From Saprospiraceae bacterium (lineage in GTDB: Bacteria; Bacteroidota; Bacteroidia; Chitinophagales; Saprospiraceae): a stretch of DNA of 64,000 nucleotides. The position numbers were made by a program, and so were the translations under genes. The stretch's first letter is position 1. Every line of letters starts with the position of its first letter. A model generated the notes under the pieces. That model saw only the letters and a program-made list of their open reading frames with translations, did not search any database and was not told where the DNA came from. The stretch is from the NCBI GenBank assembly GCA_958295895.1, contig CATQHI010000002.1, forward strand, positions 186,001 through 250,000, read 5' to 3'. Positions 1-64,000 of the stretch are shown here, one piece after another.

Positions 1-648
1 ACTACGTAGCCCCTCCACCCACTCCCGAAAATGCGGACACCGTTCCAGCAGCCGCTCCATCCCGATCTCCTGCGCCAGTATGGCCCCATAGACAACCTTG
101 TCGTAGATCGGTAATATTCGCTCTAACCGCTTTGAGGGCGCGGTCACTTTACTATCATTGATGTCCTCCGGATTCGGGTAGGCGGCAGCAATCCGATCCA
201 GCTCAGCGGCATCCGCAAACTCTGTAACGGAAAAGTTGTCATGGAAGACCTTCACGTGACTGAATAGCAGCGCTTCAAATTCGTGCAACTGGATGTACGG
301 TACGAACCGGTGGCGTAGCTCCTCCGCGAGCGCTTCCTGCATTCCTGACTCCATCCCCTGGACCCGGTTAGTAGAGGTAGCTGATCCTATTTCAACAAAC
401 CCCGGTACCTCATGCTTCTTCCGAATACCGTATAGATCGATGAAGGTGGTAACGTAGGCAGCCGTATCCTGCTTAAGGTGCATCTCCAGTTGTCGCTTCA
501 GGACCGCCCACTGCACCATGCCCCCGCGGCTTTGCTTTATCAGGGGTGGTTGAACCTGAATACCGAATGGCAGCAGGTACGGTCCCAGCATATCCCGGCA
601 AAACTCCCGCTCCGTCTCCCCCTCACAAACAACAATCAATCGCGTCAC
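1..648 (-). CDS. DUF4276 family protein (partial, runs off left edge)
   Basis: I translated this frame by hand from a GTG at 648. The 216 visible codons begin TRLIVVCEGETEREFC and continue with YVTTFIDLYGIRK and PYIQLHEFEALLFS, which are typical of DUF4276. That family is thought to adopt a Toprim-like nuclease fold; this is family knowledge, and the catalytic acidic residues cannot be proved here. The visible length is already close to the usual size of the family, so little is probably missing. The GTG start overlaps the TGA stop of the upstream ATPase (GTGA), which implies translational coupling and a joint function. The likely role is effector of an ATPase-plus-nuclease defence pair placed in a type I restriction operon. 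The function is inferred from context. Confidence 0.8.
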   Translation of the reverse strand, partial: MTRLIVVCEGETEREFCRDMLGPYLLPFGIQVQPPLIKQSRGGMVQWAVLKRQLEMHLKQDTAAYVTTFIDLYGIRKKHEVPGFVEIGSATSTNRVQGMESGMQEALAEELRHRFVPYIQLHEFEALLFSHVKVFHDNFSVTEFADAAELDRIAAAYPNPEDINDSKVTAPSKRLERILPIYDKVVYGAILAQEIGMERLLERCPHFREWVEGLRS

Positions 649-1700
649 GGCTGCCCTCCTTGGATGATGTTCCTACTCCATAGATCGCCGAGTGTATACT
701 CCTCTAGCCACTGTTCGAGTTCTTCCGCCCGTAGGCGATTGAATTGACTGGCCCCGTCTACATTATCTACGGTGATGATATCCCCTGGTTCAAAGTGGCT
801 GATTAGGGTGGTAGATTGCGTAGCCACGATCACTTTGCTTCCCCGTTGGCTAGCTTGTTTGATCATTCCGGCAAGCTTAGCAATGGCTACGGGGTGTAAG
901 CCTAGCTCGGGCTCATCAATAATGATGAGTTTGGGTAGTTCGGGCTGTAAGAATAGCGTAGTAAGTGCGATGAACCTAAGTGTGCCGTCCGAAAGATCGT
1001 CTGGACCATAGACGTAATCGCTGTAACGATCACGCCACTGAAGTCTAACAAAGTCGTTTTCGTTGGGCTGGAAGAAGAAGTCCTCAAAATAGTCTGCAAC
1101 GGATCGAATAACTTTGATAATACGGCGATAAGCGCTACCCTCAAATGCGCGTATCCTATGAAGTATTGATGCAAGATTAATTCCGTTAAAATATAGATAG
1201 TACGCATCATTAGCTAGATGGGTCATCTGTGTAAACGGTGAGTTACTACTTGTATCCTCAAAATGGTATACTCTGAGGTTTTTCAAAAATTCTAACAGCG
1301 AGTGCGTCTTGTGACTTAACCCAAGACGGTGTAAGTTTGATTCCTTGCCGGACGCACCAAGTTGTTCGCAAGCACCCTGATAGCAAAACTCTTCTTTCTC
1401 AAAATGAAACGCATTGTCGCGCTCAATCAAACTAAAGCTATAGGATATTATGTCGCCTAGCTTTAGAACAGCAGCTAGTTCCAAAACAGCTTTTTGGCCA
1501 TGATAAAGCTGTCTTCTCGTACCGCCGGCTAAATTTACTGAAGACTCAAGGCGCTCAGCACGAAGAGTGCTTAGAAAATTGAAAAAAGAAATAAAATTAC
1601 TCTTCCCAGCCCCATTCCCCCCAATCAACACATTGATCGGCCGAATCTCCACCGTCTGGTCCCTGATCGACTTATACCCCCTGATCGTAATCTCATCCAT
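645..1700 (-). CDS. AAA family ATPase (AAA_15/AAA_21, OLD/SMC-like), partner of DUF4276
   Basis: The protein has 351 residues. The N-terminus MDEITIRGYKSIRD is typical of RecF/SMC-like ATPases. Walker A is GGNGAGKSN at residues 27-35. An ABC-type signature, DLSDGTLRF, lies near residue 240, and Walker B is LIIIDEPELGLHP near 260. A late IVATQSTTLISHF segment fits the H-loop/switch region. The middle part (about 60-230) is poorly conserved, as expected for the sensor or coiled-coil part of these ATPases. It starts 36 bp after hsdS and its stop overlaps the DUF4276 start, so it is probably transcribed with hsdM-hsdS. By analogy with AriA of PARIS and with other ATPase-Toprim pairs, it may sense a phage product and control the DUF4276 protein. 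Family assignment is firm; the defence role is inferred. Confidence 0.85.
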   Translation of the reverse strand: MDEITIRGYKSIRDQTVEIRPINVLIGGNGAGKSNFISFFNFLSTLRAERLESSVNLAGGTRRQLYHGQKAVLELAAVLKLGDIISYSFSLIERDNAFHFEKEEFCYQGACEQLGASGKESNLHRLGLSHKTHSLLEFLKNLRVYHFEDTSSNSPFTQMTHLANDAYYLYFNGINLASILHRIRAFEGSAYRRIIKVIRSVADYFEDFFFQPNENDFVRLQWRDRYSDYVYGPDDLSDGTLRFIALTTLFLQPELPKLIIIDEPELGLHPVAIAKLAGMIKQASQRGSKVIVATQSTTLISHFEPGDIITVDNVDGASQFNRLRAEELEQWLEEYTLGDLWSRNIIQGGQP

Positions 1701-1736
1701 AGCACATGCCTTGCTTCACTCCCTTAAGGTACGCCC

Positions 1737-2909
1737 TCACACAAACATCCCCTGCAACAACCCCCGCTTAAACGCCACCGCCCCCGCCAGCTGCCGCTCC
1801 ACCAGCCCAATGCGGGCGTCGAGAGCGCGTAGGAAGGTGGCGATGCGGCGTTGCTCGGGGAGGGGTGGATACGGAATTTTGAGTGCAGCAAAAGCGCCAT
1901 AGCTTATCTGCTTGCCTTCGCGGATACCTACTGTAGTTTTGCTGAGTCGTTCGACAAAACGGTCTTTCTTAAAATATGCTTTATAGAAGTCATCGACAAT
2001 GGGCCGGATTGGCTTCAAGATAGTATAAGCAGGACTACATATACCCCTTATATCTGAGTATTCAATTCCACCCTGAAAAGACCGGAGGCTTATGATGAAG
2101 TCTCCTTTGTCAATTATTTTATACGATTGAATGCTTTTCGCTGAGGTTAGTATGTCTTTATCTAGGTCGTCTCGATAGACCGTGCCTTGATCTTGGGTTA
2201 TCGCTAAAATGGGTAACTCGCCATTATGGTTCTTATTGGATACACTACGAAACAAGTCCCCCGCCTTAATTACCTCCCACGATTTAAACTTCTCGGGTCC
2301 CATCAAAACCTGCATCACCCCCCGCTTATACCGCTCCAAGGCCGCCACCTGCCGCCGCAGCTCCGCCAGCCGGCCATCCACTGCGGTGAGGAAGGCGGCG
2401 ATCTTTTGTTGCTCGGGGAGGGTGGGGAGATTAATCTTAAAGCTTTTATACTCTCTAGCGTTTAGTCCGGGTTGCCCGCTACGCATAGACATCACACCTA
2501 CCCACTTCCTATAATTAGCGGTATCAAAGTTATTGTAAACGAAATATGGATTGGCGTTTCTTATGTGAATTTTGATAAGAAATCCAGCAAAGTAAAGCTT
2601 ACCATCTTCTACAGCATATATATACGACTTCCCAGTGCTGGCTCCAGTTCTGGCTACTAAAATATCACCTTCTACTACTTGATACTCTGCGCTGTAAGGT
2701 TTCTCAGGAGATGTAAGTGGATTAGGTATAAACCTACCAGTAGGATCATCTATGTCTGTTATACGGATATACTTGTTCTCCCCGTCGAACTGTATAGCTG
2801 CGCGGTTCAAACCATACATCACATCACTTGCAATATTACCCAGACTTGTCTCACGCCAAGCGCCCCCAAACTCCCCAAACCGTATCCTAGGCACCAACTC
2901 GCTCTTCAT
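1737..2909 (-). CDS. hsdS: type I restriction enzyme specificity subunit HsdS
   Basis: This 390-residue S subunit carries two target-recognition domains that set the sequence methylated and cut by the HsdM/HsdR complex. Each ends in the conserved dimer-helix motif: LPTLPEQQKIAAFL with the following ERYKRGVMQ helix in the middle, and PPLPEQRRIATFL followed by FKRGLLQGMFV at the C-terminus. The full two-domain length argues for a functional subunit. I chose ATG 2909 (MKSELVPRIRFGEF), which matches the usual HsdS N-terminus. A GTG at 2933 is also in frame but lies inside a copy of the dispersed GCAGGTGCAA motif. It follows hsdM on the same strand, separated by an inverted-repeat cluster. Confidence 0.93.
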   Translation of the reverse strand: MKSELVPRIRFGEFGGAWRETSLGNIASDVMYGLNRAAIQFDGENKYIRITDIDDPTGRFIPNPLTSPEKPYSAEYQVVEGDILVARTGASTGKSYIYAVEDGKLYFAGFLIKIHIRNANPYFVYNNFDTANYRKWVGVMSMRSGQPGLNAREYKSFKINLPTLPEQQKIAAFLTAVDGRLAELRRQVAALERYKRGVMQVLMGPEKFKSWEVIKAGDLFRSVSNKNHNGELPILAITQDQGTVYRDDLDKDILTSAKSIQSYKIIDKGDFIISLRSFQGGIEYSDIRGICSPAYTILKPIRPIVDDFYKAYFKKDRFVERLSKTTVGIREGKQISYGAFAALKIPYPPLPEQRRIATFLRALDARIGLVERQLAGAVAFKRGLLQGMFV

Positions 2910-2929
2910 TTCCTCGTTCGATTTACTTT

Positions 2930-2944
2930 GCACCTGCGGCCGCG
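2930..2944 (-). repeat. partial copy of the dispersed GC-rich motif upstream of hsdS
   Basis: Reading on the minus strand, the segment ends GCAGGTGCAAAG and matches the dispersed 20-bp motif over its 3' part (GGCCGCAGGTGCAA), then diverges. It lies about 20 bp upstream of the hsdS ATG and would supply an in-frame GTG codon if that start were used. Confidence 0.5.
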
Positions 2945-2950
2945 GTAAGG

Positions 2951-3035
2951 TAGTTCGGTAGTGCTGTAGTTCGGTAGTGCCGTCGCCGTAGGCGTTGCCC
3001 GGCGTGCACTACCGAACTACAAGACTACCGAACTA
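2951..3035. repeat. double inverted repeat between hsdM and hsdS
   Basis: Two direct copies of TAGTTCGGTAGTGC (2951-2964 and 2967-2980) face two inverted copies, GCACTACCGAACTA (3006-3019) and ACTACCGAACTA (3024-3035). A 25-bp centre that is itself partly self-complementary separates them. The whole can fold as a cruciform or RNA hairpin. The hsdM stop codon (3033-3035) lies inside the last arm. A single related copy occurs at about 62033-62055, upstream of the potassium channel gene. Confidence 0.85.
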
Positions 3036-4619
3036 AAAAGGTGGTTCAATGCCTAATTCCGCACAGAAGCCCGCAATCACCTCCGCATTCTCCGCCAACT
3101 CCCCATCCAAGGCCCGCAGCTCGGCACTCACCGCCGCCAGATCCACCGGCTCCTCCTCCTCGAAGGTGTCGACGTAGCGGGGGATGTTGAGGTTGTAGTC
3201 GTTTTCTTCTACTTCAGTGAGGGGGGCTACGTAGCTGTACTTTTCGGTGGTGACGCGGTCGCGGTAGGTGGTGACGATCTCGTCGATGTGCTTAGGTAAG
3301 AGTACGTTCTGGTTCTTGGCCTTCTCGAAGTGGGCGCTGGCGTCGATGAACAGCAGGTCGTCGGGCTGCTCGCGGCACTTTTTGAACACCAGGATGCAGG
3401 TGGGAATACTGGTGCCGTAGAAGATGTTGGCGGGCAGACCGATGACGGCGTCGAGGTAGTTGCGCTCGGCGATCAGGAACTTGCGGATGTGGGCCTCGGC
3501 CCCGCCCCGGAAGAGCGCGCCGTGGGGGAGTACGACGGCCATCTGCCCATTCTCGGCCAGCTGGTGGACCATGTGCTGCACGAAGGCGAAGTCAGCCTTG
3601 CTTTTCGGCGCGAGCCTGCCGTAGGGACTAAAGCGATCGTCGCCGTTAAACAGGTCGCTGGCACTCCATTTGGCGGAAAAAGGCGGGTTAGCGACGATGG
3701 CCTCGAAGCGCTCGTCGGCGTGCTGCGGCCGCTCCAGGGTATCTTCCTGGCGGATGTCGAAGCGGTCGTACTTCACCCCGTGCATGATCATGTTCATGCG
3801 CGCCAGGTTGTAGGTGGTGCGGTTGAGCTCCTGACCGTAGAAGTAGGCCACGTTGTCGACCTCCCGGCGCACCCGCAGCAGCAACGAGCCGGAGCCACAG
3901 GTAGGGTCGTACACACTCCGCAGGCGGTGCTTGCCGGTCGTGACCAGGCGGGCCAGCACGGTACTCACCTCCTGGGGCGTATAGAACTCGCCGGCCTTCT
4001 TGCCCGCATTGCTGGCGAACTGTCCGATCAGGTACTCGTAGGCATCGCCCAGCACGTCGGTCTCGGTATCCTCCAGAGCAAAGTCGATGCGGTCGAGGTG
4101 GCCGAGCACGCGGCTGACCAGGGCGTTCTTGTCCCGCTCCGAGCGGCCCAGTTTGGAGCTCGTCAGGTCCAGGTCCTCGAAGAGCTTATCGAAGTCGTCC
4201 TCACTGGCCGTACCCATGGTCGAAGCCTCGATGTTGCGCAGGATGGCCGTCAGGTCCTCCAGGATAAAGTCCTCCCGCCGCGCGATGTGGTAAAACAGCT
4301 CGTCGGGCCGCAGGAAGTACCCTAGCTCATCCAGGCACGCCATGCGGATCGCCATTAGGTAGTCATCGTATTGCGGGGTCGCGGGTGCCAGGCCATCGTA
4401 CAAAAACCCGTCTGCCTCCTGCAGCAGCTTATCGTTCACGTAGTTCTCCAGCTGCTCGCTCAGGAATTTATAGAAGATGAAGCCCAGGATGTAGTCGCGA
4501 AAGTCGTCGGCATTCATCTTACCGCGCAGGGTGTTGGCGATGTTCCAGAGCTGGGTCTCTAGCTGGGCTTTGTGGTTTTGGGACACTCGGGTGAGGTGGG
4601 TTGCGGTAGGGAAAGGCAC
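3033..4619 (-). CDS. hsdM: type I restriction-modification system methyltransferase subunit HsdM
   Basis: This 528-residue N6-adenine methyltransferase combines an N-terminal HsdM_N helical domain (LWNIANTLRGKMNADDFRDY, residues 25-44) with an N6_Mtase catalytic domain. The SAM-binding motif is DPTCGSGSLLLRV at about residues 240-252 and the catalytic motif is VANPPFSAKW near 310. A GEFYTPQEVSTVLARL segment precedes motif I, as in the family. HsdM pairs with HsdS (next gene) to methylate host DNA, and with HsdR to cut unmodified DNA. HsdR is not in the window and probably lies beyond the left edge, after the ATPase/DUF4276 pair. The start at 4619 is upstream of the conserved N-terminus; a later start is possible. 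Confidence 0.95.
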   Translation of the reverse strand: MPFPTATHLTRVSQNHKAQLETQLWNIANTLRGKMNADDFRDYILGFIFYKFLSEQLENYVNDKLLQEADGFLYDGLAPATPQYDDYLMAIRMACLDELGYFLRPDELFYHIARREDFILEDLTAILRNIEASTMGTASEDDFDKLFEDLDLTSSKLGRSERDKNALVSRVLGHLDRIDFALEDTETDVLGDAYEYLIGQFASNAGKKAGEFYTPQEVSTVLARLVTTGKHRLRSVYDPTCGSGSLLLRVRREVDNVAYFYGQELNRTTYNLARMNMIMHGVKYDRFDIRQEDTLERPQHADERFEAIVANPPFSAKWSASDLFNGDDRFSPYGRLAPKSKADFAFVQHMVHQLAENGQMAVVLPHGALFRGGAEAHIRKFLIAERNYLDAVIGLPANIFYGTSIPTCILVFKKCREQPDDLLFIDASAHFEKAKNQNVLLPKHIDEIVTTYRDRVTTEKYSYVAPLTEVEENDYNLNIPRYVDTFEEEEPVDLAAVSAELRALDGELAENAEVIAGFCAELGIEPPF

Positions 4620-4871
4620 AAAGTAAGGCGTTCGGGTTCGACTACATCCAAGTCTGGTCAGCTGCAGCTTCTTGGTACCATTCCTAGTTAGGGGCGATAG
4701 TCAGTAGCAGCAATCCACTTAGTCAGTACGATGCGGAAGTCAAACCCTCCCTGCAATCCGCACTGGAGGTTGTCAAATCTTATGCTTTCCTCCGCGTTCG
4801 TTTCATACTTGCCGCTCCAGCTTCAGCTTGTACATCGATGTTTTCTGAAGCAAAGGGCCCCACACCGTAGC

Positions 4872-4891
4872 TTAACCGAATTTCCGGTTAA
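4872..4891 (+). promoter_or_regulatory. candidate palindromic operator upstream of the Crp-like gene
   Basis: A perfect inverted repeat, TTAACCG-6 bp-CGGTTAA, lies 12 bp before the ATG at 4904. Crp/Fnr proteins bind two-fold symmetric sites of about this span, so autoregulation is plausible, but the site is not a canonical Crp box. The rest of the 284-bp gap (4620-4903) holds nothing else that I can recognise. Confidence 0.4.
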
Positions 4892-4903
4892 TTCCTCCCC
4901 GCT

Positions 4904-5305
4904 ATGCACGCCCTACATGCCTACTTGCTCCGTTTCGTGCCAGAACTGACGGAGGCCGAATGGCAACTGCTGGCCGCAGCACTGCAAACACACCACCTGG
5001 CTCGGGGCGAACATTTCGTGCAGGCCGGCGAGCACCGGTCCGCACTGGCGCTGATGCTCACCGGCCAGCCCAGCCAGTTCAGCATTCAGGCCCTGACCGA
5101 CTGCGAGCTGGTCGTATTCGACTACGCCGTGCTACGCCGGCTCTACGACGAGTGGGCGGTGTACGGGCGCTTCGGCCGCCTGCTCGCCAGCGGTAAAACC
5201 AAAATCCTGGAGCGGATCCCGCAGCATCTGGTGGCTCATTATCTGGGTATTACGCCCGTATCATTGAGCCGCATCCGGGGCCGGGTGGCGCGGGATGCTG
5301 AGTAG
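4904..5305 (+). CDS. Crp/Fnr-like regulator with apparent internal deletions
   Basis: The 133-residue product aligns in pieces with Bacteroidota Crp/Fnr regulators, which are usually about 190 residues. The start of a cyclic-nucleotide-binding barrel (FVPELTEAEWQLLAAAL, ARGEHFVQAGE) runs straight into LTGQPSQFSIQALTDCELVVFDY. The second half of the barrel start, about 40 residues, is therefore absent. The dimer helix after RFGRLLAS is also shortened before the helix-turn-helix IPQHLVAHYLGITPVSLSRIR. Both losses keep the frame, and a palindrome remains upstream. It might be a decaying gene or a minimal DNA-binding protein that no longer senses a ligand. The next gene, DUF4260, may be its target. 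The domain assignment is clear; activity is doubtful. Confidence 0.7.
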   Translation: MHALHAYLLRFVPELTEAEWQLLAAALQTHHLARGEHFVQAGEHRSALALMLTGQPSQFSIQALTDCELVVFDYAVLRRLYDEWAVYGRFGRLLASGKTKILERIPQHLVAHYLGITPVSLSRIRGRVARDAE

Positions 5306-5402
5306 GACCAGTGCTTTTCTTAACTTTTGTTATCGTTGGCAGGGCCCAGGAAGCCGGACCTTTGGGGTGTTCACTTTGCAACTCCTATCAGGCTTTTCCC
5401 CC

Positions 5403-5753
5403 ATGAAATATACATTGAAAATCGAAGAACTGGCCCAGGTATTGTTCGCCCTCGTCGTGTTTACCCACTTGCCCTACGCCTGGTGGGTACTGCCCGTAAC
5501 TTTTCTGCTACCTGACCTGAGCATAGCTGGCTACCTGGCCGGGCCGCGGGTAGGCGCTTTTTGCTACAACCTGGTCCACCATAAAGCCCTGGCTGTAGCA
5601 CTGGGGGTTGGCGGTTGGTGGCTGGGTCAGCCCGTACTGCTGCTGGCCGGCACGGTGCTGCTCTTTCACATTGCCCTCGACCGGCTGCTGGGCTACGGTC
5701 TGAAGTATGCCACCGGCTTCCGGGACACGCACCTGGGCCGCATCGGTAAATAG
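5403..5753 (+). CDS. DUF4260 family membrane protein
   Basis: This is a small integral membrane protein of 116 residues. I chose the start at ATG 5403 (MKYTLKIEELAQVLFALVVF), which gives the normal length of the family; an upstream in-frame ATG at 5295 would add an unconserved 36-residue leader overlapping the Crp-like gene. Hydrophobic stretches (WWVLPVTFLLPDLSIAGYLAG, ALAVALGVGGWWLG, LLLAGTVLLFHIALDRLLG) give three or four membrane segments. The C-terminal GLKYATGFRDTHLGRIGK is the family hallmark. Its biochemical function is unknown. It follows the Crp-like regulator by about 100 bp. Confidence 0.85.
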   Translation: MKYTLKIEELAQVLFALVVFTHLPYAWWVLPVTFLLPDLSIAGYLAGPRVGAFCYNLVHHKALAVALGVGGWWLGQPVLLLAGTVLLFHIALDRLLGYGLKYATGFRDTHLGRIGK

Positions 5754-5795
5754 TCCCGATGGCTGTACTTTGACGCTTCACCAAAGCACCGCCAA

Positions 5796-6230
5796 ATGAG
5801 CAAGTACTATGTAATAGTGGCCTCCCTCGATCACGTCATGCATGCTGTTTCGGGTGGGTTCATTCAGGCCAATCATGGCAAACAGGGTCCCATGAGTAAA
5901 CTTCGGGAGGGCGACCGCATTGTCTGCTACTGCCCGCGTAGGGAGTTTGGCAAAAAGGAGGCCTTCCAGAAGTTTTGCGCACTCGGTACCGTACAGCCAG
6001 GAGAGGCCTACATTGGCGATATGGGCCACAAAGACTTCCAGCCTTATCGCCGTGACGTGCAGTACATTGAGGACGTAGGATATGCTCCTATTCGCCCGCT
6101 CATTGAGCAACTGAGCTTCATCACCGATTCGAAGAAGTGGGGTTTTCCATTCCGCCGGGGTTTCTTTGCGATCGACGAGGCAGACTTTCACCTCATCGAA
6201 ACGTCCATGATAAATGCCACGAAGTCATGA
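5796..6230 (+). CDS. EVE domain-containing protein
   Basis: This 144-residue single-domain protein begins YYVIVASLDHVMHAVSGGFIQ and contains KLREGDRIVCYCPR and YIGDMGHKDFQPYRR, matching the EVE/PUA-like fold (UPF0310). EVE domains bind modified bases in DNA or RNA and are often found near restriction-modification genes, and this gene is about 1.2 kb from hsdM. It stands alone on the plus strand, 42 bp after the DUF4260 gene. Whether it reads modified DNA here is inference. Confidence 0.9.
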   Translation: MSKYYVIVASLDHVMHAVSGGFIQANHGKQGPMSKLREGDRIVCYCPRREFGKKEAFQKFCALGTVQPGEAYIGDMGHKDFQPYRRDVQYIEDVGYAPIRPLIEQLSFITDSKKWGFPFRRGFFAIDEADFHLIETSMINATKS

Positions 6231-6464
6231 GTCTCATTCGATGACCCCCGACAGAAATCCGCGCACTGACTAACCGGGGGCTCATCGCCGAGCAACCCCA
6301 CCCCACTAGTAAACGAGCCCAGCAGGCTCGGTTGACTGTAGACACCTACTACGCTGCCGATAAGTCGGACTGTATTAACTAGAGCAACTCTACTCCTCCT
6401 CTCCACGCCACCGAAAGTAGTGCATGGTCCCTGCACCCATGACTGTTTGTAAAGGGGGGAGCAC

Positions 6465-8900
6465 TTAGCCACCTAATCGTCCCGCCTCCTCCGGCTCCTC
6501 CCCAGGCTGAACCTGTCGCAGCGTACCACCCCCCAGCGGACGAACGTACGTCAACCGGAACAGCCGGTAGCGCGCACTCTCGGGTCGAAAGGTGGTAGCT
6601 AGATCGATAGCAAAGACTTCCCGGGTAAGTGCGCCCACGGAAGAGCGGATGGCCTGCGACTTACCCACATCCTCCACCGTCAGGTTGAGACTGCCCCACC
6701 TGCCCGGCAGCTCCTTGCGCAGGCCTGCGTTGACGGCTCCAAATCCGCGGTAGGTAGTAGCTCCGGAATAGAACCCGGCATTGTACCAGCCGGAAAGCTC
6801 CAGGGAGAAGTTTGCCGGTAAGGTGAAGTCCTGGGTAGTGTTCAGGGTGACGGTTCGGTAGGACTTGGTGATGGGGCTCAGGGTATACGATAGGGCGAAC
6901 TTGCGATAAGCCACTAGGGCGCTGTTACTCATAGACCACCACGCGGCCGGCTCCCACGGCAGGGTTAGTTGTAATTCCAGGGAGTTCTGGTAGTCGAGGT
7001 TGCGGGGTAATACTACGATGAAGGTCCCGCTTTCGTCGGAGGTGAACTGGTAGCGGGCGATCGGGGATTGCTCCCGGAGGTAGGCTAGGGAGAGCGATAG
7101 GCTACCCAACTGCTGCCGGGCCGTGTAGCGCCGAACTATGGCCGGCCGCAGACTAGCGTTACCGCTGAAGAAGGAGATCGGACCGCTGTAGGCCAGGTTG
7201 GCGGTGAGGTCCTGGTAGTTCGGTCGTTCAATGCGGGTACTGTAACTAAGGACTAGGCGGTTTGTCTCGCTGAAGGTGTGCTCATAGGTTAAGTTGGGAA
7301 AAAGCCGCCCGGTGTAGCGATCCTCGGTTGCGTTGGAGAACCGCTGGATCCAGTACTCGTAACGGGCGGCCACCGAAAGCTTGCCCCGTTCACCGATCTT
7401 TCTACTCCCGCCGAGGTAGGCTGCGTAGATATACTCCTGATTGCGGAGCGTCAGGGCGGTTCGGGGGTCGGCTAGCCACTCCCCCTGCGTGAGCCGCTCC
7501 AGGTAGCCTTCGTTGGTTGCTAGGGAGTAGGCGGTGCGAAAGCCTGTTTCTAGCTCAGTTCTTTCCCCCCACTGCCGTACCAGATCACCGCGCAGACTCA
7601 GCACGTCGATAGTAGTTTCATTAAGGGAGTGATTCTCGGGAGTGAAGATGGGATCTTCCGCTTCCGGGGCATCCAGGTTGACTCCGTTGAGGATGTTGCT
7701 CGCGGTGGACGTACCGTACCGCAGCCAGTCCAGTCGAATACCGGCATGCTCCCCGCTTTCGGAGTGGTGATCCAAGAATAAGCCCGGATTGATCGTATAG
7801 CGAGGCACCCGGCTGGCGATTTTGACCTGATTGGTGAACTCAGGCAGCGTGTTTCCAGGTAGTGGCGTGTAGGCGGCAAACGATTCATTGTCCTGACGAT
7901 CGTAGGTTAGCTGGCCCGCTAGATTCAATCCGTAGCTCAACTTCTCACCGACGCGTCGCTCCGCCCGGTAAGCAAAACTCTGGTCCGTGCGGCGGGATAC
8001 CGTGAGGTTGTCAAAATCGACCCCGATGGGACCACCGAGTAGGGATAGCTCCTCCGTACCGATACCCCTGAAGCCGGCCAGACCGTGGTCGTAGGCAAGT
8101 CGGTAGCTTCCGGACCAGTTGAACGTCTCACCCCCCCGGCCCAGTTGCAGGCCGATACTTCCCTTTTCCCGGTATCCGTATCCGGCGGCCAGTGAGAGTG
8201 AGCCGGCAGTCGTGGGTTCCATAAGTTCCTTGCGGTGAATGTGGATGATGGCACCGCCGTCAGCATCGTAGGAGGCCCCCGGGTTGTCGAGTAGCTCGAT
8301 GCGTGCGACCTGATCGGCCGGGAGTCCTTCCAGAAGGGTCAGTAGTGCGGCGGGGGGTAGTTGTTGACGCTGGCCATCGATCAGGACCGTGACACCGCCG
8401 CGGCCGTACAAACTCAGGGCTCCGTTGCGGCGATCTACGAACACCCCGGGCGACTGCTCCAGTACGGAAAGCACAGTACCCCCCTGACTCACTAAACTAG
8501 CGGCAACGTCTACCACTAATCCCTCAGCGGACTGGCTGAAGGAACGCCGCCGGGCGGACACTTCGGCAAGCGTCAGCTCAATACTAGCCGCAGGAAGCGT
8601 AATGCGGGCAAAATCCAGCGTAGAAGTACTATCGATAATGTCAAAAGGATCGGACATAAACTCCTCATAGCCAAGGCTACTGACCCGTAGCCGGTACGCA
8701 CCGGGCGGGGGAAGGGGAAGCGTGAAGATTCCTTCCGGACTGGTCACATCACCATGTACAAACGCCCCATCCAGTGTGCTGACCACCACGTTGGCAAAGG
8801 GCAGCTCCGTGCCCGTTGCATCTACGACCGCGCCCGTGATCTGACCGCACAGTATACAATGGTAGAATAGGAAACAAGCAAGGAGAAGTTGGCGCGCCAT
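6465..8900 (-). CDS. TonB-dependent receptor, outer membrane beta-barrel family
   Basis: This 811-residue outer-membrane protein has a signal peptide ending near CGQITGAVVD. A carboxypeptidase-regulatory-like beta-sandwich follows (ITGAVVDATGTELPFANVVV, about residues 20-105), then a plug (SLVSQGGTVLSVLEQSPGV, RGGVTVLIDGQRQ, about 135-225), and a long beta-barrel region of the OMP_b-brl_3 type rich in aromatic-ended strands. Receptors of this class lack a clear SusD partner and their substrates are mostly unknown. The gene is divergent from a LytS/LytTR pair starting at 9141, which could control it through the shared 240-bp region. The ligand cannot be read from the sequence. Confidence 0.88.
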   Translation of the reverse strand: MARQLLLACFLFYHCILCGQITGAVVDATGTELPFANVVVSTLDGAFVHGDVTSPEGIFTLPLPPPGAYRLRVSSLGYEEFMSDPFDIIDSTSTLDFARITLPAASIELTLAEVSARRRSFSQSAEGLVVDVAASLVSQGGTVLSVLEQSPGVFVDRRNGALSLYGRGGVTVLIDGQRQQLPPAALLTLLEGLPADQVARIELLDNPGASYDADGGAIIHIHRKELMEPTTAGSLSLAAGYGYREKGSIGLQLGRGGETFNWSGSYRLAYDHGLAGFRGIGTEELSLLGGPIGVDFDNLTVSRRTDQSFAYRAERRVGEKLSYGLNLAGQLTYDRQDNESFAAYTPLPGNTLPEFTNQVKIASRVPRYTINPGLFLDHHSESGEHAGIRLDWLRYGTSTASNILNGVNLDAPEAEDPIFTPENHSLNETTIDVLSLRGDLVRQWGERTELETGFRTAYSLATNEGYLERLTQGEWLADPRTALTLRNQEYIYAAYLGGSRKIGERGKLSVAARYEYWIQRFSNATEDRYTGRLFPNLTYEHTFSETNRLVLSYSTRIERPNYQDLTANLAYSGPISFFSGNASLRPAIVRRYTARQQLGSLSLSLAYLREQSPIARYQFTSDESGTFIVVLPRNLDYQNSLELQLTLPWEPAAWWSMSNSALVAYRKFALSYTLSPITKSYRTVTLNTTQDFTLPANFSLELSGWYNAGFYSGATTYRGFGAVNAGLRKELPGRWGSLNLTVEDVGKSQAIRSSVGALTREVFAIDLATTFRPESARYRLFRLTYVRPLGGGTLRQVQPGEEPEEAGRLGG

Positions 8901-9140
8901 AGCGTAAGGTGATAGGGACTACGAGCAGCAGTCAGGTGAAGGAGTAGGGCAAATCAAGCCCCGCGCTACGCCCTCACCAAAAGCATGTGCTGAAGGGGTA
9001 ATATGCCTTGACCATCCGTAGATATCATGGCCAGTGCCGGGATACGACCGTACGTCAAGCGGAGGCTACCGCTCATCAACTAGCCGGCCGGCTTACCTCC
9101 CCCGCCCCTATCTTAACCAGCTAATACTCCCTCCCGCCCC

Positions 9141-10271
9141 ATGGCCGCTGCCCGCCACTGGTTCTACCGCTACCGCCTGTACCACGTCCCCTTCTGGATG
9201 GCCTACCACCTATTCTGGTGGTCGCTCTATACGGGAAGCGTGTGGCTGGCGCTGGATGCCGTGACCTCCGGATTTTCGGCCACTAAATTTATGGGCTACG
9301 TGGTGGCTCAGGCGCTCGGTGTGTACTTTAACCTGTACTACCTTATGCCCCGCTACCTCGAGCGGGGGCGCTACGCGGTGTACTTCCCCACCCTGGCGGC
9401 GACGATCGCGGTAACTGCGGTGCTCACCCTGACGGGCTACTACGTGGCGGCCTGGCAGACCGAGACGTCCGTGGCCGAACTGTTTGACGTACGCACACCG
9501 GTGTTCTGGACGCTGCTGCTCAATAACGCCCTTCCATCGGCAGTGGCGAGTGCTACGCTGGCGATGAGTATCAAGCTGGGCAAAAATTACCTGCTGGCCC
9601 GCTCGCGGCAGCAGGACCTGGAAAAGGAGAACCTGCGGATGGAATTGCAGCTACTCAAGTCACAGCTCAGTCCACACTTTCTATTCAACTCCATCAACTC
9701 GATCTTCGTACTGATCCACAAGAGTCCGGACCTGGCCTCCGAGTCATTGGCCCGCTTTTCGCAGCTGCTCCGCTACCAGCTGTACGAGTGTGAAGAGCGG
9801 CAAATTGATGTGGCCCGAGAGGTGGCGTATCTGGAGGGGTTTATCGAGCTAGAAACGCTGCGCCAGGACCGTCACCTGGAAACCGACGTGGACGTTAGTT
9901 CTTTACCGGAGCCGGGTGCGGTGATCGCTCCCGGACTGCTACTCCCCTTCATCGAGAATGCCTTCAAACACGTCTCCCAGTACCGGGGTGGCAACAACTG
10001 GATCCACCTTCACCTATCGATCAGGGGAACAGTATTACAGCTAAGGGTGGAAAACACCTACTCAGAGGATTCTTCAGGTGAGGTAGGTAGAATCGGAGGA
10101 GTAGGGCTACCGAACGTCCGGCGGCGGTTGGAGCTGCTCTATCCCGACCGGCACCAGCTCGCTATTCACCAGCGGGAGGGCGTCTACCACGTACGACTCG
10201 ACCTACAGCTTGCGACGACCGGGCAGGCCCTTACAAAACCCGAGGTACTAGAATTAAGTACCCCACGCTGA
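9141..10271 (+). CDS. LytS-type sensor histidine kinase
   Basis: This 376-residue kinase has an N-terminal membrane region with about four helices (WMAYHLFWWSLYTGSVWLAL, FPTLAATIAVTAVLTLTGYY and others), a short coiled coil (QQDLEKENLRMELQLLKSQL) and a His_kinase domain. The phospho-acceptor motif is LSPHFLFNSINSIF near residue 180. The N-box is LLPFIENAFKHV near 270 and the G-box is GGVGLPNVRRRLELLYP. The membrane part has no recognised ligand-binding domain. Its stop overlaps the start of the LytTR regulator (TGATG), so the two are a coupled two-component system. The divergent TonB-dependent receptor is a candidate target. Confidence 0.92.
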   Translation: MAAARHWFYRYRLYHVPFWMAYHLFWWSLYTGSVWLALDAVTSGFSATKFMGYVVAQALGVYFNLYYLMPRYLERGRYAVYFPTLAATIAVTAVLTLTGYYVAAWQTETSVAELFDVRTPVFWTLLLNNALPSAVASATLAMSIKLGKNYLLARSRQQDLEKENLRMELQLLKSQLSPHFLFNSINSIFVLIHKSPDLASESLARFSQLLRYQLYECEERQIDVAREVAYLEGFIELETLRQDRHLETDVDVSSLPEPGAVIAPGLLLPFIENAFKHVSQYRGGNNWIHLHLSIRGTVLQLRVENTYSEDSSGEVGRIGGVGLPNVRRRLELLYPDRHQLAIHQREGVYHVRLDLQLATTGQALTKPEVLELSTPR

Positions 10272-10999
10272 TGGACGCCGCACCACCACTGAAGTGTCTG
10301 ATCGTCGACGACGAACCGCTGGCACGGGAAGGTCTCCTGAACTACGTGCGGGAGATCGATTTTTTGCAGACCGTTGGCACGGCCAATAATCCCATTGAGT
10401 TGACTCAACTATTAGATCGGGATACCGTAGACCTCGTCTTTCTCGATATTCAGATGCCGAAGATGAGTGGGGTGGATTTTTTGCGGCAGCACCGCCACCT
10501 GCCTTCCGTCATTCTCACAACCGCTTTTCCAGGCTACGCCTTAGAGGGCTACGCGCTGGATGTAGTCGACTACCTGCTCAAGCCCATCACCTTCACCCGC
10601 TTCTTTCAGGCGGTGTCGAAGGTGAGACGTCGGCACGCTTCCCCTGCCGCGGTCACCTCGGAAGCGGCGGTGCTCGACTATTTCTACATCAAGTGTGAGC
10701 AGCGGTACGAGCGCATCCAGATTGACGAGGTGCTGTACGTCAAGGCGCTACAGAACTACGTCGAGATTTACACCCTACGTGGCCGTTTTGTGACCCTGCT
10801 TTCGCTTAGTACGGTAGCGGAGTATGTGGGGGGACATTCCTTTCTGCGGGTGCATAAGTCTTACCTGGTGCCAGTAGATCGTATTGATACGATTGATGGT
10901 AGTGAGCTGCTGATCGGGGAACACCGGGTGCCGATCAGCCGGAGTCAGCGGGGTGAGGTACTGGAGCAGGTGGTGGAGGGTAAGCTTTGGAAAAAGTAA
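10271..10999 (+). CDS. LytTR family response regulator
   Basis: This 242-residue transcription factor carries a receiver domain at residues 1-120, with acidic pocket IVDDEPLAR, phospho-acceptor Asp in LVFLDIQMPKMSG, conserved Thr in ILTTAFPGYAL and Lys in DYLLKPITF. A LytTR DNA-binding domain follows (FYIKCEQRYERIQIDEV, VEIYTLRGRFVTLLSLSTV, FLRVHKSYLVPVDRI, about 135-238). It is translated from an ATG overlapping the kinase stop. LytTR proteins bind direct repeats upstream of their targets; I could not identify such a pair with confidence in the 8901-9140 region. Confidence 0.94.
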   Translation: MDAAPPLKCLIVDDEPLAREGLLNYVREIDFLQTVGTANNPIELTQLLDRDTVDLVFLDIQMPKMSGVDFLRQHRHLPSVILTTAFPGYALEGYALDVVDYLLKPITFTRFFQAVSKVRRRHASPAAVTSEAAVLDYFYIKCEQRYERIQIDEVLYVKALQNYVEIYTLRGRFVTLLSLSTVAEYVGGHSFLRVHKSYLVPVDRIDTIDGSELLIGEHRVPISRSQRGEVLEQVVEGKLWKK

Positions 11000-11240
11000 A
11001 GTTGACTCCTGCACTTGACTAGGTCTTTCTTAGCTAACTATTATCGTACAGCCATAGAAGCAACTGGATGTATCCGACGGTCAGGCCGGGCACGGTCAGC
11101 AGGAGACCAGCTCCACAACCTACTTCCCTCAAACCGTTCCACTAATCCCCGTATCCCCTCCTGCACTTGCCCCAACACCACCGTCCGCCCCTCATGCCCC
11201 TCGTACCTTGACCACCAAGCTACAAAAGATGACCCCCCAG

Positions 11241-11284
11241 TGAGTAGATCAGGAAGTTTCGCTTGAGTAAATCAGGAAGTTTCG
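11241..11284 (+). promoter_or_regulatory. tandem 21-bp repeat just upstream of the DUF4143 ATPase
   Basis: GATCAGGAAGTTTCG and AATCAGGAAGTTTCG occur as the main parts of two 21-bp units (11241-11261 and 11264-11284, one mismatch, 23-bp period). The second ends 11 bp before the ATG at 11296 and is followed by TACATTAG, a weak match to a -7 box. This may be a duplicated promoter or operator. Confidence 0.5.
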
Positions 11285-11295
11285 TACATTAGTGT

Positions 11296-12459
11296 ATGAT
11301 CATTCCAAGATTACTCGCCGCTCATTTAGCGGAACTGGGGAAGTACTATCCGGTTATCAGTCTCACCGGGCCGCGACAGGCGGGAAAGACTACCTTACTC
11401 AGCGAGCTGTATCCTGGTTACCGCTATGTATCGCTTGAGGAGCTGGACGTTCGGGAGGAGGCTCTGCGTGATCCGCGCTCGTTTCTGGAGAAGTACGACC
11501 GGCGCGTCATCTTCGACGAAGCGCAGCGGGTGCCAGCCTTGTTTAATTACCTGCAGGGGGTGGTCGATGCCGACCGCGAGCCGGGGCGCTTCATTTTGTC
11601 GGGCTCACAAAATTTTTTGCTCCACAAAAGCATCACGCAGTCGCTGGCCGGTCGGGTGGGTATCGCGCGGCTATTTCCACTCGATTGCAGCGAGCTGGCA
11701 ACTGTCGGCCTACTACCTACTTCACCGGGCGAAGCCATACTAAAGGGGTTCTATCCTAATTCCTATACCACCGGTGTGCCCCCCCGCTACTTCTACCCCG
11801 ACTACATTTCCAGCTACCTGGAACGGGACGTGCCGAACTTCATCAACCCAAGCAACCTAGCTACTTTTCTACAGTTCTTGCAGGTCTGTGCCCATTATGC
11901 GGGGCAGCTCACCAATCTCAGCCGCATGGCGACGATGACTGGGGTAAGTGTCAAGACCGTGAATGCCTGGCTGTCGATCCTGGAGATGAGCTACATCGTC
12001 TTTCGGGTCGGGCCTTACTTCAAAAACTTCGGGAAGCGACTTACTAAAGCACCCAAACTGTATTTCTACGATACCGGCCTGCTTTGCCACCTCCTGGGTA
12101 TTCGGTCGATCGATGAGCTAACACACAGCAAGGAGTATGGCGCGGCGTTTGAAAACCTGATTCTCGCTGACCGGATGAAATCGCTTTACCACACCGGCGA
12201 AAAGCCGCAACTGTACTTCTTTCGCGATCAGCACGGGGTGGAGGTCGACCTACTGGAGGGCAGCGCCACCCGCCTTTCCCTGACGGAGATAAAATCCGGT
12301 AAGACCTACAGCAGTCAGTGGGACGCCAACATCCGTAAGATCGGCGCCCTTAGCGACGTATCGGTGACTTACCGGGTGGTCTATGGTGGTGAAGAGGAGA
12401 TGCGGGTGGGGGAGACGGTGGTGGTGCCTTGGTACGGTACCGGGGGGGAGCGTCGCTGA
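11296..12459 (+). CDS. ATP-binding protein with AAA_14 and DUF4143 domains
   Basis: This protein has 387 residues. The N-terminal AAA_14 ATPase carries Walker A GPRQAGKTTLLSEL (residues 26-39), Walker B RRVIFDEAQRVP near 74 and sensor segment FILSGSQNFLL. A winged-helix stretch (LSRMATMTGVSVKTVNAWL) precedes the DUF4143 domain with KAPKLYFYDTGLLCHLLG and the nuclease-like ending QLYFFRDQHGVEVDLL...LTEIKSGKTY, where E..D/E.K residues resemble a PD-(D/E)XK core. The family is common and mobile in Bacteroidota and its role is unknown; some members have been proposed as toxin or defence genes. It is monocistronic here, with a repeated upstream element. Confidence 0.92.
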   Translation: MIIPRLLAAHLAELGKYYPVISLTGPRQAGKTTLLSELYPGYRYVSLEELDVREEALRDPRSFLEKYDRRVIFDEAQRVPALFNYLQGVVDADREPGRFILSGSQNFLLHKSITQSLAGRVGIARLFPLDCSELATVGLLPTSPGEAILKGFYPNSYTTGVPPRYFYPDYISSYLERDVPNFINPSNLATFLQFLQVCAHYAGQLTNLSRMATMTGVSVKTVNAWLSILEMSYIVFRVGPYFKNFGKRLTKAPKLYFYDTGLLCHLLGIRSIDELTHSKEYGAAFENLILADRMKSLYHTGEKPQLYFFRDQHGVEVDLLEGSATRLSLTEIKSGKTYSSQWDANIRKIGALSDVSVTYRVVYGGEEEMRVGETVVVPWYGTGGERR

Positions 12460-12573
12460 TCTCCCGCAGCTTCGAGTCGCGTAGGGTGACGCGTGCGTAG
12501 TCCAGCCTGGTAAGTTGCCGCAGTAGTTGTTCTTCGAGGACGGCTTCGGACTGGGTGGTAAATAAGAGTAATA

Positions 12574-12657
12574 GGGCGGGGACGCAGGTGCAAAGGTTCG
12601 CGCACAGCAACAGAAATCGCATGCCGGGTAGTTGTTCCCGCACCTGCGGCCCCGCCC
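12574..12657. repeat. two facing copies of the dispersed GC-rich motif
   Basis: A forward copy, GGGCGGGGACGCAGGTGCAA (12574-12593, one mismatch), and an exact reverse copy, GCACCTGCGGCCCCGCCC (12640-12657), lie about 46 bp apart as an inverted pair. They sit between the convergent DUF4143 and T9SS-cargo genes and could form a strong hairpin in either transcript. A 12622-start minus-strand reading frame with a signal-like N-terminus overlaps the pair; I do not call it a gene. Confidence 0.85.
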
Positions 12658-12684
12658 CTTTTTTTGTCGGCCCTACGCTGCGGT

Positions 12685-15234
12685 TCAGCGCACAATCACC
12701 CGCCGGCGTGCCGTAGGACGGCCGTCACCACTAACGACGAGAAAATAGGCACCGGCGGGTAGCTCACCCAGCGACAGCGCATAGCGGTTACGTACACCCC
12801 TAACTGCCCGTAACCGCTGCCCGGAGAGACTATAAACGGCCAAATCATAGGACCCCGCCGCTGACGGTAGCTCCACGGTGAGTAGATCGGTGGTCGGGTT
12901 AGGATATACTTCAACGGGTATCCCGTCAAAATTCGACAGGGTCTCGTCAGACAGCAGAATATCATCCTGCTCCAAATAGGTTCCACACCGGCGCGTACTA
13001 GACCCTAAATACTGCAGCACCACCGACTGAGGGCCAGCCTGAGTGCTGATATCATCAAGGTCGAACGGTACGCGCTCCACGTAAACAGGCCCCGGATTTG
13101 CATCCAGCCCAGCTTGGTCAAAGCCGCAGGTGTCATTATCCGCAAAGTTTGTGGGCGTAGACAGTCGCTGATGAAACAGCCCACAGCTGTCGCGGAAGAC
13201 CTTCAGTACATCCGAGTACTCCGCTCCGGAGCGAGTACTGTCCTGGCGAGCGCCCGGTTGGCGGAACATTGCTTCGGGTAGCCGTGGCTGAGAAAACGTG
13301 AATACCGTATCTAGCGCGAACGGAACCCTCACGGCCTGCTCGTAACGGTAAAGATCGGCTGCCACTTCGTAGGTGTACATTCCAGCCTGAGAGGAATCCA
13401 CCGCCAGAACCACCACCGTAAAGAAACTTCCGGCAAACCCTTCCCGGCCGACGAAGGGTTCGTCTAAGTAATAAGGGTTAGAGGCCGCAATCTGAAAGGT
13501 ATCCCCCACCTGCGCCAGTCCGTAGCTAGCTGTCAACGGGAGTTGTACACCCAGCGCCGGCTCGCTCAGACCCGCCAGGGTGAGGGGCAACCCTTCCTGT
13601 CCGATCCGGTAAAACCGGCTACCATCCACTAGTCCGGCGTGTTTGGCGACGGTCACCGTAGGGCCGGCCGCATCCCCCTCCTCCGTAAAGAAGCCGATAG
13701 CTTTCAGGGTGTCAGTCATACCCAGTACCGTAGCTGGAGTTTCTGACAAGACTTCCGCATAGAGCCTAACTCCCGAGCTGTCACGGGCCACCCAGCGGGT
13801 ACCCACCGCGGCAGCTTGGTAGAGTACGAGTGGTGCATCCGCACCAAAGTGCATGACGGTGCTGTCCGCTGTCTGGCAGATGCGGTAGCCAAAGGGCGAG
13901 GGCACCTTAATCACACAGCTCCCATCTTCGTGGTATACTTCCTCGAGGGAGCCGTAAAGCTCACCGCACCCGAGACTATCGAGCTTCACCCCATAGAACT
14001 CGGTGTCGAATCCAAACGTACGCGAACTGAAGTCTGGATTTCCGTACAGGTACTGTACCCCGGGGCGGAAGAGCTGATAATCGGTTGCGGCGGCGGGCGA
14101 CGGCGGGGACGCCGGTGCCACGACTTTGATGGACACGGTACGCACCGTGGCCAGTCCCGTAGGGGCCGGGGGGCCGTTATCCTTCGCACGAAGAACGACA
14201 AAGTACGCCTGCTTGCTGATGTCGGCGAAGGTGGGGGTCCAACGAAAGGTTTTCCGTAGAGGATCGGCTTGTATATTTTCTGTAGGCTGAAAAGTAGCCG
14301 GATTATCGGCTAACTCGAAGGGCCGACCACCGGCCGTCAGCTCCACCTGCTGATCCTCGGAAGGGGAACCCGTGGCTACTACTTCAAATTCTACTACCTC
14401 ACCAGCGACCACACTGATCTCCTGCTGCGCCACTTCCATGCCGGGGGGCTGGTTCATGCAGTCATCAACGAATAGCTGTAGGTCCCGTACAAGCGTATCC
14501 AGGGCAATGCCGTTACGGAACGACTTGACCACGTAGGTGAGGTTGTACTCGCCCGGTAGCGTGGGCTTGTCCCAGGTAATTTGCCCGGTACGGGGGTCGA
14601 TGGAGATAATTCCGTTGGAACCAGCTACCGCGTTGGGCAGCACGTAATTGGGGATCTCGGCACGGGCCCCATAGGTAGGAATGGTAAACTCAAACGCCAA
14701 ACTGTCGCCGTCTACATCAAAGGCACCGGGGTTGTGGGTCCATACCGAACCGATACATGTATTGTCGGTCGGATCCTGAGTGAGCTCCGGTGAGCTATTG
14801 CACCCACCATTCAGAACCGGATTGACCAGCGCAAAGGAGGTAAATACACTAAACGGGATATTCAGCGAGCGGGGGATGTTACGTATGCCGCGTACCCGGT
14901 TTACATCCTCAAAGCTCAGGACGTAGCGTCCAAAACTCACGTACCGGTGGCACAGCGTATACTCGTTACGCTGGACTCCGGGCGTTACTATAGTAATCTG
15001 GGTCCGAGCGATCATCTCACTAGTACCGTCCCCCCAGTCGAGTAGCAGGCTGTCTCGGTCTACCTCCGTCTGTATGGTTTCGGTGTAGGTGATGATGGTG
15101 GCGCAGGCCGTAAGCTGATCAGCGGGGCTATTGCAGCCGGCGGTGCGGACGATAATCTCGCCGGCGCGGTTGTGGGTAGCCAAAAGCAGGGTGGGAAGAA
15201 AAGCGAAGAAAGTGAGTATAAGGCGTAGACACAT
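12685..15234 (-). CDS. secreted protein with type IX secretion C-terminal sorting domain
   Basis: This 849-residue protein has a signal peptide (MCLRLILTFFAFLPTLLLA). The N-terminal region starting THNRAGEIIVRTAG and containing TLCHRYVSFGRYVLSFED is common in large surface proteins of Bacteroidota, and cadherin/Ig-like segments follow (FDVDGDSLAFEFTIPTYGA, GEYNLTYVVKSFRNG). The final 75 residues form a type A sorting domain (VEVYPNPTTDLLTVELP, YDLAVYSLSGQRL, ELPAGAYFLVVSGDG), which directs export through the type IX system and surface attachment. Its target or binding partner is unknown. It is the last gene of a minus-strand surface-protein cluster, about 100 bp after the DUF4249 gene. Confidence 0.88.
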   Translation of the reverse strand: MCLRLILTFFAFLPTLLLATHNRAGEIIVRTAGCNSPADQLTACATIITYTETIQTEVDRDSLLLDWGDGTSEMIARTQITIVTPGVQRNEYTLCHRYVSFGRYVLSFEDVNRVRGIRNIPRSLNIPFSVFTSFALVNPVLNGGCNSSPELTQDPTDNTCIGSVWTHNPGAFDVDGDSLAFEFTIPTYGARAEIPNYVLPNAVAGSNGIISIDPRTGQITWDKPTLPGEYNLTYVVKSFRNGIALDTLVRDLQLFVDDCMNQPPGMEVAQQEISVVAGEVVEFEVVATGSPSEDQQVELTAGGRPFELADNPATFQPTENIQADPLRKTFRWTPTFADISKQAYFVVLRAKDNGPPAPTGLATVRTVSIKVVAPASPPSPAAATDYQLFRPGVQYLYGNPDFSSRTFGFDTEFYGVKLDSLGCGELYGSLEEVYHEDGSCVIKVPSPFGYRICQTADSTVMHFGADAPLVLYQAAAVGTRWVARDSSGVRLYAEVLSETPATVLGMTDTLKAIGFFTEEGDAAGPTVTVAKHAGLVDGSRFYRIGQEGLPLTLAGLSEPALGVQLPLTASYGLAQVGDTFQIAASNPYYLDEPFVGREGFAGSFFTVVVLAVDSSQAGMYTYEVAADLYRYEQAVRVPFALDTVFTFSQPRLPEAMFRQPGARQDSTRSGAEYSDVLKVFRDSCGLFHQRLSTPTNFADNDTCGFDQAGLDANPGPVYVERVPFDLDDISTQAGPQSVVLQYLGSSTRRCGTYLEQDDILLSDETLSNFDGIPVEVYPNPTTDLLTVELPSAAGSYDLAVYSLSGQRLRAVRGVRNRYALSLGELPAGAYFLVVSGDGRPTARRRVIVR

Positions 15235-15333
15235 GTGAAGTCAGTTCATGAGAGTTGGCCGGGGAAAAGGCCGGTTCCTAGAAGCAACGCGTGAATTTTG
15301 GATTGCTTGTGCCCAATACAGAGTGATCAAATC

Positions 15334-16152
15334 CTAAAACTCCATTTGCCAACAGTTAGCCGCTCCGACTAAACCTAACCCTTCCTGCATATCGTTTGCC
15401 ACCGTGGTTGGCTCCGCGAATGGATTTTCATCGTTCACCGTGAGGGTTTCGCGCGTTTGGAGGTAGTCGTACGTAGCCCGGGTGGTCTGGCATACGTTGA
15501 TAGTATTTTTCGCGCCGCGAAGAAGATAAAAATCATCGCCGGTTATTTCGGGACCCAGAGCAGCGCGCCCGCGGATATAATCGACGATGTCTCGCTGCAA
15601 GTCACCGCGGTAATCCCGGGGCGCTTGATCGGCATACAAGAGATAGTAGTCTTGTTCCCCTGACTGGTTTGGCCAACTGACCCGGATACGCCAATCCTCA
15701 TCATTGTCCACGTCCTCTAGCACAATGGAGTCTGTGGGGATATTCAATTCCGGGATCACGGTCCGCCCCCGTGCCGTCAGCCCGTCCCACTCCGCAGTCA
15801 CTTCATACATCCGCCCGGTTTCCAGCTGGCCCGTCGCCTGCGGCAGTTCGTAGGTCCCGTTCCTAGATTCAAAATAAAACGGGAAGCTACCTGCAGGGCT
15901 TTTTAGGTGAAGCCGCGCGTCTTCTACCACGCCATTGCGGGGATAGTCCGGCGGCACGTCGCCGACGGCTGGAGCAGTCACGAACACATCGGCCCGGATT
16001 AGCGAGTCCTGGGGGGATAGGATTACATTCAGGACCAATCGTCGCTCATAGGGCAGCGCCTCCAGTTCGATCTCTTGTTCGAAAAAACCGGCACAACCTC
16101 CGGTCAGGAGCACGATGGACAATAGGGGAAGAGTAGCCGTCAGGTGACGCAT
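15334..16152 (-). CDS. DUF4249 domain-containing lipoprotein
   Basis: This 272-residue lipoprotein has the signal peptide MRHLTATLPLLSIVLLTGGCAGF, with the lipobox Cys at residue 20. The body includes YERRLVLNVILSPQDSLIRADV and VTAEWDGLTARGRTVIP, which are typical of DUF4249. These proteins are encoded next to TonB-dependent receptors and are thought to sit on the outer leaflet as accessory subunits. Here the start lies 3 bp after the receptor's stop, so both are made from one mRNA. The substrate is unknown. Confidence 0.9.
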   Translation of the reverse strand: MRHLTATLPLLSIVLLTGGCAGFFEQEIELEALPYERRLVLNVILSPQDSLIRADVFVTAPAVGDVPPDYPRNGVVEDARLHLKSPAGSFPFYFESRNGTYELPQATGQLETGRMYEVTAEWDGLTARGRTVIPELNIPTDSIVLEDVDNDEDWRIRVSWPNQSGEQDYYLLYADQAPRDYRGDLQRDIVDYIRGRAALGPEITGDDFYLLRGAKNTINVCQTTRATYDYLQTRETLTVNDENPFAEPTTVANDMQEGLGLVGAANCWQMEF

Positions 16153-16155
16153 GGA

Positions 16156-18468
16156 CTAGAATTCGAGGTTATAGGAAAGGGACGGCACTACAGGAAACAA
16201 GGCCCGCTGGACCAACTGATACCGACCGCCGCCCCTCGGTACCGCACTGACGTAGAAAGGGTTAGCCCGGCTGTAGGCGTTATAGAGGCCCACTTCCCAT
16301 ACCGCCTTCCCCCACTTCGGGGACCGCTTCCAGCGTAGGGCCACGTCTAGCCGGTGTACGGCAGTCATGCGGAAATTGTTGCGCTCCTCAAAATCTGCTA
16401 GCACCCCGCCCGTATTCCTGAAACCCGGTACAATATTATAGCCGTACCGGCTGATGGGCACCGAAGTCGGTACCCCACTCCCGTACGTCCAGTTAGCGGA
16501 AACCAATAAGTTAGGGCGGAGGTCATACCGGGCGGTAAGTGTCAGGTCATGTCGCCGGTCCTGGGCGGCGGGGAAGTAGTTTCCGTCGTTGACTCCTAGG
16601 AGTTGTTCTTCGACCCGGGATAGGGTATAGGCTAGGGAGGCCCGCAGGCGGGGACTGGTATAAATAGCCCCTAGTTCGAGTCCGCCAGCTCTTGCGCGGC
16701 CAGTGGTCAGGTTCTCGATAACGTCGATGCGATCGGCTCGCCCAGGGTCGTCGATGGCTTCCAGTAAAAAGAAACTGGCCCCATTCTGATATCCGATGAT
16801 ATCGGCAAATCGCCGGTAATAAATTGCCGCGGTCAACGACCAGGGACTAGCGCGACGACTCCAGGCAGTCCCCACCGAAAACTGCTGGCCCGTTTGGGGA
16901 CGTACAGCCTCCGAGGCGGGTACCCAGAGGTTAGTGGGTAGGCTGGGACCGGAATTCGACAACAGGTGGAGGTATTGCCGCGTGTAGGCGTAGTCGATGT
17001 TGACCGTCCATGCTTCTTGCGGGCGGTAGATTAAACTAAACCGGGGTTCGGCAGCTGAATAACTGCGTTTACCACAGGGCGTAAAGCGCGTGAAGCGTAG
17101 CCCGTAGTTAACCGTTAGGCGGGGAGAAACGGTAAACTCATCTTCGAGATAGGCGGTCAGTTCCAGAGCCCGAACCGAGTCGGTCCCGGTGGTTTCTCCA
17201 CTGGCAGTAGCAAGGTTTGCGGCGGTGGCAGCCAAATCAAAGTCGTGGTCGGTTACCAAAAGACCCGCCCGCAGGGTGTGACGGTTCGACAAGAAATAGT
17301 CGAGGTCCGTCTGCAGGCCCAGATCGCGAATGCCGCTACGATAAGTAACTCGATAGAGTTGCTCGCGGGTAACTTCCTCGTTTTCCACTTTGAAGTCAAA
17401 GGACGTGCGAATGGCCGTCAAGCTCAGAAAGGCGCGATCACTGAGTTGACGGTTATAGCGGATGGTGAGGGTCCGGTTACCCCAATCGAATCCATCGCGC
17501 TGAGTGACATCTCCACGTTCATCCTTAAAGGCAAAGCGGTCCTGCCCCAGGTAGCCGCTGACGAAAAGCTGCTGGCGGTCGTCGAGGTGGTAATTGATTT
17601 TGAAATTACCATCGTAGAAGTAGAGCTTGTCGTCGTTACCACTTACCGCGTTGTAAAGTGCATCGAGGTAGGTGCGACGGCCAGAAATCAGTATGCTGAC
17701 CTTCTTCCCGCGGCCGATGGGGCCCTCCAGGGTAAGCCGGGAAGTGAGGAGGCCGATACCGCCCTGCCCGTGCCACTGCTTGCGGTTGCCCTCTTTCATT
17801 CGTAGGTCAACTACGGAAGAAACGCGTCCGCCGAAACGGGCCGGAAACTGCCCTTTGTAGAGCGTTACTCGCTGCAATGCGTCTGGATTGAACACCGAGA
17901 GAAAACCGAAAAGATGAAAGGCATTGTAGACGGGCGCGCCGTCCAGTAAAATCAGATTTTGCCCGGGGGTTCCCCCGCGGACGAACAGTCCGCCAAAGCC
18001 CTCCCGAGGGTTGCTAACGCCCGGTAGTAATTGTAGCGACTTTAGTACGTCTTTCTCACCCAGCATGACCGGGTTATCGACGATTTCGTGCATTTCAAGT
18101 TGATGTACTCCAGCGCTGCCGCGGGCAGCTGCACCGTTCTGAGCACTGACCTCTACGGTGGAGAGCTGCTGGTCGGCCGGCTCTAGCGAGATATTCAGTC
18201 TTTCACCGATACGCCCCTTAAGCGCTATTGTGTCGCTCTGGTAACCCAAATAACTGAATATTGCCCGGTTGGTGTACACCTCACCGGGCAGCGTCAGACT
18301 ATAGAAACCGTACAGGTTTGTCTGGGTACCAATGACCGTTTCGGGTACGTACACATTAACCCCGGCAAGTTGCTCGCCAGAAGCGGCATCGGTGACCGTT
18401 CCGGAAAGAGTAACGGGATTTTGCGCCGCCAGGGGTAGGGCGGCTAGGAGTAGCAGCAAGCGCAGCAT
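16156..18468 (-). CDS. TonB-dependent receptor partnered with DUF4249
   Basis: This 770-residue receptor has a signal peptide (MLRLLLLLAALPLAAQ), a carboxypeptidase-regulatory-like domain (VTLSGTVTDAASGEQLAGVN), a plug domain (DVLKSLQLLPGVSNPREGFG, GLFVRGGTPGQNLILLDGAP) and a beta-barrel ending in the aromatic SYNLEF. I set the start at ATG 18468 because upstream in-frame codons overlap the preceding lipoprotein gene and lack a signal peptide. It is followed at once by the DUF4249 gene and preceded by a small lipoprotein gene 16 bp away, giving a likely three-gene operon for uptake or surface binding of an unknown ligand. Confidence 0.92.
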   Translation of the reverse strand: MLRLLLLLAALPLAAQNPVTLSGTVTDAASGEQLAGVNVYVPETVIGTQTNLYGFYSLTLPGEVYTNRAIFSYLGYQSDTIALKGRIGERLNISLEPADQQLSTVEVSAQNGAAARGSAGVHQLEMHEIVDNPVMLGEKDVLKSLQLLPGVSNPREGFGGLFVRGGTPGQNLILLDGAPVYNAFHLFGFLSVFNPDALQRVTLYKGQFPARFGGRVSSVVDLRMKEGNRKQWHGQGGIGLLTSRLTLEGPIGRGKKVSILISGRRTYLDALYNAVSGNDDKLYFYDGNFKINYHLDDRQQLFVSGYLGQDRFAFKDERGDVTQRDGFDWGNRTLTIRYNRQLSDRAFLSLTAIRTSFDFKVENEEVTREQLYRVTYRSGIRDLGLQTDLDYFLSNRHTLRAGLLVTDHDFDLAATAANLATASGETTGTDSVRALELTAYLEDEFTVSPRLTVNYGLRFTRFTPCGKRSYSAAEPRFSLIYRPQEAWTVNIDYAYTRQYLHLLSNSGPSLPTNLWVPASEAVRPQTGQQFSVGTAWSRRASPWSLTAAIYYRRFADIIGYQNGASFFLLEAIDDPGRADRIDVIENLTTGRARAGGLELGAIYTSPRLRASLAYTLSRVEEQLLGVNDGNYFPAAQDRRHDLTLTARYDLRPNLLVSANWTYGSGVPTSVPISRYGYNIVPGFRNTGGVLADFEERNNFRMTAVHRLDVALRWKRSPKWGKAVWEVGLYNAYSRANPFYVSAVPRGGGRYQLVQRALFPVVPSLSYNLEF

Positions 18469-18484
18469 CACGGGAGGGGCCGGC

Positions 18485-18952
18485 TTAGCGCTTGGTTGCC
18501 GTGATTGATACGCGATAATCTCGCGAGCCACGTATTTCGGTACGAATTGCACTAAGTTCGTTAGTGAATAACTTCAATTCTTCATTGCGTAGTTCGAAGA
18601 CTAGATTAGGAGTTAGAGAACGGGTGAGATCATTCTCCTTAGCATCTTTTAAGCGGAAGGTTATATAATCGGTGCCTTTCCCTGTGCTGAGTTGATAACG
18701 GTAATCGTAGGTGGTACCATCGGTATCGGTGACAGTGACCTCACATTGGCCACCATCGCTATTGCTACGCGTGTCGCACTCAGAAAACTCAAAAGTCGGC
18801 GAGGCGATAAAAAGTACGCTGTCTGTATTGCTTTCTACAACGACAAACTCGGTAGTTTCGAAGACTCCTTCTAAACGGTTGAGAGTTTGGCGTTCCTCAG
18901 AACAAGAAGCGAACAGCAGTAGTAGCAATATAGGAACCAGGAAAGTATGCAT
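18485..18952 (-). CDS. small lipoprotein of unknown function
   Basis: This 155-residue protein has a lipoprotein signal, MHTFLVPILLLLLFASCSEE, with the Cys at residue 17. The remainder is predicted beta-rich (GVFETTEFVVVESNTDSVLF, YDYRYQLSTGKGTDYITFRL) and loosely resembles lipocalin-like lipoproteins, but I cannot assign a family. It is the first gene of the receptor/DUF4249 operon, with the receptor beginning 16 bp downstream. A hairpin at 18984-19019 separates it from the previous gene. Confidence 0.75.
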   Translation of the reverse strand: MHTFLVPILLLLLFASCSEERQTLNRLEGVFETTEFVVVESNTDSVLFIASPTFEFSECDTRSNSDGGQCEVTVTDTDGTTYDYRYQLSTGKGTDYITFRLKDAKENDLTRSLTPNLVFELRNEELKLFTNELSAIRTEIRGSRDYRVSITATKR

Positions 18953-18983
18953 GGATGTACATGGATTTAGTCACAAACAAGAT

Positions 18984-19019
18984 AAGACGCCAGAACCCAC
19001 TGAAGGTTTCTGGCGCCTT
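18984..19019 (-). terminator. probable intrinsic terminator after the 19048-20238 gene
   Basis: Arms AAGACGCCAGAA and TTCTGGCGCCTT pair with one mismatch around a 12-nt loop. On the minus strand the hairpin is followed by TATCTTGTTTG, a moderately U-rich tail. Confidence 0.55.
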
Positions 19020-19047
19020 AATTTCGTCAAACGATTGTAAGGACCGT

Positions 19048-20238
19048 TTAGGGATTTTTAGAAAATTTCAGACGCCAGCGAAGAGTACTGGCAACACCGT
19101 ATTCAGCCGCTAGGCAACCAGTTAGGTTAACGGGCCATCGACCGATGTAATCGCTTTTCGGTTTTAGCCATGCAGGAGCAGTTACACTATACTCTTTACC
19201 ATTGAAGACTACCCTGATGTCCGTAGTATTAGCCGAAAATACCCCAGAATCCTCCTCGTCCCACCGAAAAGTTAGCTTATCACCGTAGTCAGGTTCCCAC
19301 CGAAAGAGATATGCGTTCATAACGTCCCAGCGACGTTGCTTTACGTCCTCACGATCGGGGTTAAACTCGGGCTCTACGACCCGGTTACCATTTCCTAGTT
19401 GGGCAAGGTATACCCCACCGCCACCGAGTACGTTGAGCCGTAGCTCAGGCCGACCAAGAAGCTCGTAGTTGCTTACATTATCCATGCTAATACCGGTGAG
19501 GCTCACGTAGTCACCATATATGCGCTTGCAATTATCATAGGCGCCACTACTGCCGCCACTGCCGCCACCCAAGCCACCGCCATCTGGCAAGATTTTTGAA
19601 AAATCAGGATTGTCCTCATCCTTACTGCTTGGAGCTACAAATAAGTATAGAGAGCGATCCAGTTCATACTCTCCGTCTTTATAAAGCATACGTTCGTTGT
19701 CGGCCAGCGTAATCACTGGGTACTCATACGTTTGCCCCTGTCTTAGAGTATAAGACGTTCCATCAGCAAAGTAAGCTTCGACCGTTCCATTCTTCTTATT
19801 TGCTTCCGGATCGAGCACTACAGCTGGTGCATATTCCTCAGTATTCCAGTCGAAAATACCTACAGGGACATTTATACTCAGTAGGGGGGTAGCCGTTTGT
19901 ATGTCTTTCACCACGGAACCATTGATACGACCGTCGGAGACAAGTTCGGCTTCAACTGAGAGGAAAACCTGTTCAAGCGTCCGGCCGTCTATCATCGGAT
20001 CATGTTTAACCATGCCATAGATAACTTCATAGTCATAAGTTATCCGTTTGAGGGCTTCAGCCCGAATGAAGTTACGGACAATTGGATCCTGTAGAGACTC
20101 TAGCAGAATGTCGTCCATGTTGGCGTAAACTTCGGCTGAGGTAGCGATCTCCTGCGCGTCAACTGTGGTTGCTGGCTCGTCCTTCTCGCAGGAGTAGAAG
20201 ATTAAGGATGAGACAAATAGTATTGTAATATATCGCAT
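19048..20238 (-). CDS. lipoprotein of unknown function
   Basis: This protein has about 396 residues. I chose ATG 20238 because MRYITILFVSSLIFYSCEKDE is a clear lipoprotein signal with the Cys at residue 17; an upstream in-frame ATG at 20265 would add nine residues. The N-terminal half is helical (AEVYANMDDILLESLQDP). It has a Gly/Ser-rich linker, DGGGLGGGSGGSSGAYDNC, near residue 230 and a C-terminal beta-rich domain with Trp-rich segments (RRWDVMNAYLFRWEPDYG). I recognise no family. GC content is lower than in neighbouring genes. An insertion sequence starts about 70 bp upstream and may have displaced its promoter. Confidence 0.75.
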   Translation of the reverse strand: MRYITILFVSSLIFYSCEKDEPATTVDAQEIATSAEVYANMDDILLESLQDPIVRNFIRAEALKRITYDYEVIYGMVKHDPMIDGRTLEQVFLSVEAELVSDGRINGSVVKDIQTATPLLSINVPVGIFDWNTEEYAPAVVLDPEANKKNGTVEAYFADGTSYTLRQGQTYEYPVITLADNERMLYKDGEYELDRSLYLFVAPSSKDEDNPDFSKILPDGGGLGGGSGGSSGAYDNCKRIYGDYVSLTGISMDNVSNYELLGRPELRLNVLGGGGVYLAQLGNGNRVVEPEFNPDREDVKQRRWDVMNAYLFRWEPDYGDKLTFRWDEEDSGVFSANTTDIRVVFNGKEYSVTAPAWLKPKSDYIGRWPVNLTGCLAAEYGVASTLRWRLKFSKNP

Positions 20239-20303
20239 GAAGGAAGTGGGTTTGATGAAAGACAATATTACCGGAAGTTTTACTTGAAACCAAGTTTTTT
20301 GTG

Positions 20304-20310
20304 TTCAAAG
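20304..20310 (+). repeat. target-site duplication, left of the first IS
   Basis: TTCAAAG directly abuts the left terminal inverted repeat and is repeated at 21698-21704 after the right one. Confidence 0.85.
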
Positions 20311-21697
20311 CCAGCAGTTCTCACTATCGGTCAGATGAGCCTGACGCAGTACAGGTCGATGAGCTGATCGTGCAGAGCGTCCATGGACTGGACGGGCACG
20401 ACCCGGAAGACCGCACGGGTGGCGTCCCATAACTTGACGCGCGTTTTGAGTTTAGTGAGCAGGGCCCAAAACTTGCGGTTGGCAGCCTGCTGGAGTTGGT
20501 CGACCCAGAAGGCAAGCAGCATCACGTAGGCCATGACCGTGCAGAGATGCTGCTGGCCGTGACCGTAATTATGTTCAAAGTGATAGCCCTGGTTTTTGAG
20601 CGTGTTGAACGTCTCGTTTTCGATCTTCCAGCGCGCGCGCCCCACGGCCAATAACTCCGCTACGTTGTCGGGGCTCAGCTCCAGGTTGGTGATGAAGGTG
20701 AAGGTCGTCTCCTTACCCTTAGCGTCGCGGATAATGGCGTAGAGCATGTTGACCGCCACCTCAGCGTTGGTGGCGTTCAGCTCCAGCCCATTAGCGTAGC
20801 CTATTGCATAGTCCTCCCCGGCCTTCGTCTTCCACTCCTGCCAGGGGACCTGGTACTGGCTATCCAGTTCATCGAACTGGGTAAACAGGTGGGCGTGGCC
20901 CTTGTCCTTGACGCCGATGAGGTAGCGCCAGTGTGCGTTTTGGCCGATGCGTTGGACCACCGGGGCACAGGCGTAGAGCGCATCGAGCACGAAGATGGTC
21001 GCCAGTTCGGGGTGGGTCGCCTCGAAGTTAGCCAGCAGCCGGTGCACGGCCGTACGCTCACAGTCGTTTTTGACCTCTCCGTCCTGCTGCGTCATCGGCT
21101 CGTGGTCCCAGGGCAGCACCTCGGCCAGTCCGGGTTTGACCATGACCGCACTCAGCATGGCATGGTAGTTGGACACACTCCCGTCGCGGTGACGCCGCTG
21201 TAGACAACGCGGGCAGGAGACCTGCTTGGAGCAAAAGTGCTCCACCCCGTCCACGCTGACGGCCACGTAGTCCTCGTAGACGTGGTAGCGCTGGAGGAGT
21301 CCGCTTGCCTTGACGTGCTCGGCCAGGTGAGCAAAGCCGGCGCGCAGAGCGGCCGGGTCTAGCCCATCGAGCAGCTTACGCAGGCCGTTATCGCTGGGGA
21401 TACGACCGATTTTGTAGACCGTGCTCAGGTTGTGATCTTCGGCCTGGGACATCGTACGGAACTGAAACAGGGAGGGTATCTTGAGCGAGTAGATGGCAAA
21501 GGCAGCCTTGAGCGCATCCAGCAGCGCATAGCTGGCGTTGAAGGCTCTGCCGTCATCTAGGGAGCGGAAAAAGGGGACGATCAATTGGTTGTAGAGGTGG
21601 TCGAAGCTGAGCTGTTCGCTGAGCGGAGACGTATCGGGGCCGGCCATAAACAAAAGTAGCAACCCTGGCTAAGATGACCGATAGTGAGAACTGCTGG
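20311..21697 (-). mobile_element. intact insertion sequence, IS4-like DDE type (1387 bp)
   Basis: Both ends carry perfect 23-bp inverted repeats (20311-20333 and 21675-21697), beginning CCAGCAGTTCTCACTATCGG. The element encodes one full-length transposase on the minus strand, whose stop codon lies in the left repeat. A 7-bp exact target duplication, TTCAAAG, flanks it. Perfect ends and an exact duplication indicate a recent insertion. The target lies between a lipoprotein gene and the remnant of an S41 peptidase gene. Confidence 0.92.
20331..21662 (-). CDS. transposase, IS4-like DDE family
   Basis: This 443-residue transposase has the probable catalytic acidic residues in AVSVDGVEHF (first Asp), IFVLDALYACAP (second Asp) and RARWKIENETFNTLKNQGYH (Glu). 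The last includes the R-x3-E-x6-K pattern typical of the IS4 superfamily. A Cys cluster, HFCSKQVSCPRCLQRRH, may bind zinc. The reading frame is intact and fills the element between its inverted repeats. A second start, MAGPDTSPLSEQ at 21647, is equally plausible. The exact IS family needs a database comparison; the 7-bp duplication is compatible with more than one IS4-related group. Confidence 0.9.
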   Translation of the reverse strand: MLLLFMAGPDTSPLSEQLSFDHLYNQLIVPFFRSLDDGRAFNASYALLDALKAAFAIYSLKIPSLFQFRTMSQAEDHNLSTVYKIGRIPSDNGLRKLLDGLDPAALRAGFAHLAEHVKASGLLQRYHVYEDYVAVSVDGVEHFCSKQVSCPRCLQRRHRDGSVSNYHAMLSAVMVKPGLAEVLPWDHEPMTQQDGEVKNDCERTAVHRLLANFEATHPELATIFVLDALYACAPVVQRIGQNAHWRYLIGVKDKGHAHLFTQFDELDSQYQVPWQEWKTKAGEDYAIGYANGLELNATNAEVAVNMLYAIIRDAKGKETTFTFITNLELSPDNVAELLAVGRARWKIENETFNTLKNQGYHFEHNYGHGQQHLCTVMAYVMLLAFWVDQLQQAANRKFWALLTKLKTRVKLWDATRAVFRVVPVQSMDALHDQLIDLYCVRLI

Positions 21698-21704
21698 TTC
21701 AAAG
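21698..21704 (+). repeat. target-site duplication, right of the first IS
   Basis: TTCAAAG matches the 7 bp at 20304-20310 exactly. Confidence 0.85.
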
Positions 21705-21776
21705 CCAAAATTTTTATTTTTACTTCAATGTTTAAACACGCGAGGTGGTTAATCTGAGCGTCCCTACGGTAATATT

Positions 21777-22221
21777 TTAGCCTTCTGACAGTAACCTGTC
21801 CGGTCTATACGGCTCACGCTGCAACCTATTTCGGCTCCTTGACCATGTGCCCAACTGGGCTGTAGTGACTGTCGCCAGTAAACCGCTGCTCCCAGTCGTA
21901 TACTGCTTGATAGGGTAAGGCAGTAAGGCCCCTTCCCTTATATCATTTGCAGGAAGATCGTGACATGGTACGGGGTTACAGCCAGCACATGGGCACGGAT
22001 CATCAGCGTTTTGCTCTCTTTCGCTACCGGTCACAGGCACTGCCAATGGATGATGTCGGAGCGAGACAGCAGTTGCTGATAGCAATAGATCAGTGCGCCA
22101 TAATTGGTCTTACAAGTCCGCATGGTCCGAACAAAGGTTTGGTAGCCTCGCCAAGTTGCAGGACATTAGACTGCCCCTTTAAGATGGCTACTACAGCCTC
22201 GGCGGAGCTAGCCGTCTTACC
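21777..22221 (-). pseudogene. 3' remnant of an S41 peptidase gene, separated by an IS
   Basis: Reading minus from 22221, the frame gives GKTASSAEAVVAILKGQSN and then VLQLGEATK. This is the catalytic-serine region of an S41 (tail-specific) peptidase and continues exactly where the gene at 23493-24368 stops (LLLTSGKT). After about 28 codons the frame breaks; short pieces in shifted frames (GALIYCYQQLLSRSD, HPLAVPVTGSEREQNADDP) look like further decayed C-terminal coding. No intact product is expected. This stretch explains the otherwise gene-free space between the two insertion sequences. Confidence 0.7.
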
Positions 22222-23516
22222 TACACTGCTATACATGAGCCCAGAGGATATTATGAATCCGGTCAATTCTGCTAGCGATTTGCCGCAGTAAAGCCGCCGG
22301 CTTGGCTAACTTGATGGTCACCCAACTCATTCCCTGACGGAAGGTGGAATGGACCAGCGTGCGCACCTGCCGTTTGCCGTCCCACTTGGTTTGGCGGCTC
22401 TTCGGGTGCTTGCGATAGAAACGTAGCCCCTGGGCACACATCCAGATGTAGGCCAGGCTGACCAGTTGGAGTAGTAGTTCCCGCTTGGCCGTGCCTTTTA
22501 CGCGCATGGCCTCCAGATCAAAGCCGTTGGTCTGAGGTGGCCGAAGGTAACCTCGATACTCCAGCGCACACTGTACTATTTATGCGCTTGGTCCGCACGC
22601 CGTAGACTGGTGAGCAGAAAGACAAACTCGTCCTCAGCGGGGTGATGGGCCTTTGGGTTACGGACCACGACGTAGTAGAAGGACTTTCCGCCCAGCTCAA
22701 TGGGTTTGCTGATCCGTGCCTTTTTGTTACACCGCCGCAGTTTAGCGCACCGTTTGTGCCAGTCCTTGCCCCGGCTTTCGGTAACCGCCTGATGGTAGAT
22801 ACCGGCCTTGAGGCGGATGACAAAGTCGATCTCATACTACGCAAGCGTAGCGAACTACTCTTGTCCAAGGTACTCCCGGTCGGCCAGTAGCGTCATGCCC
22901 GCCAGGTCATACTGCTCGGCAGCCCGCGCCAGTAAGGCGGCCCGTTCTTGCTGTGAGGAGTGCCCCTGCTTGGCTAAATCGATACTGGCAATGGGTACGG
23001 CTACCCCGTCTACGACCAGGGCCAGGGTCATCAGGTGCGCCTGACTATCCCGGCAACCCCAGGACGTGCCGTCAGGACGTGCCGTCCAGCACCAGTTGCT
23101 TGGCCCGGCGAACCGCTTTAGCGGAAAAACAACTCATCATGGCCAGACGAAAGTGATGCAGCGCCCGCTGGACCTGATCGTAAAACTCCTCACTCACCGC
23201 GCTCTTTACCGTACGGATCAGGCGGGTGTAGTTCGCCTGCGGGCGGGACTTGGCCGCGGCGGCCGAACCGATCACCTGGGGCACGAAATCCTTGGCCTTG
23301 GCCAGGTTGCACGAATGGCTCAGGTAGATGCTCTGGGCGGTGATGAACAGGTTGTTGAGCAGGTGATGGGGTAAGTCCGGGCAGCTAGCCTTAACTTGGT
23401 CCAGGAGTGAATGAGTCATTGGTTCTTCTGGATGTGGTAATCCAAAAGGTACCAACATCCACTCACTTTTCCTACCCCCCGGACCCGCTGAGCTACGCCT
23501 CATGTATAGCAGTGTA
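22222..23516 (-). mobile_element. decayed insertion sequence, IS4 family (1295 bp)
   Basis: The ends are 18-bp perfect inverted repeats (TACACTGCTATACATGAG at 22222-22239 and its complement at 23499-23516). The flanks are a 9-bp duplication with one mismatch, CGTCTTACC (22213-22221) and CGTTTTACC (23517-23525). The element interrupts an S41 peptidase gene. Its transposase has several stops and a frameshift, so the element is dead. Mismatched flanks and decay show that it is older than the neighbouring IS at 20311. Confidence 0.88.
22229..23419 (-). pseudogene. IS4-family transposase pseudogene
   Basis: Translating minus from ATG 23419 gives MTHSLLDQVKASCPDLPHH and a recognisable DDE transposase: LVLDGTS, LLADREYLGQE near the second acidic motif, and YSVRWSIEVTFGHLR (Y-x2-R-x3-E pattern). 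In-frame TAG codons occur after EYLGQE, before YEIDFVIRL and before YSVRWSIE. A frameshift near TNGFDLEAM then leads into the intact C-terminal part MRVKGTAKRELLLQLVSLAY. At least two of the stops look like single-base changes from TGG or similar codons. Confidence 0.85.
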
Positions 23517-24368
23517 CGTTTTACCACTAGTCAAAAGCAGAACCGGCAGGTTCGGGATCTTTAGGATATAGGGCTCCGGTAGCGTGACGAGGGGTTCGGC
23601 AGTATTCAAGCGCTGCCCCTCATCCAGATTGTAGTAGCCGCCGTCGCGGTAGAAGGTATGAGTGCGTATCCGACCACGGGTGTCAATACCATAATAGCCA
23701 TTCTTCTCATCCAAAAGGGGCCCAAGTCCTAAGATCATGGGCAGCTCCGCGCCACCGTCATTGCCGGTTAGGTCGATTATCCACGTCCGGACACCCTGCG
23801 CTTCCAGTACGCGAATGGACGACTGCAGACTATCTGCAAAGCGCTGCATCTCCTCGTAGTAAATACGCTCGAAGGAGGGGATCCGGAGGTACCCAACCCC
23901 CTCGCGGTAGGTAGCGGTAGCAAAGGTGAGCCGCTCATCTAGTCCTACTAGTTGATCGGTGAGAAGGTGGGGGACTCGCCCCGCCCGGATGTCATCAATC
24001 TGGCTCGCGCCAAGGCCGAGGTATTCGGTGAGCACTTCGGGCGTTAGCAGCGAAGAGTGGTGATCGTCAAGCAGGATCATTGCACGTTCGATACCGTCGT
24101 AGGTGTCCGCGGCGGTGGTAGCGCCCTGGCTGTAGTAGTAGGCTGCACTACGTAGCGCCCCAAAGCCGACCCGTTCCCGGTGCAGAGCGACCTGCTGCAT
24201 GTAACTGACTACTGTATCGATATAGTCCCGCGCGGTAGAAGAAAGCTGGAGCGTATCCGGGCGGTAGGTGATGTCAAGAGCCTCAATCTGCACTACGTCC
24301 GGAGCGGTAGTCGGGGTGCGACAAGCGTAGACCAGCACTAGGAGGGCGAGAATGAGGCAGTTGTTCAT
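23493..24368 (-). pseudogene. S41 family peptidase, 5' part, truncated by IS insertion
   Basis: The visible 291 codons begin with a lipoprotein signal (MNNCLILALLVLVYACRTP). An S41 N-terminal helical region and catalytic core follow (AMILLDDHHSSLLTPE, VGYLRIPSFERIYYEEM, TWIIDLTGNDGGAELPMI). The protein reaches NLPVLLLTSGKT, just before the nucleophilic Ser, and then reads YTAIHEA and stop from the inverted repeat of the inserted element. The missing serine segment is found on the far side of the IS at 22138-22221. Without the Ser/Lys dyad the product cannot be active. Confidence 0.88.
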
Positions 24369-24488
24369 ACGGCAAAGTGTGGGTGAGCGCTAGTAAAGTA
24401 GGGGTAATTATATCCCCCCTTCCAGCAGCTCGAAGTACGCCAACAAAACACCTACAGTAACTCATTATAGTTCACCCAACCTAACAGT

Positions 24489-24509
24489 GGGCGGGGCCGC
24501 AGGTGCAAA
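24489..24509 (+). repeat. dispersed GC-rich motif, exact copy
   Basis: An exact 20/20 copy of GGGCGGGGCCGCAGGTGCAA, followed by A, lies 66 bp before the serine hydrolase start and in the same direction. The rest of the 206-bp gap between the divergent genes shows nothing else distinctive. Confidence 0.9.
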
Positions 24510-24574
24510 GCGGAACTCGGAAGGCGAAGCGGTAACTTGCCGGTATACCAACTGCTGTCTACGCAATTCGTGCT

Positions 24575-25990
24575 ATGAAACTCCTCAACTTCTTACTCGC
24601 TGCCCTTTGCTGCCTAACTGTGCTATCCGGCCTCACCGCCCAATCTTCCGCCATCGACTCGCTGGACAACGAACTGGAACGGCTAGCCGCCGCCGGTCAC
24701 CTGAGCGGTAATCTCCTGCTTGCCGAAGGGGACCAAATTCTACTGCGCAAGAGCTACGGCTACGCCGATTTCGACCGACGGGTACCACTACAGGAAGATG
24801 CCGTATTCGAGCTCGCCTCGGTAACCAAGCAGTTCACCGCCGCAGCCATATCGCTACTAGTCGCTGATGGAAAGCTGGACCTGGATGCTCCGGTGATGGA
24901 CTACCTACCGGAGCTGGCCGCCTACCCGGACCTCACGACCCACCAGCTAGTCCACCATACCGGAGGGCTACCCGACTATATGTCGCTAGCCGACTCGCTG
25001 GATGACGGACAGGAATTTGTGACCAACGACCTCATTCTGGACTACCTACGCGACAGTCAGCCGGCGGCTGAATTTTCTCCAGGAGAGAAGTTCGAATACA
25101 GCAACACCGGCTACGTAGTGCTAGCCTCCCTGATCGAACGGGTCAGCGGACAACCCTTCGGTGGGTTCCTGAAGGAGCGACTGTTCAAGCCGCTAGGCAT
25201 GAACGACAGCCAGGTATACCGCCGCCGCTACGAAAAGGACCGCAGGGTGGAGCGTTTCGTACCCGGCTACGTGTGGGATGGAGCGCAGTACGTAATACCG
25301 GACTCGCTTGCGGACTATGCATTCGTAACTACCCTCGACGGCATCTACGGCGACGGTATGGTCAACTCGACCCTCGACGACCTCTACCGCTGGGACCGTG
25401 CACTGGCCCGGGGTGAACTGCTCGATACAGCGCTGCTCTTCCGTTCGGGCATGACCACGGCCAGTGACACGACAGAATACGGCTTCGGGCAGGGAGTCAG
25501 TCGCATTCCCACGTACGGCTACACCATCAGTCACTCCGGTGGCTGGCCCGGAGTAGCTACCCACATCTACCGCTTCCCGGAGACGGACCGCGTACTGATC
25601 TTCCTACGTAACGATGATGGCGGCCGTGACCCCCGTATCACCACACTGCGCTCCGCCCTACTCGCCCTGCACGGCCTACCGATCAAGGTGGAAGGATTAT
25701 ACCCACCAGAAGCGGAACCCGTAGATACTGCCGCGGTGAAGGAACTGGTGGGCACCTACGCCGTCTCTCCGGAGTTTAAACTAACCTTTTTTCTACGGGA
25801 AGACGGGGCATTCATGGGACAGGCTACCGGGCAGCAAGCCTTTGAACTCGGGAAGCATCCGCAGGAAGATCGCTACATGATCACGGTAGTCGACGCTGAG
25901 CTACAGTTTCAGCGCGACAAGGATGGGCAAGTAGCGGAGGTCGTGCTATACCAAAGTGGACAGGAGATCGTCGCCACTCGGGAGGAGTAA
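24575..25990 (+). CDS. serine hydrolase, class C beta-lactamase fold
   Basis: This 471-residue exported protein has a signal peptide (MKLLNFLLAALCCLTVLSGLTAQ). The penicillin-binding/beta-lactamase domain carries the nucleophile motif SVTK in ELASVTKQFTAAAISLL (near residue 88), the YSN motif in FEYSNTGYVVLASLIE and the third-box HSGG in TISHSGGWPGVATHIYR. An extra C-terminal domain of about 90 residues (VGTYAVSPEFKLTFFLREDG) is typical of D-aminopeptidase or esterase relatives (DUF3471-like). The real substrate may be a peptide or ester rather than a beta-lactam. It is transcribed alone. Confidence 0.92.
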   Translation: MKLLNFLLAALCCLTVLSGLTAQSSAIDSLDNELERLAAAGHLSGNLLLAEGDQILLRKSYGYADFDRRVPLQEDAVFELASVTKQFTAAAISLLVADGKLDLDAPVMDYLPELAAYPDLTTHQLVHHTGGLPDYMSLADSLDDGQEFVTNDLILDYLRDSQPAAEFSPGEKFEYSNTGYVVLASLIERVSGQPFGGFLKERLFKPLGMNDSQVYRRRYEKDRRVERFVPGYVWDGAQYVIPDSLADYAFVTTLDGIYGDGMVNSTLDDLYRWDRALARGELLDTALLFRSGMTTASDTTEYGFGQGVSRIPTYGYTISHSGGWPGVATHIYRFPETDRVLIFLRNDDGGRDPRITTLRSALLALHGLPIKVEGLYPPEAEPVDTAAVKELVGTYAVSPEFKLTFFLREDGAFMGQATGQQAFELGKHPQEDRYMITVVDAELQFQRDKDGQVAEVVLYQSGQEIVATREE

Positions 25991-26017
25991 AGCGCTTCCG
26001 CCAAATTTACGTCCCCC

Positions 26018-26035
26018 GCACCCGCGACCCCGCCC
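26018..26035 (-). repeat. dispersed GC-rich motif, diverged copy
   Basis: GCACCCGCGACCCCGCCC differs from the reverse consensus at two positions. It lies between the serine hydrolase stop and the nadE promoter. Confidence 0.6.
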
Positions 26036-26047
26036 TCCTTACTTAGC

Positions 26048-26078
26048 TTGTAAATTAAACTAAGACACCGTATCTTTG
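26048..26078 (+). promoter_or_regulatory. Bacteroidota-type promoter for nadE
   Basis: TATCTTTG (26071-26078) is a perfect TAnnTTTG -7 box, and TTG at 26048-26050 is spaced 20 bp upstream as expected for a -33 element. The ATG is 22 bp downstream. Confidence 0.65.
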
Positions 26079-26100
26079 CCCCATACTACCTTACCCCCCC

Positions 26101-27741
26101 ATGAATATTGCCCTCGCCCAAATCAACGTCCACGTCGGAAACTTCGACGCCAACCTGCAAAAAATGCTCGACTATACCCGGCGGGCCAGGGAGCAGGGGG
26201 CGGACCTCGTCGTCTTTCCCGAACTCGCTACCGTGGGCTACCCGCCGCGGGACTTCCTGGAGTTCGATGACTTCATCGAGAAATCGGATACGGTCGTGCA
26301 GCAACTCGCCCAGGCCGCCGACGGCATCGCGATCATCGTAGGTGCCCCCACCAAGAACCCGGTGGTGGAGGGCAAGGACCTGTACAACAGCGCCTACTTC
26401 CTGGCGGGCGGTCGCATCCAGCAGGTACAACACAAGACGCTGCTGCCGACCTACGACGTCTTCGACGAGTACCGCTACTTCGAGCCCGCCGCGGAGTGGA
26501 ACGTGGTGCGCTACCAGGATAAGACCATCGCCCTGGTCGTCTGTGAGGACAGCTGGAACGTCGGCAACGAGAACCCGCTCTATAAGATCAACCCCATGGA
26601 CCGGATGCTGGAGCAGCAGCCCGATCTGATCATCAATATCTCGGCCAGTCCCTTCGCCTACGACCACGCCGCTGAGCGGGTCGCGGCCATGCGCGCGAAC
26701 GTGGAGCGCTACGACTTGCCCCTGTACCTGGTCAACCACGTGGGCGCCCAAACCGAGGTCCTCTTCGACGGCGGCTCCCTGGTGGTCAACTCCCGCGGTG
26801 AGGTAGTCGACGAGATGCCCTATTTCGAAGAGAGCATGCGCATCTACAACACCGAGGAGGTACAGGAGGGCAGCGACGTAAGCGGCGAGCGGGAACGCGA
26901 TAAGATGACGCTGATCCACGACGCACTGGTGATGGGCATCCGGCAGTACTTCGGCAAGCTAGGCTTTAAGCGAGCCATTCTGGGGCTTAGTGGCGGTATC
27001 GACTCCGCGTTGGTAGCCGTGCTCGCCGCCCGCGCCCTGGGCCCCGACAACCTGCGTTGCATCCTGATGCCGAGCCAGCATAGTTCCGACCACAGCGTCA
27101 ACGATGCCCGCCAGCTGGCGCAGAACCTGGGCTGCCAGTACGATATTGTGCCCATCGAGAGCGTCTACCATAGCTATATGGACCTGCTCCAACCCCACTT
27201 CTTCGGCCAGAAAGAGGGACTTACCGAGGAAAACCTCCAGGCGCGTATCCGCGGGATGATCCTGATGGCCTTCAGCAATAAGTTCGGCAACATCGTGCTC
27301 AATACCAGCAACAAGAGCGAGATGGCCGTGGGCTACGGCACGCTGTACGGCGACATGTGCGGCGGCCTCAGCGTGATTGGCGACGTGTACAAGACGGAGT
27401 GCTTCGAGCTGTCCCGCTTCATCAACCGCGACGGCGAGGTCATTCCCGACAACATTATCACCAAGCCCCCCAGCGCCGAGCTCAAGCCCGATCAGCTCGA
27501 CAGCGACAGCTTGCCCCCCTACCCCGAGCTCGACGCCGTGCTGTACCAGTACATCGAGCTGCACAAAAGCCCCCAGGACATCATCGAGGCCGGTGCCGAT
27601 CCGCTGCTCGTACAGAAGGCCCTACGGCTAGTCAACATCAACGAGTTCAAGCGGCACCAGACGGCCCCCGTGCTGCGGGTGAGCCGCAAGGCCTTCGGGA
27701 TGGGGCGGCGCTTCCCAATCGTGGCGAAGTACCTCAGCTAG
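26101..27741 (+). CDS. nadE: glutamine-dependent NAD+ synthetase
   Basis: This 546-residue two-domain enzyme makes NAD+ from deamido-NAD+, ATP and glutamine. The N-terminal nitrilase-like amidase (about 1-250) shows the Glu-Lys-Cys triad in VFPELATVGYPPRDF, KTLLPTYDVFDEYRYF and ALVVCEDSWNVGN. The C-terminal synthetase (about 270-546) has the ATP-binding P-loop LGLSGGIDSALVAVLAARA and the segment NTSNKSEMAVGYGTLYGD. Both active sites are intact, so it can use glutamine as nitrogen donor. It is preceded by a well-formed promoter and followed by a GC-rich repeat region. Confidence 0.97.
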   Translation: MNIALAQINVHVGNFDANLQKMLDYTRRAREQGADLVVFPELATVGYPPRDFLEFDDFIEKSDTVVQQLAQAADGIAIIVGAPTKNPVVEGKDLYNSAYFLAGGRIQQVQHKTLLPTYDVFDEYRYFEPAAEWNVVRYQDKTIALVVCEDSWNVGNENPLYKINPMDRMLEQQPDLIINISASPFAYDHAAERVAAMRANVERYDLPLYLVNHVGAQTEVLFDGGSLVVNSRGEVVDEMPYFEESMRIYNTEEVQEGSDVSGERERDKMTLIHDALVMGIRQYFGKLGFKRAILGLSGGIDSALVAVLAARALGPDNLRCILMPSQHSSDHSVNDARQLAQNLGCQYDIVPIESVYHSYMDLLQPHFFGQKEGLTEENLQARIRGMILMAFSNKFGNIVLNTSNKSEMAVGYGTLYGDMCGGLSVIGDVYKTECFELSRFINRDGEVIPDNIITKPPSAELKPDQLDSDSLPPYPELDAVLYQYIELHKSPQDIIEAGADPLLVQKALRLVNINEFKRHQTAPVLRVSRKAFGMGRRFPIVAKYLS

Positions 27742-27757
27742 GCTTGTCCGGACTAGC

Positions 27758-27866
27758 CTCGTCCGCCGAGCGTTGCGCAGCTTCGCTCGTCGGCCGAGGT
27801 GATGCAAAGGGCACGGAATATTTCTGTCGGCGGACGAGTCAAACTACGTATGGCTCGGCCGACGAC
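27758..27866. repeat. cluster of GC-rich inverted repeats (CGTCCGCCGA/TCGGCCGA family)
   Basis: Four related units, CTCGTCCGCCGAG (27758-27770), CTCGTCGGCCGAG (27786-27798), TCGGCGGACGAG (27827-27838) and GGCTCGGCCGACGACG (27852-27866), alternate in orientation between nadE and the DUF819 gene. Relatives occur at 42143-42210, 57334-57400 and 60808-60820. Confidence 0.8.
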
Positions 27867-27881
27867 GTAACTTGGCTCCCG

Positions 27882-29273
27882 ATGCAGCCTCTGATCACCA
27901 ACGACGCCGTAGTCTTCGGCATCCTTCTTACCATTCTGGCCCTGGTCTTCACCACCGCCAGCAGTGAGCGGCCATTCTGGAAGACCTTCTACACCTACGT
28001 ACCGGCGCTACTGCTGTGCTACTTCCTGCCGGCGCTGCTGAACTGGCCGCTGGGCATTATTGCATATGACTGGTATGAATCGAGTATATTCCAGGCAGTG
28101 CCGGAGATCTGTGGTATGTATACTGATTGTGATCAACTGTCCTTTTCTGAGATAAATAGAACGCTTGAGCTATTTGGATTGGACCCCGCAGACTATACTG
28201 AACACACCGGCCACAGCCAACTGTACTTTATGGCCAGTCGCTACCTGCTACCGGCCTCGCTGATTCTCCTGTGCCTCAACATCGACATCCCCGGCATCAT
28301 CAACCTGGGCTACCGCGCCATCGTCATGTTCCTGGCCGCGACCTTCGGCATCGTACTGGGCGGACCGATCGCGCTACTCATTGTCACAACCTTTTTTCCG
28401 GGGCTCATCGACCTCGATCCCGACCTGCTGTGGCGGGGCCTGAGCACCATTGCCGGCTCCTGGATCGGCGGCGGGGCCAACCAGGCGGCCATGCAGATCA
28501 TCAACGAGGTGCCGCCGGGCATCTTCGGGCAGATGATCGTGGTGGACGTACTTGTCGCCAATATCTGGCTGGCCTTCCTGCTCTTCGGGGCAGGGCGAGC
28601 AGCGCGAATCGACCGCCTCATTGGGGCAGACGGATCGGCCATCGACGCCCTGGTCAAGAAGATGGAAGATTATGCCGACCAAGTACGGCGCATCCCCACC
28701 AGTGTGGATCTATACAAGCTACTGGGCGTAGCCTTCGGCGGCGTGGCCCTGGCGCACCTCGGGGCCGATCTTATCGCACCCTTCTTCGGCCAGTACGCAG
28801 AGGCTCTCGACGCCCTCCGCCTCAACACCCTCACCAGCGGCTTCTTCTGGATGGTCGTGCTGGCCACCACCTTCGGCTTCCTATTCAGTTTCACCTCCGC
28901 CCGCAAGCTAGAGGGCGTAGGGGCCAGCAAGTGGGGCGGCGTGATGATCTACATCCTCGTGGCCACCATCGGCATGCAGATGAACATCGGCGACGTACTG
29001 GATAACCTGGGCCTGTTCGCCATCGGATTGATCTGGATGCTGGTGCACATCACGGTGCTGCTGGGTACGGCGTATCTGATCAAGGCACCGTTCTTCTTCG
29101 TGGCGGTGGGCAGTCAGGCGAATGTGGGCGGGGCCGCTAGTGCGCCGGTGGTGGCGAGCGCGTTCAATCCCGTACTGGCTCCGGTGGGGGCCATTATGGC
29201 GGTGATCGGGTATGCCCTGGGTACCTACGGGGCGCTGCTGTGCTCCTACTTGATGGAGATTTCTGTTAATTGA
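27882..29273 (+). CDS. DUF819 family membrane protein
   Basis: This 463-residue polytopic membrane protein starts at ATG 27882 (MQPLITNDAVVFGILLTILA); the frame stays open far upstream inside nadE but that is not coding. About ten helices are visible, including LLCLNIDIPGIINLGYRAIV, TIAGSWIGGGANQAAM and VAVGSQANVGGAASAPVVA. The last two Gly-rich motifs are characteristic of DUF819 and suggest a transporter-like fold related to glutamate/citrate carriers. Residues about 65-110 form a hydrophilic insert encoded by locally AT-richer DNA. The substrate is unknown. Confidence 0.92.
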   Translation: MQPLITNDAVVFGILLTILALVFTTASSERPFWKTFYTYVPALLLCYFLPALLNWPLGIIAYDWYESSIFQAVPEICGMYTDCDQLSFSEINRTLELFGLDPADYTEHTGHSQLYFMASRYLLPASLILLCLNIDIPGIINLGYRAIVMFLAATFGIVLGGPIALLIVTTFFPGLIDLDPDLLWRGLSTIAGSWIGGGANQAAMQIINEVPPGIFGQMIVVDVLVANIWLAFLLFGAGRAARIDRLIGADGSAIDALVKKMEDYADQVRRIPTSVDLYKLLGVAFGGVALAHLGADLIAPFFGQYAEALDALRLNTLTSGFFWMVVLATTFGFLFSFTSARKLEGVGASKWGGVMIYILVATIGMQMNIGDVLDNLGLFAIGLIWMLVHITVLLGTAYLIKAPFFFVAVGSQANVGGAASAPVVASAFNPVLAPVGAIMAVIGYALGTYGALLCSYLMEISVN

Positions 29274-29297
29274 CGGTTGCACCACCGAAGGGTATTG

Positions 29298-29393
29298 GCG
29301 CGCAAAGCGCGCGGGGGGTGAACCACAGAGGATGCAGAGGGCCGCAGAGACGTGATAGGTGTACCTCTGCGTCTCTCTGCGCACTCTGTGGTT
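29298..29393. repeat. intergenic hairpins, including a long imperfect ACCACAGAG inverted repeat
   Basis: A short perfect hairpin, GCGCGC-AAA-GCGCGC (29298-29312), is followed by a 73-bp imperfect inverted repeat whose outer arms are AACCACAGAG (29321-29330) and CTCTGTGGTT (29384-29393). The inner arms are rich in GCAGAG/CTCTGC. Repeats of this ACCACAGAGG type are scattered in many unrelated bacterial genomes. It lies between the DUF819 and SDR genes and may act as an RNA structure or terminator. Confidence 0.8.
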
Positions 29394-29429
29394 GAATAAA
29401 AAGCGACGCAGTCGCAAAACAGTAAGACT

Positions 29430-30269
29430 ATGCAACAAACAACCCTAATCACCGGTGTAAGCTCCGGGATCGGCCTAACCACCGCCAAGTACCTCCTCCA
29501 GCGCGGCTACACCGTCTACGGCAGCCTCCGGGGCGGGAACGCAGGTGCGGACCAACTTGCCAAGTACCCCACCTTCACCCCCCTCACCTTCGACGTCACC
29601 GACCGACCGGCCATCCACGCCGCCGTGCAACAGATTCGGGAGACCGGCCACCAGCTCACGGGGGTGGTCAACAACGCCGGCGTCGCCATTAGCGGACCGG
29701 TAGAAACCCTCAGCGAGGCGCAGTACCGCAAGCAATTCGACGTAAATGTGTTCGGGCTGCTGGCCGTGTGTCAGGAGACGCTGCCGCTGCTCCACGCTGC
29801 CCAAGAAGCCGGCCTCAGCCCCCGCATCGTTAACGTAGGCAGTGTGTCCGGCTACCTCACTTCCCCCTTTACCACCCTATACTCGGCCTCCAAATTTGCC
29901 GTAGAGGCCCTCACCGATGGGATGCGCCGCGAGCTCCTCCCCTTCGGTATCGACGTGATCAGCATTGCCCCCGGCCCGGTCAAAACCCCCATCTGGGCCA
30001 AGGGCCGCGAGCAGACCGCGGCCTACCGCGGTACTCGCTACGAGAAAGTACTGGAAAAGCTCGGCCCCTACACCGAAGCGGCTGAAGCGGATGGCGTGGA
30101 GCCGGAGGTAGTAGCAGAAGCGATCTACAAAGCCCTCACCGACGAAAAGCCAAACCCTAACGTACTGGTCATGAAGCGCGGCTGGCTCGTGAAGCTGCTA
30201 CGCCTGACGCCCAAGCGCTTCCAGGATAGGTTCTTTCTGAAGCGGCTGGCGGAGAATCGGCGGTACTAA
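29430..30269 (+). CDS. short-chain dehydrogenase/reductase (SDR)
   Basis: This 279-residue classical SDR uses NAD(P)H. The cofactor motif TGVSSGIGLTTAKYL lies at residues 8-22, the structural NNAGVAISG near 90 and the catalytic Ser and YxxxK in VGSVSGYL and YSASKFAVEAL. The arginine-rich VYGSLRGG after the second strand suggests NADPH preference. Residues 34-40 (GGNAGAD) are encoded by a diverged copy of the dispersed GC-rich motif. The substrate cannot be told from sequence. A flavin reductase gene follows 9 bp downstream, so the two are probably one transcript. Confidence 0.93.
   Translation: MQQTTLITGVSSGIGLTTAKYLLQRGYTVYGSLRGGNAGADQLAKYPTFTPLTFDVTDRPAIHAAVQQIRETGHQLTGVVNNAGVAISGPVETLSEAQYRKQFDVNVFGLLAVCQETLPLLHAAQEAGLSPRIVNVGSVSGYLTSPFTTLYSASKFAVEALTDGMRRELLPFGIDVISIAPGPVKTPIWAKGREQTAAYRGTRYEKVLEKLGPYTEAAEADGVEPEVVAEAIYKALTDEKPNPNVLVMKRGWLVKLLRLTPKRFQDRFFLKRLAENRRY
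29531..29548 (+). repeat. dispersed GC-rich motif inside the SDR gene
   Basis: GGGCGGGAACGCAGGTGC matches the consensus at 16 of 18 positions and encodes part of GGNAGAD. Confidence 0.6.
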
Positions 30270-30278
30270 CTTCGCCCC

Positions 30279-30887
30279 ATGCACCTGACCCCCGAAACCC
30301 TCGCCGACCACGACCGCAACTACCGCCGCAATTTCTACAATACCCTGCCCGGGCCCCGCGGCGTCCACCTCATCGGCACCAAGGGGCATCGCGGCACGGA
30401 GAATCTCGGCGTGTTTAGCTCGGTAGTGCATCTGGGGGCCAGTCCGGCGCTACTGGGCTTTCACCTGCGGCCGCTCACCGTGCCCCGCCATACCTACCAC
30501 CACCTCAAGGCGCAGGGCTGGTTCACGCTCAATACCCTGCACCCCGCTATCCTGCAGCAGGGCCACCAGACCAGCGCCAACTACGAGCTCAAAACCTCCG
30601 AGTTTGCCGCCACGGGCCTGACGCCTGAGTATAGCGAACTATGTAAGGCCCCCTACGTGCAGGAAAGCCAGGTTAAAATCGGACTTACCTTGGAGGAGGA
30701 GCACTACATCCGCGCCAACGACACCTACTTCATCGTCGGCCGCATCCGCGAGCTCTTCGTTCCGGAGGCGGCGGTGCTGGAGGATGGCCACGTCGACCAC
30801 GAGCAGCTCCAAACGCTGGCCGTCACGGGGCTGGATACCTACCTACGCGTGGCGGATGGCGAGCGACTGCCCTACGCCCGTCCGTAA
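30279..30887 (+). CDS. flavin reductase family protein
   Basis: This 202-residue protein contains a flavin reductase-like (split-barrel) domain: RRNFYNTLPGPRGVHLIGTK at the N-terminus, ENLGVFSSVVHLGASPALLG and FTLNTLHPAILQQGHQTSA. Such proteins bind FMN and either reduce flavins or act as flavoprotein oxidoreductases. It lies 9 bp after the SDR gene on the same strand, which suggests a shared transcript. The specific partner or substrate is unknown. Confidence 0.88.
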   Translation: MHLTPETLADHDRNYRRNFYNTLPGPRGVHLIGTKGHRGTENLGVFSSVVHLGASPALLGFHLRPLTVPRHTYHHLKAQGWFTLNTLHPAILQQGHQTSANYELKTSEFAATGLTPEYSELCKAPYVQESQVKIGLTLEEEHYIRANDTYFIVGRIRELFVPEAAVLEDGHVDHEQLQTLAVTGLDTYLRVADGERLPYARP

Positions 30888-30938
30888 TCTTGTGTGTGCC
30901 TGCTGCGTTACCTTAGGACATCCTAAAAACGCTACCGC

Positions 30939-32576
30939 ATGTCATTCCGTAATAAGGTTCTGGGCGGGGCCGCAGGTGCAATGCTCCTCGTGGGGCTCAC
31001 CGCTACGACCCTGGCTCCCGTCAACGATAAGTTCTTCGAGATCATGAAGGCCATCGAGGTATACACCAACGTGTATAAAGAGGTAAACACCTACTACGTC
31101 GACGAGATCGAGCCCAATAAACTGATGCGCACCGGTATCGAGGCCATGGTGGAGAGCCTGGACCCCTACACCAACTACATCAGCGAGACCGACGTGGAGA
31201 CCGCCCGCCTACAGCAGAGCGGACAGTATCAGGGCATTGGCGCCGAGATCGAATACATCGACAGCCTGCCGACCATCCTGACATTGTATAAAGATCAACC
31301 CGCCGATCAGGCCGGTCTCCGTACGGGCGACCGCCTGCTACAGGTAGACGGCCGCGAGACCGCCCAGTACAACCGCGAGCAACTGGAGGAGATCATGCGC
31401 GGCTTCCCCGGTACCATCATGGAGCTGACCGTGGACCGGCCCGGCGAGGGCACTCAGCAACTACAACTTACGCGTGGAGACGTGGATATTCCTAACGTCC
31501 CCTACTACGGGATGCTGGAACAAAACGTGGGCTACGTAGCGTTGACCACCTTCACCCAGGAGGCGGCCAAGAATGTACGTGATGCCGTCAGCGAGCTACG
31601 GGCCGAGCACCCCGACATGACCGGCGTCGTACTCGACCTACGCGGCAACGGCGGTGGACTGCTGAACGAGGCCGTCGACATCGTCAACATCTTCGTACCC
31701 AAGGGCGAGACCATCGTGACCACGAAGGGTAAGGTGCGCGACTGGAACCGCAGCTACGAGACCAAGGGCAACCCACTGGATACGGACATTCCGGTAGCCG
31801 TGCTCATCAACCACCGCTCGGCCTCGGCCTCGGAGATCGTCTCGGGGGCGCTGCAGGACCTGGATCGCGGCGTCCTGATCGGCCAGCGCAGCTACGGCAA
31901 GGGGCTGGTGCAGAACATCATGGAAACGGGCTACGGCAGCCGGGTCAAGATCACTACGGCGAAGTACTACATCCCTAGCCAGCGCTGCATTCAGGCCATC
32001 GAATACCGCGACGGCAAGCCCTACGATATTCCCGATGCCCAGCGCGCCGAGTTCAAGACCCGCGGCGGCCGTACCGTACTGGACGGCGGTGGCGTAGCTC
32101 CCGACATCGAGGTGAACGTGCTGGGTCAGCATAACGTAGCTCAGGGCCTGCTGGAGGATTACATCGTCTTCGACTTCGTGAACGAGTGGGTGCGCGATCA
32201 CCCGACGATCGACTCGGTGGCCGATTTTCACTTCCAGGACTGGGACAAGTTCGAGGCCTTCCTCAACCGGGCTGATTTCAACTTCACTTCCCAGGCCGAG
32301 GAGCTACTGGAGGATGCTGCCGCCCGGGCTAAGGAAGAGGGCTACGACATCTCCGCCGAGCTGGCTTCGATCCAGGAGAAGGTCGACCGCGAGCAGGCTA
32401 CGGCCATCGCCAGCCTGAAGGAGGAGATCATCAAGATCATTGAAAAGGAGATCGCCGGCCGCTATTACTACCAGCGGGGGCAGGTGCAGATGGGCCTGCG
32501 TAATGACCAGGAGGTGCAGGAGGCCATTGCGGTGCTGAATGACGGGGCGCGGTATGCGGAACTACTCAGTAAATAA
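30939..32576 (+). CDS. S41 family C-terminal processing peptidase
   Basis: This 545-residue periplasmic protease is anchored or exported by an N-terminal hydrophobic segment (AMLLVGLTATTLAPV). It has a PDZ domain (about 90-180, DQPADQAGLRTGDRLLQVDG) and the S41 catalytic domain: GVVLDLRGNGGGLLNEAV, nucleophile Ser in NHRSASASEIVSGALQDL and Lys in GQRSYGKGLVQN. A long charged C-terminal helix region follows. Such proteases trim or degrade periplasmic proteins by their C-termini. Residues 8-15 (GGAAGA) are encoded by an exact copy of the dispersed motif. Its stop shares a base with the next start (TAATG). Confidence 0.95.
   Translation: MSFRNKVLGGAAGAMLLVGLTATTLAPVNDKFFEIMKAIEVYTNVYKEVNTYYVDEIEPNKLMRTGIEAMVESLDPYTNYISETDVETARLQQSGQYQGIGAEIEYIDSLPTILTLYKDQPADQAGLRTGDRLLQVDGRETAQYNREQLEEIMRGFPGTIMELTVDRPGEGTQQLQLTRGDVDIPNVPYYGMLEQNVGYVALTTFTQEAAKNVRDAVSELRAEHPDMTGVVLDLRGNGGGLLNEAVDIVNIFVPKGETIVTTKGKVRDWNRSYETKGNPLDTDIPVAVLINHRSASASEIVSGALQDLDRGVLIGQRSYGKGLVQNIMETGYGSRVKITTAKYYIPSQRCIQAIEYRDGKPYDIPDAQRAEFKTRGGRTVLDGGGVAPDIEVNVLGQHNVAQGLLEDYIVFDFVNEWVRDHPTIDSVADFHFQDWDKFEAFLNRADFNFTSQAEELLEDAAARAKEEGYDISAELASIQEKVDREQATAIASLKEEIIKIIEKEIAGRYYYQRGQVQMGLRNDQEVQEAIAVLNDGARYAELLSK
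30962..30981 (+). repeat. dispersed GC-rich motif, exact copy inside the S41 peptidase gene
   Basis: GGGCGGGGCCGCAGGTGCAA occupies codons 8-15 and encodes the GGAAGA stretch before the hydrophobic segment. Confidence 0.9.
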
Positions 32577-33403
32577 TGTTTCGGCTAGATCGCACGGCCT
32601 TCCGCATTAACACCTTCGAGGAAGCGGACAGTAACATCCACTACTGGGTGACCCGGCCGCTGGAGGAGCGGCTGCGGGCGGCGGATTTTTTGACGCGGCA
32701 GGCGTATAATATTGCCCCTGATGCGGAGCTACGGTTGGACCGTACCAAATTCTGGATGGGGAAATTGGAAGATCAGGACAAACGGATAATAAGCGAAACT
32801 CCTATTTTAGCAAAAAAAAGTACGATGTCAGCAGCACCTAAACTGACCGAGCGATACACCCCCGATGAGTTTTTTACTCTTCTTGAAGGTAGTCTAGATA
32901 AGTATGAGTACGAGGCGGGGAAGCTTACCATGACGGCCGGGGGGACTGGGAACCACAATACGATCAAATCGGATCTCGCCGGATTTCTAAGCAATCATAC
33001 TCGGCACCACACCGACTGTGAGTTTTTCGACAGCGATCAGGCTACCTACATACCCAATTATGATGCCTATGTTTTTCCCGACCTCACATTCGTCTGCAGA
33101 GACGCCCGGTTTCAGGACCAGGCGCGTCGTCGTTTACTAAACCCTGCACTACTTATAGAGGTGATGTCAGAATCCTCAGAGCTTTATGACCGCAGTGATA
33201 AGTTTCACAAATACAAATCGCTGGGTTCGTTTCGGGAGTATGTACTCATCGATTCTCAGAAGCATCTGGTGGAGAGCTTCTACAAGCAGGATAAAACGCT
33301 GTGGCAGATGGCCACCTGTTTCGATCCTAACGGCTCGCTGTACATACATACGCTTGATGTCGACCTGCCTATGACTGAAATATACCGTCGGGTGGACTTT
33401 TAA
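32576..33403 (+). CDS. Uma2 family (DUF820) protein with an in-frame N-terminal extension
   Basis: The open frame of 275 codons joins two parts. Residues 84-275 (from ATG 32825, MSAAPKLTERYTPDEFF) form a Uma2/DUF820 PD-(D/E)XK nuclease-like domain with VFPDLTFVCRD, LLIEVMSESSELYDRSDK and REYVLIDSQ. Residues 1-65 (MFRLDRTAFRINTFEEADSN, LDRTKFWM) resemble a separate short Bacteroidota family that I can recognise only by its FEEAD and LDRT.F motifs. The two are linked without a stop, either as a true fusion or as a decayed small gene reading into Uma2. The first start shares a base with the S41 stop. The Uma2 family is highly amplified in some bacteria and its role is uncertain. Confidence 0.8.
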   Translation: MFRLDRTAFRINTFEEADSNIHYWVTRPLEERLRAADFLTRQAYNIAPDAELRLDRTKFWMGKLEDQDKRIISETPILAKKSTMSAAPKLTERYTPDEFFTLLEGSLDKYEYEAGKLTMTAGGTGNHNTIKSDLAGFLSNHTRHHTDCEFFDSDQATYIPNYDAYVFPDLTFVCRDARFQDQARRRLLNPALLIEVMSESSELYDRSDKFHKYKSLGSFREYVLIDSQKHLVESFYKQDKTLWQMATCFDPNGSLYIHTLDVDLPMTEIYRRVDF

Positions 33404-33405
33404 CA

Positions 33406-34796
33406 CTAAGCCTTATCTACCCCATTCCCGACTGCCGGCGGTGCATTCCGCTGCACTTCCGACTGCCGCTCAAGGCTTCCCTCAGCTAACCGCTCACCCG
33501 GCCAACTCCGCGCCTCCCCAAACGTAGCGAAGTTATACTCCGGCGGTACCAGCCCCGGGATCAAATTAATCCGCTCCATCATATCACGCACCTGCTCTTT
33601 CATGCCCATAAAGGCTACGGCGATGCCCCGCTCCTGCAGCTCCAGCACGGCATCCTCCATGGCGTAGAGCCCCGACTGGTCGATGTAGGGCACCTCCCGC
33701 ATCCGAATGATGACCACCTCCACGGAGGGCAACTGCTGCATCATCGTCTGGAAGGTGGACACGAAGCCGAAGAATAGCGGACCATCCAGGGGCTTGATGA
33801 ATACTCAATCTCCCAGCCGATCAACCAGATCGCCGTCGTCGGCCCAGGGCTTTTCGCGGCTGAACTCCTCCAGGGAATTACTGCTGGCCCCTTCTTCCAC
33901 GGTATCGGCCGTCTTTTTCATAAATAGCACGGCGGCCAGCACCGTGCCAGCAGCTACGGCTTCCAAAAGACCAACGAAAACGGTCAGCACTAGCATGATA
34001 ATCATCACGGCGGCATCGCCCCGCGGCACGTCCCTTAGGTGGCGCAGCCCCTTGTAGTCGATGATGCCAATACCGACCGTGATCAGGATGCCGGCCAGTA
34101 CGCCGTTAGGGATGTAAGCTACGATACCGCTCAGTCCCAGGAGCACCAGCAGCAGGAACACCCCGGCGATTATACCGCTGATTTTGGTCTTACCACCCGA
34201 CTGCGCATTGATGACGGTACGCATGGTCGCGCCGGCTCCGGGCAGGCCACCGATGAAAGCGGCCCCCATATTGCCGAGCCCCTGTCCGATCAGCTCCTGA
34301 TTAGGGCGCGGCGGCTTTCTATCAGGGCAGTGTCGTTGGCGGTATCGTAGCCAAGCGCCGGAGACAACTGCGTAATGACAATGATCACCCCGATCCCACT
34401 CGTGAAGCCCGATACCACCGGGTAGGGGATGTATTTGATGTACTTGCCCAGCTTAATGATGCCGAAGACCATCTCGATGACACCCGCCAGAAAGAAGGTG
34501 GCCAGGATGATCGGTAGGGCCTCAGCTATGGTCTCGGCCCCCGATTCTACTAGGAAACTAGCAATCACTGCCGAGCTCACCACTGTCATCGGTGCCGTTG
34601 GCCCGCTCACCTGCGTGGGCGTACCCCCGAAGAGGGCGGCAATGATGGCGATGGCGCCGTATAGCCCCGCCATGGGTCCCAGGGCGGTCTGAGCCCCGAA
34701 GGCTAGGGCCAGGGGGAGAGCTACAATACCGGCGGTCAGTCCACCGAAGAGGTCACCCCGTAGGTTGGAAAAATCGAAGGACAGGGGGTTGGTCAT
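33406..34796 (-). pseudogene. SulP family transporter pseudogene (internal deletion, frameshift, stop)
   Basis: The 5' part (34796-34290) encodes a normal SulP start (FSNLRGDLFGGLTAGIVALP, GGTPTQVSGPTAPMTVV) to YDTANDTALIESRRA. The frame then shifts into NQELIGQGLGNMGAAFIGGLPGAGATM. By comparison with the intact SulP next door, roughly 150 residues of middle membrane segments are absent. A TGA then interrupts the frame at DRLGD/VFIKPLDGPLFFG, before a normal STAS domain (VVIIRMREVPYIDQSGL). The three pieces cannot make a working transporter. It lies 12 bp after the intact SulP gene, the last in a minus-strand run. Confidence 0.88.
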
Positions 34797-34807
34797 ACCT
34801 AACCCGC

Positions 34808-36454
34808 TTAGTGTGCCCCGGTGACCGAACGCATGTCGAAGACCTCGAAGTAATCCTCTGGATTGGTGACCCGCCCATCTTCTTTGATGACGACCACCTC
34901 CACGTTGCGATCTTTAAAGGAGGTCACAAAATCGTTGAGCACGTCCACGACATCGTAGTCCAAAAAGCGGGTCTTCCGCACGTCGAGGTAGAGATGAGTG
35001 CCTTCGGGGATATTATCCAGCTGTTTGCGGATGGCCGCCTTGTTAAAAAAGGTCACCTCCTCGGCCAGGGTAATTTTGATCTTGTGACGTTCTCCCTCGA
35101 CATCCTTCTGGTGCAGGAAATGAGAATTCTGGTAGCTCGTCCACAGAATCACGATGATGCCTACGGCCAGACCAAGACTGATCCCGATCAGTAGATCCGT
35201 GAAGACGATGGCCACTACCGTCACGATAAAGGGCACGAACTGCCGCCAGCCCACGTGGTAGATGCCCGCGAAAGTCATCGGCTTGGCAAGTTTGTAACCC
35301 ACTAGCAGCAGCACCGCGGCGAGTACCGACAACGGAATGAGGTTCAGCACCGTGGGGATAGTCACCACCGAGACCAGCAAAAACAGGCCGTGTACGATCG
35401 CGGAGAGCTTGGTGCGCCCCCCCGATTGAATATTGGCCGAGCTGCGCACGATCACCTGGGTCACGGGTAGGCCCCCAATGAAGCCCGATATCATATTGCC
35501 CGCCCCCTGGGCCAAAAGCTCCCGGTTCGTGGGGGTGACTCTGCGGTAAGGGTCCAGTTTGTCGGTAGCCTCTACGCACAGAAGAGTTTCCAGGCTGGCC
35601 ACTAGGGCAATGGTAAATCCGGTAATCCATACCGTGGGCCGCGTGATACCACTAAAATCGGGAAAGCTAAACTGGCTCTTGAAGGACTCGAAGTCATCCG
35701 GGATCGGCACCGACACCAAATGCTCCGGCCGAATGCCCCACTCCGTACCCTGTAGGGTGAGCTGCCAGATGATGCCGGCGGCAACGGCCACCACCGGTCC
35801 TGGAATGATGGTGAACACCTTGCTCCGCTTGCTGAGCACCGTCTCCCAGAGGATCAGAATGGCTAGGGCAATAAGCGCAATGACCGTGGGCCCCAGCGCG
35901 ATATTATCGACCAGGTTCAACAGTTCGGTAAAGGTATTTTCCCCATCGGACTGCAGGAACGCATCGTCCCCTTCCGGATCGGCATCGTAACCGAAGAAGT
36001 GGGGGATTTGCTTGAGAATGATAATCAGGCCGATACCGGTCAGCATCCCCTTGATCACCGCCGAGGGAAAAAAGTAGCCGATCACACCGGCCCGTAGTAC
36101 CCCCAGTAAAATTTGAATACCCCCGCCGATCACCACGCAGGTCAGGAACAATTCAAAACTACCCAGCTCCGTCAGGGCCGAGAGCACGATGGCCGTCAGG
36201 CCCGCGGCCGGCCCACTCACGCCCACGTTAGAGCCGCTCAGGCCGCCGACCACGATGCCCCCCACGATGCCGGCGATCAGACCGGAGAACAGGGGTGCCC
36301 CGCTAGCCAGCGCGATACCGAGACACAGCGGCAGGGCGACAAAAAAGACGACGATACTAGCGGGTAGATCGCCCTTGAGGTTAGTGAAGATGCCGTCGTG
36401 GGGCGTAGCGTGACTTTTCAAAGGGAGGGGAGGTTGATATACTGTTCGGCCCAA
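34808..36454 (-). CDS. SulP family anion transporter with STAS domain
   Basis: This 548-residue inner-membrane transporter has the sulfate-transporter fold (NLKGDLPASIVVFFVALPLC, GSNVGVSGPAAGLTAIV, QGAGNMISGFIGGLPVTQVI). A cytosolic STAS domain follows (KIKITLAEEVTFFNKAAIRK, LYLDVRKTRFLDYDVVDVL; about residues 455-548). SulP proteins move sulfate, bicarbonate or other anions, usually by sodium or proton symport; the marine setting inferred here would fit bicarbonate, but the sequence does not decide. A paralogous, broken SulP gene follows 12 bp downstream. Confidence 0.93.
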   Translation of the reverse strand: MGRTVYQPPLPLKSHATPHDGIFTNLKGDLPASIVVFFVALPLCLGIALASGAPLFSGLIAGIVGGIVVGGLSGSNVGVSGPAAGLTAIVLSALTELGSFELFLTCVVIGGGIQILLGVLRAGVIGYFFPSAVIKGMLTGIGLIIILKQIPHFFGYDADPEGDDAFLQSDGENTFTELLNLVDNIALGPTVIALIALAILILWETVLSKRSKVFTIIPGPVVAVAAGIIWQLTLQGTEWGIRPEHLVSVPIPDDFESFKSQFSFPDFSGITRPTVWITGFTIALVASLETLLCVEATDKLDPYRRVTPTNRELLAQGAGNMISGFIGGLPVTQVIVRSSANIQSGGRTKLSAIVHGLFLLVSVVTIPTVLNLIPLSVLAAVLLLVGYKLAKPMTFAGIYHVGWRQFVPFIVTVVAIVFTDLLIGISLGLAVGIIVILWTSYQNSHFLHQKDVEGERHKIKITLAEEVTFFNKAAIRKQLDNIPEGTHLYLDVRKTRFLDYDVVDVLNDFVTSFKDRNVEVVVIKEDGRVTNPEDYFEVFDMRSVTGAH

Positions 36455-36497
36455 AATAGCTCATACAATCCGCTCCGGCTTACGTTAAGCCACCTAC

Positions 36498-38285
36498 CTA
36501 CTCCGCCGCCTCCAGGAATTGCATCTCGTAGAGCTCCCGGTAGCGGCCGTCCTCCAGTTGTACTAGCTCCTCGTGGGGGCCGAATTCCTTGATCTCGCCC
36601 TTCTCCAGTACCATGATATTATTGGCATTGCGGATGGTGCTGAGGCGGTGAGCGATCACAATACTCGTGCGCCGGTCGATCAGCTTCTCGATTGCGTGCT
36701 GAATCACCCCCTCGGTCTCCGGATCCACGCTACTGGTCGCCTCGTCCAGAATCAGGATGTCTGGATCGAACACCAGCGCCCGCACGAAGGAGATCAGCTG
36801 CCGCTGCCCCATACTTAGGGTTGCCCCCCGCTCCATCACGTCGTAGTCGTAGCCCCCCGGTAGTCGCTCGATGAAGTCGTGGGCGCCGATCAGCTTGGCC
36901 GCCTCCACCACCCGCTCGCGACTGATGTCGGGGTCGCGAAGTGTAATATTTTCCAGCACCGAGCCGGTGAAGAGGAAGACGTCCTGCAGCACCATCGCCA
37001 TGTGACTGCGCAGCGCCGTGAGCTCGTAGTCGCGCAGGTCCTTCCCGTCGATCAGGATCTCCCCCCTCTGGTACTCGTAGAAGCGGTTGATCACGTTGGT
37101 GATTGTGGTCTTCCCCGAGCCGGTACTGCCCACGATGGCCAGCGTATCGCCGCTGTGGAGCTTAAAGCTTAAATCCTTCAGGATCCAGTCGATGCCCGTA
37201 TAGGCAAACCAGACGTTCCTGAATTCCACCTCTCCCTTGAGGCTCTTCGGTTGTAGTGTCCCCGTGTTCTCAATCTGATCGTCGCGGTCGATTACCTTAA
37301 ACACCCGCTCGGAGGCCACCAGGCCCATCTGCAGCGTATTGAACTTATCGGCCAGTACCCGAATTGGCCGGAACAGCATATTGATGTAGATTGGAAAAGC
37401 CACCAGCGCCCCCAGGGTCACCCCGCCGGCCCGCGCCACGTCCTGGGCACCCCACCAGACCATCAGCGCCAGACTGGCCGCCGCGATGATGTCCACCGTA
37501 GGAAAGAAGATTGCGTAGTACAGGATGGCATCGATATTGGCCCTCCGGTACTCCTTATTGATGTCGGCAAACTTGCGTGCCTCCCCCCGCTCGGCGTTGA
37601 AGATCTGCACGATCCGCATCCCCGTGATCCGCTCCTGCAGGAAGGCGTTCATGCGCTGGATCTCGGTACGTACCCGCTGGTAGGATTTCTTGACCGCCTC
37701 CTTAAAGATGTAGCTGGCCAGCATCAGGAAGGGCATCGTCGTCAGGCAGATCAGCGTCAGCCGCCAGCTCGTGGTCAGCATGATCGCCAGTACGGCCACG
37801 ATGGACATTAAATCCGCCAGGATCGTAATCACCCCCTCGGCAAAGATGCTATTGATCGACTGGATATCGCTGATCGTACGCGTCGTCGAGGTACCGATCG
37901 GCGTCTTATCGAAGTAGCTCAGCCGCAGGCTATTGATGTGGCTGAACACCCGCACCCGCAGGTCCCGAATCACCGACTGTCCCAGCCAGTTGGAGCTATA
38001 CACAAAGGAGTAGCGGCACAGCGCCTCCAGCACCAGCAGTCCGGCGATCACCAGGGCCCAGAAGGTAAGCCCGCTCGTATCCCCCACGAAGATGTAGTCA
38101 TCCACCATCTTCTGGATCAGCCGCGGCCGGGCGATAGAAAGCGGCGCCAGCAGCACGGCTAGGGTGACGGCCAGAATAGCGACCTTCTTGTACGGCTTGG
38201 CCAGGGCCAACACACGCCACAACAGGTACAAATCAAACTTTTGCTTCTCTTCCTTCGTGTGCCATGAAGTGGTGTAACACCCCAC
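36498..38285 (-). CDS. ABC transporter, fused permease and ATPase (MsbA-like)
   Basis: This 595-residue half-transporter has a six-helix exporter domain (residues about 20-330) and a nucleotide-binding domain. Walker A is IVGSTGSGKTTITNVI, signature LSMGQRQLISFVRAL, Walker B DILILDEATSSVD and H-loop VIAHRLSTI. Homodimers of this type export lipids, peptides or drugs. A short cytosolic N-terminus (WHTKEEKQKFDLYLLWRV) precedes the membrane region. It sits between the DUF2237 and SulP genes on the same strand, with a tolC further upstream; a link with TolC is possible but unproven. Confidence 0.94.
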   Translation of the reverse strand: MGCYTTSWHTKEEKQKFDLYLLWRVLALAKPYKKVAILAVTLAVLLAPLSIARPRLIQKMVDDYIFVGDTSGLTFWALVIAGLLVLEALCRYSFVYSSNWLGQSVIRDLRVRVFSHINSLRLSYFDKTPIGTSTTRTISDIQSINSIFAEGVITILADLMSIVAVLAIMLTTSWRLTLICLTTMPFLMLASYIFKEAVKKSYQRVRTEIQRMNAFLQERITGMRIVQIFNAERGEARKFADINKEYRRANIDAILYYAIFFPTVDIIAAASLALMVWWGAQDVARAGGVTLGALVAFPIYINMLFRPIRVLADKFNTLQMGLVASERVFKVIDRDDQIENTGTLQPKSLKGEVEFRNVWFAYTGIDWILKDLSFKLHSGDTLAIVGSTGSGKTTITNVINRFYEYQRGEILIDGKDLRDYELTALRSHMAMVLQDVFLFTGSVLENITLRDPDISRERVVEAAKLIGAHDFIERLPGGYDYDVMERGATLSMGQRQLISFVRALVFDPDILILDEATSSVDPETEGVIQHAIEKLIDRRTSIVIAHRLSTIRNANNIMVLEKGEIKEFGPHEELVQLEDGRYRELYEMQFLEAAE

Positions 38286-38298
38286 CCCCCGTTTGGGT

Positions 38299-38658
38299 CT
38301 ACGCCGCCACCTGATTTTCCTGTAGCGCCTCCAGGCTCACGTACCTAAGGGCCGCCTCGTGGGTCGCCTCCAGCCGCACCGGCGGGGCTACCCCGGCCTC
38401 GTAGGCCTCCTTCCACCGCAGGGCGCAGAGGCACCAGCCGTCGCCCGGTTTTAGTCCCGGAAAGTCGTAGGCCGGTAGCGGGGTGCTCAGGTCGTTGCCG
38501 CGTGACTTGGTGAAGGTGAGAAACTCCTCGGTCATCACTGCGCAGACTACGTGACGGCCGGTGTCCAGGGGGCCGGTGCGGCAGATGCCGTCGCGGTAGA
38601 AGCCGGTCAGGGGGTCGGTGCAGCAGGGTTGTAGGGGGGTGCCTAGTACGTTGTTCAT
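38299..38658 (-). CDS. DUF2237 family protein
   Basis: This 119-residue soluble protein matches DUF2237: NVLGTPLQPCCTDPLTGFYRDG at the start, HVVCAVMTEEFLTFTKSRGN, GLKPGDGWCLCALRWKEA and a C-terminal ATHEAALRYVSLEAL. Conserved Cys and His residues suggest a metal or redox role, but none is established. Its start almost touches the tolC stop (TAA then ATATG), indicating co-transcription. Confidence 0.92.
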   Translation of the reverse strand: MNNVLGTPLQPCCTDPLTGFYRDGICRTGPLDTGRHVVCAVMTEEFLTFTKSRGNDLSTPLPAYDFPGLKPGDGWCLCALRWKEAYEAGVAPPVRLEATHEAALRYVSLEALQENQVAA

Positions 38659-38659
38659 A

Positions 38660-40011
38660 TTATCTGACGATCTGCCCGGTCACCCGCAGCAGCTCTGTCT
38701 CCGTCTGCTTCAGATTCAGCAGGGCGTCGAGAAGTTGGAATTCCGCATTAGCGTAGTTGAGCTGGATCTGCCGGTAGTCGAAACTGTTGATGGTGCCGCC
38801 CCTAAAGCGTTCTTCAGCGATCTCCAAGTTACGCTCGGCGTTCTCAATGAGCTCCTGGGTAATACCGATGATGCGGGTCTGGTTATCGTAGAGAGCAATG
38901 GTATTCTGTAGGGCGGTGCGGAGCTGCTGCTGGACCGACTGGTAGTCGAGCTGGGCGGTAATCTCCTCCAGCCGGGCCGACTGGATGCGCACCCGTCGGT
39001 TACCCCCGTCGAAGAGCAGGTAGCTGGCCGTGAAGCCTAGGTTGCCCGCCAGGGTTCGCGCGGCCACCCCCGGGAGTTCCTGCTCCCGCCCCGGCTGGTC
39101 GCCGCCGAACTCAAAGGTCTGGGTGCCGGTCTGCACTCCAATGTCGTAGCTCGTACTAGCCCCGATGCCGAAGGTGGGTGCCCGCTCGGTTTCGATGAGC
39201 CGGGTCTGTAGGGCGGCCAGGTCCCGGTTAATGAGCAGGTTCTGAAGGTTGCGGTTACTGGCCAGGAGGCGGGCCTCGAGGTCGGCGGGGTCGTAGGCAG
39301 TTTCCTCGTAGGTGAGCTCGGTGGTGAGGTTGACGGGCTGGTCGAGTGTTTCCTCGCCGAGCAATTGAAGGAGATTGCGTGCAGCATTTTCGTAGTTCAC
39401 CTGCTGCACGACCAGATTAGTAGAGTCCGAGAGATAGGCATCACGCGCCTGCAACTCATCGAAGGTGCCGCCCTGGCCGAACTCCCGCCGCACCTGCTGG
39501 TACTCGATGCGGTCGCGGCTCAGGGCCAGTACCCGGCGGCGCACCTCGATCTGCTCGCGCTGCACCACCGCGTCGTAGTAGGCGTCGATGATGTCCCTGT
39601 ACGGTGTTCTCGATCTGCAGTTGGAGCTGCCCCTCGCTGAGGTCGGCCAGGGTCTCCAGCCGTTCCTTATTGATGGCGATGCGGCCGCCGTTAAACAGCA
39701 CCCAGTTGAGCTGTACGATGGGGGCTACGGTATAGCTGGTGGTGGTGCTCTGGACCACGATGCTAGCAGGGTTACTCTGGTTGCGGTAGCCCACGCCGGG
39801 GCTCAGACCTACCGTGATCGTGGGGGTACTTCTGCGTCAGGGCGTAGTCGTCATTATTCTCTGCGACGGCCAGCTGGCTTTCGGCGATGCGGATCTGAAA
39901 GTTACGCTCCAGGCCGCGCTGAATGGCATCACTCAGGCTCACACTCAGGGTGTCCTGGGCGCGGACGCAGGTGCAAGCAACTAGTGCGAGGAAGAGGCTG
40001 AGCTTGGACAT
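38660..40011 (-). pseudogene. TolC family outer membrane efflux protein, two frameshifts
   Basis: Three consecutive reading frames together encode a normal-length TolC, about 450 codons. They comprise a signal peptide (MSKLSLFLALVACTCVRAQ), SLSDAIQRGLERNFQIRIAE, then YRNQSNPASIVVQ...VLFNGGRIAINKERLETLA, then DIIDAYYDAVVQREQIE to the end LRVTGQIVR. The frame changes at the GGGGG run 39822-39826, where one base fewer restores QKYPTITVGL. It changes again at CCC 39595-39597, where one fewer restores VQDIIDAYY. Both are homopolymers, so a sequencing or assembly error is as likely as real inactivation. A dispersed-motif copy forms part of the signal peptide. Confidence 0.85.
39957..39976 (+). repeat. 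dispersed GC-rich motif inside the tolC signal peptide
   Basis: GGGCGCGGACGCAGGTGCAA has two mismatches to the consensus. On the coding strand it encodes the ACTCVRAQ part of the signal peptide. Confidence 0.65.
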
Positions 40012-40069
40012 GCCGGGGTACTGGTCGTGAAAACTGGCGCAAGGTACGGGAACGAAGGTCGGGCCGTCT

Positions 40070-40078
40070 TATCTTTTG
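40070..40078 (+). promoter_or_regulatory. candidate -7 box for comEC
   Basis: TATCTTTTG is a near match to TAnnTTTG (one extra T), 5 bp before the likely ATG at 40084. It would give a very short or absent leader. Confidence 0.35.
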
Positions 40079-40083
40079 CCCCA

Positions 40084-42195
40084 ATGTTCGTGTCCTCCCC
40101 CCGACCCCGTATCCCCTGGGCTACCGTGCCGCTACTGCTGCCCTTGTTAGCCCTGGGTGGGGGGATTATCCTGGGAGCCTACCTCGACTATGATCACGCC
40201 TGGATCTTTCTCGGTACGACGGGCGGGCTCTCACTACTCGCCACCGCTTTGCACCTGCGGCCCCGCCCTACTGCTGTACTACTCTGGCTGGCGCTGTTTG
40301 CGCTGGGGGGCTGGTATGCGGACGTGCGGCATCCACCGAATGATGAGACGCACTTTAGTCACCACTATATGGAGGGGGATCAGCTGCTGGTGGAGGTACG
40401 GAGTGTGCGGGAAGGGAAGCGGCGGCAAAATGTGGAAGCAGAGGTTACGGCACTGATACGTGGTAAGGAGCAACTACCTGCGCGTGGAAAGTTGGTGGCC
40501 TACGTGGCCGGTGATACAGTGCGGGTAGGTGACCGGCTGCTGGTAGCTAGTACGGTGGATACGGTACCGGGGCCGCTCAATCCTCACGCTTCCGACTATG
40601 CGGGTTACCTGGCGGACAAGAATATTTTTCACCGCAGCTTCGTGGACTCGATCGAGTGGCTACGGGTAGGTACTACAACGGGCTTTTCTCTACGCGCCTT
40701 TGGGGAGCGGTCGCGGGAAGCCTGGTTCGGAAGTCTGCGGCCCTACCTAGCGGGGGATGATCTGGCAGTTGCCGCGGCGCTAATCATGGGCAAGAAGGAC
40801 CTGCTGGGGGCGGAAGTAAAATCAGCCTACGCCGATACCGGGGCTATCCACGTGCTGGCGGTATCGGGGCTGCACGTAGGCATCCTGGCCCTGATCGTGA
40901 TGCAGCTCCTGCGCCTGCTGGTGCCCCCCCGGCCCTTCTGGCTGGCGCTGCGCACGGGGCTGACGATCCTGCTGGTCTGGTACTTCGCGCTCGTGACCGG
41001 CCTGAGTGCCTCGGTGCAGCGGGCGGCCCTGATGGTGACCGTGGTGCTGATCGGCAAGCAGCTCAACCGCAACAATAGCATCTTTAATCTACTGGCCATT
41101 GCCGCCCTAGTTATGCTGCTGGTGGAGCCGAAGCAACTGTTTCAGGTGGGCTTTCAGCTGAGTTTCGCGGCGGTGGCGGGGATCGCGCTTTTCACCCGTA
41201 GGTTGCAGCGGCTGGTGTACCTGCCCGGAAAGCTGAGTGTGCTATGGGATGCCATCGCGGTATCGACGGCCGCCCAGCTCGGTACCCTGCCGCTTTCGCT
41301 CTACTATTTCGGGCAGTTTCCGCTGTATTTCATGCTGAGCGGCACGCTGGTGATCGTATTCGCCTACCTGGTACTGGGGCTGGGACTGTTGCACGGCTTC
41401 CTGGCCCTAGTGGGGGTGAGCGGGTCGGGCCTCTGGCCGACCGGCACCCTGCTGGAATGGGTGGTGAGCGTACAGAACGCCTTCATTTTCTACTGCCGCC
41501 AGCTGCCCGGAGCTACCCTCCAGCTGGCTGACTTCGGCTGGGTATCGGCGGTGGGGCTGTACTTACTTATTGGCTGTCTGGCTTACCTCGCCTTTCGGCC
41601 CAGTCACCGGGGGCGGTGGGTAGCCATGGGGGTGGCGGGGCTGCTAGTAGCGTACTGGACACTGGGGCCGGTGTGGTCACCCGCTCCACCCCAGTTCACA
41701 ATTTATCACCTGCCGCGGGCTAGTCTAATCGATGTGTACGACGGGCGGCGGGGGGTAGCGGTGGGTGATAGCGTGGCGCAGGATGACCTTGACTTTAACG
41801 TGCTGCCGGCGCGGCGGGTGCTGGGGATAGATTTCAGCGCTCCCCTGCCGCTGGAGCAGGATACTAGTCTTGCTGGCGTGACGGTGCATAGTCCCCTACT
41901 GCGGCTACTCGATCGGCGGGTGCTGGTGTTGGATGGGACGCAGGACTGGCGGGGGGTAGCTCAGTTACCAGAGGTAGACCTGGTGCTGGTGCGTGGCGGG
42001 GTGCGCCCGAATCGGGTACCAGAATTACCAGCGGGTGTGCCGGTGGTAGTGGATGGGTCGAATGCGCCTTACGTGGGCCGGCTGTGGCGGGAGCGGTACG
42101 GCGGGGTGCACGTGACTGGGGTGGATGGGGCTTACGTCGAACTTCGTCCGCCGAGTTCCGACGTAGTCGGCTCGTCGGCCGAATCATTCGACTAG
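40084..42195 (+). CDS. comEC: ComEC/Rec2 family competence protein
   Basis: This protein of about 703 residues is predicted to form the inner-membrane channel for single-stranded DNA during natural transformation. It has N-terminal helices, a DUF4131-type soluble region (about 100-200) and the Competence domain with VLAVSGLHVGILALIV, LVTGLSASVQRAALM and FQVGFQLSFAAVAGIALF. The C-terminal region (about 560-703) lacks the histidine motifs of a metallo-beta-lactamase domain and seems reduced. I favour ATG 40084 (MFVSSPRPRIPW) over 40027 because of the -7 box between them. An exact dispersed-motif copy encodes LHLRPRP at residues 55-61. It is divergent from tolC. The 3' end is made of CGTCCGCCGA-family repeat sequence. 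Confidence 0.9.
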   Translation: MFVSSPRPRIPWATVPLLLPLLALGGGIILGAYLDYDHAWIFLGTTGGLSLLATALHLRPRPTAVLLWLALFALGGWYADVRHPPNDETHFSHHYMEGDQLLVEVRSVREGKRRQNVEAEVTALIRGKEQLPARGKLVAYVAGDTVRVGDRLLVASTVDTVPGPLNPHASDYAGYLADKNIFHRSFVDSIEWLRVGTTTGFSLRAFGERSREAWFGSLRPYLAGDDLAVAAALIMGKKDLLGAEVKSAYADTGAIHVLAVSGLHVGILALIVMQLLRLLVPPRPFWLALRTGLTILLVWYFALVTGLSASVQRAALMVTVVLIGKQLNRNNSIFNLLAIAALVMLLVEPKQLFQVGFQLSFAAVAGIALFTRRLQRLVYLPGKLSVLWDAIAVSTAAQLGTLPLSLYYFGQFPLYFMLSGTLVIVFAYLVLGLGLLHGFLALVGVSGSGLWPTGTLLEWVVSVQNAFIFYCRQLPGATLQLADFGWVSAVGLYLLIGCLAYLAFRPSHRGRWVAMGVAGLLVAYWTLGPVWSPAPPQFTIYHLPRASLIDVYDGRRGVAVGDSVAQDDLDFNVLPARRVLGIDFSAPLPLEQDTSLAGVTVHSPLLRLLDRRVLVLDGTQDWRGVAQLPEVDLVLVRGGVRPNRVPELPAGVPVVVDGSNAPYVGRLWRERYGGVHVTGVDGAYVELRPPSSDVVGSSAESFD
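40248..40268 (-). repeat. dispersed GC-rich motif, exact copy inside comEC
   Basis: TTGCACCTGCGGCCCCGCCC is an exact reverse copy; on the coding strand it gives LHLRPRP between two membrane helices. Confidence 0.9.
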
Positions 42196-42210
42196 TTGGC
42201 GGACGACTAG
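42143..42210. repeat. GC-rich repeat cluster overlapping the comEC 3' end
   Basis: CTTCGTCCGCCGAG, GGCTCGTCGGCCGAA and GGCGGACGACTAG follow each other across the last 17 codons of comEC and its stop, in the same style as the cluster at 27758-27866. The repeat therefore supplies the C-terminal residues of ComEC. Confidence 0.7.
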
Positions 42211-42774
42211 CTACATCGTCATAACTTCTTTCTCCTTGTGCTCAATAATCTCCTCGACCTTTTTACTGAGGGTGTCGGTCCAGCCCTGCACCTTCTCTTC
42301 CATGCGCTTGCCGGCGTCTTCGGGATAGCCGTTCTTGACCTCTTTTTTGATGTTTTCCATGGCGTCGCGGCGGGCGTTGCGGATAGAAATCTTGGCCTCC
42401 TCGCCCTCGGCCTTGACGACCTTGGCGAGTTGTTGGCGGCGTTCGGTGGTCAGCGGCGGCACGTTGATGCGGATGAGCTGGCCATCGTTCTGGGGGGTGA
42501 CACCGAGGTTGGCCTCGAAGATGGCCTTTTCGATATTGGGCAGGTTCGACTTATCGAAGGGCTGGATCGTAATGGTGCGGCTATCGGCGGTGCTGATGCT
42601 CGAGGTCTGGTTGATGGGGGTGGGCACGCCGTAGTAGCTCACCATGATGCCGTGGAGCATGGCGGGGCTGGCCTTACCGGTGCGGACCTTGACGAGTTCG
42701 CGTTCGAGGTGCTCGATGGCCTCTTCCATGAGCATTTTATTTTCTTCCAACTGGTCGCTGAGGAGGTCTTCCAT
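42211..42774 (-). CDS. frr: ribosome recycling factor
   Basis: This 187-residue protein splits post-termination ribosomes together with EF-G. It shows the family pattern throughout: HLERELVKVRTGKASPAMLH near residue 25, YYGVPTPINQTSSISTADSR, TITIQPFDKSNLPNIEKAI, LIRINVPPLTTERRQQLAKV and AKISIRNARRDAMENIKK. The length is normal. It is transcribed leftwards from a TACTTTTG box at 42877-42884, with a dispersed-motif copy in the leader. The gene converges with comEC. Confidence 0.97.
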   Translation of the reverse strand: MEDLLSDQLEENKMLMEEAIEHLERELVKVRTGKASPAMLHGIMVSYYGVPTPINQTSSISTADSRTITIQPFDKSNLPNIEKAIFEANLGVTPQNDGQLIRINVPPLTTERRQQLAKVVKAEGEEAKISIRNARRDAMENIKKEVKNGYPEDAGKRMEEKVQGWTDTLSKKVEEIIEHKEKEVMTM

Positions 42775-42827
42775 GGGGATGTACGATTTACATTTTACGA
42801 TTTGCTGTCGGTATAGGCGTTGCAGGG

Positions 42828-42847
42828 GGGCGGGGCCGCGGGTGCAA
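42828..42847 (+). repeat. dispersed GC-rich motif in the frr leader
   Basis: GGGCGGGGCCGCGGGTGCAA has one mismatch and lies between the predicted frr transcription start and its ATG. Confidence 0.85.
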
Positions 42848-42876
42848 CATCTCCCGAAGGGCGGGCGATACTACGG

Positions 42877-42884
42877 CAAAAGTA
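42877..42884 (-). promoter_or_regulatory. -7 promoter element for frr
   Basis: On the minus strand the sequence reads TACTTTTG, a perfect TAnnTTTG, about 100 bp before the frr start. No clear -33 TTG is visible at the usual distance. Confidence 0.5.
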
Positions 42885-42919
42885 ACTTTTTAGCTCTGGC
42901 TATTCCTACAGTGCGATGC

Positions 42920-44200
42920 CTAACCGACCGGATCCAGTCGGTCCTTCCCCACGTAGCTATGGAGCACTTCCGGTAGTAAAATGCCCTGCTCGGTCTGCTT
43001 GTTCTCCAGCAGGGCGGCAATGATGCGGGGTAGGGCCAGGGCACTGCCGTTGAGGGTGTGGACCAGCTCGTTGCCCTGCTCGGCGCGGTAGCGGAGTTTG
43101 AGGCGGTTGCTCTGGAAGGTCTCGAAGTTGGACACGCTGCTGACCTCCAGCCAGCGCTGCTGGGCCGCGCTCCAGACCTCGAAGTCATAGGTCATGGCCG
43201 CCGTGAAGCCCATATCACCGCCGCAGAGGCGCAGGATGCGGTAGGGTAGTTCGAGGGCATCGAGCAGACCGCCGACGTGGGCGACCATCTCGTCTAGCTT
43301 GGCGTAGCTCTCCTCGGGGCGGGCCAGTTGTACAATCTCGACCTTGTCGAACTGGTGGACGCGGTTGAGCCCGCGCACGTGGGCCCCGTAGCTACCCGCC
43401 TCGCGCCGGAAGCAGGGGGTGTAGCCGGTAAGCTGAATGGGGAGCTGGTCAGCGTCAAGTAGCTCGCCCCGGTAGAGGTTGGTGAGGGGGACCTCGGCGG
43501 TGGGGATGAGGTAAAGGTCGTCTTCGGTGATGTAATACATCTGGCCCTCCTTGTCGGGGAGCTGGCCGGTGCCGCGGGCGGTGTCCTCGTTGACCAGCAG
43601 CGGGGGGGCATACTCGGTGTAGCCGGCGGCGGTGTTGCGGTCCAGAAAGAAATTGACCAGCGCGCGCTGTAGGCGGGCCCCCTGTCCGGTGAAGACGGGA
43701 AAGCCGCTGCCGGTGGTACGCACGCCTAGTTCCAGACTGAAAATGCCGTAGGTCTCAGCCAGCTCCCAGTGGGGTTTGGCGTCCGGGCCGAGAGCAGGTA
43801 GCTCGCCGGGGTAGTCCTGGTAGACCTCGTTATCCTCGGCGCTGCTGCCGGCCGGGACCAGGTGGTAGGGGACATTGGGGAGTTGGAGTAGGGTGGTTTC
43901 GAGTTCCTCCAGGGTTGCCCGTAGTTCGTCCTCCGCACCTGCGACCGCGCCCTTGATCTCGTTGACGCGTTCGCGTAGCGCGTTGGCTTCGTTCTTACGG
44001 CCGGATTTGAATAGGGTGCCGATCTCGGTTGATAGGGTATTACGCTCGGCCAGCAGGGTGTCGTTTGAGGTCTGAAGTTCCTTACGCTTGTCGTCGAGGG
44101 TAACGACGCGATCTACCATAATGGCGGCGTCGATACCGCGTTTGCGCAGGCCTTCGAGGACCCGCTGGCGGTCGTCGCGCAGGGTATGTACTAGGAGCAT
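42920..44200 (-). CDS. serS: seryl-tRNA synthetase
   Basis: This 426-residue class II synthetase charges tRNA-Ser. The N-terminal coiled-coil arm covers about residues 30-105 and the catalytic core shows motif 2 (GYTPCFRREAGSYGAHVRGLNRVHQFDKVE) and motif 3 (NGSALALPRIIAALLENKQ). Part of the arm, KGAVAGAEDEL at about residues 81-91, is encoded by a diverged dispersed-motif copy. The start (MLLVHTLRDDRQRVLEGL) agrees with other SerRS proteins. A perfect -7 box lies 22 bp upstream. Confidence 0.97.
   Translation of the reverse strand: MLLVHTLRDDRQRVLEGLRKRGIDAAIMVDRVVTLDDKRKELQTSNDTLLAERNTLSTEIGTLFKSGRKNEANALRERVNEIKGAVAGAEDELRATLEELETTLLQLPNVPYHLVPAGSSAEDNEVYQDYPGELPALGPDAKPHWELAETYGIFSLELGVRTTGSGFPVFTGQGARLQRALVNFFLDRNTAAGYTEYAPPLLVNEDTARGTGQLPDKEGQMYYITEDDLYLIPTAEVPLTNLYRGELLDADQLPIQLTGYTPCFRREAGSYGAHVRGLNRVHQFDKVEIVQLARPEESYAKLDEMVAHVGGLLDALELPYRILRLCGGDMGFTAAMTYDFEVWSAAQQRWLEVSSVSNFETFQSNRLKLRYRAEQGNELVHTLNGSALALPRIIAALLENKQTEQGILLPEVLHSYVGKDRLDPVG
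43935..43952 (-). repeat. dispersed GC-rich motif inside serS
   Basis: GCACCTGCGACCGCGCCC differs from the reverse consensus at two of 18 positions and encodes GAVAGA in the tRNA-binding arm of SerRS. Confidence 0.6.
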
Positions 44201-44221
44201 GGGGCGGGGCGTTTAGGCGGG

Positions 44222-44229
44222 CAAAGGTA
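44222..44229 (-). promoter_or_regulatory. -7 promoter element for serS
   Basis: The minus strand reads TACCTTTG, a perfect TAnnTTTG, 21 bp before the serS ATG. The -33 region is not convincing. Confidence 0.55.
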
Positions 44230-44313
44230 GGGGCCGTAAACCTTTAGGTCGCCTACGCTGTATTAAGTTGCAAGTTTCCACCCCGGTCCGTTACCTGTTT
44301 CGGACTTTGGTAG

Positions 44314-44489
44314 TAGCTTTGCGGGGCAAGCGACTCCGCGCGTAGGCTCTGAGCCGGCATTTCTGCCCCTACGCTCCGGCCCGAATTCACCTCTCTTCGT
44401 CTCTACAGGCCCACTTCACGCTTCCGTTCGGGAGGCCCGCCTGTCACCTTTGCTTCCTCCTATCTTCTCCCTTACGTATCCCCCCCTAG
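44314..44489 (+). promoter_or_regulatory. rho promoter and pyrimidine-rich 5' leader with a hairpin
   Basis: TAGCTTTG (44314-44321) is a perfect -7 box, so the transcript should have a leader of about 160 nt. It opens with a hairpin (GCGTAGG 44340-44346 pairing with CCTACGC 44368-44374) and continues as a C/T-rich, G-poor stretch to the ATG at 44490 (for example CTCTCTTCGTCTCTACAGGC and TTTGCTTCCTCCTATCTTCT). Such composition fits Rho-utilisation RNA and hence autoregulation, as known for rho in other bacteria; this is inferred. Confidence 0.45.
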
Positions 44490-46528
44490 ATGTTTAGCAT
44501 AGCGCAACTACAGAGCATGCTGGTCCCCGAATTACGGGACTACGCAGAAACCCTCGGCCTGAAATCCTACAAGAAGCTCAATAAGCAGGACCTTATCCTC
44601 ACCCTGCTCGAACAGCAGGCCGTGAAGGGCACCACCAACGTCAGCGAGCCGCCCGCCGCCTCCGACACCGATCGGGTACCCAACCGCAAGGCCGAAGCCG
44701 CCGCCTCCGCCGCCCGCCGGGGAGAAACCGCTACGGAGACCGTCGAAAAGGAGGAAAAAGAAAAGTCCGGCCGTAGCCGGGGTCGGCGTAGCAGCCGTAA
44801 TAACGACGGCGACTCAGACGATAACAACAAGAGCTCTAGCCGGGGCCGGGGCCGTAGTAGCAATAAAGACAGCAACGGAAAAGACGACAGCAGCAGCGAC
44901 GATAAGAAGAAGGACGAGGATGATAAGTCCTCCGACAGCGAAGACCGCTCCAACGGTCGGGGCCGTAGCAGGGGCCGCCGCAGCGTACGCGAAGAGCGCT
45001 CCGATTCCGACGACAACTCCAACAGCCGTGGACGCGGTCGTAGCAACAACAACGACAAGTCTTCCGACGACGACAACCAGGAGTCCCGCAGCCGGGGCCG
45101 GGGTCGTAGTAGCAACAACGACAAGTCCGACAATAACGGCGACGAAGACAACGGCAACAACAACCAGCGCGGTGATCGCTACGGCAACCGTGGCCGCACC
45201 GAAGAGCGCGACGATAGCAATAATGGTCGGCGCAGCGAACGTGGCAGCAGCAACGAGCGCAGCAATAATGATCGGAACAGCAGTAACGACCGTAGCAGCA
45301 GCCGCAACAACGACCGTGGCAGCAATGATCGTAGCAACAACACTAACGACCGCGACCGCAGTAACAACAACCGCAACGACAACCGCCGCGGCCAGCCCGA
45401 GTACAAGCTCGACGGACTGATCAGCACCACCGGCATCCTGGAGATGATGCCCGACGGCTACGGCTTCCTGCGCTCGCCCGACTACAACTACACGACCAGC
45501 CCGGACGATGTCTACGTCAGCCAGCAGCAGGTCAAGTCGTTCGGACTGCGTACCGGCGATACCGTCAAGGGGCCCGTCAAGCCCCCCAAGGAGGGTGAGA
45601 AGTACTTCGCCCTGCTCGACGTCGAGAAGATCAATGGCTTCGACCCCAAGGACATCCGCGACCGGGTGCCCTTCGACTACCTGACCGCCCAGTTTCCCAC
45701 CGAGAAGTTCACGCTTTCGGGCTCGGCCACGGGTCGGGACTACGGCATGCGGCTATTCGATCTTTTCGCGCCCCTGGGTAAGGGACAGCGGGGCCTGATC
45801 GTCTCCCAGCCTAAATCGGGTAAGACCTTCCTGCTCAAGGACGTAGCCAACGCCATCGCCCGCAACCACCCCGAGGTCTACCTCATCGTGCTGCTGGTCG
45901 ACGAGCGCCCCGAGGAAGTCACCGATATGAAGCGCAGCGTGAAGGCCGAGGTCATCAGCTCCACCTTCGACGAGCCGGCCGAGAACCACGTCCGCGTGGC
46001 CAACGTCGTCCTTGAGAAGTCGAAGCGCTTGGTCGAATCCGGCCACGATGTCTGTATTCTGCTTGACTCCATTACTCGTCTGGCGCGTGCCTACAACACC
46101 GTCCAGCCTAGCTCCGGCAAGGTGCTCTCCGGTGGTGTCGAGGCCAATGCTCTACAGAAGCCTAAGAAGTTCTTCGGCGCAGCGCGTAACATCGACGGCG
46201 GTGGCTCCCTGACCATCCTGGCCACGGCCCTCATCGACACCGGCTCGCGGATGGACGAGGTGATCTTCGAGGAGTTCAAGGGTACGGGTAACATGGAACT
46301 GCAGCTCGATCGTCAGTTGGCCAACAAGCGCATGTACCCCAGCATCGACTTCACCCGTTCCAGCACCCGCCGGGATGACCTGCTACTGGATCGTGATATG
46401 CTGCAGCGCATGTTCATCTCCGCAACCACCTGGCCGACATGAAGCCCGAGGAGGCCTTCCAGTTCCTCATGCGCCACATGAAGAATACGACCAGCAATGA
46501 GGAGTTCCTGGCTACGATGAATAGCTAG
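44490..46528 (+). CDS. rho: transcription termination factor Rho, with disordered insert and C-terminal frameshift
   Basis: The N-terminal Rho_N domain ([20 protein letters not shown]) is followed by a roughly 240-residue Arg/Gly/Ser/Asn/Asp-rich insert (about 70-305, repeats such as SRGRGRSS). Next come the cold-shock-like RNA-binding domain ([20 protein letters not shown]) and the hexameric ATPase (Walker [16 protein letters not shown], Walker [18 protein letters not shown]-loop region [20 protein letters not shown]). As written, the frame shifts after [13 protein letters not shown] and ends at 46442. One extra base near 46414 (ATCTCC to ATCCTCC) restores [18 protein letters not shown] and a normal end TMNS at 46528, giving about 679 residues. 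I treat this as one gene with a probable sequencing error. Confidence 0.93.
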
Positions 46529-46530
46529 CC

Positions 46531-47175
46531 TTGCTTACCACCGTTACCTCTCTTACCCAGAACCCCGTTCAGGAGAACACCTACCTGGTGTACGATACGG
46601 AGACGCGGGAGACGATCGTCTTCGACCCCGGCTGCTACACGCCGGAGGAAGAGCGGGAGCTAGTTGGGACCATCGATCGGCTAGACCTGAAACCGGTGCG
46701 GCTGATCAATACCCACTGCCACTTCGACCATGTGTTCGGCAACGCCTTTGTCGTCGAGCGGTACGGACTAGAACTGGGTATCCACCCCCTGGAACAGCAA
46801 ATCCTGAAGGCCGCACCGATGTTCGTGCAAGCCTACGGGATGCCGCCAATGGTGCCCTCGCCGGCTCCCGGTTATTTCATTCACGAAGGAGATACCGTGA
46901 TGCTGGGTCAGAACACTTTCGCGGTGCTCTTTTGTCCGGGGCATTCGCCGGGGAGTCTCTGCTTTTATAATGCCGCGGAGGGCTACGTCATCGCTGGCGA
47001 TGTGCTCTTCCGGCGCTCCATCGGCCGCACGGACTTACCACTCGGCGATCACGACACGCTCATCGGTAGCATCCTGACTAAACTGATGCCGCTACCGGAT
47101 GAGACGGTGGTGTATCCGGGCCACGGGCCGCGTACGACGATTGGGGAGGAGCGGCGGGAGAATCCGTTTTTATAA
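46531..47175 (+). CDS. MBL-fold metallo-hydrolase (glyoxalase II-like)
   Basis: This 214-residue hydrolase has the metallo-beta-lactamase metal motif INTHCHFDHVFGN (H-x-H-x-D-H), a further His in LFCPGHSPGSLCFY, the bridging Asp in VIAGDVLFRRSIGRTDLP and the last His in VVYPGHGPRTTIGEE. Members of this group hydrolyse thioesters such as S-lactoylglutathione, but the true substrate is open. The start appears to be TTG 46531, only 2 bp after the corrected rho stop, so it is probably translated from the rho mRNA. The C-terminus RRENPFL is typical. Confidence 0.92.
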   Translation: MLTTVTSLTQNPVQENTYLVYDTETRETIVFDPGCYTPEEERELVGTIDRLDLKPVRLINTHCHFDHVFGNAFVVERYGLELGIHPLEQQILKAAPMFVQAYGMPPMVPSPAPGYFIHEGDTVMLGQNTFAVLFCPGHSPGSLCFYNAAEGYVIAGDVLFRRSIGRTDLPLGDHDTLIGSILTKLMPLPDETVVYPGHGPRTTIGEERRENPFL

Positions 47176-47176
47176 A

Positions 47177-50100
47177 CTACGTAGCATCATCCAGCCCGTA
47201 CACCTCCTCCGTCCGCTCCAACGGCACCTCATCCGTCAGGTCCTGCACGAAGCGGCACCAGGCGCAGTCCGGCTTGTCGCAGCCGTCGAACTGTTGCTCT
47301 TGGATGGCCTCCCAGGTATCGCGTAGAATTTTGCGCAGCGCGTCCGTATCCTGCTGATTAAGCTCCAGTCGCTCTTCCGGCTGCTCGCCGTTGGGGTCGG
47401 TGAGTAGGTAGCTGATGCGGCCCTCGCGCACGCGCCGAATGGTGCCCGGTCGGTTATCAAAAAGCAACTTATAGAACGTAAGCTGCCGCCAGTAGTCGCC
47501 ACCGTGGGGATTGCGCTCGGTGGGACGGCGTAGCTTGTTTCCTCCACTAGTACTGGTTTTATAGTCTACCACCCGCACGTAGGCATCACTGATCACGTCC
47601 ACCCGGTCGATGATGCCGGTCAGGGGAATACCGTCGACCTCGGCGTTGCGGATGAGGTATTCGATCTCTACGTCGTGCACCCATGATTTATGGTAGCGGT
47701 CGTAGTAGGTGCCGAGCTCGCGGCGGCGCGTTCCAGGCGGTTGTGGTAGCCGCGGGGTGGTGAGCTGTCCACGGCGCTGGGCCAGGGCGATCTCGAAATT
47801 ATACACCAGCTCTTCTTTACTCGGAAACACCTGTGCCGGATCGCGCTTCATGCGCAGGAAGTAGTTCTGCAGCGCCTCGTGAAGGGCCGAGCCGTAGAGG
47901 GTCCGCTCCCGTTCGCGATCGGGTACGCGTAGGAGCTTTTCGTAGTAGAAGCGTAGGGGGCAATCGAGGTAGGCGTAGAGGGCACTGACGCTGAGGCGGA
48001 AGTCTTCCAGCAGCTCGGCAACGGCGGAACGTTCCAGCACGGGGTAGCGGGCTTTATCCTTGGGTTGCAGTTGCAGGTAGGCGAGCTCGGCCAGGGTACC
48101 GGCATCCAGATTAGCCTCACGTACCTCCACCCCACCGGTCTCGATGAGCTCATCAACAAAGGCCACCTGCTGCTGCATCTTATCCTTAACACTAAGCTCG
48201 GCGCAGGACAGGATTACACCGGAGCGGGCACGGGTCAGGGCCACGAAGAACAGCCGGCGGCGGGCCTCCTCCTCGTCTTCGGTACCGGCGTAGGTCAGCG
48301 TATCGGGCAGTTTGAAGCGATTCTGGGCGCGGCCACCCCCGCCCGGACCCCAGGCCCGCTCGGAGCAGTCGAGCATCCACACCTTTTCAAATTCAAGCCC
48401 CTTGGCACTGTGGGCGGTGACCAGCAGTACGGCATCGGCCTGATCGAGGTGGGAGCGCAGGGGCAGGGCAATGCGGTTACCGTCCATCTGCCCCAGCGTA
48501 TCGAGTAGGTCGGTGAGGGTAAGGCGGGGGCGGCGGGCGATCTCGCGTAGCACGAAGTCGGTAAAGGTGGCTACGTGCTGTAGCAACTCGGCCCGATTCG
48601 GATCGCGCAGTACGGAGGCCAGCAATCCGGAGCCGTTCAGCACCCATTCGACGTACTCCGGCAGGGGCAGACTACCGACGAGTCCGATGGCCTCCTCCAA
48701 CCAGTCGGCCACGCGGCGGAGGTCGGCGGGGGCCTCCAGTCCGTACGGGTAGAGCGCATCGGCCCGTAGGTACTCCCGCCAGCTGGGTAGGCGGCCCTCG
48801 CGGTCGAGGGTGTCGAGGCGGCCGAGGTTGAGCACGGAAAGGTCGTGGGGCAGTAGCCCGAAGCAGCGAAAGTGGAGCACCCGAAACAGCAGATGCTCGC
48901 CCGTCCCCGGCCGCTCCTGCTCCGACTGCAGGTACCGGAGCAGCTCGCGCAATTGTCTTACGGGACGGCCGTCGAGCACGTTCGGACGGCGCTTACTGCG
49001 GTAGGGGATACCGGCCCGCTCCAGCAGGTGGCGCAGCAGATCGGCCTGACTGTGCTTGGCGTAGATCACGGCTATCTCCGACCAGGGCACTCCCGTGTCG
49101 TGCCAGTGCTTGAGCTGGCCTACTAAATAACCGGTCTCCTGGCGGTGATCGGTGAAGGACAAGTAAGTTGCACCTGCGGCCCCGCCCTCATGGTTGCTCC
49201 TGAGGCGCTTGTCGATCTGGTGCTGGGGCAGACGGTCGCCGATACGCAGGGTGTTGCGGTCGATGAGGGCGCCGGCACCGTCGAGGATAGACTGCGTACT
49301 GCGGTAGTTCTCATTGAGGGTCACGATGGTCAGGTCGCGGGCGTAGCGGTGGTGAAAGTCGACCATGGCGTTGAGCCGCGCCCCCTGAAACTCGTAGATG
49401 GCCTGGTCGTCATCGCCGACGATGAAAACGTTAGGATTATCCCAGTAGTCGGTGAGGTGGCGGATGATGCGGTCCTGACTCCCATTCGTATCCTGAAACT
49501 CGTCAATGAGCAGGTAGCGGTACCGCTCCTGGTAGCTTAGCAGCAGACTAGGGTGATCGTGAAAAGCGCGCAGCACCCAGCCGATCATGTCGCCGTAGTC
49601 GTAGCGCCGCTGCTCGCGGAGGGCCTCCTGGTACTTAGGGAAGAGGGCAACGGCGCTGGTGAGCTTGTCCATCCGCAGGCGCTCCTCGGCGATCTTGCCG
49701 GTGTGGGGGTCGCCCTTTTGCTTGTCCTTATACTTGCGTTGGTAGGTGAAGTCGGGATGGGTCTCCAGGCCGTCCACGTAGGTCTGGATGCGCTGCTGTA
49801 GCTCGTCCTCCGTCCAGTTTTCGGCCTTCATCTGGGCGAAAAGATCCTGTAAGTGGTCCTCGTAGTGGTAGGCCTCGTGGTAGCCCAGGCGGAGGGCATC
49901 GGTCTGCGGCAACTGATCCATAAGCCCGCGGATGATACGGATGCGCTCCAGCTCTGAAAGGGGCTCCAGACCGGGGCGGCCGAAGTAGTGCAGGTTCTGC
50001 TGGATGACGTTGCTACAGAAACTGTGAAAGGTGTAGATACCGACGCGGTGGGCTTCGGGGCCGATGAACTTCAGTAGCCGCTGCCGCATGGCCTTCACGC

Positions 50101-50326
50101 CGGCGTCGGTGAAGGTGAGGCAGAGGATGTTGTGGGCCCCGGCGTCGGTCCGTAGGAGGATATTACCGATGCGGGCGGCCAGGAGGTGGGTCTTCCCGGT
50201 ACCGGGGCCGGCCAGGACCATGACGGGGCCCTCGATGGTGTCCACGGCAGTACGCTGTCCCTCGTTCAGGCGGGCGAGCTCCGCGCGGAAACCGGCGTTG
50301 TAATCGTATAATCTGCGGTGGGCCAT
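47177..50326 (-). CDS. UvrD/Rep-type DNA helicase fused to a PD-(D/E)XK nuclease
   Basis: This protein has about 1049 residues. Superfamily 1A helicase motifs are VLAGPGTGKTHLLAARIGN (Walker A), YLLIDEFQDTNGSQDRII, FIVGDDDQAIYEFQGARL, VTLNENYRSTQSILDGAG and VTAHSAKGLEFEKVWMLDCS. The C-terminal 270 residues form a RecB/AddB-like nuclease (LYGSALHEALQNYF, GIIDRVDVISDAYVRVVDYK). It carries Cys in AYLDCPLRFYY and the terminal CDKPDCAWCRF, the pattern of a 4Fe-4S cluster as in AddB. It probably processes broken DNA ends. ATG 50326 (MAHRRLYDYNAGF) is favoured over an in-frame TTG at 50344. An exact dispersed-motif copy encodes GGAAGA near residue 382. It lies 13 bp after prs. Confidence 0.93.
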   Translation of the reverse strand: MAHRRLYDYNAGFRAELARLNEGQRTAVDTIEGPVMVLAGPGTGKTHLLAARIGNILLRTDAGAHNILCLTFTDAGVKAMRQRLLKFIGPEAHRVGIYTFHSFCSNVIQQNLHYFGRPGLEPLSELERIRIIRGLMDQLPQTDALRLGYHEAYHYEDHLQDLFAQMKAENWTEDELQQRIQTYVDGLETHPDFTYQRKYKDKQKGDPHTGKIAEERLRMDKLTSAVALFPKYQEALREQRRYDYGDMIGWVLRAFHDHPSLLLSYQERYRYLLIDEFQDTNGSQDRIIRHLTDYWDNPNVFIVGDDDQAIYEFQGARLNAMVDFHHRYARDLTIVTLNENYRSTQSILDGAGALIDRNTLRIGDRLPQHQIDKRLRSNHEGGAAGATYLSFTDHRQETGYLVGQLKHWHDTGVPWSEIAVIYAKHSQADLLRHLLERAGIPYRSKRRPNVLDGRPVRQLRELLRYLQSEQERPGTGEHLLFRVLHFRCFGLLPHDLSVLNLGRLDTLDREGRLPSWREYLRADALYPYGLEAPADLRRVADWLEEAIGLVGSLPLPEYVEWVLNGSGLLASVLRDPNRAELLQHVATFTDFVLREIARRPRLTLTDLLDTLGQMDGNRIALPLRSHLDQADAVLLVTAHSAKGLEFEKVWMLDCSERAWGPGGGGRAQNRFKLPDTLTYAGTEDEEEARRRLFFVALTRARSGVILSCAELSVKDKMQQQVAFVDELIETGGVEVREANLDAGTLAELAYLQLQPKDKARYPVLERSAVAELLEDFRLSVSALYAYLDCPLRFYYEKLLRVPDRERERTLYGSALHEALQNYFLRMKRDPAQVFPSKEELVYNFEIALAQRRGQLTTPRLPQPPGTRRRELGTYYDRYHKSWVHDVEIEYLIRNAEVDGIPLTGIIDRVDVISDAYVRVVDYKTSTSGGNKLRRPTERNPHGGDYWRQLTFYKLLFDNRPGTIRRVREGRISYLLTDPNGEQPEERLELNQQDTDALRKILRDTWEAIQEQQFDGCDKPDCAWCRFVQDLTDEVPLERTEEVYGLDDAT
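49168..49187 (-). repeat. dispersed GC-rich motif, exact copy inside the helicase gene
   Basis: TTGCACCTGCGGCCCCGCCC is an exact reverse copy and encodes EGGAAGAT in an inter-motif loop of the helicase. Confidence 0.9.
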
Positions 50327-50357
50327 CGGACCTGTTGAAGACAACTCAGCGCCGCCG

Positions 50358-51290
50358 CTAGTTGACGAATAGGGCCGAGATACTGGCGTTGTCGTGGGTA
50401 TTCCGAATGGCGGTGGCGAAGAGGTCAGCCGAGGTGAGCACCTTTATTTTATGGCTCTGCTGCTGAAGGGGAATGGTATCGGAGACGATAAGCTCCCGCA
50501 GCTGGCTATTGTTGATGTTCTCGTAGGCGTTGCCGCTCAGCATGGGGTGGGTAGCGATGGCGCGGACCGAGCGAGCCCCTTTCTCCATGATCAGATCGGC
50601 GGCGCGGCAGAGGGTACCGGCGGTATCGACCAGATCATCAACCAAAATTACGTCGCCCCCTACCACGTCGCCGATGAGCGTCATGCCGGCGATCTCGTTG
50701 GCGCGTTTGCGGTACTTGTCGCAGATCACCATATCGCGCTCGAAGTGCTTCGCGTAGGCCCGGGCGCGCTTCACGCCACCCATATCCGGACTGGCAAAAA
50801 TCACGTTGCCCATATCCTGCTCCCGGAAGTAGGGAATGAAAATAGCCTGGCTCTGGAGGTGATCCACCGGAATATCGAAGAAGCCCTGGATCTGATCGGC
50901 GTGGAAGTCGAGCGTCATGATGCGGTCCACCCCGGCGGCCTCCAGGAGGTTAGCGATGAGCTTGGCGCTGATGGGTACCCGGGGGCGGTCCTTGCGGTCC
51001 TGGCGTGCGTAGCCAAAGTAGGGAATCACCGCACAGACGTAGCCGGCCGAGGCCCTCCGCGCCGCATCGATGGTCAGCAGCAACTCCATCAAATTATCGC
51101 TGGGCTGAAAGGTGCTACCAATGATAAACACATACTCCCCCCGCACGCTCTCCTCGATGATGGGCTGCATCTCCCCGTCGCTAAAGTGCGCCACGCGAAA
51201 CTGTCCCAGCGCGTGGCCGTAGGCCTCGGCGATCTGCTCGGAGAGGTACATGCTCTTGGTCATGGACAGCAAGGTAACCTTGTCGTTCAT
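50358..51290 (-). CDS. prs: ribose-phosphate pyrophosphokinase
   Basis: This 310-residue enzyme makes PRPP from ribose 5-phosphate and ATP for purine, pyrimidine, NAD and amino-acid synthesis. I chose ATG 51290 (MNDKVTLLSMTKSMYLSEQI); an upstream ATG at 51317 adds nine poorly conserved residues. Key segments are HFSDGEMQPIIEESVRGEYV, DLHADQ-equivalent TLDFHADQIQGFFDIPVDHL, ATP region PYFGYARQDRKDRPRVPISA and the PRPP-binding loop VILVDDLVDTAGTLCRAADL. It is followed at 50326 by the helicase gene and preceded by a repeat-bearing gap. Confidence 0.96.
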   Translation of the reverse strand: MNDKVTLLSMTKSMYLSEQIAEAYGHALGQFRVAHFSDGEMQPIIEESVRGEYVFIIGSTFQPSDNLMELLLTIDAARRASAGYVCAVIPYFGYARQDRKDRPRVPISAKLIANLLEAAGVDRIMTLDFHADQIQGFFDIPVDHLQSQAIFIPYFREQDMGNVIFASPDMGGVKRARAYAKHFERDMVICDKYRKRANEIAGMTLIGDVVGGDVILVDDLVDTAGTLCRAADLIMEKGARSVRAIATHPMLSGNAYENINNSQLRELIVSDTIPLQQQSHKIKVLTSADLFATAIRNTHDNASISALFVN

Positions 51291-51319
51291 GGGGGTTAGT
51301 CTGGGGGTGTGGGACATAG

Positions 51320-51417
51320 GATTTGCGATATGCGATTCTTGATTCTCGATATGCGATTTGGCTACCGCATGGGGGAGGTGTTATAGGTGTGATAGGGGGC
51401 GGGGCCGCAGGTGCAAA
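51320..51417. repeat. AT-rich GATATGCGATT repeat and an exact dispersed GC-rich motif upstream of prs
   Basis: GCGATATGCGATT and CTCGATATGCGATT recur within 51327-51360. An exact GGGCGGGGCCGCAGGTGCAA copy follows at 51397-51416. A similar AT-rich unit, TTTACATTTTACGATTTG, occurs at about 42787-42804 upstream of frr. Confidence 0.75.
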
Positions 51418-51429
51418 GCAAGGGGTATG

Positions 51430-53355
51430 CTACTTCAAGCGCTCGATGAGGCGGCCGGCAACGCGAAGGAAGTCCATTTCGGTGATGATGCCCACTAGCT
51501 CGTTATCCTTCACCACGGGCAGGCAGCCGAGCTTGCAGCCGCGCATGGTGTGCATGGCCTCCTTGATGGTGGTCTGCGGGCTGACGGTGGTGGGCGCTGA
51601 GATCATCAGATCACCGACGGTCTTGTAGTCATTCATCTCGTTATTGATGCGGCCGCGCTTGATGTAGTAACGCAGCAGCTTGCGGGTGGTGATGAGGCCG
51701 CAAAGGTGACCGTTTTCATCCTCGACGGGGAGGTAGCGGAGCTTGCGCCAGTCCATGAGGTCGCCGACGAGTTCGAGCAGGTCGCTCTCGCGTACGGTGA
51801 AGAGGTCGGTTTCCATGAACTCCTCCACACGTAGGCCTACGGGGCGGTACTGTTTGAGGTCTTCCTCGGAGGGGATGGGCCACTTATGCACCGGATCCTG
51901 CTCCATCTGACACTTGACCATTTGGGAGGTAAGGATGGTGACGGCCTCGTCCCGATTGACCCGCTCGGTGAGCTGGGTGAAGGACTTGAGCAGCCAGCGG
52001 GCCCCGTTCTGGTGCACCTCGGCCCGGCCCTGGATGACGCTGAGGTAGCGCTCGATGTCGGGCTTATCGATGCCCTGTAGTACGAGCCCGTTGTAGGCTA
52101 GCGGGATGAGCTCCTGCAAGACTAGCTCCCGGCAGGTGACCTTGCGGTTACCGAACCAGGTAAACTGGCTGTCAATGCCGAATTTAGCCGCCTTCGAGAA
52201 GTTGTCCTTTACGTCGGCAAAGCTGAGGTGCTCACGGATGTCCCTGAACTCGTGGGCCATGCCGATCATCAGCCCCAGCCAGAAGGCGGCGTTGGCCATT
52301 TGGTCCAGTACGGTGGGGCCGGAGGGCAGTACGCGGTTCTCAATGCGTAGGTGGGGCATACCGTTGTCGCTGATGCCGTAGCAGGGGCGGTTCCAGCGGT
52401 AGACCGTTCCGTTGTGGACCTGGAGGGCACGCAGCTTGGGCACCTTGCGCTGACCGATCATCTCCAGGCTGTCCTCGTCGATCTCACTACCGAGCAGGAC
52501 GCGGAAGCGGGCGATATCCTCCTTATAGATCTCCATGATCGACTTATCCAGCCACTGCGTCCCGAAGCTCACCCGCGGCTCGCTCGTACGCATGTGCTCC
52601 TTGCTGGTGCGTACGTCGAGCGACTGCTGAAATAGGGCGATGCGTGACTCGTGCCAGAGCCGCTTGCCGAACACCAGGGGGCTGTTGGCCGCCATAGCCA
52701 GGATGGGAGCAGCCACGGCCTGGGCGATATTGTACATCGGCACGAAGGTCTGCGGCGTCACCTGTAGGTGTACCTGGTAGCTGGTGTTGCAGGCCTCCAG
52801 CAGGGGGCTATCGTGGTTGATGTGCAGCTCATCAATGCCATGTAGATTGAGCTCGAAGCCGCGCTCGTTCTTCTGCTGGGCCTTGATGGCCTCGATCAGG
52901 GCCAGGTAGCGCGGCTTGGGCGTCAGGTTCTCCAGACTGAGGTCGAACTTGCGCAGCGTGGGCAGGATACCGGTCAGCACGATCTGGGCGTTACTGGCCT
53001 TGGCGGCCTCCTTGACGATACCTAGCTGGTACACATTCTCCTGCTCCATCTTCCGCAGCGCATCGCCGGTGAAGACCTGGGGCGTAAAGTTGCACTCCAG
53101 GTTGAAGCGGGCGATCTCGGTCGTGACCCAGGGGTACTCCTTCAGCCGCTTAAGCACGCTCATATTCTTCGGCGTCGGCTTCAGCGTTTTCTTATCGACT
53201 AGGCAGAGCTCCTGTTCCGCCCCAATACGAATCGTATCGGTCTCGAACCACTCGTGTTTGAGCATGTACTCCAGCGCCTGCACGTCCTGCAGCAGATGGT
53301 GCGTGAAGGCTGACCGGCTGTCGGTAGTGGGTACGTTTACTCTTTCCTCTCCCAT
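51430..53355 (-). CDS. GCS2-type glutamate-cysteine ligase-like protein with two CBS domains
   Basis: This protein has about 641 residues. ATG 53355 (MGEERVNVPTTDSRSAF) is preferred; upstream codons run through a dispersed-motif copy. The N-terminal 480 residues form a GCS2/EgtA-like carboxylate-amine ligase (RIGAEQELCLVDKKTLKP, FNLECNFTPQVFTGDALRKM, LEACNTSYQVHLQVTPQTFV, LRIENRVLPSGPTVLDQMAN). The C-terminal 150 residues are a CBS pair (FMETDLFTVRESDLLELVGD, RYLPVEDENGHLCGLITTRK, LMISAPTTVSPQTTIKEAMH, GCLPVVKDNELVGIITEMDF). CBS domains bind adenine nucleotides, so ligase activity may be energy-regulated. The substrate pair is not known from sequence. Confidence 0.88.
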   Translation of the reverse strand: MGEERVNVPTTDSRSAFTHHLLQDVQALEYMLKHEWFETDTIRIGAEQELCLVDKKTLKPTPKNMSVLKRLKEYPWVTTEIARFNLECNFTPQVFTGDALRKMEQENVYQLGIVKEAAKASNAQIVLTGILPTLRKFDLSLENLTPKPRYLALIEAIKAQQKNERGFELNLHGIDELHINHDSPLLEACNTSYQVHLQVTPQTFVPMYNIAQAVAAPILAMAANSPLVFGKRLWHESRIALFQQSLDVRTSKEHMRTSEPRVSFGTQWLDKSIMEIYKEDIARFRVLLGSEIDEDSLEMIGQRKVPKLRALQVHNGTVYRWNRPCYGISDNGMPHLRIENRVLPSGPTVLDQMANAAFWLGLMIGMAHEFRDIREHLSFADVKDNFSKAAKFGIDSQFTWFGNRKVTCRELVLQELIPLAYNGLVLQGIDKPDIERYLSVIQGRAEVHQNGARWLLKSFTQLTERVNRDEAVTILTSQMVKCQMEQDPVHKWPIPSEEDLKQYRPVGLRVEEFMETDLFTVRESDLLELVGDLMDWRKLRYLPVEDENGHLCGLITTRKLLRYYIKRGRINNEMNDYKTVGDLMISAPTTVSPQTTIKEAMHTMRGCKLGCLPVVKDNELVGIITEMDFLRVAGRLIERLK

Positions 53356-53410
53356 GATGGTATAGTGTAGCCGTAAGGTAGTCGTTAGTGACGTAACGTA
53401 GCAGATAGGT

Positions 53411-53429
53411 GGGCGGGGCCGCAGGTGCA
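53411..53429 (+). repeat. dispersed GC-rich motif, exact copy over 19 bases
   Basis: GGGCGGGGCCGCAGGTGCA lies between the divergent GCS2-CBS and DUF4143 genes. Confidence 0.9.
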
Positions 53430-53453
53430 GGTCTGGTCGAATTGTATATCTCA

Positions 53454-53481
53454 TTTTACAAAATCAGCGTATTTTTGTAAA
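53454..53481 (+). promoter_or_regulatory. palindromic promoter/operator of the second DUF4143 gene
   Basis: TTTTACAAAAT (53454-53464) faces ATTTTTGTAAA (53471-53481), a near-perfect inverted repeat with a 6-bp spacer. Its right arm contains a perfect -7 box, TATTTTTG (53470-53477), 20 bp before the ATG. A repressor bound to the palindrome would cover the promoter. Confidence 0.55.
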
Positions 53482-53497
53482 GTCAATTGTACATATT

Positions 53498-54715
53498 ATG
53501 CCATCTTCGTTCGTACAACAGGAATCTCAACGACTCATTACCAGGGTGCCCACCGCTATTCACCGTCCGCTGCTTCAGCAGATTGCCTGGACGGACCGGC
53601 TAATTGGATTACGGGGAGCACGGGGTGTGGGCAAGACTACGCTTCTGCTACAGCACGGCAAGGAAGAAGCGGCAAGCGTTGGGCTAGGCAACGTGCTGTA
53701 CATCAGTCTCGATGACTTACTCTTTCGCCAGCAGACATTCCTTGACTTCGCCCGGGAATTTCGCGACCAGGGGGGACGGATCCTACTGCTTGATGAAGTA
53801 CACCGTTATCCCGATTGGTCGGTTGAACTTAAACTGATCTACGATAAGTTCGATGACCTTTTAGTTCGTTTTACCAGCTCATCGATCATCGAACTTTCGC
53901 ACGCAAAGGGAGACCTAAGCCGGCGGGCGGTCATGTACGATATGTACGGTCTTTCGTTCAGGGAATACCTGATCTGGAGGGACTATCTGCCTGCGGATAT
54001 AGCAGTGCCACATACGCTTTCCGAGATCATCACCTGCCACCAGGACATCGCGTGGAATATCACCAAGAACGGTCTGGAACCGCAGCGTTTGCTTCCTGAG
54101 TACTGGAAAGATGGATACTATCCCTTCCGGCCCGCAAGTCCGGAAGCTTATCTCCGACAGGTAGCTGATGCTGCCACTACAGTGATCGATACCGACCTCC
54201 CACCTATCTTCTCGCTCACTCCCGCTACCACGGAAAAGATCAAGCGCCTACTGGTTGCGATCGCCGAAAATGTACCCTACAAACCAAATATCTCGAAGCT
54301 GGCCCAGCAACTCGAGATAAGCCGCCCGACCGTTCAGAACTACCTCTACTACTTACACCAAGCTCGCCTCATCGGCCTGCTTCCGAGTGAGCTTCGGGGT
54401 ATCATTCGCACCCAGAAGCCGGAAAAGGTGTACCTAGACAACCCTACTCTGCTGTATGCCATGCCAAGCAGGCCACCCAATACCGGAAACCTGCGGGAGA
54501 CCTACTTCTATTCCGCTCTTTCCACCGCCGGCTTAGCTATCGCCTACCCTAAGACAGGAGATTTTAAGACCGATGACTATGTATTTGAGGTGGGCGGCCC
54601 AAATAAGAAGAACACCCAGTTACAGGGGTTACCCAACGGTTACCGAGCTATAGACGGTATCGGGGTAGGCTTCGGTAATGCGATACCACTCTGGCTATTT
54701 GGCTTCTTACGTTAG
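53498..54715 (+). CDS. ATP-binding protein with AAA_14 and DUF4143-type C-terminus
   Basis: This 405-residue ATPase is related in layout to the one at 11296 but belongs to a different subgroup. Walker A is LRGARGVGKTTLLLQ (residues 38-52), Walker B RILLLDEVHRYPDWS and sensor FTSSSIIELSHAKGD. A winged helix (ISKLAQQLEISRPTVQNYLY) follows, then the C-terminal domain with YLDNPTLLYAMPSR and YVFEVGGPNKKNTQL, where a nuclease-like E..K pattern is seen. The function is unknown. It stands alone with its own palindromic promoter. Confidence 0.9.
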   Translation: MPSSFVQQESQRLITRVPTAIHRPLLQQIAWTDRLIGLRGARGVGKTTLLLQHGKEEAASVGLGNVLYISLDDLLFRQQTFLDFAREFRDQGGRILLLDEVHRYPDWSVELKLIYDKFDDLLVRFTSSSIIELSHAKGDLSRRAVMYDMYGLSFREYLIWRDYLPADIAVPHTLSEIITCHQDIAWNITKNGLEPQRLLPEYWKDGYYPFRPASPEAYLRQVADAATTVIDTDLPPIFSLTPATTEKIKRLLVAIAENVPYKPNISKLAQQLEISRPTVQNYLYYLHQARLIGLLPSELRGIIRTQKPEKVYLDNPTLLYAMPSRPPNTGNLRETYFYSALSTAGLAIAYPKTGDFKTDDYVFEVGGPNKKNTQLQGLPNGYRAIDGIGVGFGNAIPLWLFGFLR

Positions 54716-54735
54716 CCCCCTCTCCCCACCACCCC

Positions 54736-54743
54736 TATCTTCG
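54736..54743 (+). promoter_or_regulatory. candidate -7 box for glyS
   Basis: TATCTTCG matches seven of the eight positions of TAnnTTTG and lies 20 bp before the glyS ATG. Confidence 0.4.
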
Positions 54744-54763
54744 CCCGCCGAAACGAACCCCAC

Positions 54764-56305
54764 ATGGACTTTAAGGCCCTCACCGCCCACGCCAAGGAAT
54801 ACGGCTTCATCTACCAGAGCTCGGAGATTTACGACGGCCTGGCCGCCGCCTACGACTACGGCCCCAACGGCGTGCTGCTCAAGAACAACCTGAAGGAATA
54901 CTGGTGGCGCAGCATGGTCCAGCTGCACGACAACATCGTCGGCATCGACGCGGCCATCTTCATGCACCCTAAGACGTGGAAGGCCAGCGGTCACGTCGAT
55001 GCTTTCAACGATCCGCTGATCGACAACAAGGACTCACAGAAACGCTACCGCGCCGATGTGCTCGTCGAAGACTATATCGACAAGGTCGAGGGTAAGCTAA
55101 ACAAGGAGATCGCCAAGGCCCAGAAACGCTTCGGCGAGGCCTTCGACGAAACCGAGTACCGCCGCACCAACGCCAACGTCCTCCGCTACCAGGGACAGAT
55201 GGACGACGCCGCAGGGAAGCTCGCCACCGCCATGACCGACGGCAACATGGAGGCCCTACGCCAACTCATCGAAGACCTCGACATCAGCGAGCCCGACACC
55301 GGCAGCAAAAACTGGACCGAGGTACGGCAGTTCAACCTCATGTTCTCCACCCAGCTCGGCAACATCGCCGGCGAGGAGGGCAAGCTCTACCTACGCCCCG
55401 AAACCGCCCAGGGCATTTTCGTCAACTTCACCAACGTCCGCAACACCACCCGCCAGAAGCTCCCCTTCGGCATCGCCCAGATCGGCAAGGCCTTCCGCAA
55501 CGAGATCGTCGCCCGCCAGTTCATCTTCCGCATGCGGGAGTTCGAGCAGATGGAGATGCAGTTTTTTATCCAGCCCGGCACCCAGCAGGAGTGGTACGAG
55601 AAGTGGAAAGAAGCCCGCCTAAAGTGGCACCTCGCCCTCCACCCCCAGGAGAAACTCCGCTTCCACGACCACGACAACCTGGCCCACTACGCCGATGCGG
55701 CCGTCGACATCCAGTTCGAGTTTCCCTTCGGCTTCAAAGAACTGGAGGGCATCCACAGCCGCACCGACTTCGACCTTACCGCCCACCAGGAGCTCAGCGG
55801 CAAGAAGCTACAGTATTTCGATCCGGAGCGGGAGGAGAGCTACGTCCCCTACGTAGTAGAAACCTCCATCGGCGCCGACCGGCTCTTCCTCGCCGCCCTC
55901 ACCCACGCCCTCCGCGAGGAGCAGGTACCCGGCCAGGACGATCCAAAAAACACCCGCACGGTACTAGCCCTGCATCCTGCGATCGCGCCCATCAAGGCTG
56001 CCATCATGCCCCTCAAGCGCAACAACGATGAGCTGGTCAGCCTGGCCAAACGCATCTTCGACGACCTGCGCTTCCACTTCGAGGTGCAGTACGACGATAC
56101 CGGCTCCATCGGCAAGCTCTACCGCCGCCAGGATGCCGTGGGCACCCCCTTCTGCATCACGGTCGACTTCGATAGCCTGGATGATAATACCGTGACCGTA
56201 CGCGACCGGGATACGCTGGAGCAGGTGCGGGTGCGGGTGGAGGACTTGGTGGGGATGATTGGGCCTAAGGTCGATATGGTTTCGCTACTTCGCTCTGCTC
56301 AGTAG
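54764..56305 (+). CDS. glyS: glycyl-tRNA synthetase (dimeric, eukaryote/archaeal-like type)
   Basis: This 513-residue class II synthetase has the single-chain alpha2 type. The N-terminal GFIYQSSEIYDGLAAAYDYG and NLKEYWWRSMVQ are diagnostic. Motif 2 appears as GKAFRNEIVARQFIFRMREF with EQMEMQFFIQPGT, and motif 3 as VETSIGADRLFLAALTHAL. A C-terminal anticodon-binding domain (VLALHPAIAPIKAAIMPLKR) ends at residue 513. Bacteroidota use this form rather than the tetrameric GlyQ/GlyS. It runs alone and converges with the M28 peptidase gene. Confidence 0.97.
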   Translation: MDFKALTAHAKEYGFIYQSSEIYDGLAAAYDYGPNGVLLKNNLKEYWWRSMVQLHDNIVGIDAAIFMHPKTWKASGHVDAFNDPLIDNKDSQKRYRADVLVEDYIDKVEGKLNKEIAKAQKRFGEAFDETEYRRTNANVLRYQGQMDDAAGKLATAMTDGNMEALRQLIEDLDISEPDTGSKNWTEVRQFNLMFSTQLGNIAGEEGKLYLRPETAQGIFVNFTNVRNTTRQKLPFGIAQIGKAFRNEIVARQFIFRMREFEQMEMQFFIQPGTQQEWYEKWKEARLKWHLALHPQEKLRFHDHDNLAHYADAAVDIQFEFPFGFKELEGIHSRTDFDLTAHQELSGKKLQYFDPEREESYVPYVVETSIGADRLFLAALTHALREEQVPGQDDPKNTRTVLALHPAIAPIKAAIMPLKRNNDELVSLAKRIFDDLRFHFEVQYDDTGSIGKLYRRQDAVGTPFCITVDFDSLDDNTVTVRDRDTLEQVRVRVEDLVGMIGPKVDMVSLLRSAQ

Positions 56306-56314
56306 GGGGCTCAC

Positions 56315-57304
56315 CTACAACGTACCCGCCGCCTCCCGGAACACCACCGCCAGCACCACCTGCCCCACCGCCCGCAGCGTCCGCTTGTCGATCACATCCA
56401 TATTATCGTCGCCGGTGTGCCAGTGAGTGGGAAAGGAGTGCCCGCCTTCCTGTTGTAAGTTGATGATGTCAATGGTGGGGATACCAGCGATGGTATTAAT
56501 AAAGTAATGATCGTCGGTGATAGTACCGCCACGCGCATTGACGTAGTAGTTACCGTAGCCCATCTGATCGCCGAGCTGCCAGACCTTGCGCACTACATCC
56601 TTGGCGTACTGCTCGGAGTAGCCCTCGACGAGGAAAGTAGCATCGCGTGCTCCGACCATGTCGAGTAGGATACCGAAGCGGGGCTTGGGGGCCGGCACGT
56701 TCTTGGCGTAGTACTGCGCGCCGAGGGCGTAGCTGTTGGTATTGCTAGGCTTGCCGTAGTCTTCAGCGTCGAGAAGTATAATGTCCACACCGATGTCGGG
56801 GGTGTTGAGGCCGAGCTGGCGGGCTACTTCCAGAAGCACGCCTACCCCGCTGGCCCCGTCGTCGGCACCGTTGACGATGGCGTTGGGGTCATCCTCCAGG
56901 TCGCTATCGGCAAAGGGGCGGGTGTCCCAGTGCGCGGCCAGTAGGATACGGTCCTCCAACTCGGGGGCGTAGCGGGCGATGATGTTAGTGGAGCGCAGGT
57001 TCGTGCCGTCGAAGGCTCGGGCTTCAAAGTCCTGCTCAATCACCTCGGCGCCGAAGGCTTTCAGTTTTTCGATCAACCACTCCCTGGTCTGCCGGTGGGC
57101 ATCGGTATTCACTACCCGGGGACCGAAGTTGACCTGCTGCTCGACGTAGGCGTAGGCGCTGTCGCGGTCGAACTTGGGGACGGGCTTGGCGTCGCGGGGG
57201 GTTGCGGGCGGGGCCGCAGGTGCGGGGTTTTCGGCGAGCGGGGCCGAGTCATTGCGGCACGCAGCGATACTTAGTAAAAGTAGTAAGATCAGGAGTCTAT
57301 GCAA
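56315..57304 (-). CDS. M28 family metallopeptidase lipoprotein (glutaminyl cyclase-like)
   Basis: This 329-residue exported enzyme has the lipoprotein signal MHRLLILLLLLSIAACRNDS, with the Cys at residue 16. A Pro/Ala linker (NPAPAAPPATP) is encoded by a dispersed-motif copy. The M28 domain has zinc ligands in LLAAHWDTRPFADSD, IVNGADDGASGVGVLLEVAR, ILLDAEDYG and ITDDHYFINTIAGIPTI. The single-zinc layout HWD...E...H resembles bacterial glutaminyl cyclases as well as aminopeptidases, so either activity is possible. Confidence 0.9.
   Translation of the reverse strand: MHRLLILLLLLSIAACRNDSAPLAENPAPAAPPATPRDAKPVPKFDRDSAYAYVEQQVNFGPRVVNTDAHRQTREWLIEKLKAFGAEVIEQDFEARAFDGTNLRSTNIIARYAPELEDRILLAAHWDTRPFADSDLEDDPNAIVNGADDGASGVGVLLEVARQLGLNTPDIGVDIILLDAEDYGKPSNTNSYALGAQYYAKNVPAPKPRFGILLDMVGARDATFLVEGYSEQYAKDVVRKVWQLGDQMGYGNYYVNARGGTITDDHYFINTIAGIPTIDIINLQQEGGHSFPTHWHTGDDNMDVIDKRTLRAVGQVVLAVVFREAAGTL
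57206..57223 (+). repeat. dispersed GC-rich motif inside the M28 peptidase gene
   Basis: GGGCGGGGCCGCAGGTGC is an exact 18-base copy; on the coding strand it encodes APAAPP of the linker after the lipobox. Confidence 0.88.
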
Positions 57305-57333
57305 GGCAAAAAGCTTGACGGTCGGTTGAGGTA

Positions 57334-57400
57334 GTGAGTCGGCCGACGAACCGCTGTCGCGGGATTCGGCGGACGACGGGGGATTCGGCAGACGACCAAA
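57334..57400. repeat. GC-rich repeat cluster (TCGGCGGACGA family)
   Basis: GAGTCGGCCGACGAACCG, ATTCGGCGGACGACGG and ATTCGGCAGACGACC follow one another between the DUF3299 and M28 genes, related to the cluster at 27758-27866. Confidence 0.7.
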
Positions 57401-57403
57401 GAA

Positions 57404-57844
57404 CTACTTAGCCACCAACTCCGCATCCGAGAGCAGGTACATCAGCTGGTTGATGTTGCTGTCGTTCAGGGTGAGGGTGCCGCGGAGGGTGATGCGACTG
57501 GTGCTGTACTTGACCGGCTCAGTGGCCGTCACCTCCATCACAGTCTCCGGACCTGCGCCCCCGCAGAAGAAGCACATATTGTACGGGTAGGCGCTGAAGA
57601 CGAATTCGTTGTGGCTCTTGTAGCCCTCGACGGGTACGATGTACCCGCTGATCTCAATGGTCTTTCCCGCCATAGCCCGAATGTCCTCCCCGAAGACCGG
57701 CACGTCGACCTTGAAGCCGAGCAGCTCGTCGTACTTCTTTTCGTAGGTCACCTTGGCCAGGTCCTGCCAGGTAGAGGCAGCGGCAGATTGGCCAAAAAGG
57801 CCCGTAGCGAGAAAAAAGAGACCGGAAAAGAGTAGGTAGCGCAT
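57404..57844 (-). CDS. DUF3299-like exported protein
   Basis: The product has 146 residues from ATG 57844 (MRYLLFSGLFFLATGLFGQ), with a clear signal peptide; the frame remains open upstream but only through shadow sequence of the TPM gene. The mature protein contains MAGKTIEISGYIVPVEGYKS, FVFSAYPYNMCFFCGGAGPE and TSRITLRGTLTLNDSNINQL, matching a small family (DUF3299-like) with a CxxC-type pair, CFFCGG. The role is unknown; the Cys pair suggests metal binding. Confidence 0.82.
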   Translation of the reverse strand: MRYLLFSGLFFLATGLFGQSAAASTWQDLAKVTYEKKYDELLGFKVDVPVFGEDIRAMAGKTIEISGYIVPVEGYKSHNEFVFSAYPYNMCFFCGGAGPETVMEVTATEPVKYSTSRITLRGTLTLNDSNINQLMYLLSDAELVAK

Positions 57845-57935
57845 GGCAGCGTAGGTTAGGAGACTAGACAAAAATAACGCTACCGGAGCCGGGAAGGCTG
57901 TGAACGAGTCGTTAAAGAGCAGCAAGTACGCTCGG

Positions 57936-58784
57936 CTACCAGCCCCCACCGGCACCGCCACCACCGAAGCCCCCACCACCGAAGCCACCAAATCCGCCAC
58001 CGCCGCCGAAGCCGCCGCCGCCACTAAATCCACCACCGCCGCCGCCGCCGAAGCCGCCGGGCAGGATGAACCAGCCACCGCCCCGCCGCCTGCGTCGCGG
58101 ATTACGCTCGTCGTAGCGGCCGTCCCGCCAGTAGCCGCCATCGTCATCGTCGTCATCATCGTGGCGGTTGCCGAAGCGGTTGAGCAGCATGAAGATGAGG
58201 AAGATAAACAGGAAGACAAAAATGGGTGGAATGCCTCCCGAGGCCTCCGGCACCTCATCAGCGGTGTACTCGCCCCGGCCCGCGTCCATGATGGCCTGCA
58301 CCGCCCCGGCGATACCGGCGTAGTAGTTGCCCTGGCGGAAGGCCGGCGTCATGATGTTGCGGATGATGCGGCCGGCGCGGGCATCGTTGAGGAAGCCCTC
58401 GGCCCCGTAGCCGGTCTGGATGAAGATCTTGCGGTCGTCCCTGGCGACGTACACCAGCACCCCGTTGTCCATCTGCTCCGACCCGCCAATACCCCAATCC
58501 ACGGCGATGGCCAGGCTGCGGTCGAAGGCGTCCTGCCCCTGTAGGGAGGTCTCGGTAACTACGGCAATTTGGGTCGAGGTTTCCTTGGCGTAAGCGTTGA
58601 GGGCCTGGGTGAGCTGATTCTGCTCGGCCTGGCTCATCAGTCCGGCGTAGTCGTTGACCAACTGATTGCTCTTCGGGGGCACGGCGGGCTGGGCGGCCAG
58701 CAGCAGGGTCACCACGCACAGTACCACAACCGCCAGCCAGCGCTGGGGGCGGAAAAGCAGGGGGGATGTGGCGGGGTAGGTCAA
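57936..58784 (-). CDS. TPM domain protein with membrane anchor and Gly-rich tail
   Basis: This 282-residue protein has an N-terminal membrane or signal segment (WLAVVVLCVVTLLLAAQ) and a TPM_phosphatase domain (VNDYAGLMSQAEQNQLTQAL, TQIAVVTETSLQGQDAFDRS, DNGVLVYVARDDRKIFIQTG, residues about 40-170). A second membrane helix (GIPPIFVFLFIFLIFMLLNRF), an Asp-rich stretch, and a Gly-rich tail (GGGFSGGGGFGGGGGFGG) complete it. This is the YgcG layout. It follows lemA and a second TPM gene, with 2 bp between the TPM genes; LemA-TPM modules are thought to act in membrane or envelope homeostasis. Confidence 0.92.
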   Translation of the reverse strand: MTYPATSPLLFRPQRWLAVVVLCVVTLLLAAQPAVPPKSNQLVNDYAGLMSQAEQNQLTQALNAYAKETSTQIAVVTETSLQGQDAFDRSLAIAVDWGIGGSEQMDNGVLVYVARDDRKIFIQTGYGAEGFLNDARAGRIIRNIMTPAFRQGNYYAGIAGAVQAIMDAGRGEYTADEVPEASGGIPPIFVFLFIFLIFMLLNRFGNRHDDDDDDDGGYWRDGRYDERNPRRRRRGGGWFILPGGFGGGGGGGFSGGGGFGGGGGFGGFGGGGFGGGGAGGGW

Positions 58785-58786
58785 TC

Positions 58787-59218
58787 TTATTTATTGTAGC
58801 TGATCGCGTCAGGCAGTTCGTTGATGTCGTCGGACTGGTAGGGGAAGTATTGCTTGAGCTTCGTGCCGATCTGTTCGATGGCCTTTTCGATACCGGTAGC
58901 AAACTCCCCCAGCTTGAAGTGCTGTTGCATCAGGTCGCGCTCCGTATCCCAGAAGTCCTTAGGTACTACCTTGTTGATGCCCTCATCTCCCAGTATGGCA
59001 AACTCGCGGCGGTCGACGGCCAGCAGGATGAGGACGCCGTTGCGGTCCTGGGTTTTCTCCATGCCTAGCTCGCGGAAGGTACGGGTAGCTACCTCCAGGG
59101 CGGGCTTCCGGGCACCAACTTCGACGTGCACCCGTATCTCTCCGGAGGTCGCTAGCTCCGCGGCCTGAATGGCGGCAACGATGGTCGCCTCCTCCTCTCT
59201 GTTGAAAAAGCGGACCAC
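58787..59218 (-). CDS. short TPM domain protein
   Basis: This 143-residue single TPM domain has no signal peptide: FFNREEEATIVAAIQAAELA, SGEIRVHVEVGARK, DRNGVLILLAVDRREFAILG and GINKVVPKDFWDTERDLMQQ. The last segment is characteristic of the small cytosolic or membrane-associated TPM relatives. Its start codon overlaps the lemA stop, and its stop lies 2 bp before the larger TPM gene, so three genes form one operon. Confidence 0.92.
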   Translation of the reverse strand: MVRFFNREEEATIVAAIQAAELATSGEIRVHVEVGARKPALEVATRTFRELGMEKTQDRNGVLILLAVDRREFAILGDEGINKVVPKDFWDTERDLMQQHFKLGEFATGIEKAIEQIGTKLKQYFPYQSDDINELPDAISYNK

Positions 59219-59805
59219 TAAAACTCGACCGTCGGGGCATTCTGGGCACCGGCCTCGGCCTGGAACTGTGGCTTCTGGTCAAAGCCAAATACGCCGGCGA
59301 AGAGCGCACCGGGGAAGCGGCGTACCTTAATGTTGTAGCCCGTGGCGGCCTCGTTGAATCGACTCCGTGCGGTGGCAATGCGGTTCTCGGTACCGGCCAG
59401 CTCGTCCTGGAGGGCCTGGAACTGCTGATTGGACTGTAGCTGGGGGTAGGCCTCCGCGGTGGCGAGTAGGCGACCGAGTCCCTGGCTGACCTGTGCCTGA
59501 GCGGCCTGGAACTGGGCTAGGTTCTCTTCGGTGAGATCGTCCGCATTGATGTTGATTGAAGTAGCGCGGGCGCGGGCCTCGGTGACTTCCGTCAGGGTAC
59601 CCCGCTCGAAGTCGGCGGCGCCCTTTACGGTGTTGACCAGGTTGGGGATCAGGTCGGCGCGGCGCTGGTACTGCGTCTCTACGTCCGACCATACTTTTTC
59701 TACATTCTCCTCGGCGTTGACGAAGCCGTTGTAGCTGGAGCAGCCCGCGATGAGCAGGATGGCCAGGATACCTACGACTACGGCTAGGGTGGAAAAGGAT
59801 CTCAT
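59218..59805 (-). CDS. lemA: LemA family protein
   Basis: This 195-residue protein has an N-terminal membrane/lipoprotein-like segment (LAVVVGILAILLIAGCSSYN, Cys at residue 22) and the LemA coiled-coil body: NAEENVEKVWSDVETQYQRR, ADLIPNLVNTVKG, FERGTLTEVTEARARATS and TARSRFNEAATGYNIKVRRFP. LemA proteins are anchored with a helical bundle outside or inside the membrane and co-occur with TPM proteins. Its ATG overlaps the stop of meaB (ATGA), which joins meaB to this operon. Confidence 0.94.
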   Translation of the reverse strand: MRSFSTLAVVVGILAILLIAGCSSYNGFVNAEENVEKVWSDVETQYQRRADLIPNLVNTVKGAADFERGTLTEVTEARARATSININADDLTEENLAQFQAAQAQVSQGLGRLLATAEAYPQLQSNQQFQALQDELAGTENRIATARSRFNEAATGYNIKVRRFPGALFAGVFGFDQKPQFQAEAGAQNAPTVEF

Positions 59806-60788
59806 GGATTGCTGTTTTGTTTAAAGTCCGCCAGTATAACATCTGCCGTGGCGGGAATGGTGATGTGTTGGTCGAGTCGCACCCTCAGTTGGTCGTTATT
59901 CAGGCCGGCTGCCTCTAGGTAACCCGCCAGTCTTCGTAGCAGTTCGCGCCGGAGCTGCTCGTGTAACCAAAGGACCCTCTGCTCACCCCGCCACGCTAAG
60001 ATGTGCGCGTGCTGCCGCTCGCGGTAGTGTTGCATCCGGTCGGCTACTTCCCCCACTCTGGTACCGGTGAGCGCGCTGGCAGTGGCTACCTCTACGGTCC
60101 AGCCGTCCGGACGCGCCGGGGCCAGGTGCAGACTACGACGTAGCTCGGCGGCGGCCAGGCGCGCTTCCTTCGGTAGACTATCGGCTTTGTTGACTACCAA
60201 GTGATCGGCCAGTTCCAGAATGCCGCGCTTGATGCCCTGTAGCTCATCGCCGCTGGCAGGCTGGGCGAGCAGCAGGAAGGCATCCGTCATACTGTGTACC
60301 TGCCACTCCGACTGCCCCACCCCCACGGTCTCGACGATGATATAATCGTAGCCCGCCGCCTCGCATAGCAGTACTGCCGCCCGGCTGGCCGGCCCTACCC
60401 CTCCGAGCTGCCCGGCATTCGGGCTGGGACGGATGTACACTTCCGGCAACCGAGTGAGTAGCTCCATACGGGTCTTATCGCCCAGAATACTACCGCCGCT
60501 CAGGCTACTTGTGGGGTCGATGGCCAGCACGGCCAGCCGGTGGCCCCGCCGCACCAGCTCCTGCCCGTAGGCCTCGATGAAGGTGGACTTGCCCACCCCG
60601 GGAGTGCCGCTGATACCGAGCCGAAAGGTGGGCCGGGGCGGGGTGTGCCGTTCGGCTAGAGCGATAAGCTCCGCGGCGGGGGCCAAGTCTTCGGGGCGGC
60701 TGCTCTCTACCAGGGTGATGGCGCGGCCTAGGCCGCGGCGGTGGTGGTGGGGGGTAGTGAGGGCATGGAAGAGATCGGCGGGGGACAT
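59802..60788 (-). CDS. meaB: methylmalonyl-CoA mutase-associated GTPase MeaB
   Basis: This G3E GTPase of 328 residues from ATG 60788 (MSPADLFHALTTPHHHRRGL) protects and reloads B12-dependent methylmalonyl-CoA mutase. Motifs are GISGTPGVGKSTFIEAYG (P-loop), LAIDPTSSLSGGSILGDKTR, YIIVETVGVGQSE (switch II region) and HLVVNKADSLPKEA (base recognition). An open extension upstream lacks conservation. A TACCTTTA -7 box lies 4 bp before the ATG. Its partner pathway enzyme, methylmalonyl-CoA epimerase, lies at 63571 on the other strand. The coupling to lemA is unusual. Confidence 0.94.
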   Translation of the reverse strand: MSPADLFHALTTPHHHRRGLGRAITLVESSRPEDLAPAAELIALAERHTPPRPTFRLGISGTPGVGKSTFIEAYGQELVRRGHRLAVLAIDPTSSLSGGSILGDKTRMELLTRLPEVYIRPSPNAGQLGGVGPASRAAVLLCEAAGYDYIIVETVGVGQSEWQVHSMTDAFLLLAQPASGDELQGIKRGILELADHLVVNKADSLPKEARLAAAELRRSLHLAPARPDGWTVEVATASALTGTRVGEVADRMQHYRERQHAHILAWRGEQRVLWLHEQLRRELLRRLAGYLEAAGLNNDQLRVRLDQHITIPATADVILADFKQNSNP

Positions 60789-60792
60789 GGGA

Positions 60793-60800
60793 TAAAGGTA
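60793..60800 (-). promoter_or_regulatory. candidate -7 box giving a leaderless meaB transcript
   Basis: The minus strand reads TACCTTTA, seven of eight positions of TAnnTTTG, ending 4 bp before the meaB ATG. Transcription would then begin at or next to the start codon. Confidence 0.4.
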
Positions 60801-60988
60801 GCTGGCCCTCGTCCGCCGAGACCGACCAGGCGGGGTTAAAGAATACCTAAAGCAGGGTACGAGGCCGCAAAATGAAGCCGCCCGGCGGTTTCTTAGCGTA
60901 CCGGCCACCCCACCGCACCGATCGCCTCATTTCCCGAACCGGTAATGCGCGAGTCTGCCCCGGGCGGCGTGGGTGTCCGGCTTTACGC

Positions 60989-62020
60989 TCAGGCCGGCAG
61001 GTCGAAGAGCCTGCGGAAATCGTCGAGCTGTTTCGGATTACCGACTACGATGAAACTGCCCTCGGGACCCAGTACGGTATCCGGACCAGGATTGACCTGA
61101 TACTTACCACCCTGCAGCCGGTGACCGATGATATTAACGCCGGTAGTAGAGCGCAGATTCAGTTCCATGATGGGCTTGCCGCGATATTTGTCCGGTAGCT
61201 GGTCGTAGGTCAGCTCCTCAAAGCCAATATCGGCCGAGAGCTCGTTGGTGATAAAGCTGAAGAACTCCACCGCCCCTGGCTTCGAGATTAGGGTAGCCAT
61301 GTAAAAGCCTCCAATCTGCTCGGGCATAATGACGTGACTGGCCCCGGCCTTGATCATTTTCTGCCGGCCACGTACCTCCTTGGCCCGGCTTACGATGCGT
61401 AGCGCCGGATTCAGATCCTTGGAGGAAAGCACAATGAAGAGATTGTCACTATCGTCGTTGAGCGCGGTGATCAGACTACTGGCCCGCTCGATCCCCGCCG
61501 CGAAGAGCGCATCGTCGTGGGTGGCATCGTCGATGACGTAGAGGATATCCTCTTCCTCCTCGATCAAATCGGAAAGCTTCTCCTTATTGAGTTCGACGAT
61601 CACGTAGGGGTGGTCGTGCAGCCGCAGGTGGCTTACGATCTCCCGCCCGTACTTACCGTAGCCACACACGATGGTATGCCCCTCCATTTTCTCGATCCTC
61701 GCCTGGATCCGGTTGTACTGCATGGTTTCGAAGAGTTTGCCGTCAATAACATAATACGAAAAAGCCGCCAGCACGTAGGCTACAATACCGATGTTAAACA
61801 CCACCAGCGCCGACACAAACAGCCGCCCCGCATTGGAAAGCGGTTGTACCTCCCCAAAGCCCACCGTCGATATCGTGATCACCGACATGTAGAAGGCGTC
61901 GATCAGCGTGTACCCCTCGATCAGCATCAGCCCCACCGTGCCCACCGCCATGGTGATAACCAGCAGCAGCAGCGCCAGGCGCAGATCCAGAGCCGTGGAG
62001 GTAAAGCGAAAACGCATCAT
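60989..62020 (-). CDS. potassium channel family protein with TrkA_N and TrkA_C domains
   Basis: This 343-residue MthK-like channel has two transmembrane helices flanking a pore loop with the selectivity filter ISTVGFGEVQPLS (residues about 52-64). A RCK/TrkA_N Rossmann domain (TIVCGYGKYGREIVSHLRLH, YVIVELNKEKLSDLIEEE, ITALNDDSDNLFIVLSSK) and a TrkA_C domain (YRGKPIMELNLRSTTGVNII) follow. The RCK part probably gates the pore in response to nucleotides, calcium or pH. It is transcribed leftwards from a repeat-rich gap. Confidence 0.94.
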   Translation of the reverse strand: MMRFRFTSTALDLRLALLLLVITMAVGTVGLMLIEGYTLIDAFYMSVITISTVGFGEVQPLSNAGRLFVSALVVFNIGIVAYVLAAFSYYVIDGKLFETMQYNRIQARIEKMEGHTIVCGYGKYGREIVSHLRLHDHPYVIVELNKEKLSDLIEEEEDILYVIDDATHDDALFAAGIERASSLITALNDDSDNLFIVLSSKDLNPALRIVSRAKEVRGRQKMIKAGASHVIMPEQIGGFYMATLISKPGAVEFFSFITNELSADIGFEELTYDQLPDKYRGKPIMELNLRSTTGVNIIGHRLQGGKYQVNPGPDTVLGPEGSFIVVGNPKQLDDFRRLFDLPA

Positions 62021-62028
62021 TTAGTAGT

Positions 62029-62109
62029 AGAGTAGTTCGGTAGTAGGGTAGTCTGGGCGACGGAGGCCGAAAGCTACCGCTTAAATACTCCGCACCTGCG
62101 GCCCCGCCC
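62029..62109. repeat. TAGTTCGGTAGT repeat and exact dispersed GC-rich motif upstream of the channel gene
   Basis: TAGTTCGGTAGTAGGGTAG at about 62033 matches the arms of the hsdM/hsdS inverted repeat. GCACCTGCGGCCCCGCCC (62092-62109) is an exact reverse copy of the dispersed motif. The 165-bp gap has no other clear element. Confidence 0.8.
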
Positions 62110-62185
62110 TATCACACCTACCACACCTCCAACGACCGTCTAACCAGCGAAGGGTCTACCCTGCAAGGTCTGACGAGCCGAAAGC

Positions 62186-63448
62186 CTACCTCACCTGTCC
62201 ATCGCCCCGCACCAGCCACTTATAGCTCGTCAGCGCAGCCAGCCCCATGGGGCCCCGCGCGTGCAGTTTCTGCGTACTGATGCCGATCTCCGCCCCGAGC
62301 TCGAACTGCCCCCCGTCGGTGAAGGCGGTGCTGGTGTTGACGTACACCACGGCCGCGTCGATCTCGCGCAGGTAGCGGGCCTGGTTGATCTCGTTGTCGC
62401 TCACAATGCTCTCGCTGTGGCGGCTGCCGTAGCGGCTCACGTGGGCGATGGCTGCGTCGATATCGTCGACTACTTTGATGGAAAGGGCCATGCGTAGGAA
62501 CTCCGTGCCGAACGATTCGGCCGTAGCGCGGTGCAGTAAGTCGGCGGGATACTGCCCCTCGAGCTGGGCGTAGGCAAGTTTGTCGGCGTAGACCTCGCAG
62601 CGGTAGGTGGTGGCCAGGTCTGCTAGTAGGTCGTGCAGGTCAGCTAGGTGGGAACGGTGCAGCAGTAAGCAGTCCAGGGCGTTGCAGACGCTCACGCGGC
62701 GGGCCTTGGCATTGGTGATGATGGCGCGCGCCCAGTCCAGGTTGGCCTGCTCGTCGACGTAGGTATGGCAGATGCCGGCGCCGGTCTCGATTACGGGCAC
62801 GGTGGCGTGTTTACGCACGTAGTCGATCAGGCCCTGGCTGCCGCGGGGGATGATCACGTCGACCAGTCCGTCGGCGGTGAGGATGGGCAGCAGGGCCTCG
62901 CGCTCGGCCGGGGCGAGGTAGCAGGCGGCGGGCAGTCCGGTATCCTGTAGCGCTCGGTCGATGAGTTCCTTAATGGCCTGATTACTGTCGGCGGCGTCGC
63001 GACTTCCCTTCAGTACCGTAGCATTGCCCGCCTTCAGGTTCAGCCCGAAGACGTCGAAGGTCACATTTGGTCGTGATTCAAAGACAATGCCGACTACGCC
63101 GATGGGTACGCTTACGCGGCTCAGTTGTAGCCCGTTAGCTAATCCGCGGTCTTCCAAAAGGGTGCCCAGCGGAGAGGGCAGGTCGGCCACCCGGCGCAAG
63201 TCAGCGGCGATGGCTAGTAGGCGGTCGGCATTCAGGAGTAGGCGGTCGTACTTCGGGTTGGTGGGTTCCATACGGGCCAGGTCGAGGGCGTTGGCGCGGA
63301 GTAGGGCGGGGATATTTTCTTCGGTGAGCTCGGCCAGGCGGCGTAGACAGGCGTTCAGCTTTTCCACGGGCAGGCGGTTGAGCAGGTGGGCGGCGGCGCG
63401 CAGGTGCAGGAGTGTAGCGGGAAGGGCGGTGGGGGCGGCAACTGTCAT
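62186..63448 (-). CDS. proA: glutamate-5-semialdehyde dehydrogenase
   Basis: This 420-residue enzyme reduces gamma-glutamyl phosphate in proline synthesis. I chose ATG 63448 (MTVAAPTALPATLLHLRAA); an upstream in-frame codon at 63538 adds 30 unconserved residues. Landmarks are VSVPIGVVGIVFESRPNVTF, LKAGNATVLKGSRDAADSNQ, IPRGSQGLIDYVRKHATVPV, the catalytic Cys in KARRVSVCNALDCLLLH and the ending VNTSTAFTDGGQFELGAEIG with KLHARGPMGLAALTSYKW. No proB is next to it. Confidence 0.97.
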   Translation of the reverse strand: MTVAAPTALPATLLHLRAAAHLLNRLPVEKLNACLRRLAELTEENIPALLRANALDLARMEPTNPKYDRLLLNADRLLAIAADLRRVADLPSPLGTLLEDRGLANGLQLSRVSVPIGVVGIVFESRPNVTFDVFGLNLKAGNATVLKGSRDAADSNQAIKELIDRALQDTGLPAACYLAPAEREALLPILTADGLVDVIIPRGSQGLIDYVRKHATVPVIETGAGICHTYVDEQANLDWARAIITNAKARRVSVCNALDCLLLHRSHLADLHDLLADLATTYRCEVYADKLAYAQLEGQYPADLLHRATAESFGTEFLRMALSIKVVDDIDAAIAHVSRYGSRHSESIVSDNEINQARYLREIDAAVVYVNTSTAFTDGGQFELGAEIGISTQKLHARGPMGLAALTSYKWLVRGDGQVR

Positions 63449-63521
63449 GGCGGCGGGGTGTTGTAGGGGGGCTGATACGGTCTGGTAAAATACTATTCCT
63501 ATAGCAGTCTGCCCGTTCAGC

Positions 63522-63562
63522 GCAGCCGGAGGCTGCATTTTGCTGGCGCTGCCGGAGGCAGC
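63522..63562. repeat. twin short hairpins upstream of the epimerase gene
   Basis: GCAGCC-GGA-GGCTGC (63522-63536) and GCTGCC-GGA-GGCAGC (63548-63562) are two perfect 6-bp stems with the same GGA loop, each followed by ATT. The second ends 8 bp before the first possible epimerase ATG. Confidence 0.75.
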
Positions 63563-63570
63563 ATTGTACT

Positions 63571-63984
63571 ATGTGTATGACCCTTGAACATATCGGTATT
63601 GCCGTGGCCGACCTGGCCCAGAGTGAGGAATTGCTTAAGCGCCTGCTCGGCCGCGGGAGCTATAAGCGGGAGACGGTAGCCACCCAGCACGTCACCACGA
63701 GCTTCTTTACCGCCGGTGGCAATGGGGCCAAACTGGAACTAGTGGCTGCGGAGGGACAGACCGGGCCGATCCAGAAGTACCTGGACAAGCGCGGTCCTGG
63801 CATCCACCACCTGGCCTTCGAGGTAGAAGATATCGTAGCGGAGATGCAGCGGCTCCGAGAAGATGGCTTCGAGCTGCTTCAGGAAGTACCTACGGAGGGG
63901 GCGGACAATAAGCTGGTCTGCTTCCTGCACCCTAAGTCGACTAACGGCGTGCTCGTCGAGATTTGCCAAAGCCGCCGCACATGA
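63571..63984 (+). CDS. mce: methylmalonyl-CoA epimerase
   Basis: This 137-residue (or 135-residue from ATG 63577) glyoxalase-fold enzyme interconverts the two epimers of methylmalonyl-CoA. Metal-binding and catalytic residues are visible in LEHIGIAVADL, RGPGIHHLAFEVEDI and NGVLVEICQ, and the segment KLELVAAEGQTGPIQKYLDK is typical. It belongs with MeaB (60788) in propionyl-CoA/succinyl-CoA conversion. The stop TGA overlaps an ATG at 63981, so another gene probably follows. Confidence 0.94.
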   Translation: MCMTLEHIGIAVADLAQSEELLKRLLGRGSYKRETVATQHVTTSFFTAGGNGAKLELVAAEGQTGPIQKYLDKRGPGIHHLAFEVEDIVAEMQRLREDGFELLQEVPTEGADNKLVCFLHPKSTNGVLVEICQSRRT

Positions 63985-64000
63985 TCAGTGAGAAACGTCT
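63981..64000 (+). CDS. possible start of the next gene (only six codons visible)
   Basis: ATG 63981 overlaps the epimerase stop (ATGA) and reads MISEKR before the window ends. The overlap suggests an operon partner, but no product can be named from six codons. Confidence 0.3.

Follow-up and report, generated by a model that had tools for sequence, protein, structure and literature searches.

A motif dispersed through the window

A GC-rich word of 20 bases is scattered through the window, by which we mean the whole 64,000-nucleotide stretch analysed (contig CATQHI010000002.1, positions 186,001 to 250,000). Its copies are listed in Table 1 together with a ComEC-family gene whose product is likely an inner-membrane DNA channel. 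Searching both orientations with up to 3 mismatches gave 12 matches in the window, compared to a mean of 0.02 and a maximum of 1 in 100 dinucleotide-preserving shuffles, so that the word described in the initial annotation is real and far beyond chance. A profile trained on 860,786 bp of the very genome that was scanned gave 18 sites in the window, those at 4371 and 14101 coming from the profile only.

All eleven sites first listed as exact or nearly exact exist, but some of the minus-strand starts are shifted: those at 12638 and 62090 lie two bases earlier than given, an 18-base core having been used, and that at 40249 had been miscounted by one base. Among the copies credited with two mismatches, 39957 has 2 in 20 while 26016, 29531 and 43933 differ at 4 of the 20 bases, with 2 of these differences falling in the first 18. 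The copy described as partial is also present, starting at 2928 with 4 mismatches.

Table 1 Motif copies and the ComEC-family gene in the window, with the state of the corresponding places in other genomes (G009, sister species; G001 and G007, clade with a dialect word)
Feature	Position	Strand	Match to word	Context	Other genomes
Motif copy	2928..2947	-	4 mismatches, profile score 20.8	intergenic	
Motif copy	4371..4390	+	5 mismatches, score 21.0	inside gene 3033-4586	
Motif copy	12574..12593	+	1 mismatch	intergenic; forms inverted pair with 12638	
Motif copy	12638..12657	-	2 mismatches	intergenic	
Motif copy	14101..14120	+	4 mismatches, score 20.8	inside gene 12685-15234	
Motif copy	24489..24508	+	exact	intergenic	
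Motif copy	26016..26035	-	4 mismatches	intergenic	counterpart with 4 mismatches at position 47618 of the G009 stretch (matched by coordinates; alignment block begins beside the site)
Motif copy	29531..29550	+	4 mismatches	inside gene 29430-30269	lost or absent in G009
Motif copy	30962..30981	+	exact	N-terminal stretch of S41 peptidase gene (long-ORF start 30939)	recognisable in G009
Motif copy	39957..39976	+	2 mismatches	antisense within signal-peptide-like stretch (MSKLSLFLALVACTCVRAQ)	recognisable in G009, G012, G016, G017; 1-mismatch dialect form in G001, G007
ComEC-family gene	40027..42195	+		Competence domain PF03772, DUF4131	
Motif copy	40249..40268	-	exact	within comEC gene	recognisable at orthologous place in G009, G012, G016, G017; shortened dialect-like form in G001, G007
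Motif copy	42828..42847	+	1 mismatch	intergenic	
Motif copy	43933..43952	-	4 mismatches	within seryl-tRNA synthetase gene	kept in G009; absent in G001, G007, G012, G016, G017
Motif copy	49168..49187	-	exact	variable linker of UvrD-helicase/PD-(D/E)XK nuclease gene (47177-50344)	recognisable in G012, G016, G017; degraded in G009; exact dialect words in the linker in G001, G007
Motif copy	51397..51416	+	exact	intergenic	
Motif copy	53411..53430	+	1 mismatch	intergenic	exact dialect words at matching place in G001, G007, 11-20 bases outside alignment blocks
Motif copy	57206..57225	+	2 mismatches	N-terminal linker of M28 peptidase gene	recognisable in G016, G017; degraded in G009, G012; absent in G001, G007
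Motif copy	62090..62109	-	2 mismatches	intergenic	no copy at aligned place in G012 and G017

Across the whole genome (4.77 Mb in 35 contigs) the word occurs 551 times with up to two mismatches, 294 forward and 257 reverse, while the reversed word used as a control has 0 copies. The motif is therefore neither the product of chance nor confined to the window, and the refutation test put forward in the initial annotation did not refute it. Its density is about one per 5 kb, with an extrapolated ~950 sites per genome. The profile shows an asymmetric core of 20 bp, followed on the 3' side by a weak extension that reaches about +15, and contains no palindrome or hairpin, in agreement with the initial view that this is not an inverted-repeat element. 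A short word without palindromic symmetry that is greatly over-represented genome-wide and occurs in both orientations is characteristic of uptake sequences.

Placement in genes and intergenic regions

Using genes from a home-made ORF caller, we found 57 of 171 sites to be intergenic, though only 10.7 % of the sequence is intergenic; the occurrence in both orientations, in gaps and in genes, noted at first for the window holds for these sites too. Coding sites occupy all six reading frames (50 sense, 56 antisense). This permissive placement, an intergenic excess combined with the use of every frame, is shared with uptake sequences, which are described in permissive, faster-diverging regions (PMC2397512, PMC3630211) and, in Pasteurellaceae, towards gene termini (PMC2346458).

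One explanation for the intergenic excess is that the word is a transcription-factor or other regulatory site with a very large regulon, and the excess of sites near gene starts (30 observed within the first 30 codons, 9.9 expected) would fit this explanation as well. We consider it improbable given that each intergenic class has roughly as many sites as its length predicts (tandem 27 observed and 26.6 expected, divergent 24 and 20.3, convergent 6 and 10.1), that 51 of the 106 sites in coding sequence are located past codon 100 and that the two orientations are equal. A promoter or terminator element was rejected on this lack of preference among intergenic classes and on the number of neighbouring sites no more than 300 bp apart in either orientation (11 of 152, about 8.5 being expected at random).

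Alternatively the DNA word may be the incidental product of a protein-level feature such as a signal peptide or linker peptide. Recurrent peptides are indeed found, with 30 sites reading xAPAxxx and 17 falling in the CTCGPA/CTCVRA frame, of which 14 are within the first 30 residues. However, the same DNA word is used at 59 sites in the remaining four frames and at the 57 intergenic sites, making an origin at the protein level extremely improbable.

Along one 797-kb contig of weak GC skew, 81 plus and 72 minus sites are mixed in all well-filled bins and no polar stretch or strand bias was seen, the most uneven 40-kb bin having a ratio of 8:3. The coefficient of variation of the spacing is 1.3, or 0.83 without one 73-kb gap. 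KOPS/Chi-type chromosome sites are polar, with a strand bias by replichore.

Conservation in the sister species

The initial annotation proposed examining gain and loss at orthologous sites. We judged 70 of the 171 sites, those aligning to the stretches fetched from the sister species G009, and counted a site as shared when a copy scoring no more than 3 bits below the scan threshold lay within 60 bases. Such a copy, in the same orientation, is present at 52 of the 70 sites compared to 28 of 3000 random loci, and is missing at 18. The mean identity to the sister is 0.73 in the motif and 0.63 in the flanks. Between 40 and 480 kb of contig C3, DNA aligned to the fetched stretches contains 1.96 sites per 10 kb (64 in 326 kb) while unaligned DNA, which may have a counterpart elsewhere in G009, contains 0.70 (8 in 114 kb) and its long runs 0.50 (5 in 99 kb). 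A bias to shared (core) DNA with scarcity in acquired DNA is likewise characteristic of uptake sequences, and is seen here relative to the fetched stretches.

The 18 sites lacking a sister copy, the hundreds of near-identical copies and the presence of Y1-transposase family matches in all 9 genomes searched could mean that a transposase has spread a small mobile repeat of the REP/REPIN or MITE kind. REP/REPIN are imperfect palindromes or hairpins, are extragenic and are linked to a RAYT (Y1) transposase. The motif resembles them as a short GC-rich repeat in hundreds of copies, but it forms neither an imperfect palindrome nor a hairpin, is not extragenic only, being used in frame inside genes, and has orthologous sites shared with the sister. 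Its copy number does not follow the Y1 family in the 9 genomes: Y1 matches are found whatever the motif copy number, with a match in G011, which lacks the word, and four in G001, which has 1 copy. None of the 70 alignable sites looks like a clean 20-base insertion, and the two that lie mostly in a sister gap have ragged gaps longer than the motif. Together with the dialect words found at some of the same sites, these results speak against the very small mobile repeat considered initially, which we regard as very unlikely.

A genus-specific word with dialects

A count in relatives, also suggested at the outset, found the word in 19 of 20 other Neolewinella genomes compared to 1 of 19 outside the genus, with 1 copy there. 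There are at least 79 exact matches in GTDB contigs, and among the matches listed all are titled Neolewinella, Lewinella or 'Bacteroidia bacterium' MAG. The word belongs to one genus, Neolewinella. For the sister genera, words were ranked in samples of 94 kb (G021), 21 kb (G022) and 84 kb (G023), leaving out G024 (8.6 kb in five short contigs), and none of those seen at the top is related to the motif. Other repeats, partly tandem-looking, are top-ranked in these three samples.

G001 and G007 form one clade with a support of 1.0 in a tree made from two proteins, several taxa having only one, in which the deeper order in the clade of the genome studied has supports of 0.18 and 0.33. Both carry a dialect of the word at three of five alignable window sites (49168, 39957 and 40249; Table 1). 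The G007 dialect word has 27 matches and its reversed control 0, after refinement with a seed word (unseeded refinement gave 0 sites). The dialects share a kept inner core, CGC[A/G]GG. Clade-specific dialects are described for uptake sequences as well (PMC3630211).

Motif refinements of G016 and G012 gave blurred profiles and were left out, and no clear word was found in 34.5 kb of G015. G011 has its own TTTTGRCTWNCAAAGTAGCAATG-like word with 46 sites in 108 kb, which we dropped as a dialect because its likeness to the 3' half of the motif was judged only by eye and the UvrD-type gene linker of G011 contains no copy of it.

Copies in temperate phages

In contigs of temperate phages the word occurs roughly every 5 kb, as it does in the host. 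The scan for phage matches has no chance expectation, and single matches in it may be chance. Between phage contigs less than 75 % identical, the word is identical at 20 of 20 positions in 20 of 26 alignments, with flanks about half identical. Haemophilus phage HP1 contains 17 copies of the USS 9-mer in 32 kb, the reversed control having 3.

Search for uptake machinery

Searches found ComEC in all 14 genomes examined and DprA in 15 of 16, compared to 10 and 11 of 14 control genomes; being widespread in controls, the two genes do not discriminate. PF00437 (type IV pilus motor) has matches in 14 of 14 genomes, all weak (best E 1.3e-5, 8 of 14 barely past the cut-off), and the alignments of the best ones span some 80-100 of the 370 positions, within ORFs about 950 aa long. 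We read them as probably belonging to unrelated ATPases, and the PF00437 search of the 14 genomes found no convincing type IV pilus motor, no match having pilus-motor length. In genomes carrying the motif or a dialect, neither part of the Riemerella-type outer-membrane pair was found (0 of 9 tested for DUF5689, 0 of 8 for the barrel), so no outer-membrane DNA route was found here. The uptake genes of R. anatipestifer are described as a DUF5689 protein and a barrel (PMC8459023). Riemerella columbina, also of the Bacteroidota, is described as naturally competent with a reported preference for its own DNA, for which the source gives A/T-rich k-mers only and no established motif (PMC7965970). No report of natural competence in Neolewinella was found in the literature available to us on the genus.

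The missing outer-membrane route, the conserved orthologous sites and the phage copies, at host density and intact in most alignments of diverged phage contigs, would also be consistent with the binding site of an intracellular sequence-specific chromosome protein acting in organisation, repair or self-marking against defence, the phages carrying copies for protection or replication. Known sites of such intracellular proteins are palindromic, polar or regional, while the motif has no palindrome and no polar stretch on the 797-kb contig. We consider this reading possible though rather unlikely; the chromosome-organising site suggested at first may apply, with the same two observations against it.

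Comparison with known signals and proposed function

In Neisseriaceae, the DUS is read by the minor pilin ComP. The Neolewinella word is similar to the DUS in its hundreds to thousands of copies, both intergenic and intragenic, in permissive regions, and in its clade-specific dialects with a kept inner core and its core-genome bias. It differs in its core of 20 bp with a weak 3' tail, where the DUS has 10-12 bp, in its density of roughly one copy every 5 kb, and in coming from another phylum where no convincing type IV pilus motor was found and where we infer uptake. With the USS of Pasteurellaceae it has in common an asymmetric core with a weak one-sided extension, a gene-terminus bias and carriage by temperate phage (HP1), but the USS is unrelated in sequence, has a 9-bp core and serves type IV pilus-based uptake. 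Known uptake signals have about 9-12 nt (PMC12616744), and thus the 20-bp core departs from them in length, as do the weak and partial PF00437 matches in the 14 genomes from their association with type IV pili.

Genome-wide excess, DNA-level conservation at orthologous sites, use of all frames, permissive placement, the lack of strand bias on one contig, scarcity in DNA outside the alignments to the sister stretches, dialects and phage copies are observed, and kept sites combined with a dialect form a pattern so far described for the self-DNA recognition signals of a few other bacteria. By analogy we propose, with moderate confidence, that Neolewinella recognises its own DNA by this motif, a DNA-level signal most likely working as a DNA uptake sequence comparable to the DUS and USS of Neisseria and Haemophilus and most likely evolved separately in Bacteroidota. 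A cell-surface protein would bind the 20-bp core and its weak 3' extension on free kin DNA, which would then pass inward through ComEC. Recombination of kin DNA would spread and maintain the word in the core genome, and a shift in the preference of the binding protein would let the set of sites drift to a new dialect, partly in place. The protein that reads the word, its action at uptake and upkeep by transformation drive are what we infer. Against the uptake reading are the 18 of 70 alignable sites that are unshared, a core longer and sparser than known signals, and the negative searches for a convincing pilus motor, for the Riemerella-type pair and for reports of competence. A protein-binding or uptake signal, first offered as a possibility, would fit the evidence, and the initial interpretation as a whole is partly supported.

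With slightly greater confidence we suggest that the word, which has dialects and is shared with temperate phages, tells self from non-self DNA in a Bacteroidota lineage and has a reader unrelated to type IV pili. At the surface, this reader would serve an uptake system invented independently; within the cell, it would recognise a genome-wide self mark of a new class. The dialect of G001 and G007 provides a natural experiment for finding the reader protein. If the uptake reading is true, the motif would be a third, unrelated case, in another phylum and without a type IV pilus, and would show that self-tagging evolves repeatedly. If the motif does not serve uptake, it would be still more surprising that hundreds of sites retain a 20-bp word for an intracellular purpose.

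Abundance and form of the motif

The initial annotation had taken the 20-base word to be in large excess, and the excess extends over the whole genome, where 294 forward and 257 reverse copies are found at up to two mismatches and the word read backwards is found 0 times. Within the window, GGGCGGGGCCGCAGGTGCAA occurs 12 times at up to three mismatches (mean of 0.02 in shuffles). A motif profile, built and scanned on the window plus one contig (860,786 bp), yields 171 sites, about one per 5 kb, compared to 2 for the reversed profile; extrapolation gives about 950 sites for the genome. The same profile places 18 sites in the window. The core is asymmetric and spans 20 positions, followed by a weak 3' tail to about +15 (G at +2, GTGG at about +6 to +9, and purines; at most 0.34 bits per position) and preceded by a weaker signal of at most 0.19 bits, at -4.

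A degenerate pattern has at least one match in all 21 genomes of the genus Neolewinella, ranging from 1 (G011) to 969 (G006), with similar counts on both strands and 0-9 matches per genome for the reversed pattern. The plain word is present in 19 of the 20 other genus genomes versus 1 of 19 outside the genus, as a single copy. At least 79 stretches of GTDB contigs carry the exact word; among the matches listed, all titles are Neolewinella or Lewinella apart from 'Bacteroidia bacterium' MAG stretches. Among the papers listed in literature searches on Bacteroidota and Neolewinella, we recognised none describing such a motif, the nearest being a k-mer table for Riemerella columbina that, in the available part of the source, names no established motif (PMC7965970).

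Other repeats were observed. The window has a separate AT-richer repeat (Table), for which genomes of the genus give many matches of 30-65 bp and an 11-mer of which is absent from C3, the 797-kb contig of the same genome. G011 has its own abundant word, TTTTGRCTWNCAAAGTAGCAATG, with 46 coding and intergenic sites in 108 kb (L235-L240), some in close pairs. Short repeats occur in G017 (GTCGGCCGAC/AGGCTCGTCCGCCGAC, L220-L224), G016 (AAGTAGGAAGTACGAACTA, L215-L219) and G007 (CTAAAAGACTAA, L241-L248).

Placement in the genome

The 171 profile sites comprise 106 in genes, 57 intergenic and 8 on edges, for an intergenic share of sequence of 10.7 %. Genic sites use all six reading frames (30, 24, 23, 17, 9 and 3), encode peptides such as APAAP-type stretches, GAGPQVQ, GGAAGA, CTCGPA/CTCVRAQ and LHLRPRP, and are nearly equally sense (50) and antisense (56). 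Within the first 30 codons of genes, 30 sites were counted compared to 9.9 expected, and 14 of the 17 sites in the CTCGPA/CTCVRAQ frame fall in the first 30 residues. Site numbers in the intergenic classes are in line with class lengths. On C3 the 81 plus and 72 minus sites are intermingled, the most uneven 40-kb bin being 8:3. A 73-kb stretch of C3 at about 230-303 kb (L150-L154) has no motif site and is mostly unaligned to the fetched stretches of the sister species G009; a search with 10 of its proteins identified, among others, a type I methylase subunit, a DDE transposase and a SusC/SusD pair.

Conservation at orthologous sites and dialects

Using 520 kb of G009, 70 of the 171 sites could be aligned. 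A same-orientation copy lies within 60 bases at 52 of these 70, compared to 28 of 3000 random loci, and identity averages 0.73 over the motif compared to 0.63 over its flanks (Wilcoxon p ~1e-4). The motif is preserved at the DNA level. Only 2 of the 70 sites lie mostly inside a G009 gap, both gaps being longer and ragged, and no clean 20-base insertion was found among the 70.

The relatives G001 and G007 form one clade (support 1.0) in which the canonical word is scarce (1 and 18 copies respectively, at up to two mismatches). They carry instead GCGGCGGAGCGCAGGTAAA-like and GCGCCGGAGCGC[AG]GG-like words, with 14 seed matches in 120 kb of G001, 27 in 160 kb of G007 and 0 in reversed controls; in alignment this dialect word is one base shorter mid-word than the canonical one. 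Where window sites could be aligned to these genomes, 3 of 5 have the dialect in both species (Table), and therefore at least some sites have been rewritten in place. G013 has GGGCGCTGCCGC[AG]GGTGC (7 in 60 kb), and G002 and G019 have mostly GGGCGCGG forms among the matches listed. The canonical word and the dialects share the inner core CGC[A/G]GG.

Table. Window features and the state of motif sites in relatives; 15 profile sites were compared with G009, G012, G016 and G017, and 8 aligned to at least one
Position	Feature	G009, G012, G016, G017	G001 and G007
29531	motif	aligned, not kept	
30962	motif	recognisable in the sole relative that aligned	
38660-40011 (-)	TolC/OEP-type gene (ORFs 38660-39568 and 39772-40011)		
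39957	motif	recognisable in 4/4	dialect form with 1 mismatch in both
40027-42195	comEC (PF03772, E 2.4e-55)		
40249	motif	recognisable in 4/4	shortened dialect form in both
43933	motif	recognisable in 1/4	aligned, without dialect
49168	motif, linker	recognisable in 3/4	exact dialect word in both; G001 copy ~40 bases from aligned column
51320-51372	AT-richer repeat, GATATGCGATT-like		
53411	motif		exact dialect words in both, just outside alignment blocks
57206	motif	recognisable in 2/4	aligned, without dialect
62090	motif	aligned, not kept	

Phages carrying the motif

A search of viral contigs returned 31 stretches with GGGCGNGGNCGCNGGTGCAA; a lone match in a GC-rich contig could be fortuitous. 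Of these stretches, 17, from 14 contigs, are related. In one 38.7-kb contig, the 36.7 kb that were read contain 8 profile sites. A PHROGs comparison of 10 of its proteins gave hits that include tape measure, terminase, head maturation protease, helicase and integrase families; we therefore take it as a temperate tailed phage. Across this temperate group (L348, L350, L354 and relatives) the motif occurs about once per 5 kb. Where two contigs share less than 75 % identity, all 20 positions of the word agree (20/20) in 20 of 26 alignments, many at one common site; word identity is 0.6-0.9 in the remaining 6, and that of the flanks is about one half. For comparison, the 32 kb of Haemophilus phage HP1 contain the USS 9-mer 17 times (3 times for the reversed control). 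A second phage-like contig (L364), some of whose ORFs resemble terminase, capsid and tail genes on visual inspection, has 2 copies in the form of the window's own species.

Candidate uptake machinery and interpretation

The window itself contains comEC (Table), with one motif copy inside the gene and another 0.3 kb away. The window also holds a TolC/OEP-type gene apparently in two ORFs, perhaps through a frameshift or sequencing error. ComEC was found in 14 of 14 genomes searched (10 of 14 controls) and DprA in 15 of 16 (11 of 14 controls). No evident type IV pilus motor was found: the matches to PF00437 are weak and partial, and in 8 of 14 genomes they pass the cut-off narrowly. In Riemerella anatipestifer, DNA uptake requires a DUF5689 protein and an adjoining barrel, according to the accessible text of PMC8459023. 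All 9 motif- or dialect-bearing genomes examined for DUF5689 lack it, and the Riemerella-type barrel was found in none of 8. G011 has DUF5689, as do all 6 non-genus genomes searched (3 of them with weak matches), and the barrel occurs in G011, G021 and G022; in G011 and G022 (L321, L319) the DUF5689 protein adjoins a TonB-type barrel. The absence concerns one clade, hence perhaps one event, and may reflect either a replaced DNA route or a loss of uptake. Lost uptake, if so, would count against reading the motif as an uptake signal. That the motif marks DNA inside the cell is an alternative we consider less probable than uptake.

Like the motif, the uptake sequences of Neisseriaceae and Pasteurellaceae show excess, permissive and all-frame placement, core bias, dialects, phage copies and gene-terminus bias, as far as the parts available of PMC3630211, PMC2397512, PMC12616744 and PMC2346458 describe them. 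The pilus machinery and the length, unlike these properties, do not match those of known uptake sequences, and we therefore say that the motif "works like a DUS", not that it "is a DUS". By this analogy, we lean on balance towards the motif being a DNA uptake signal.
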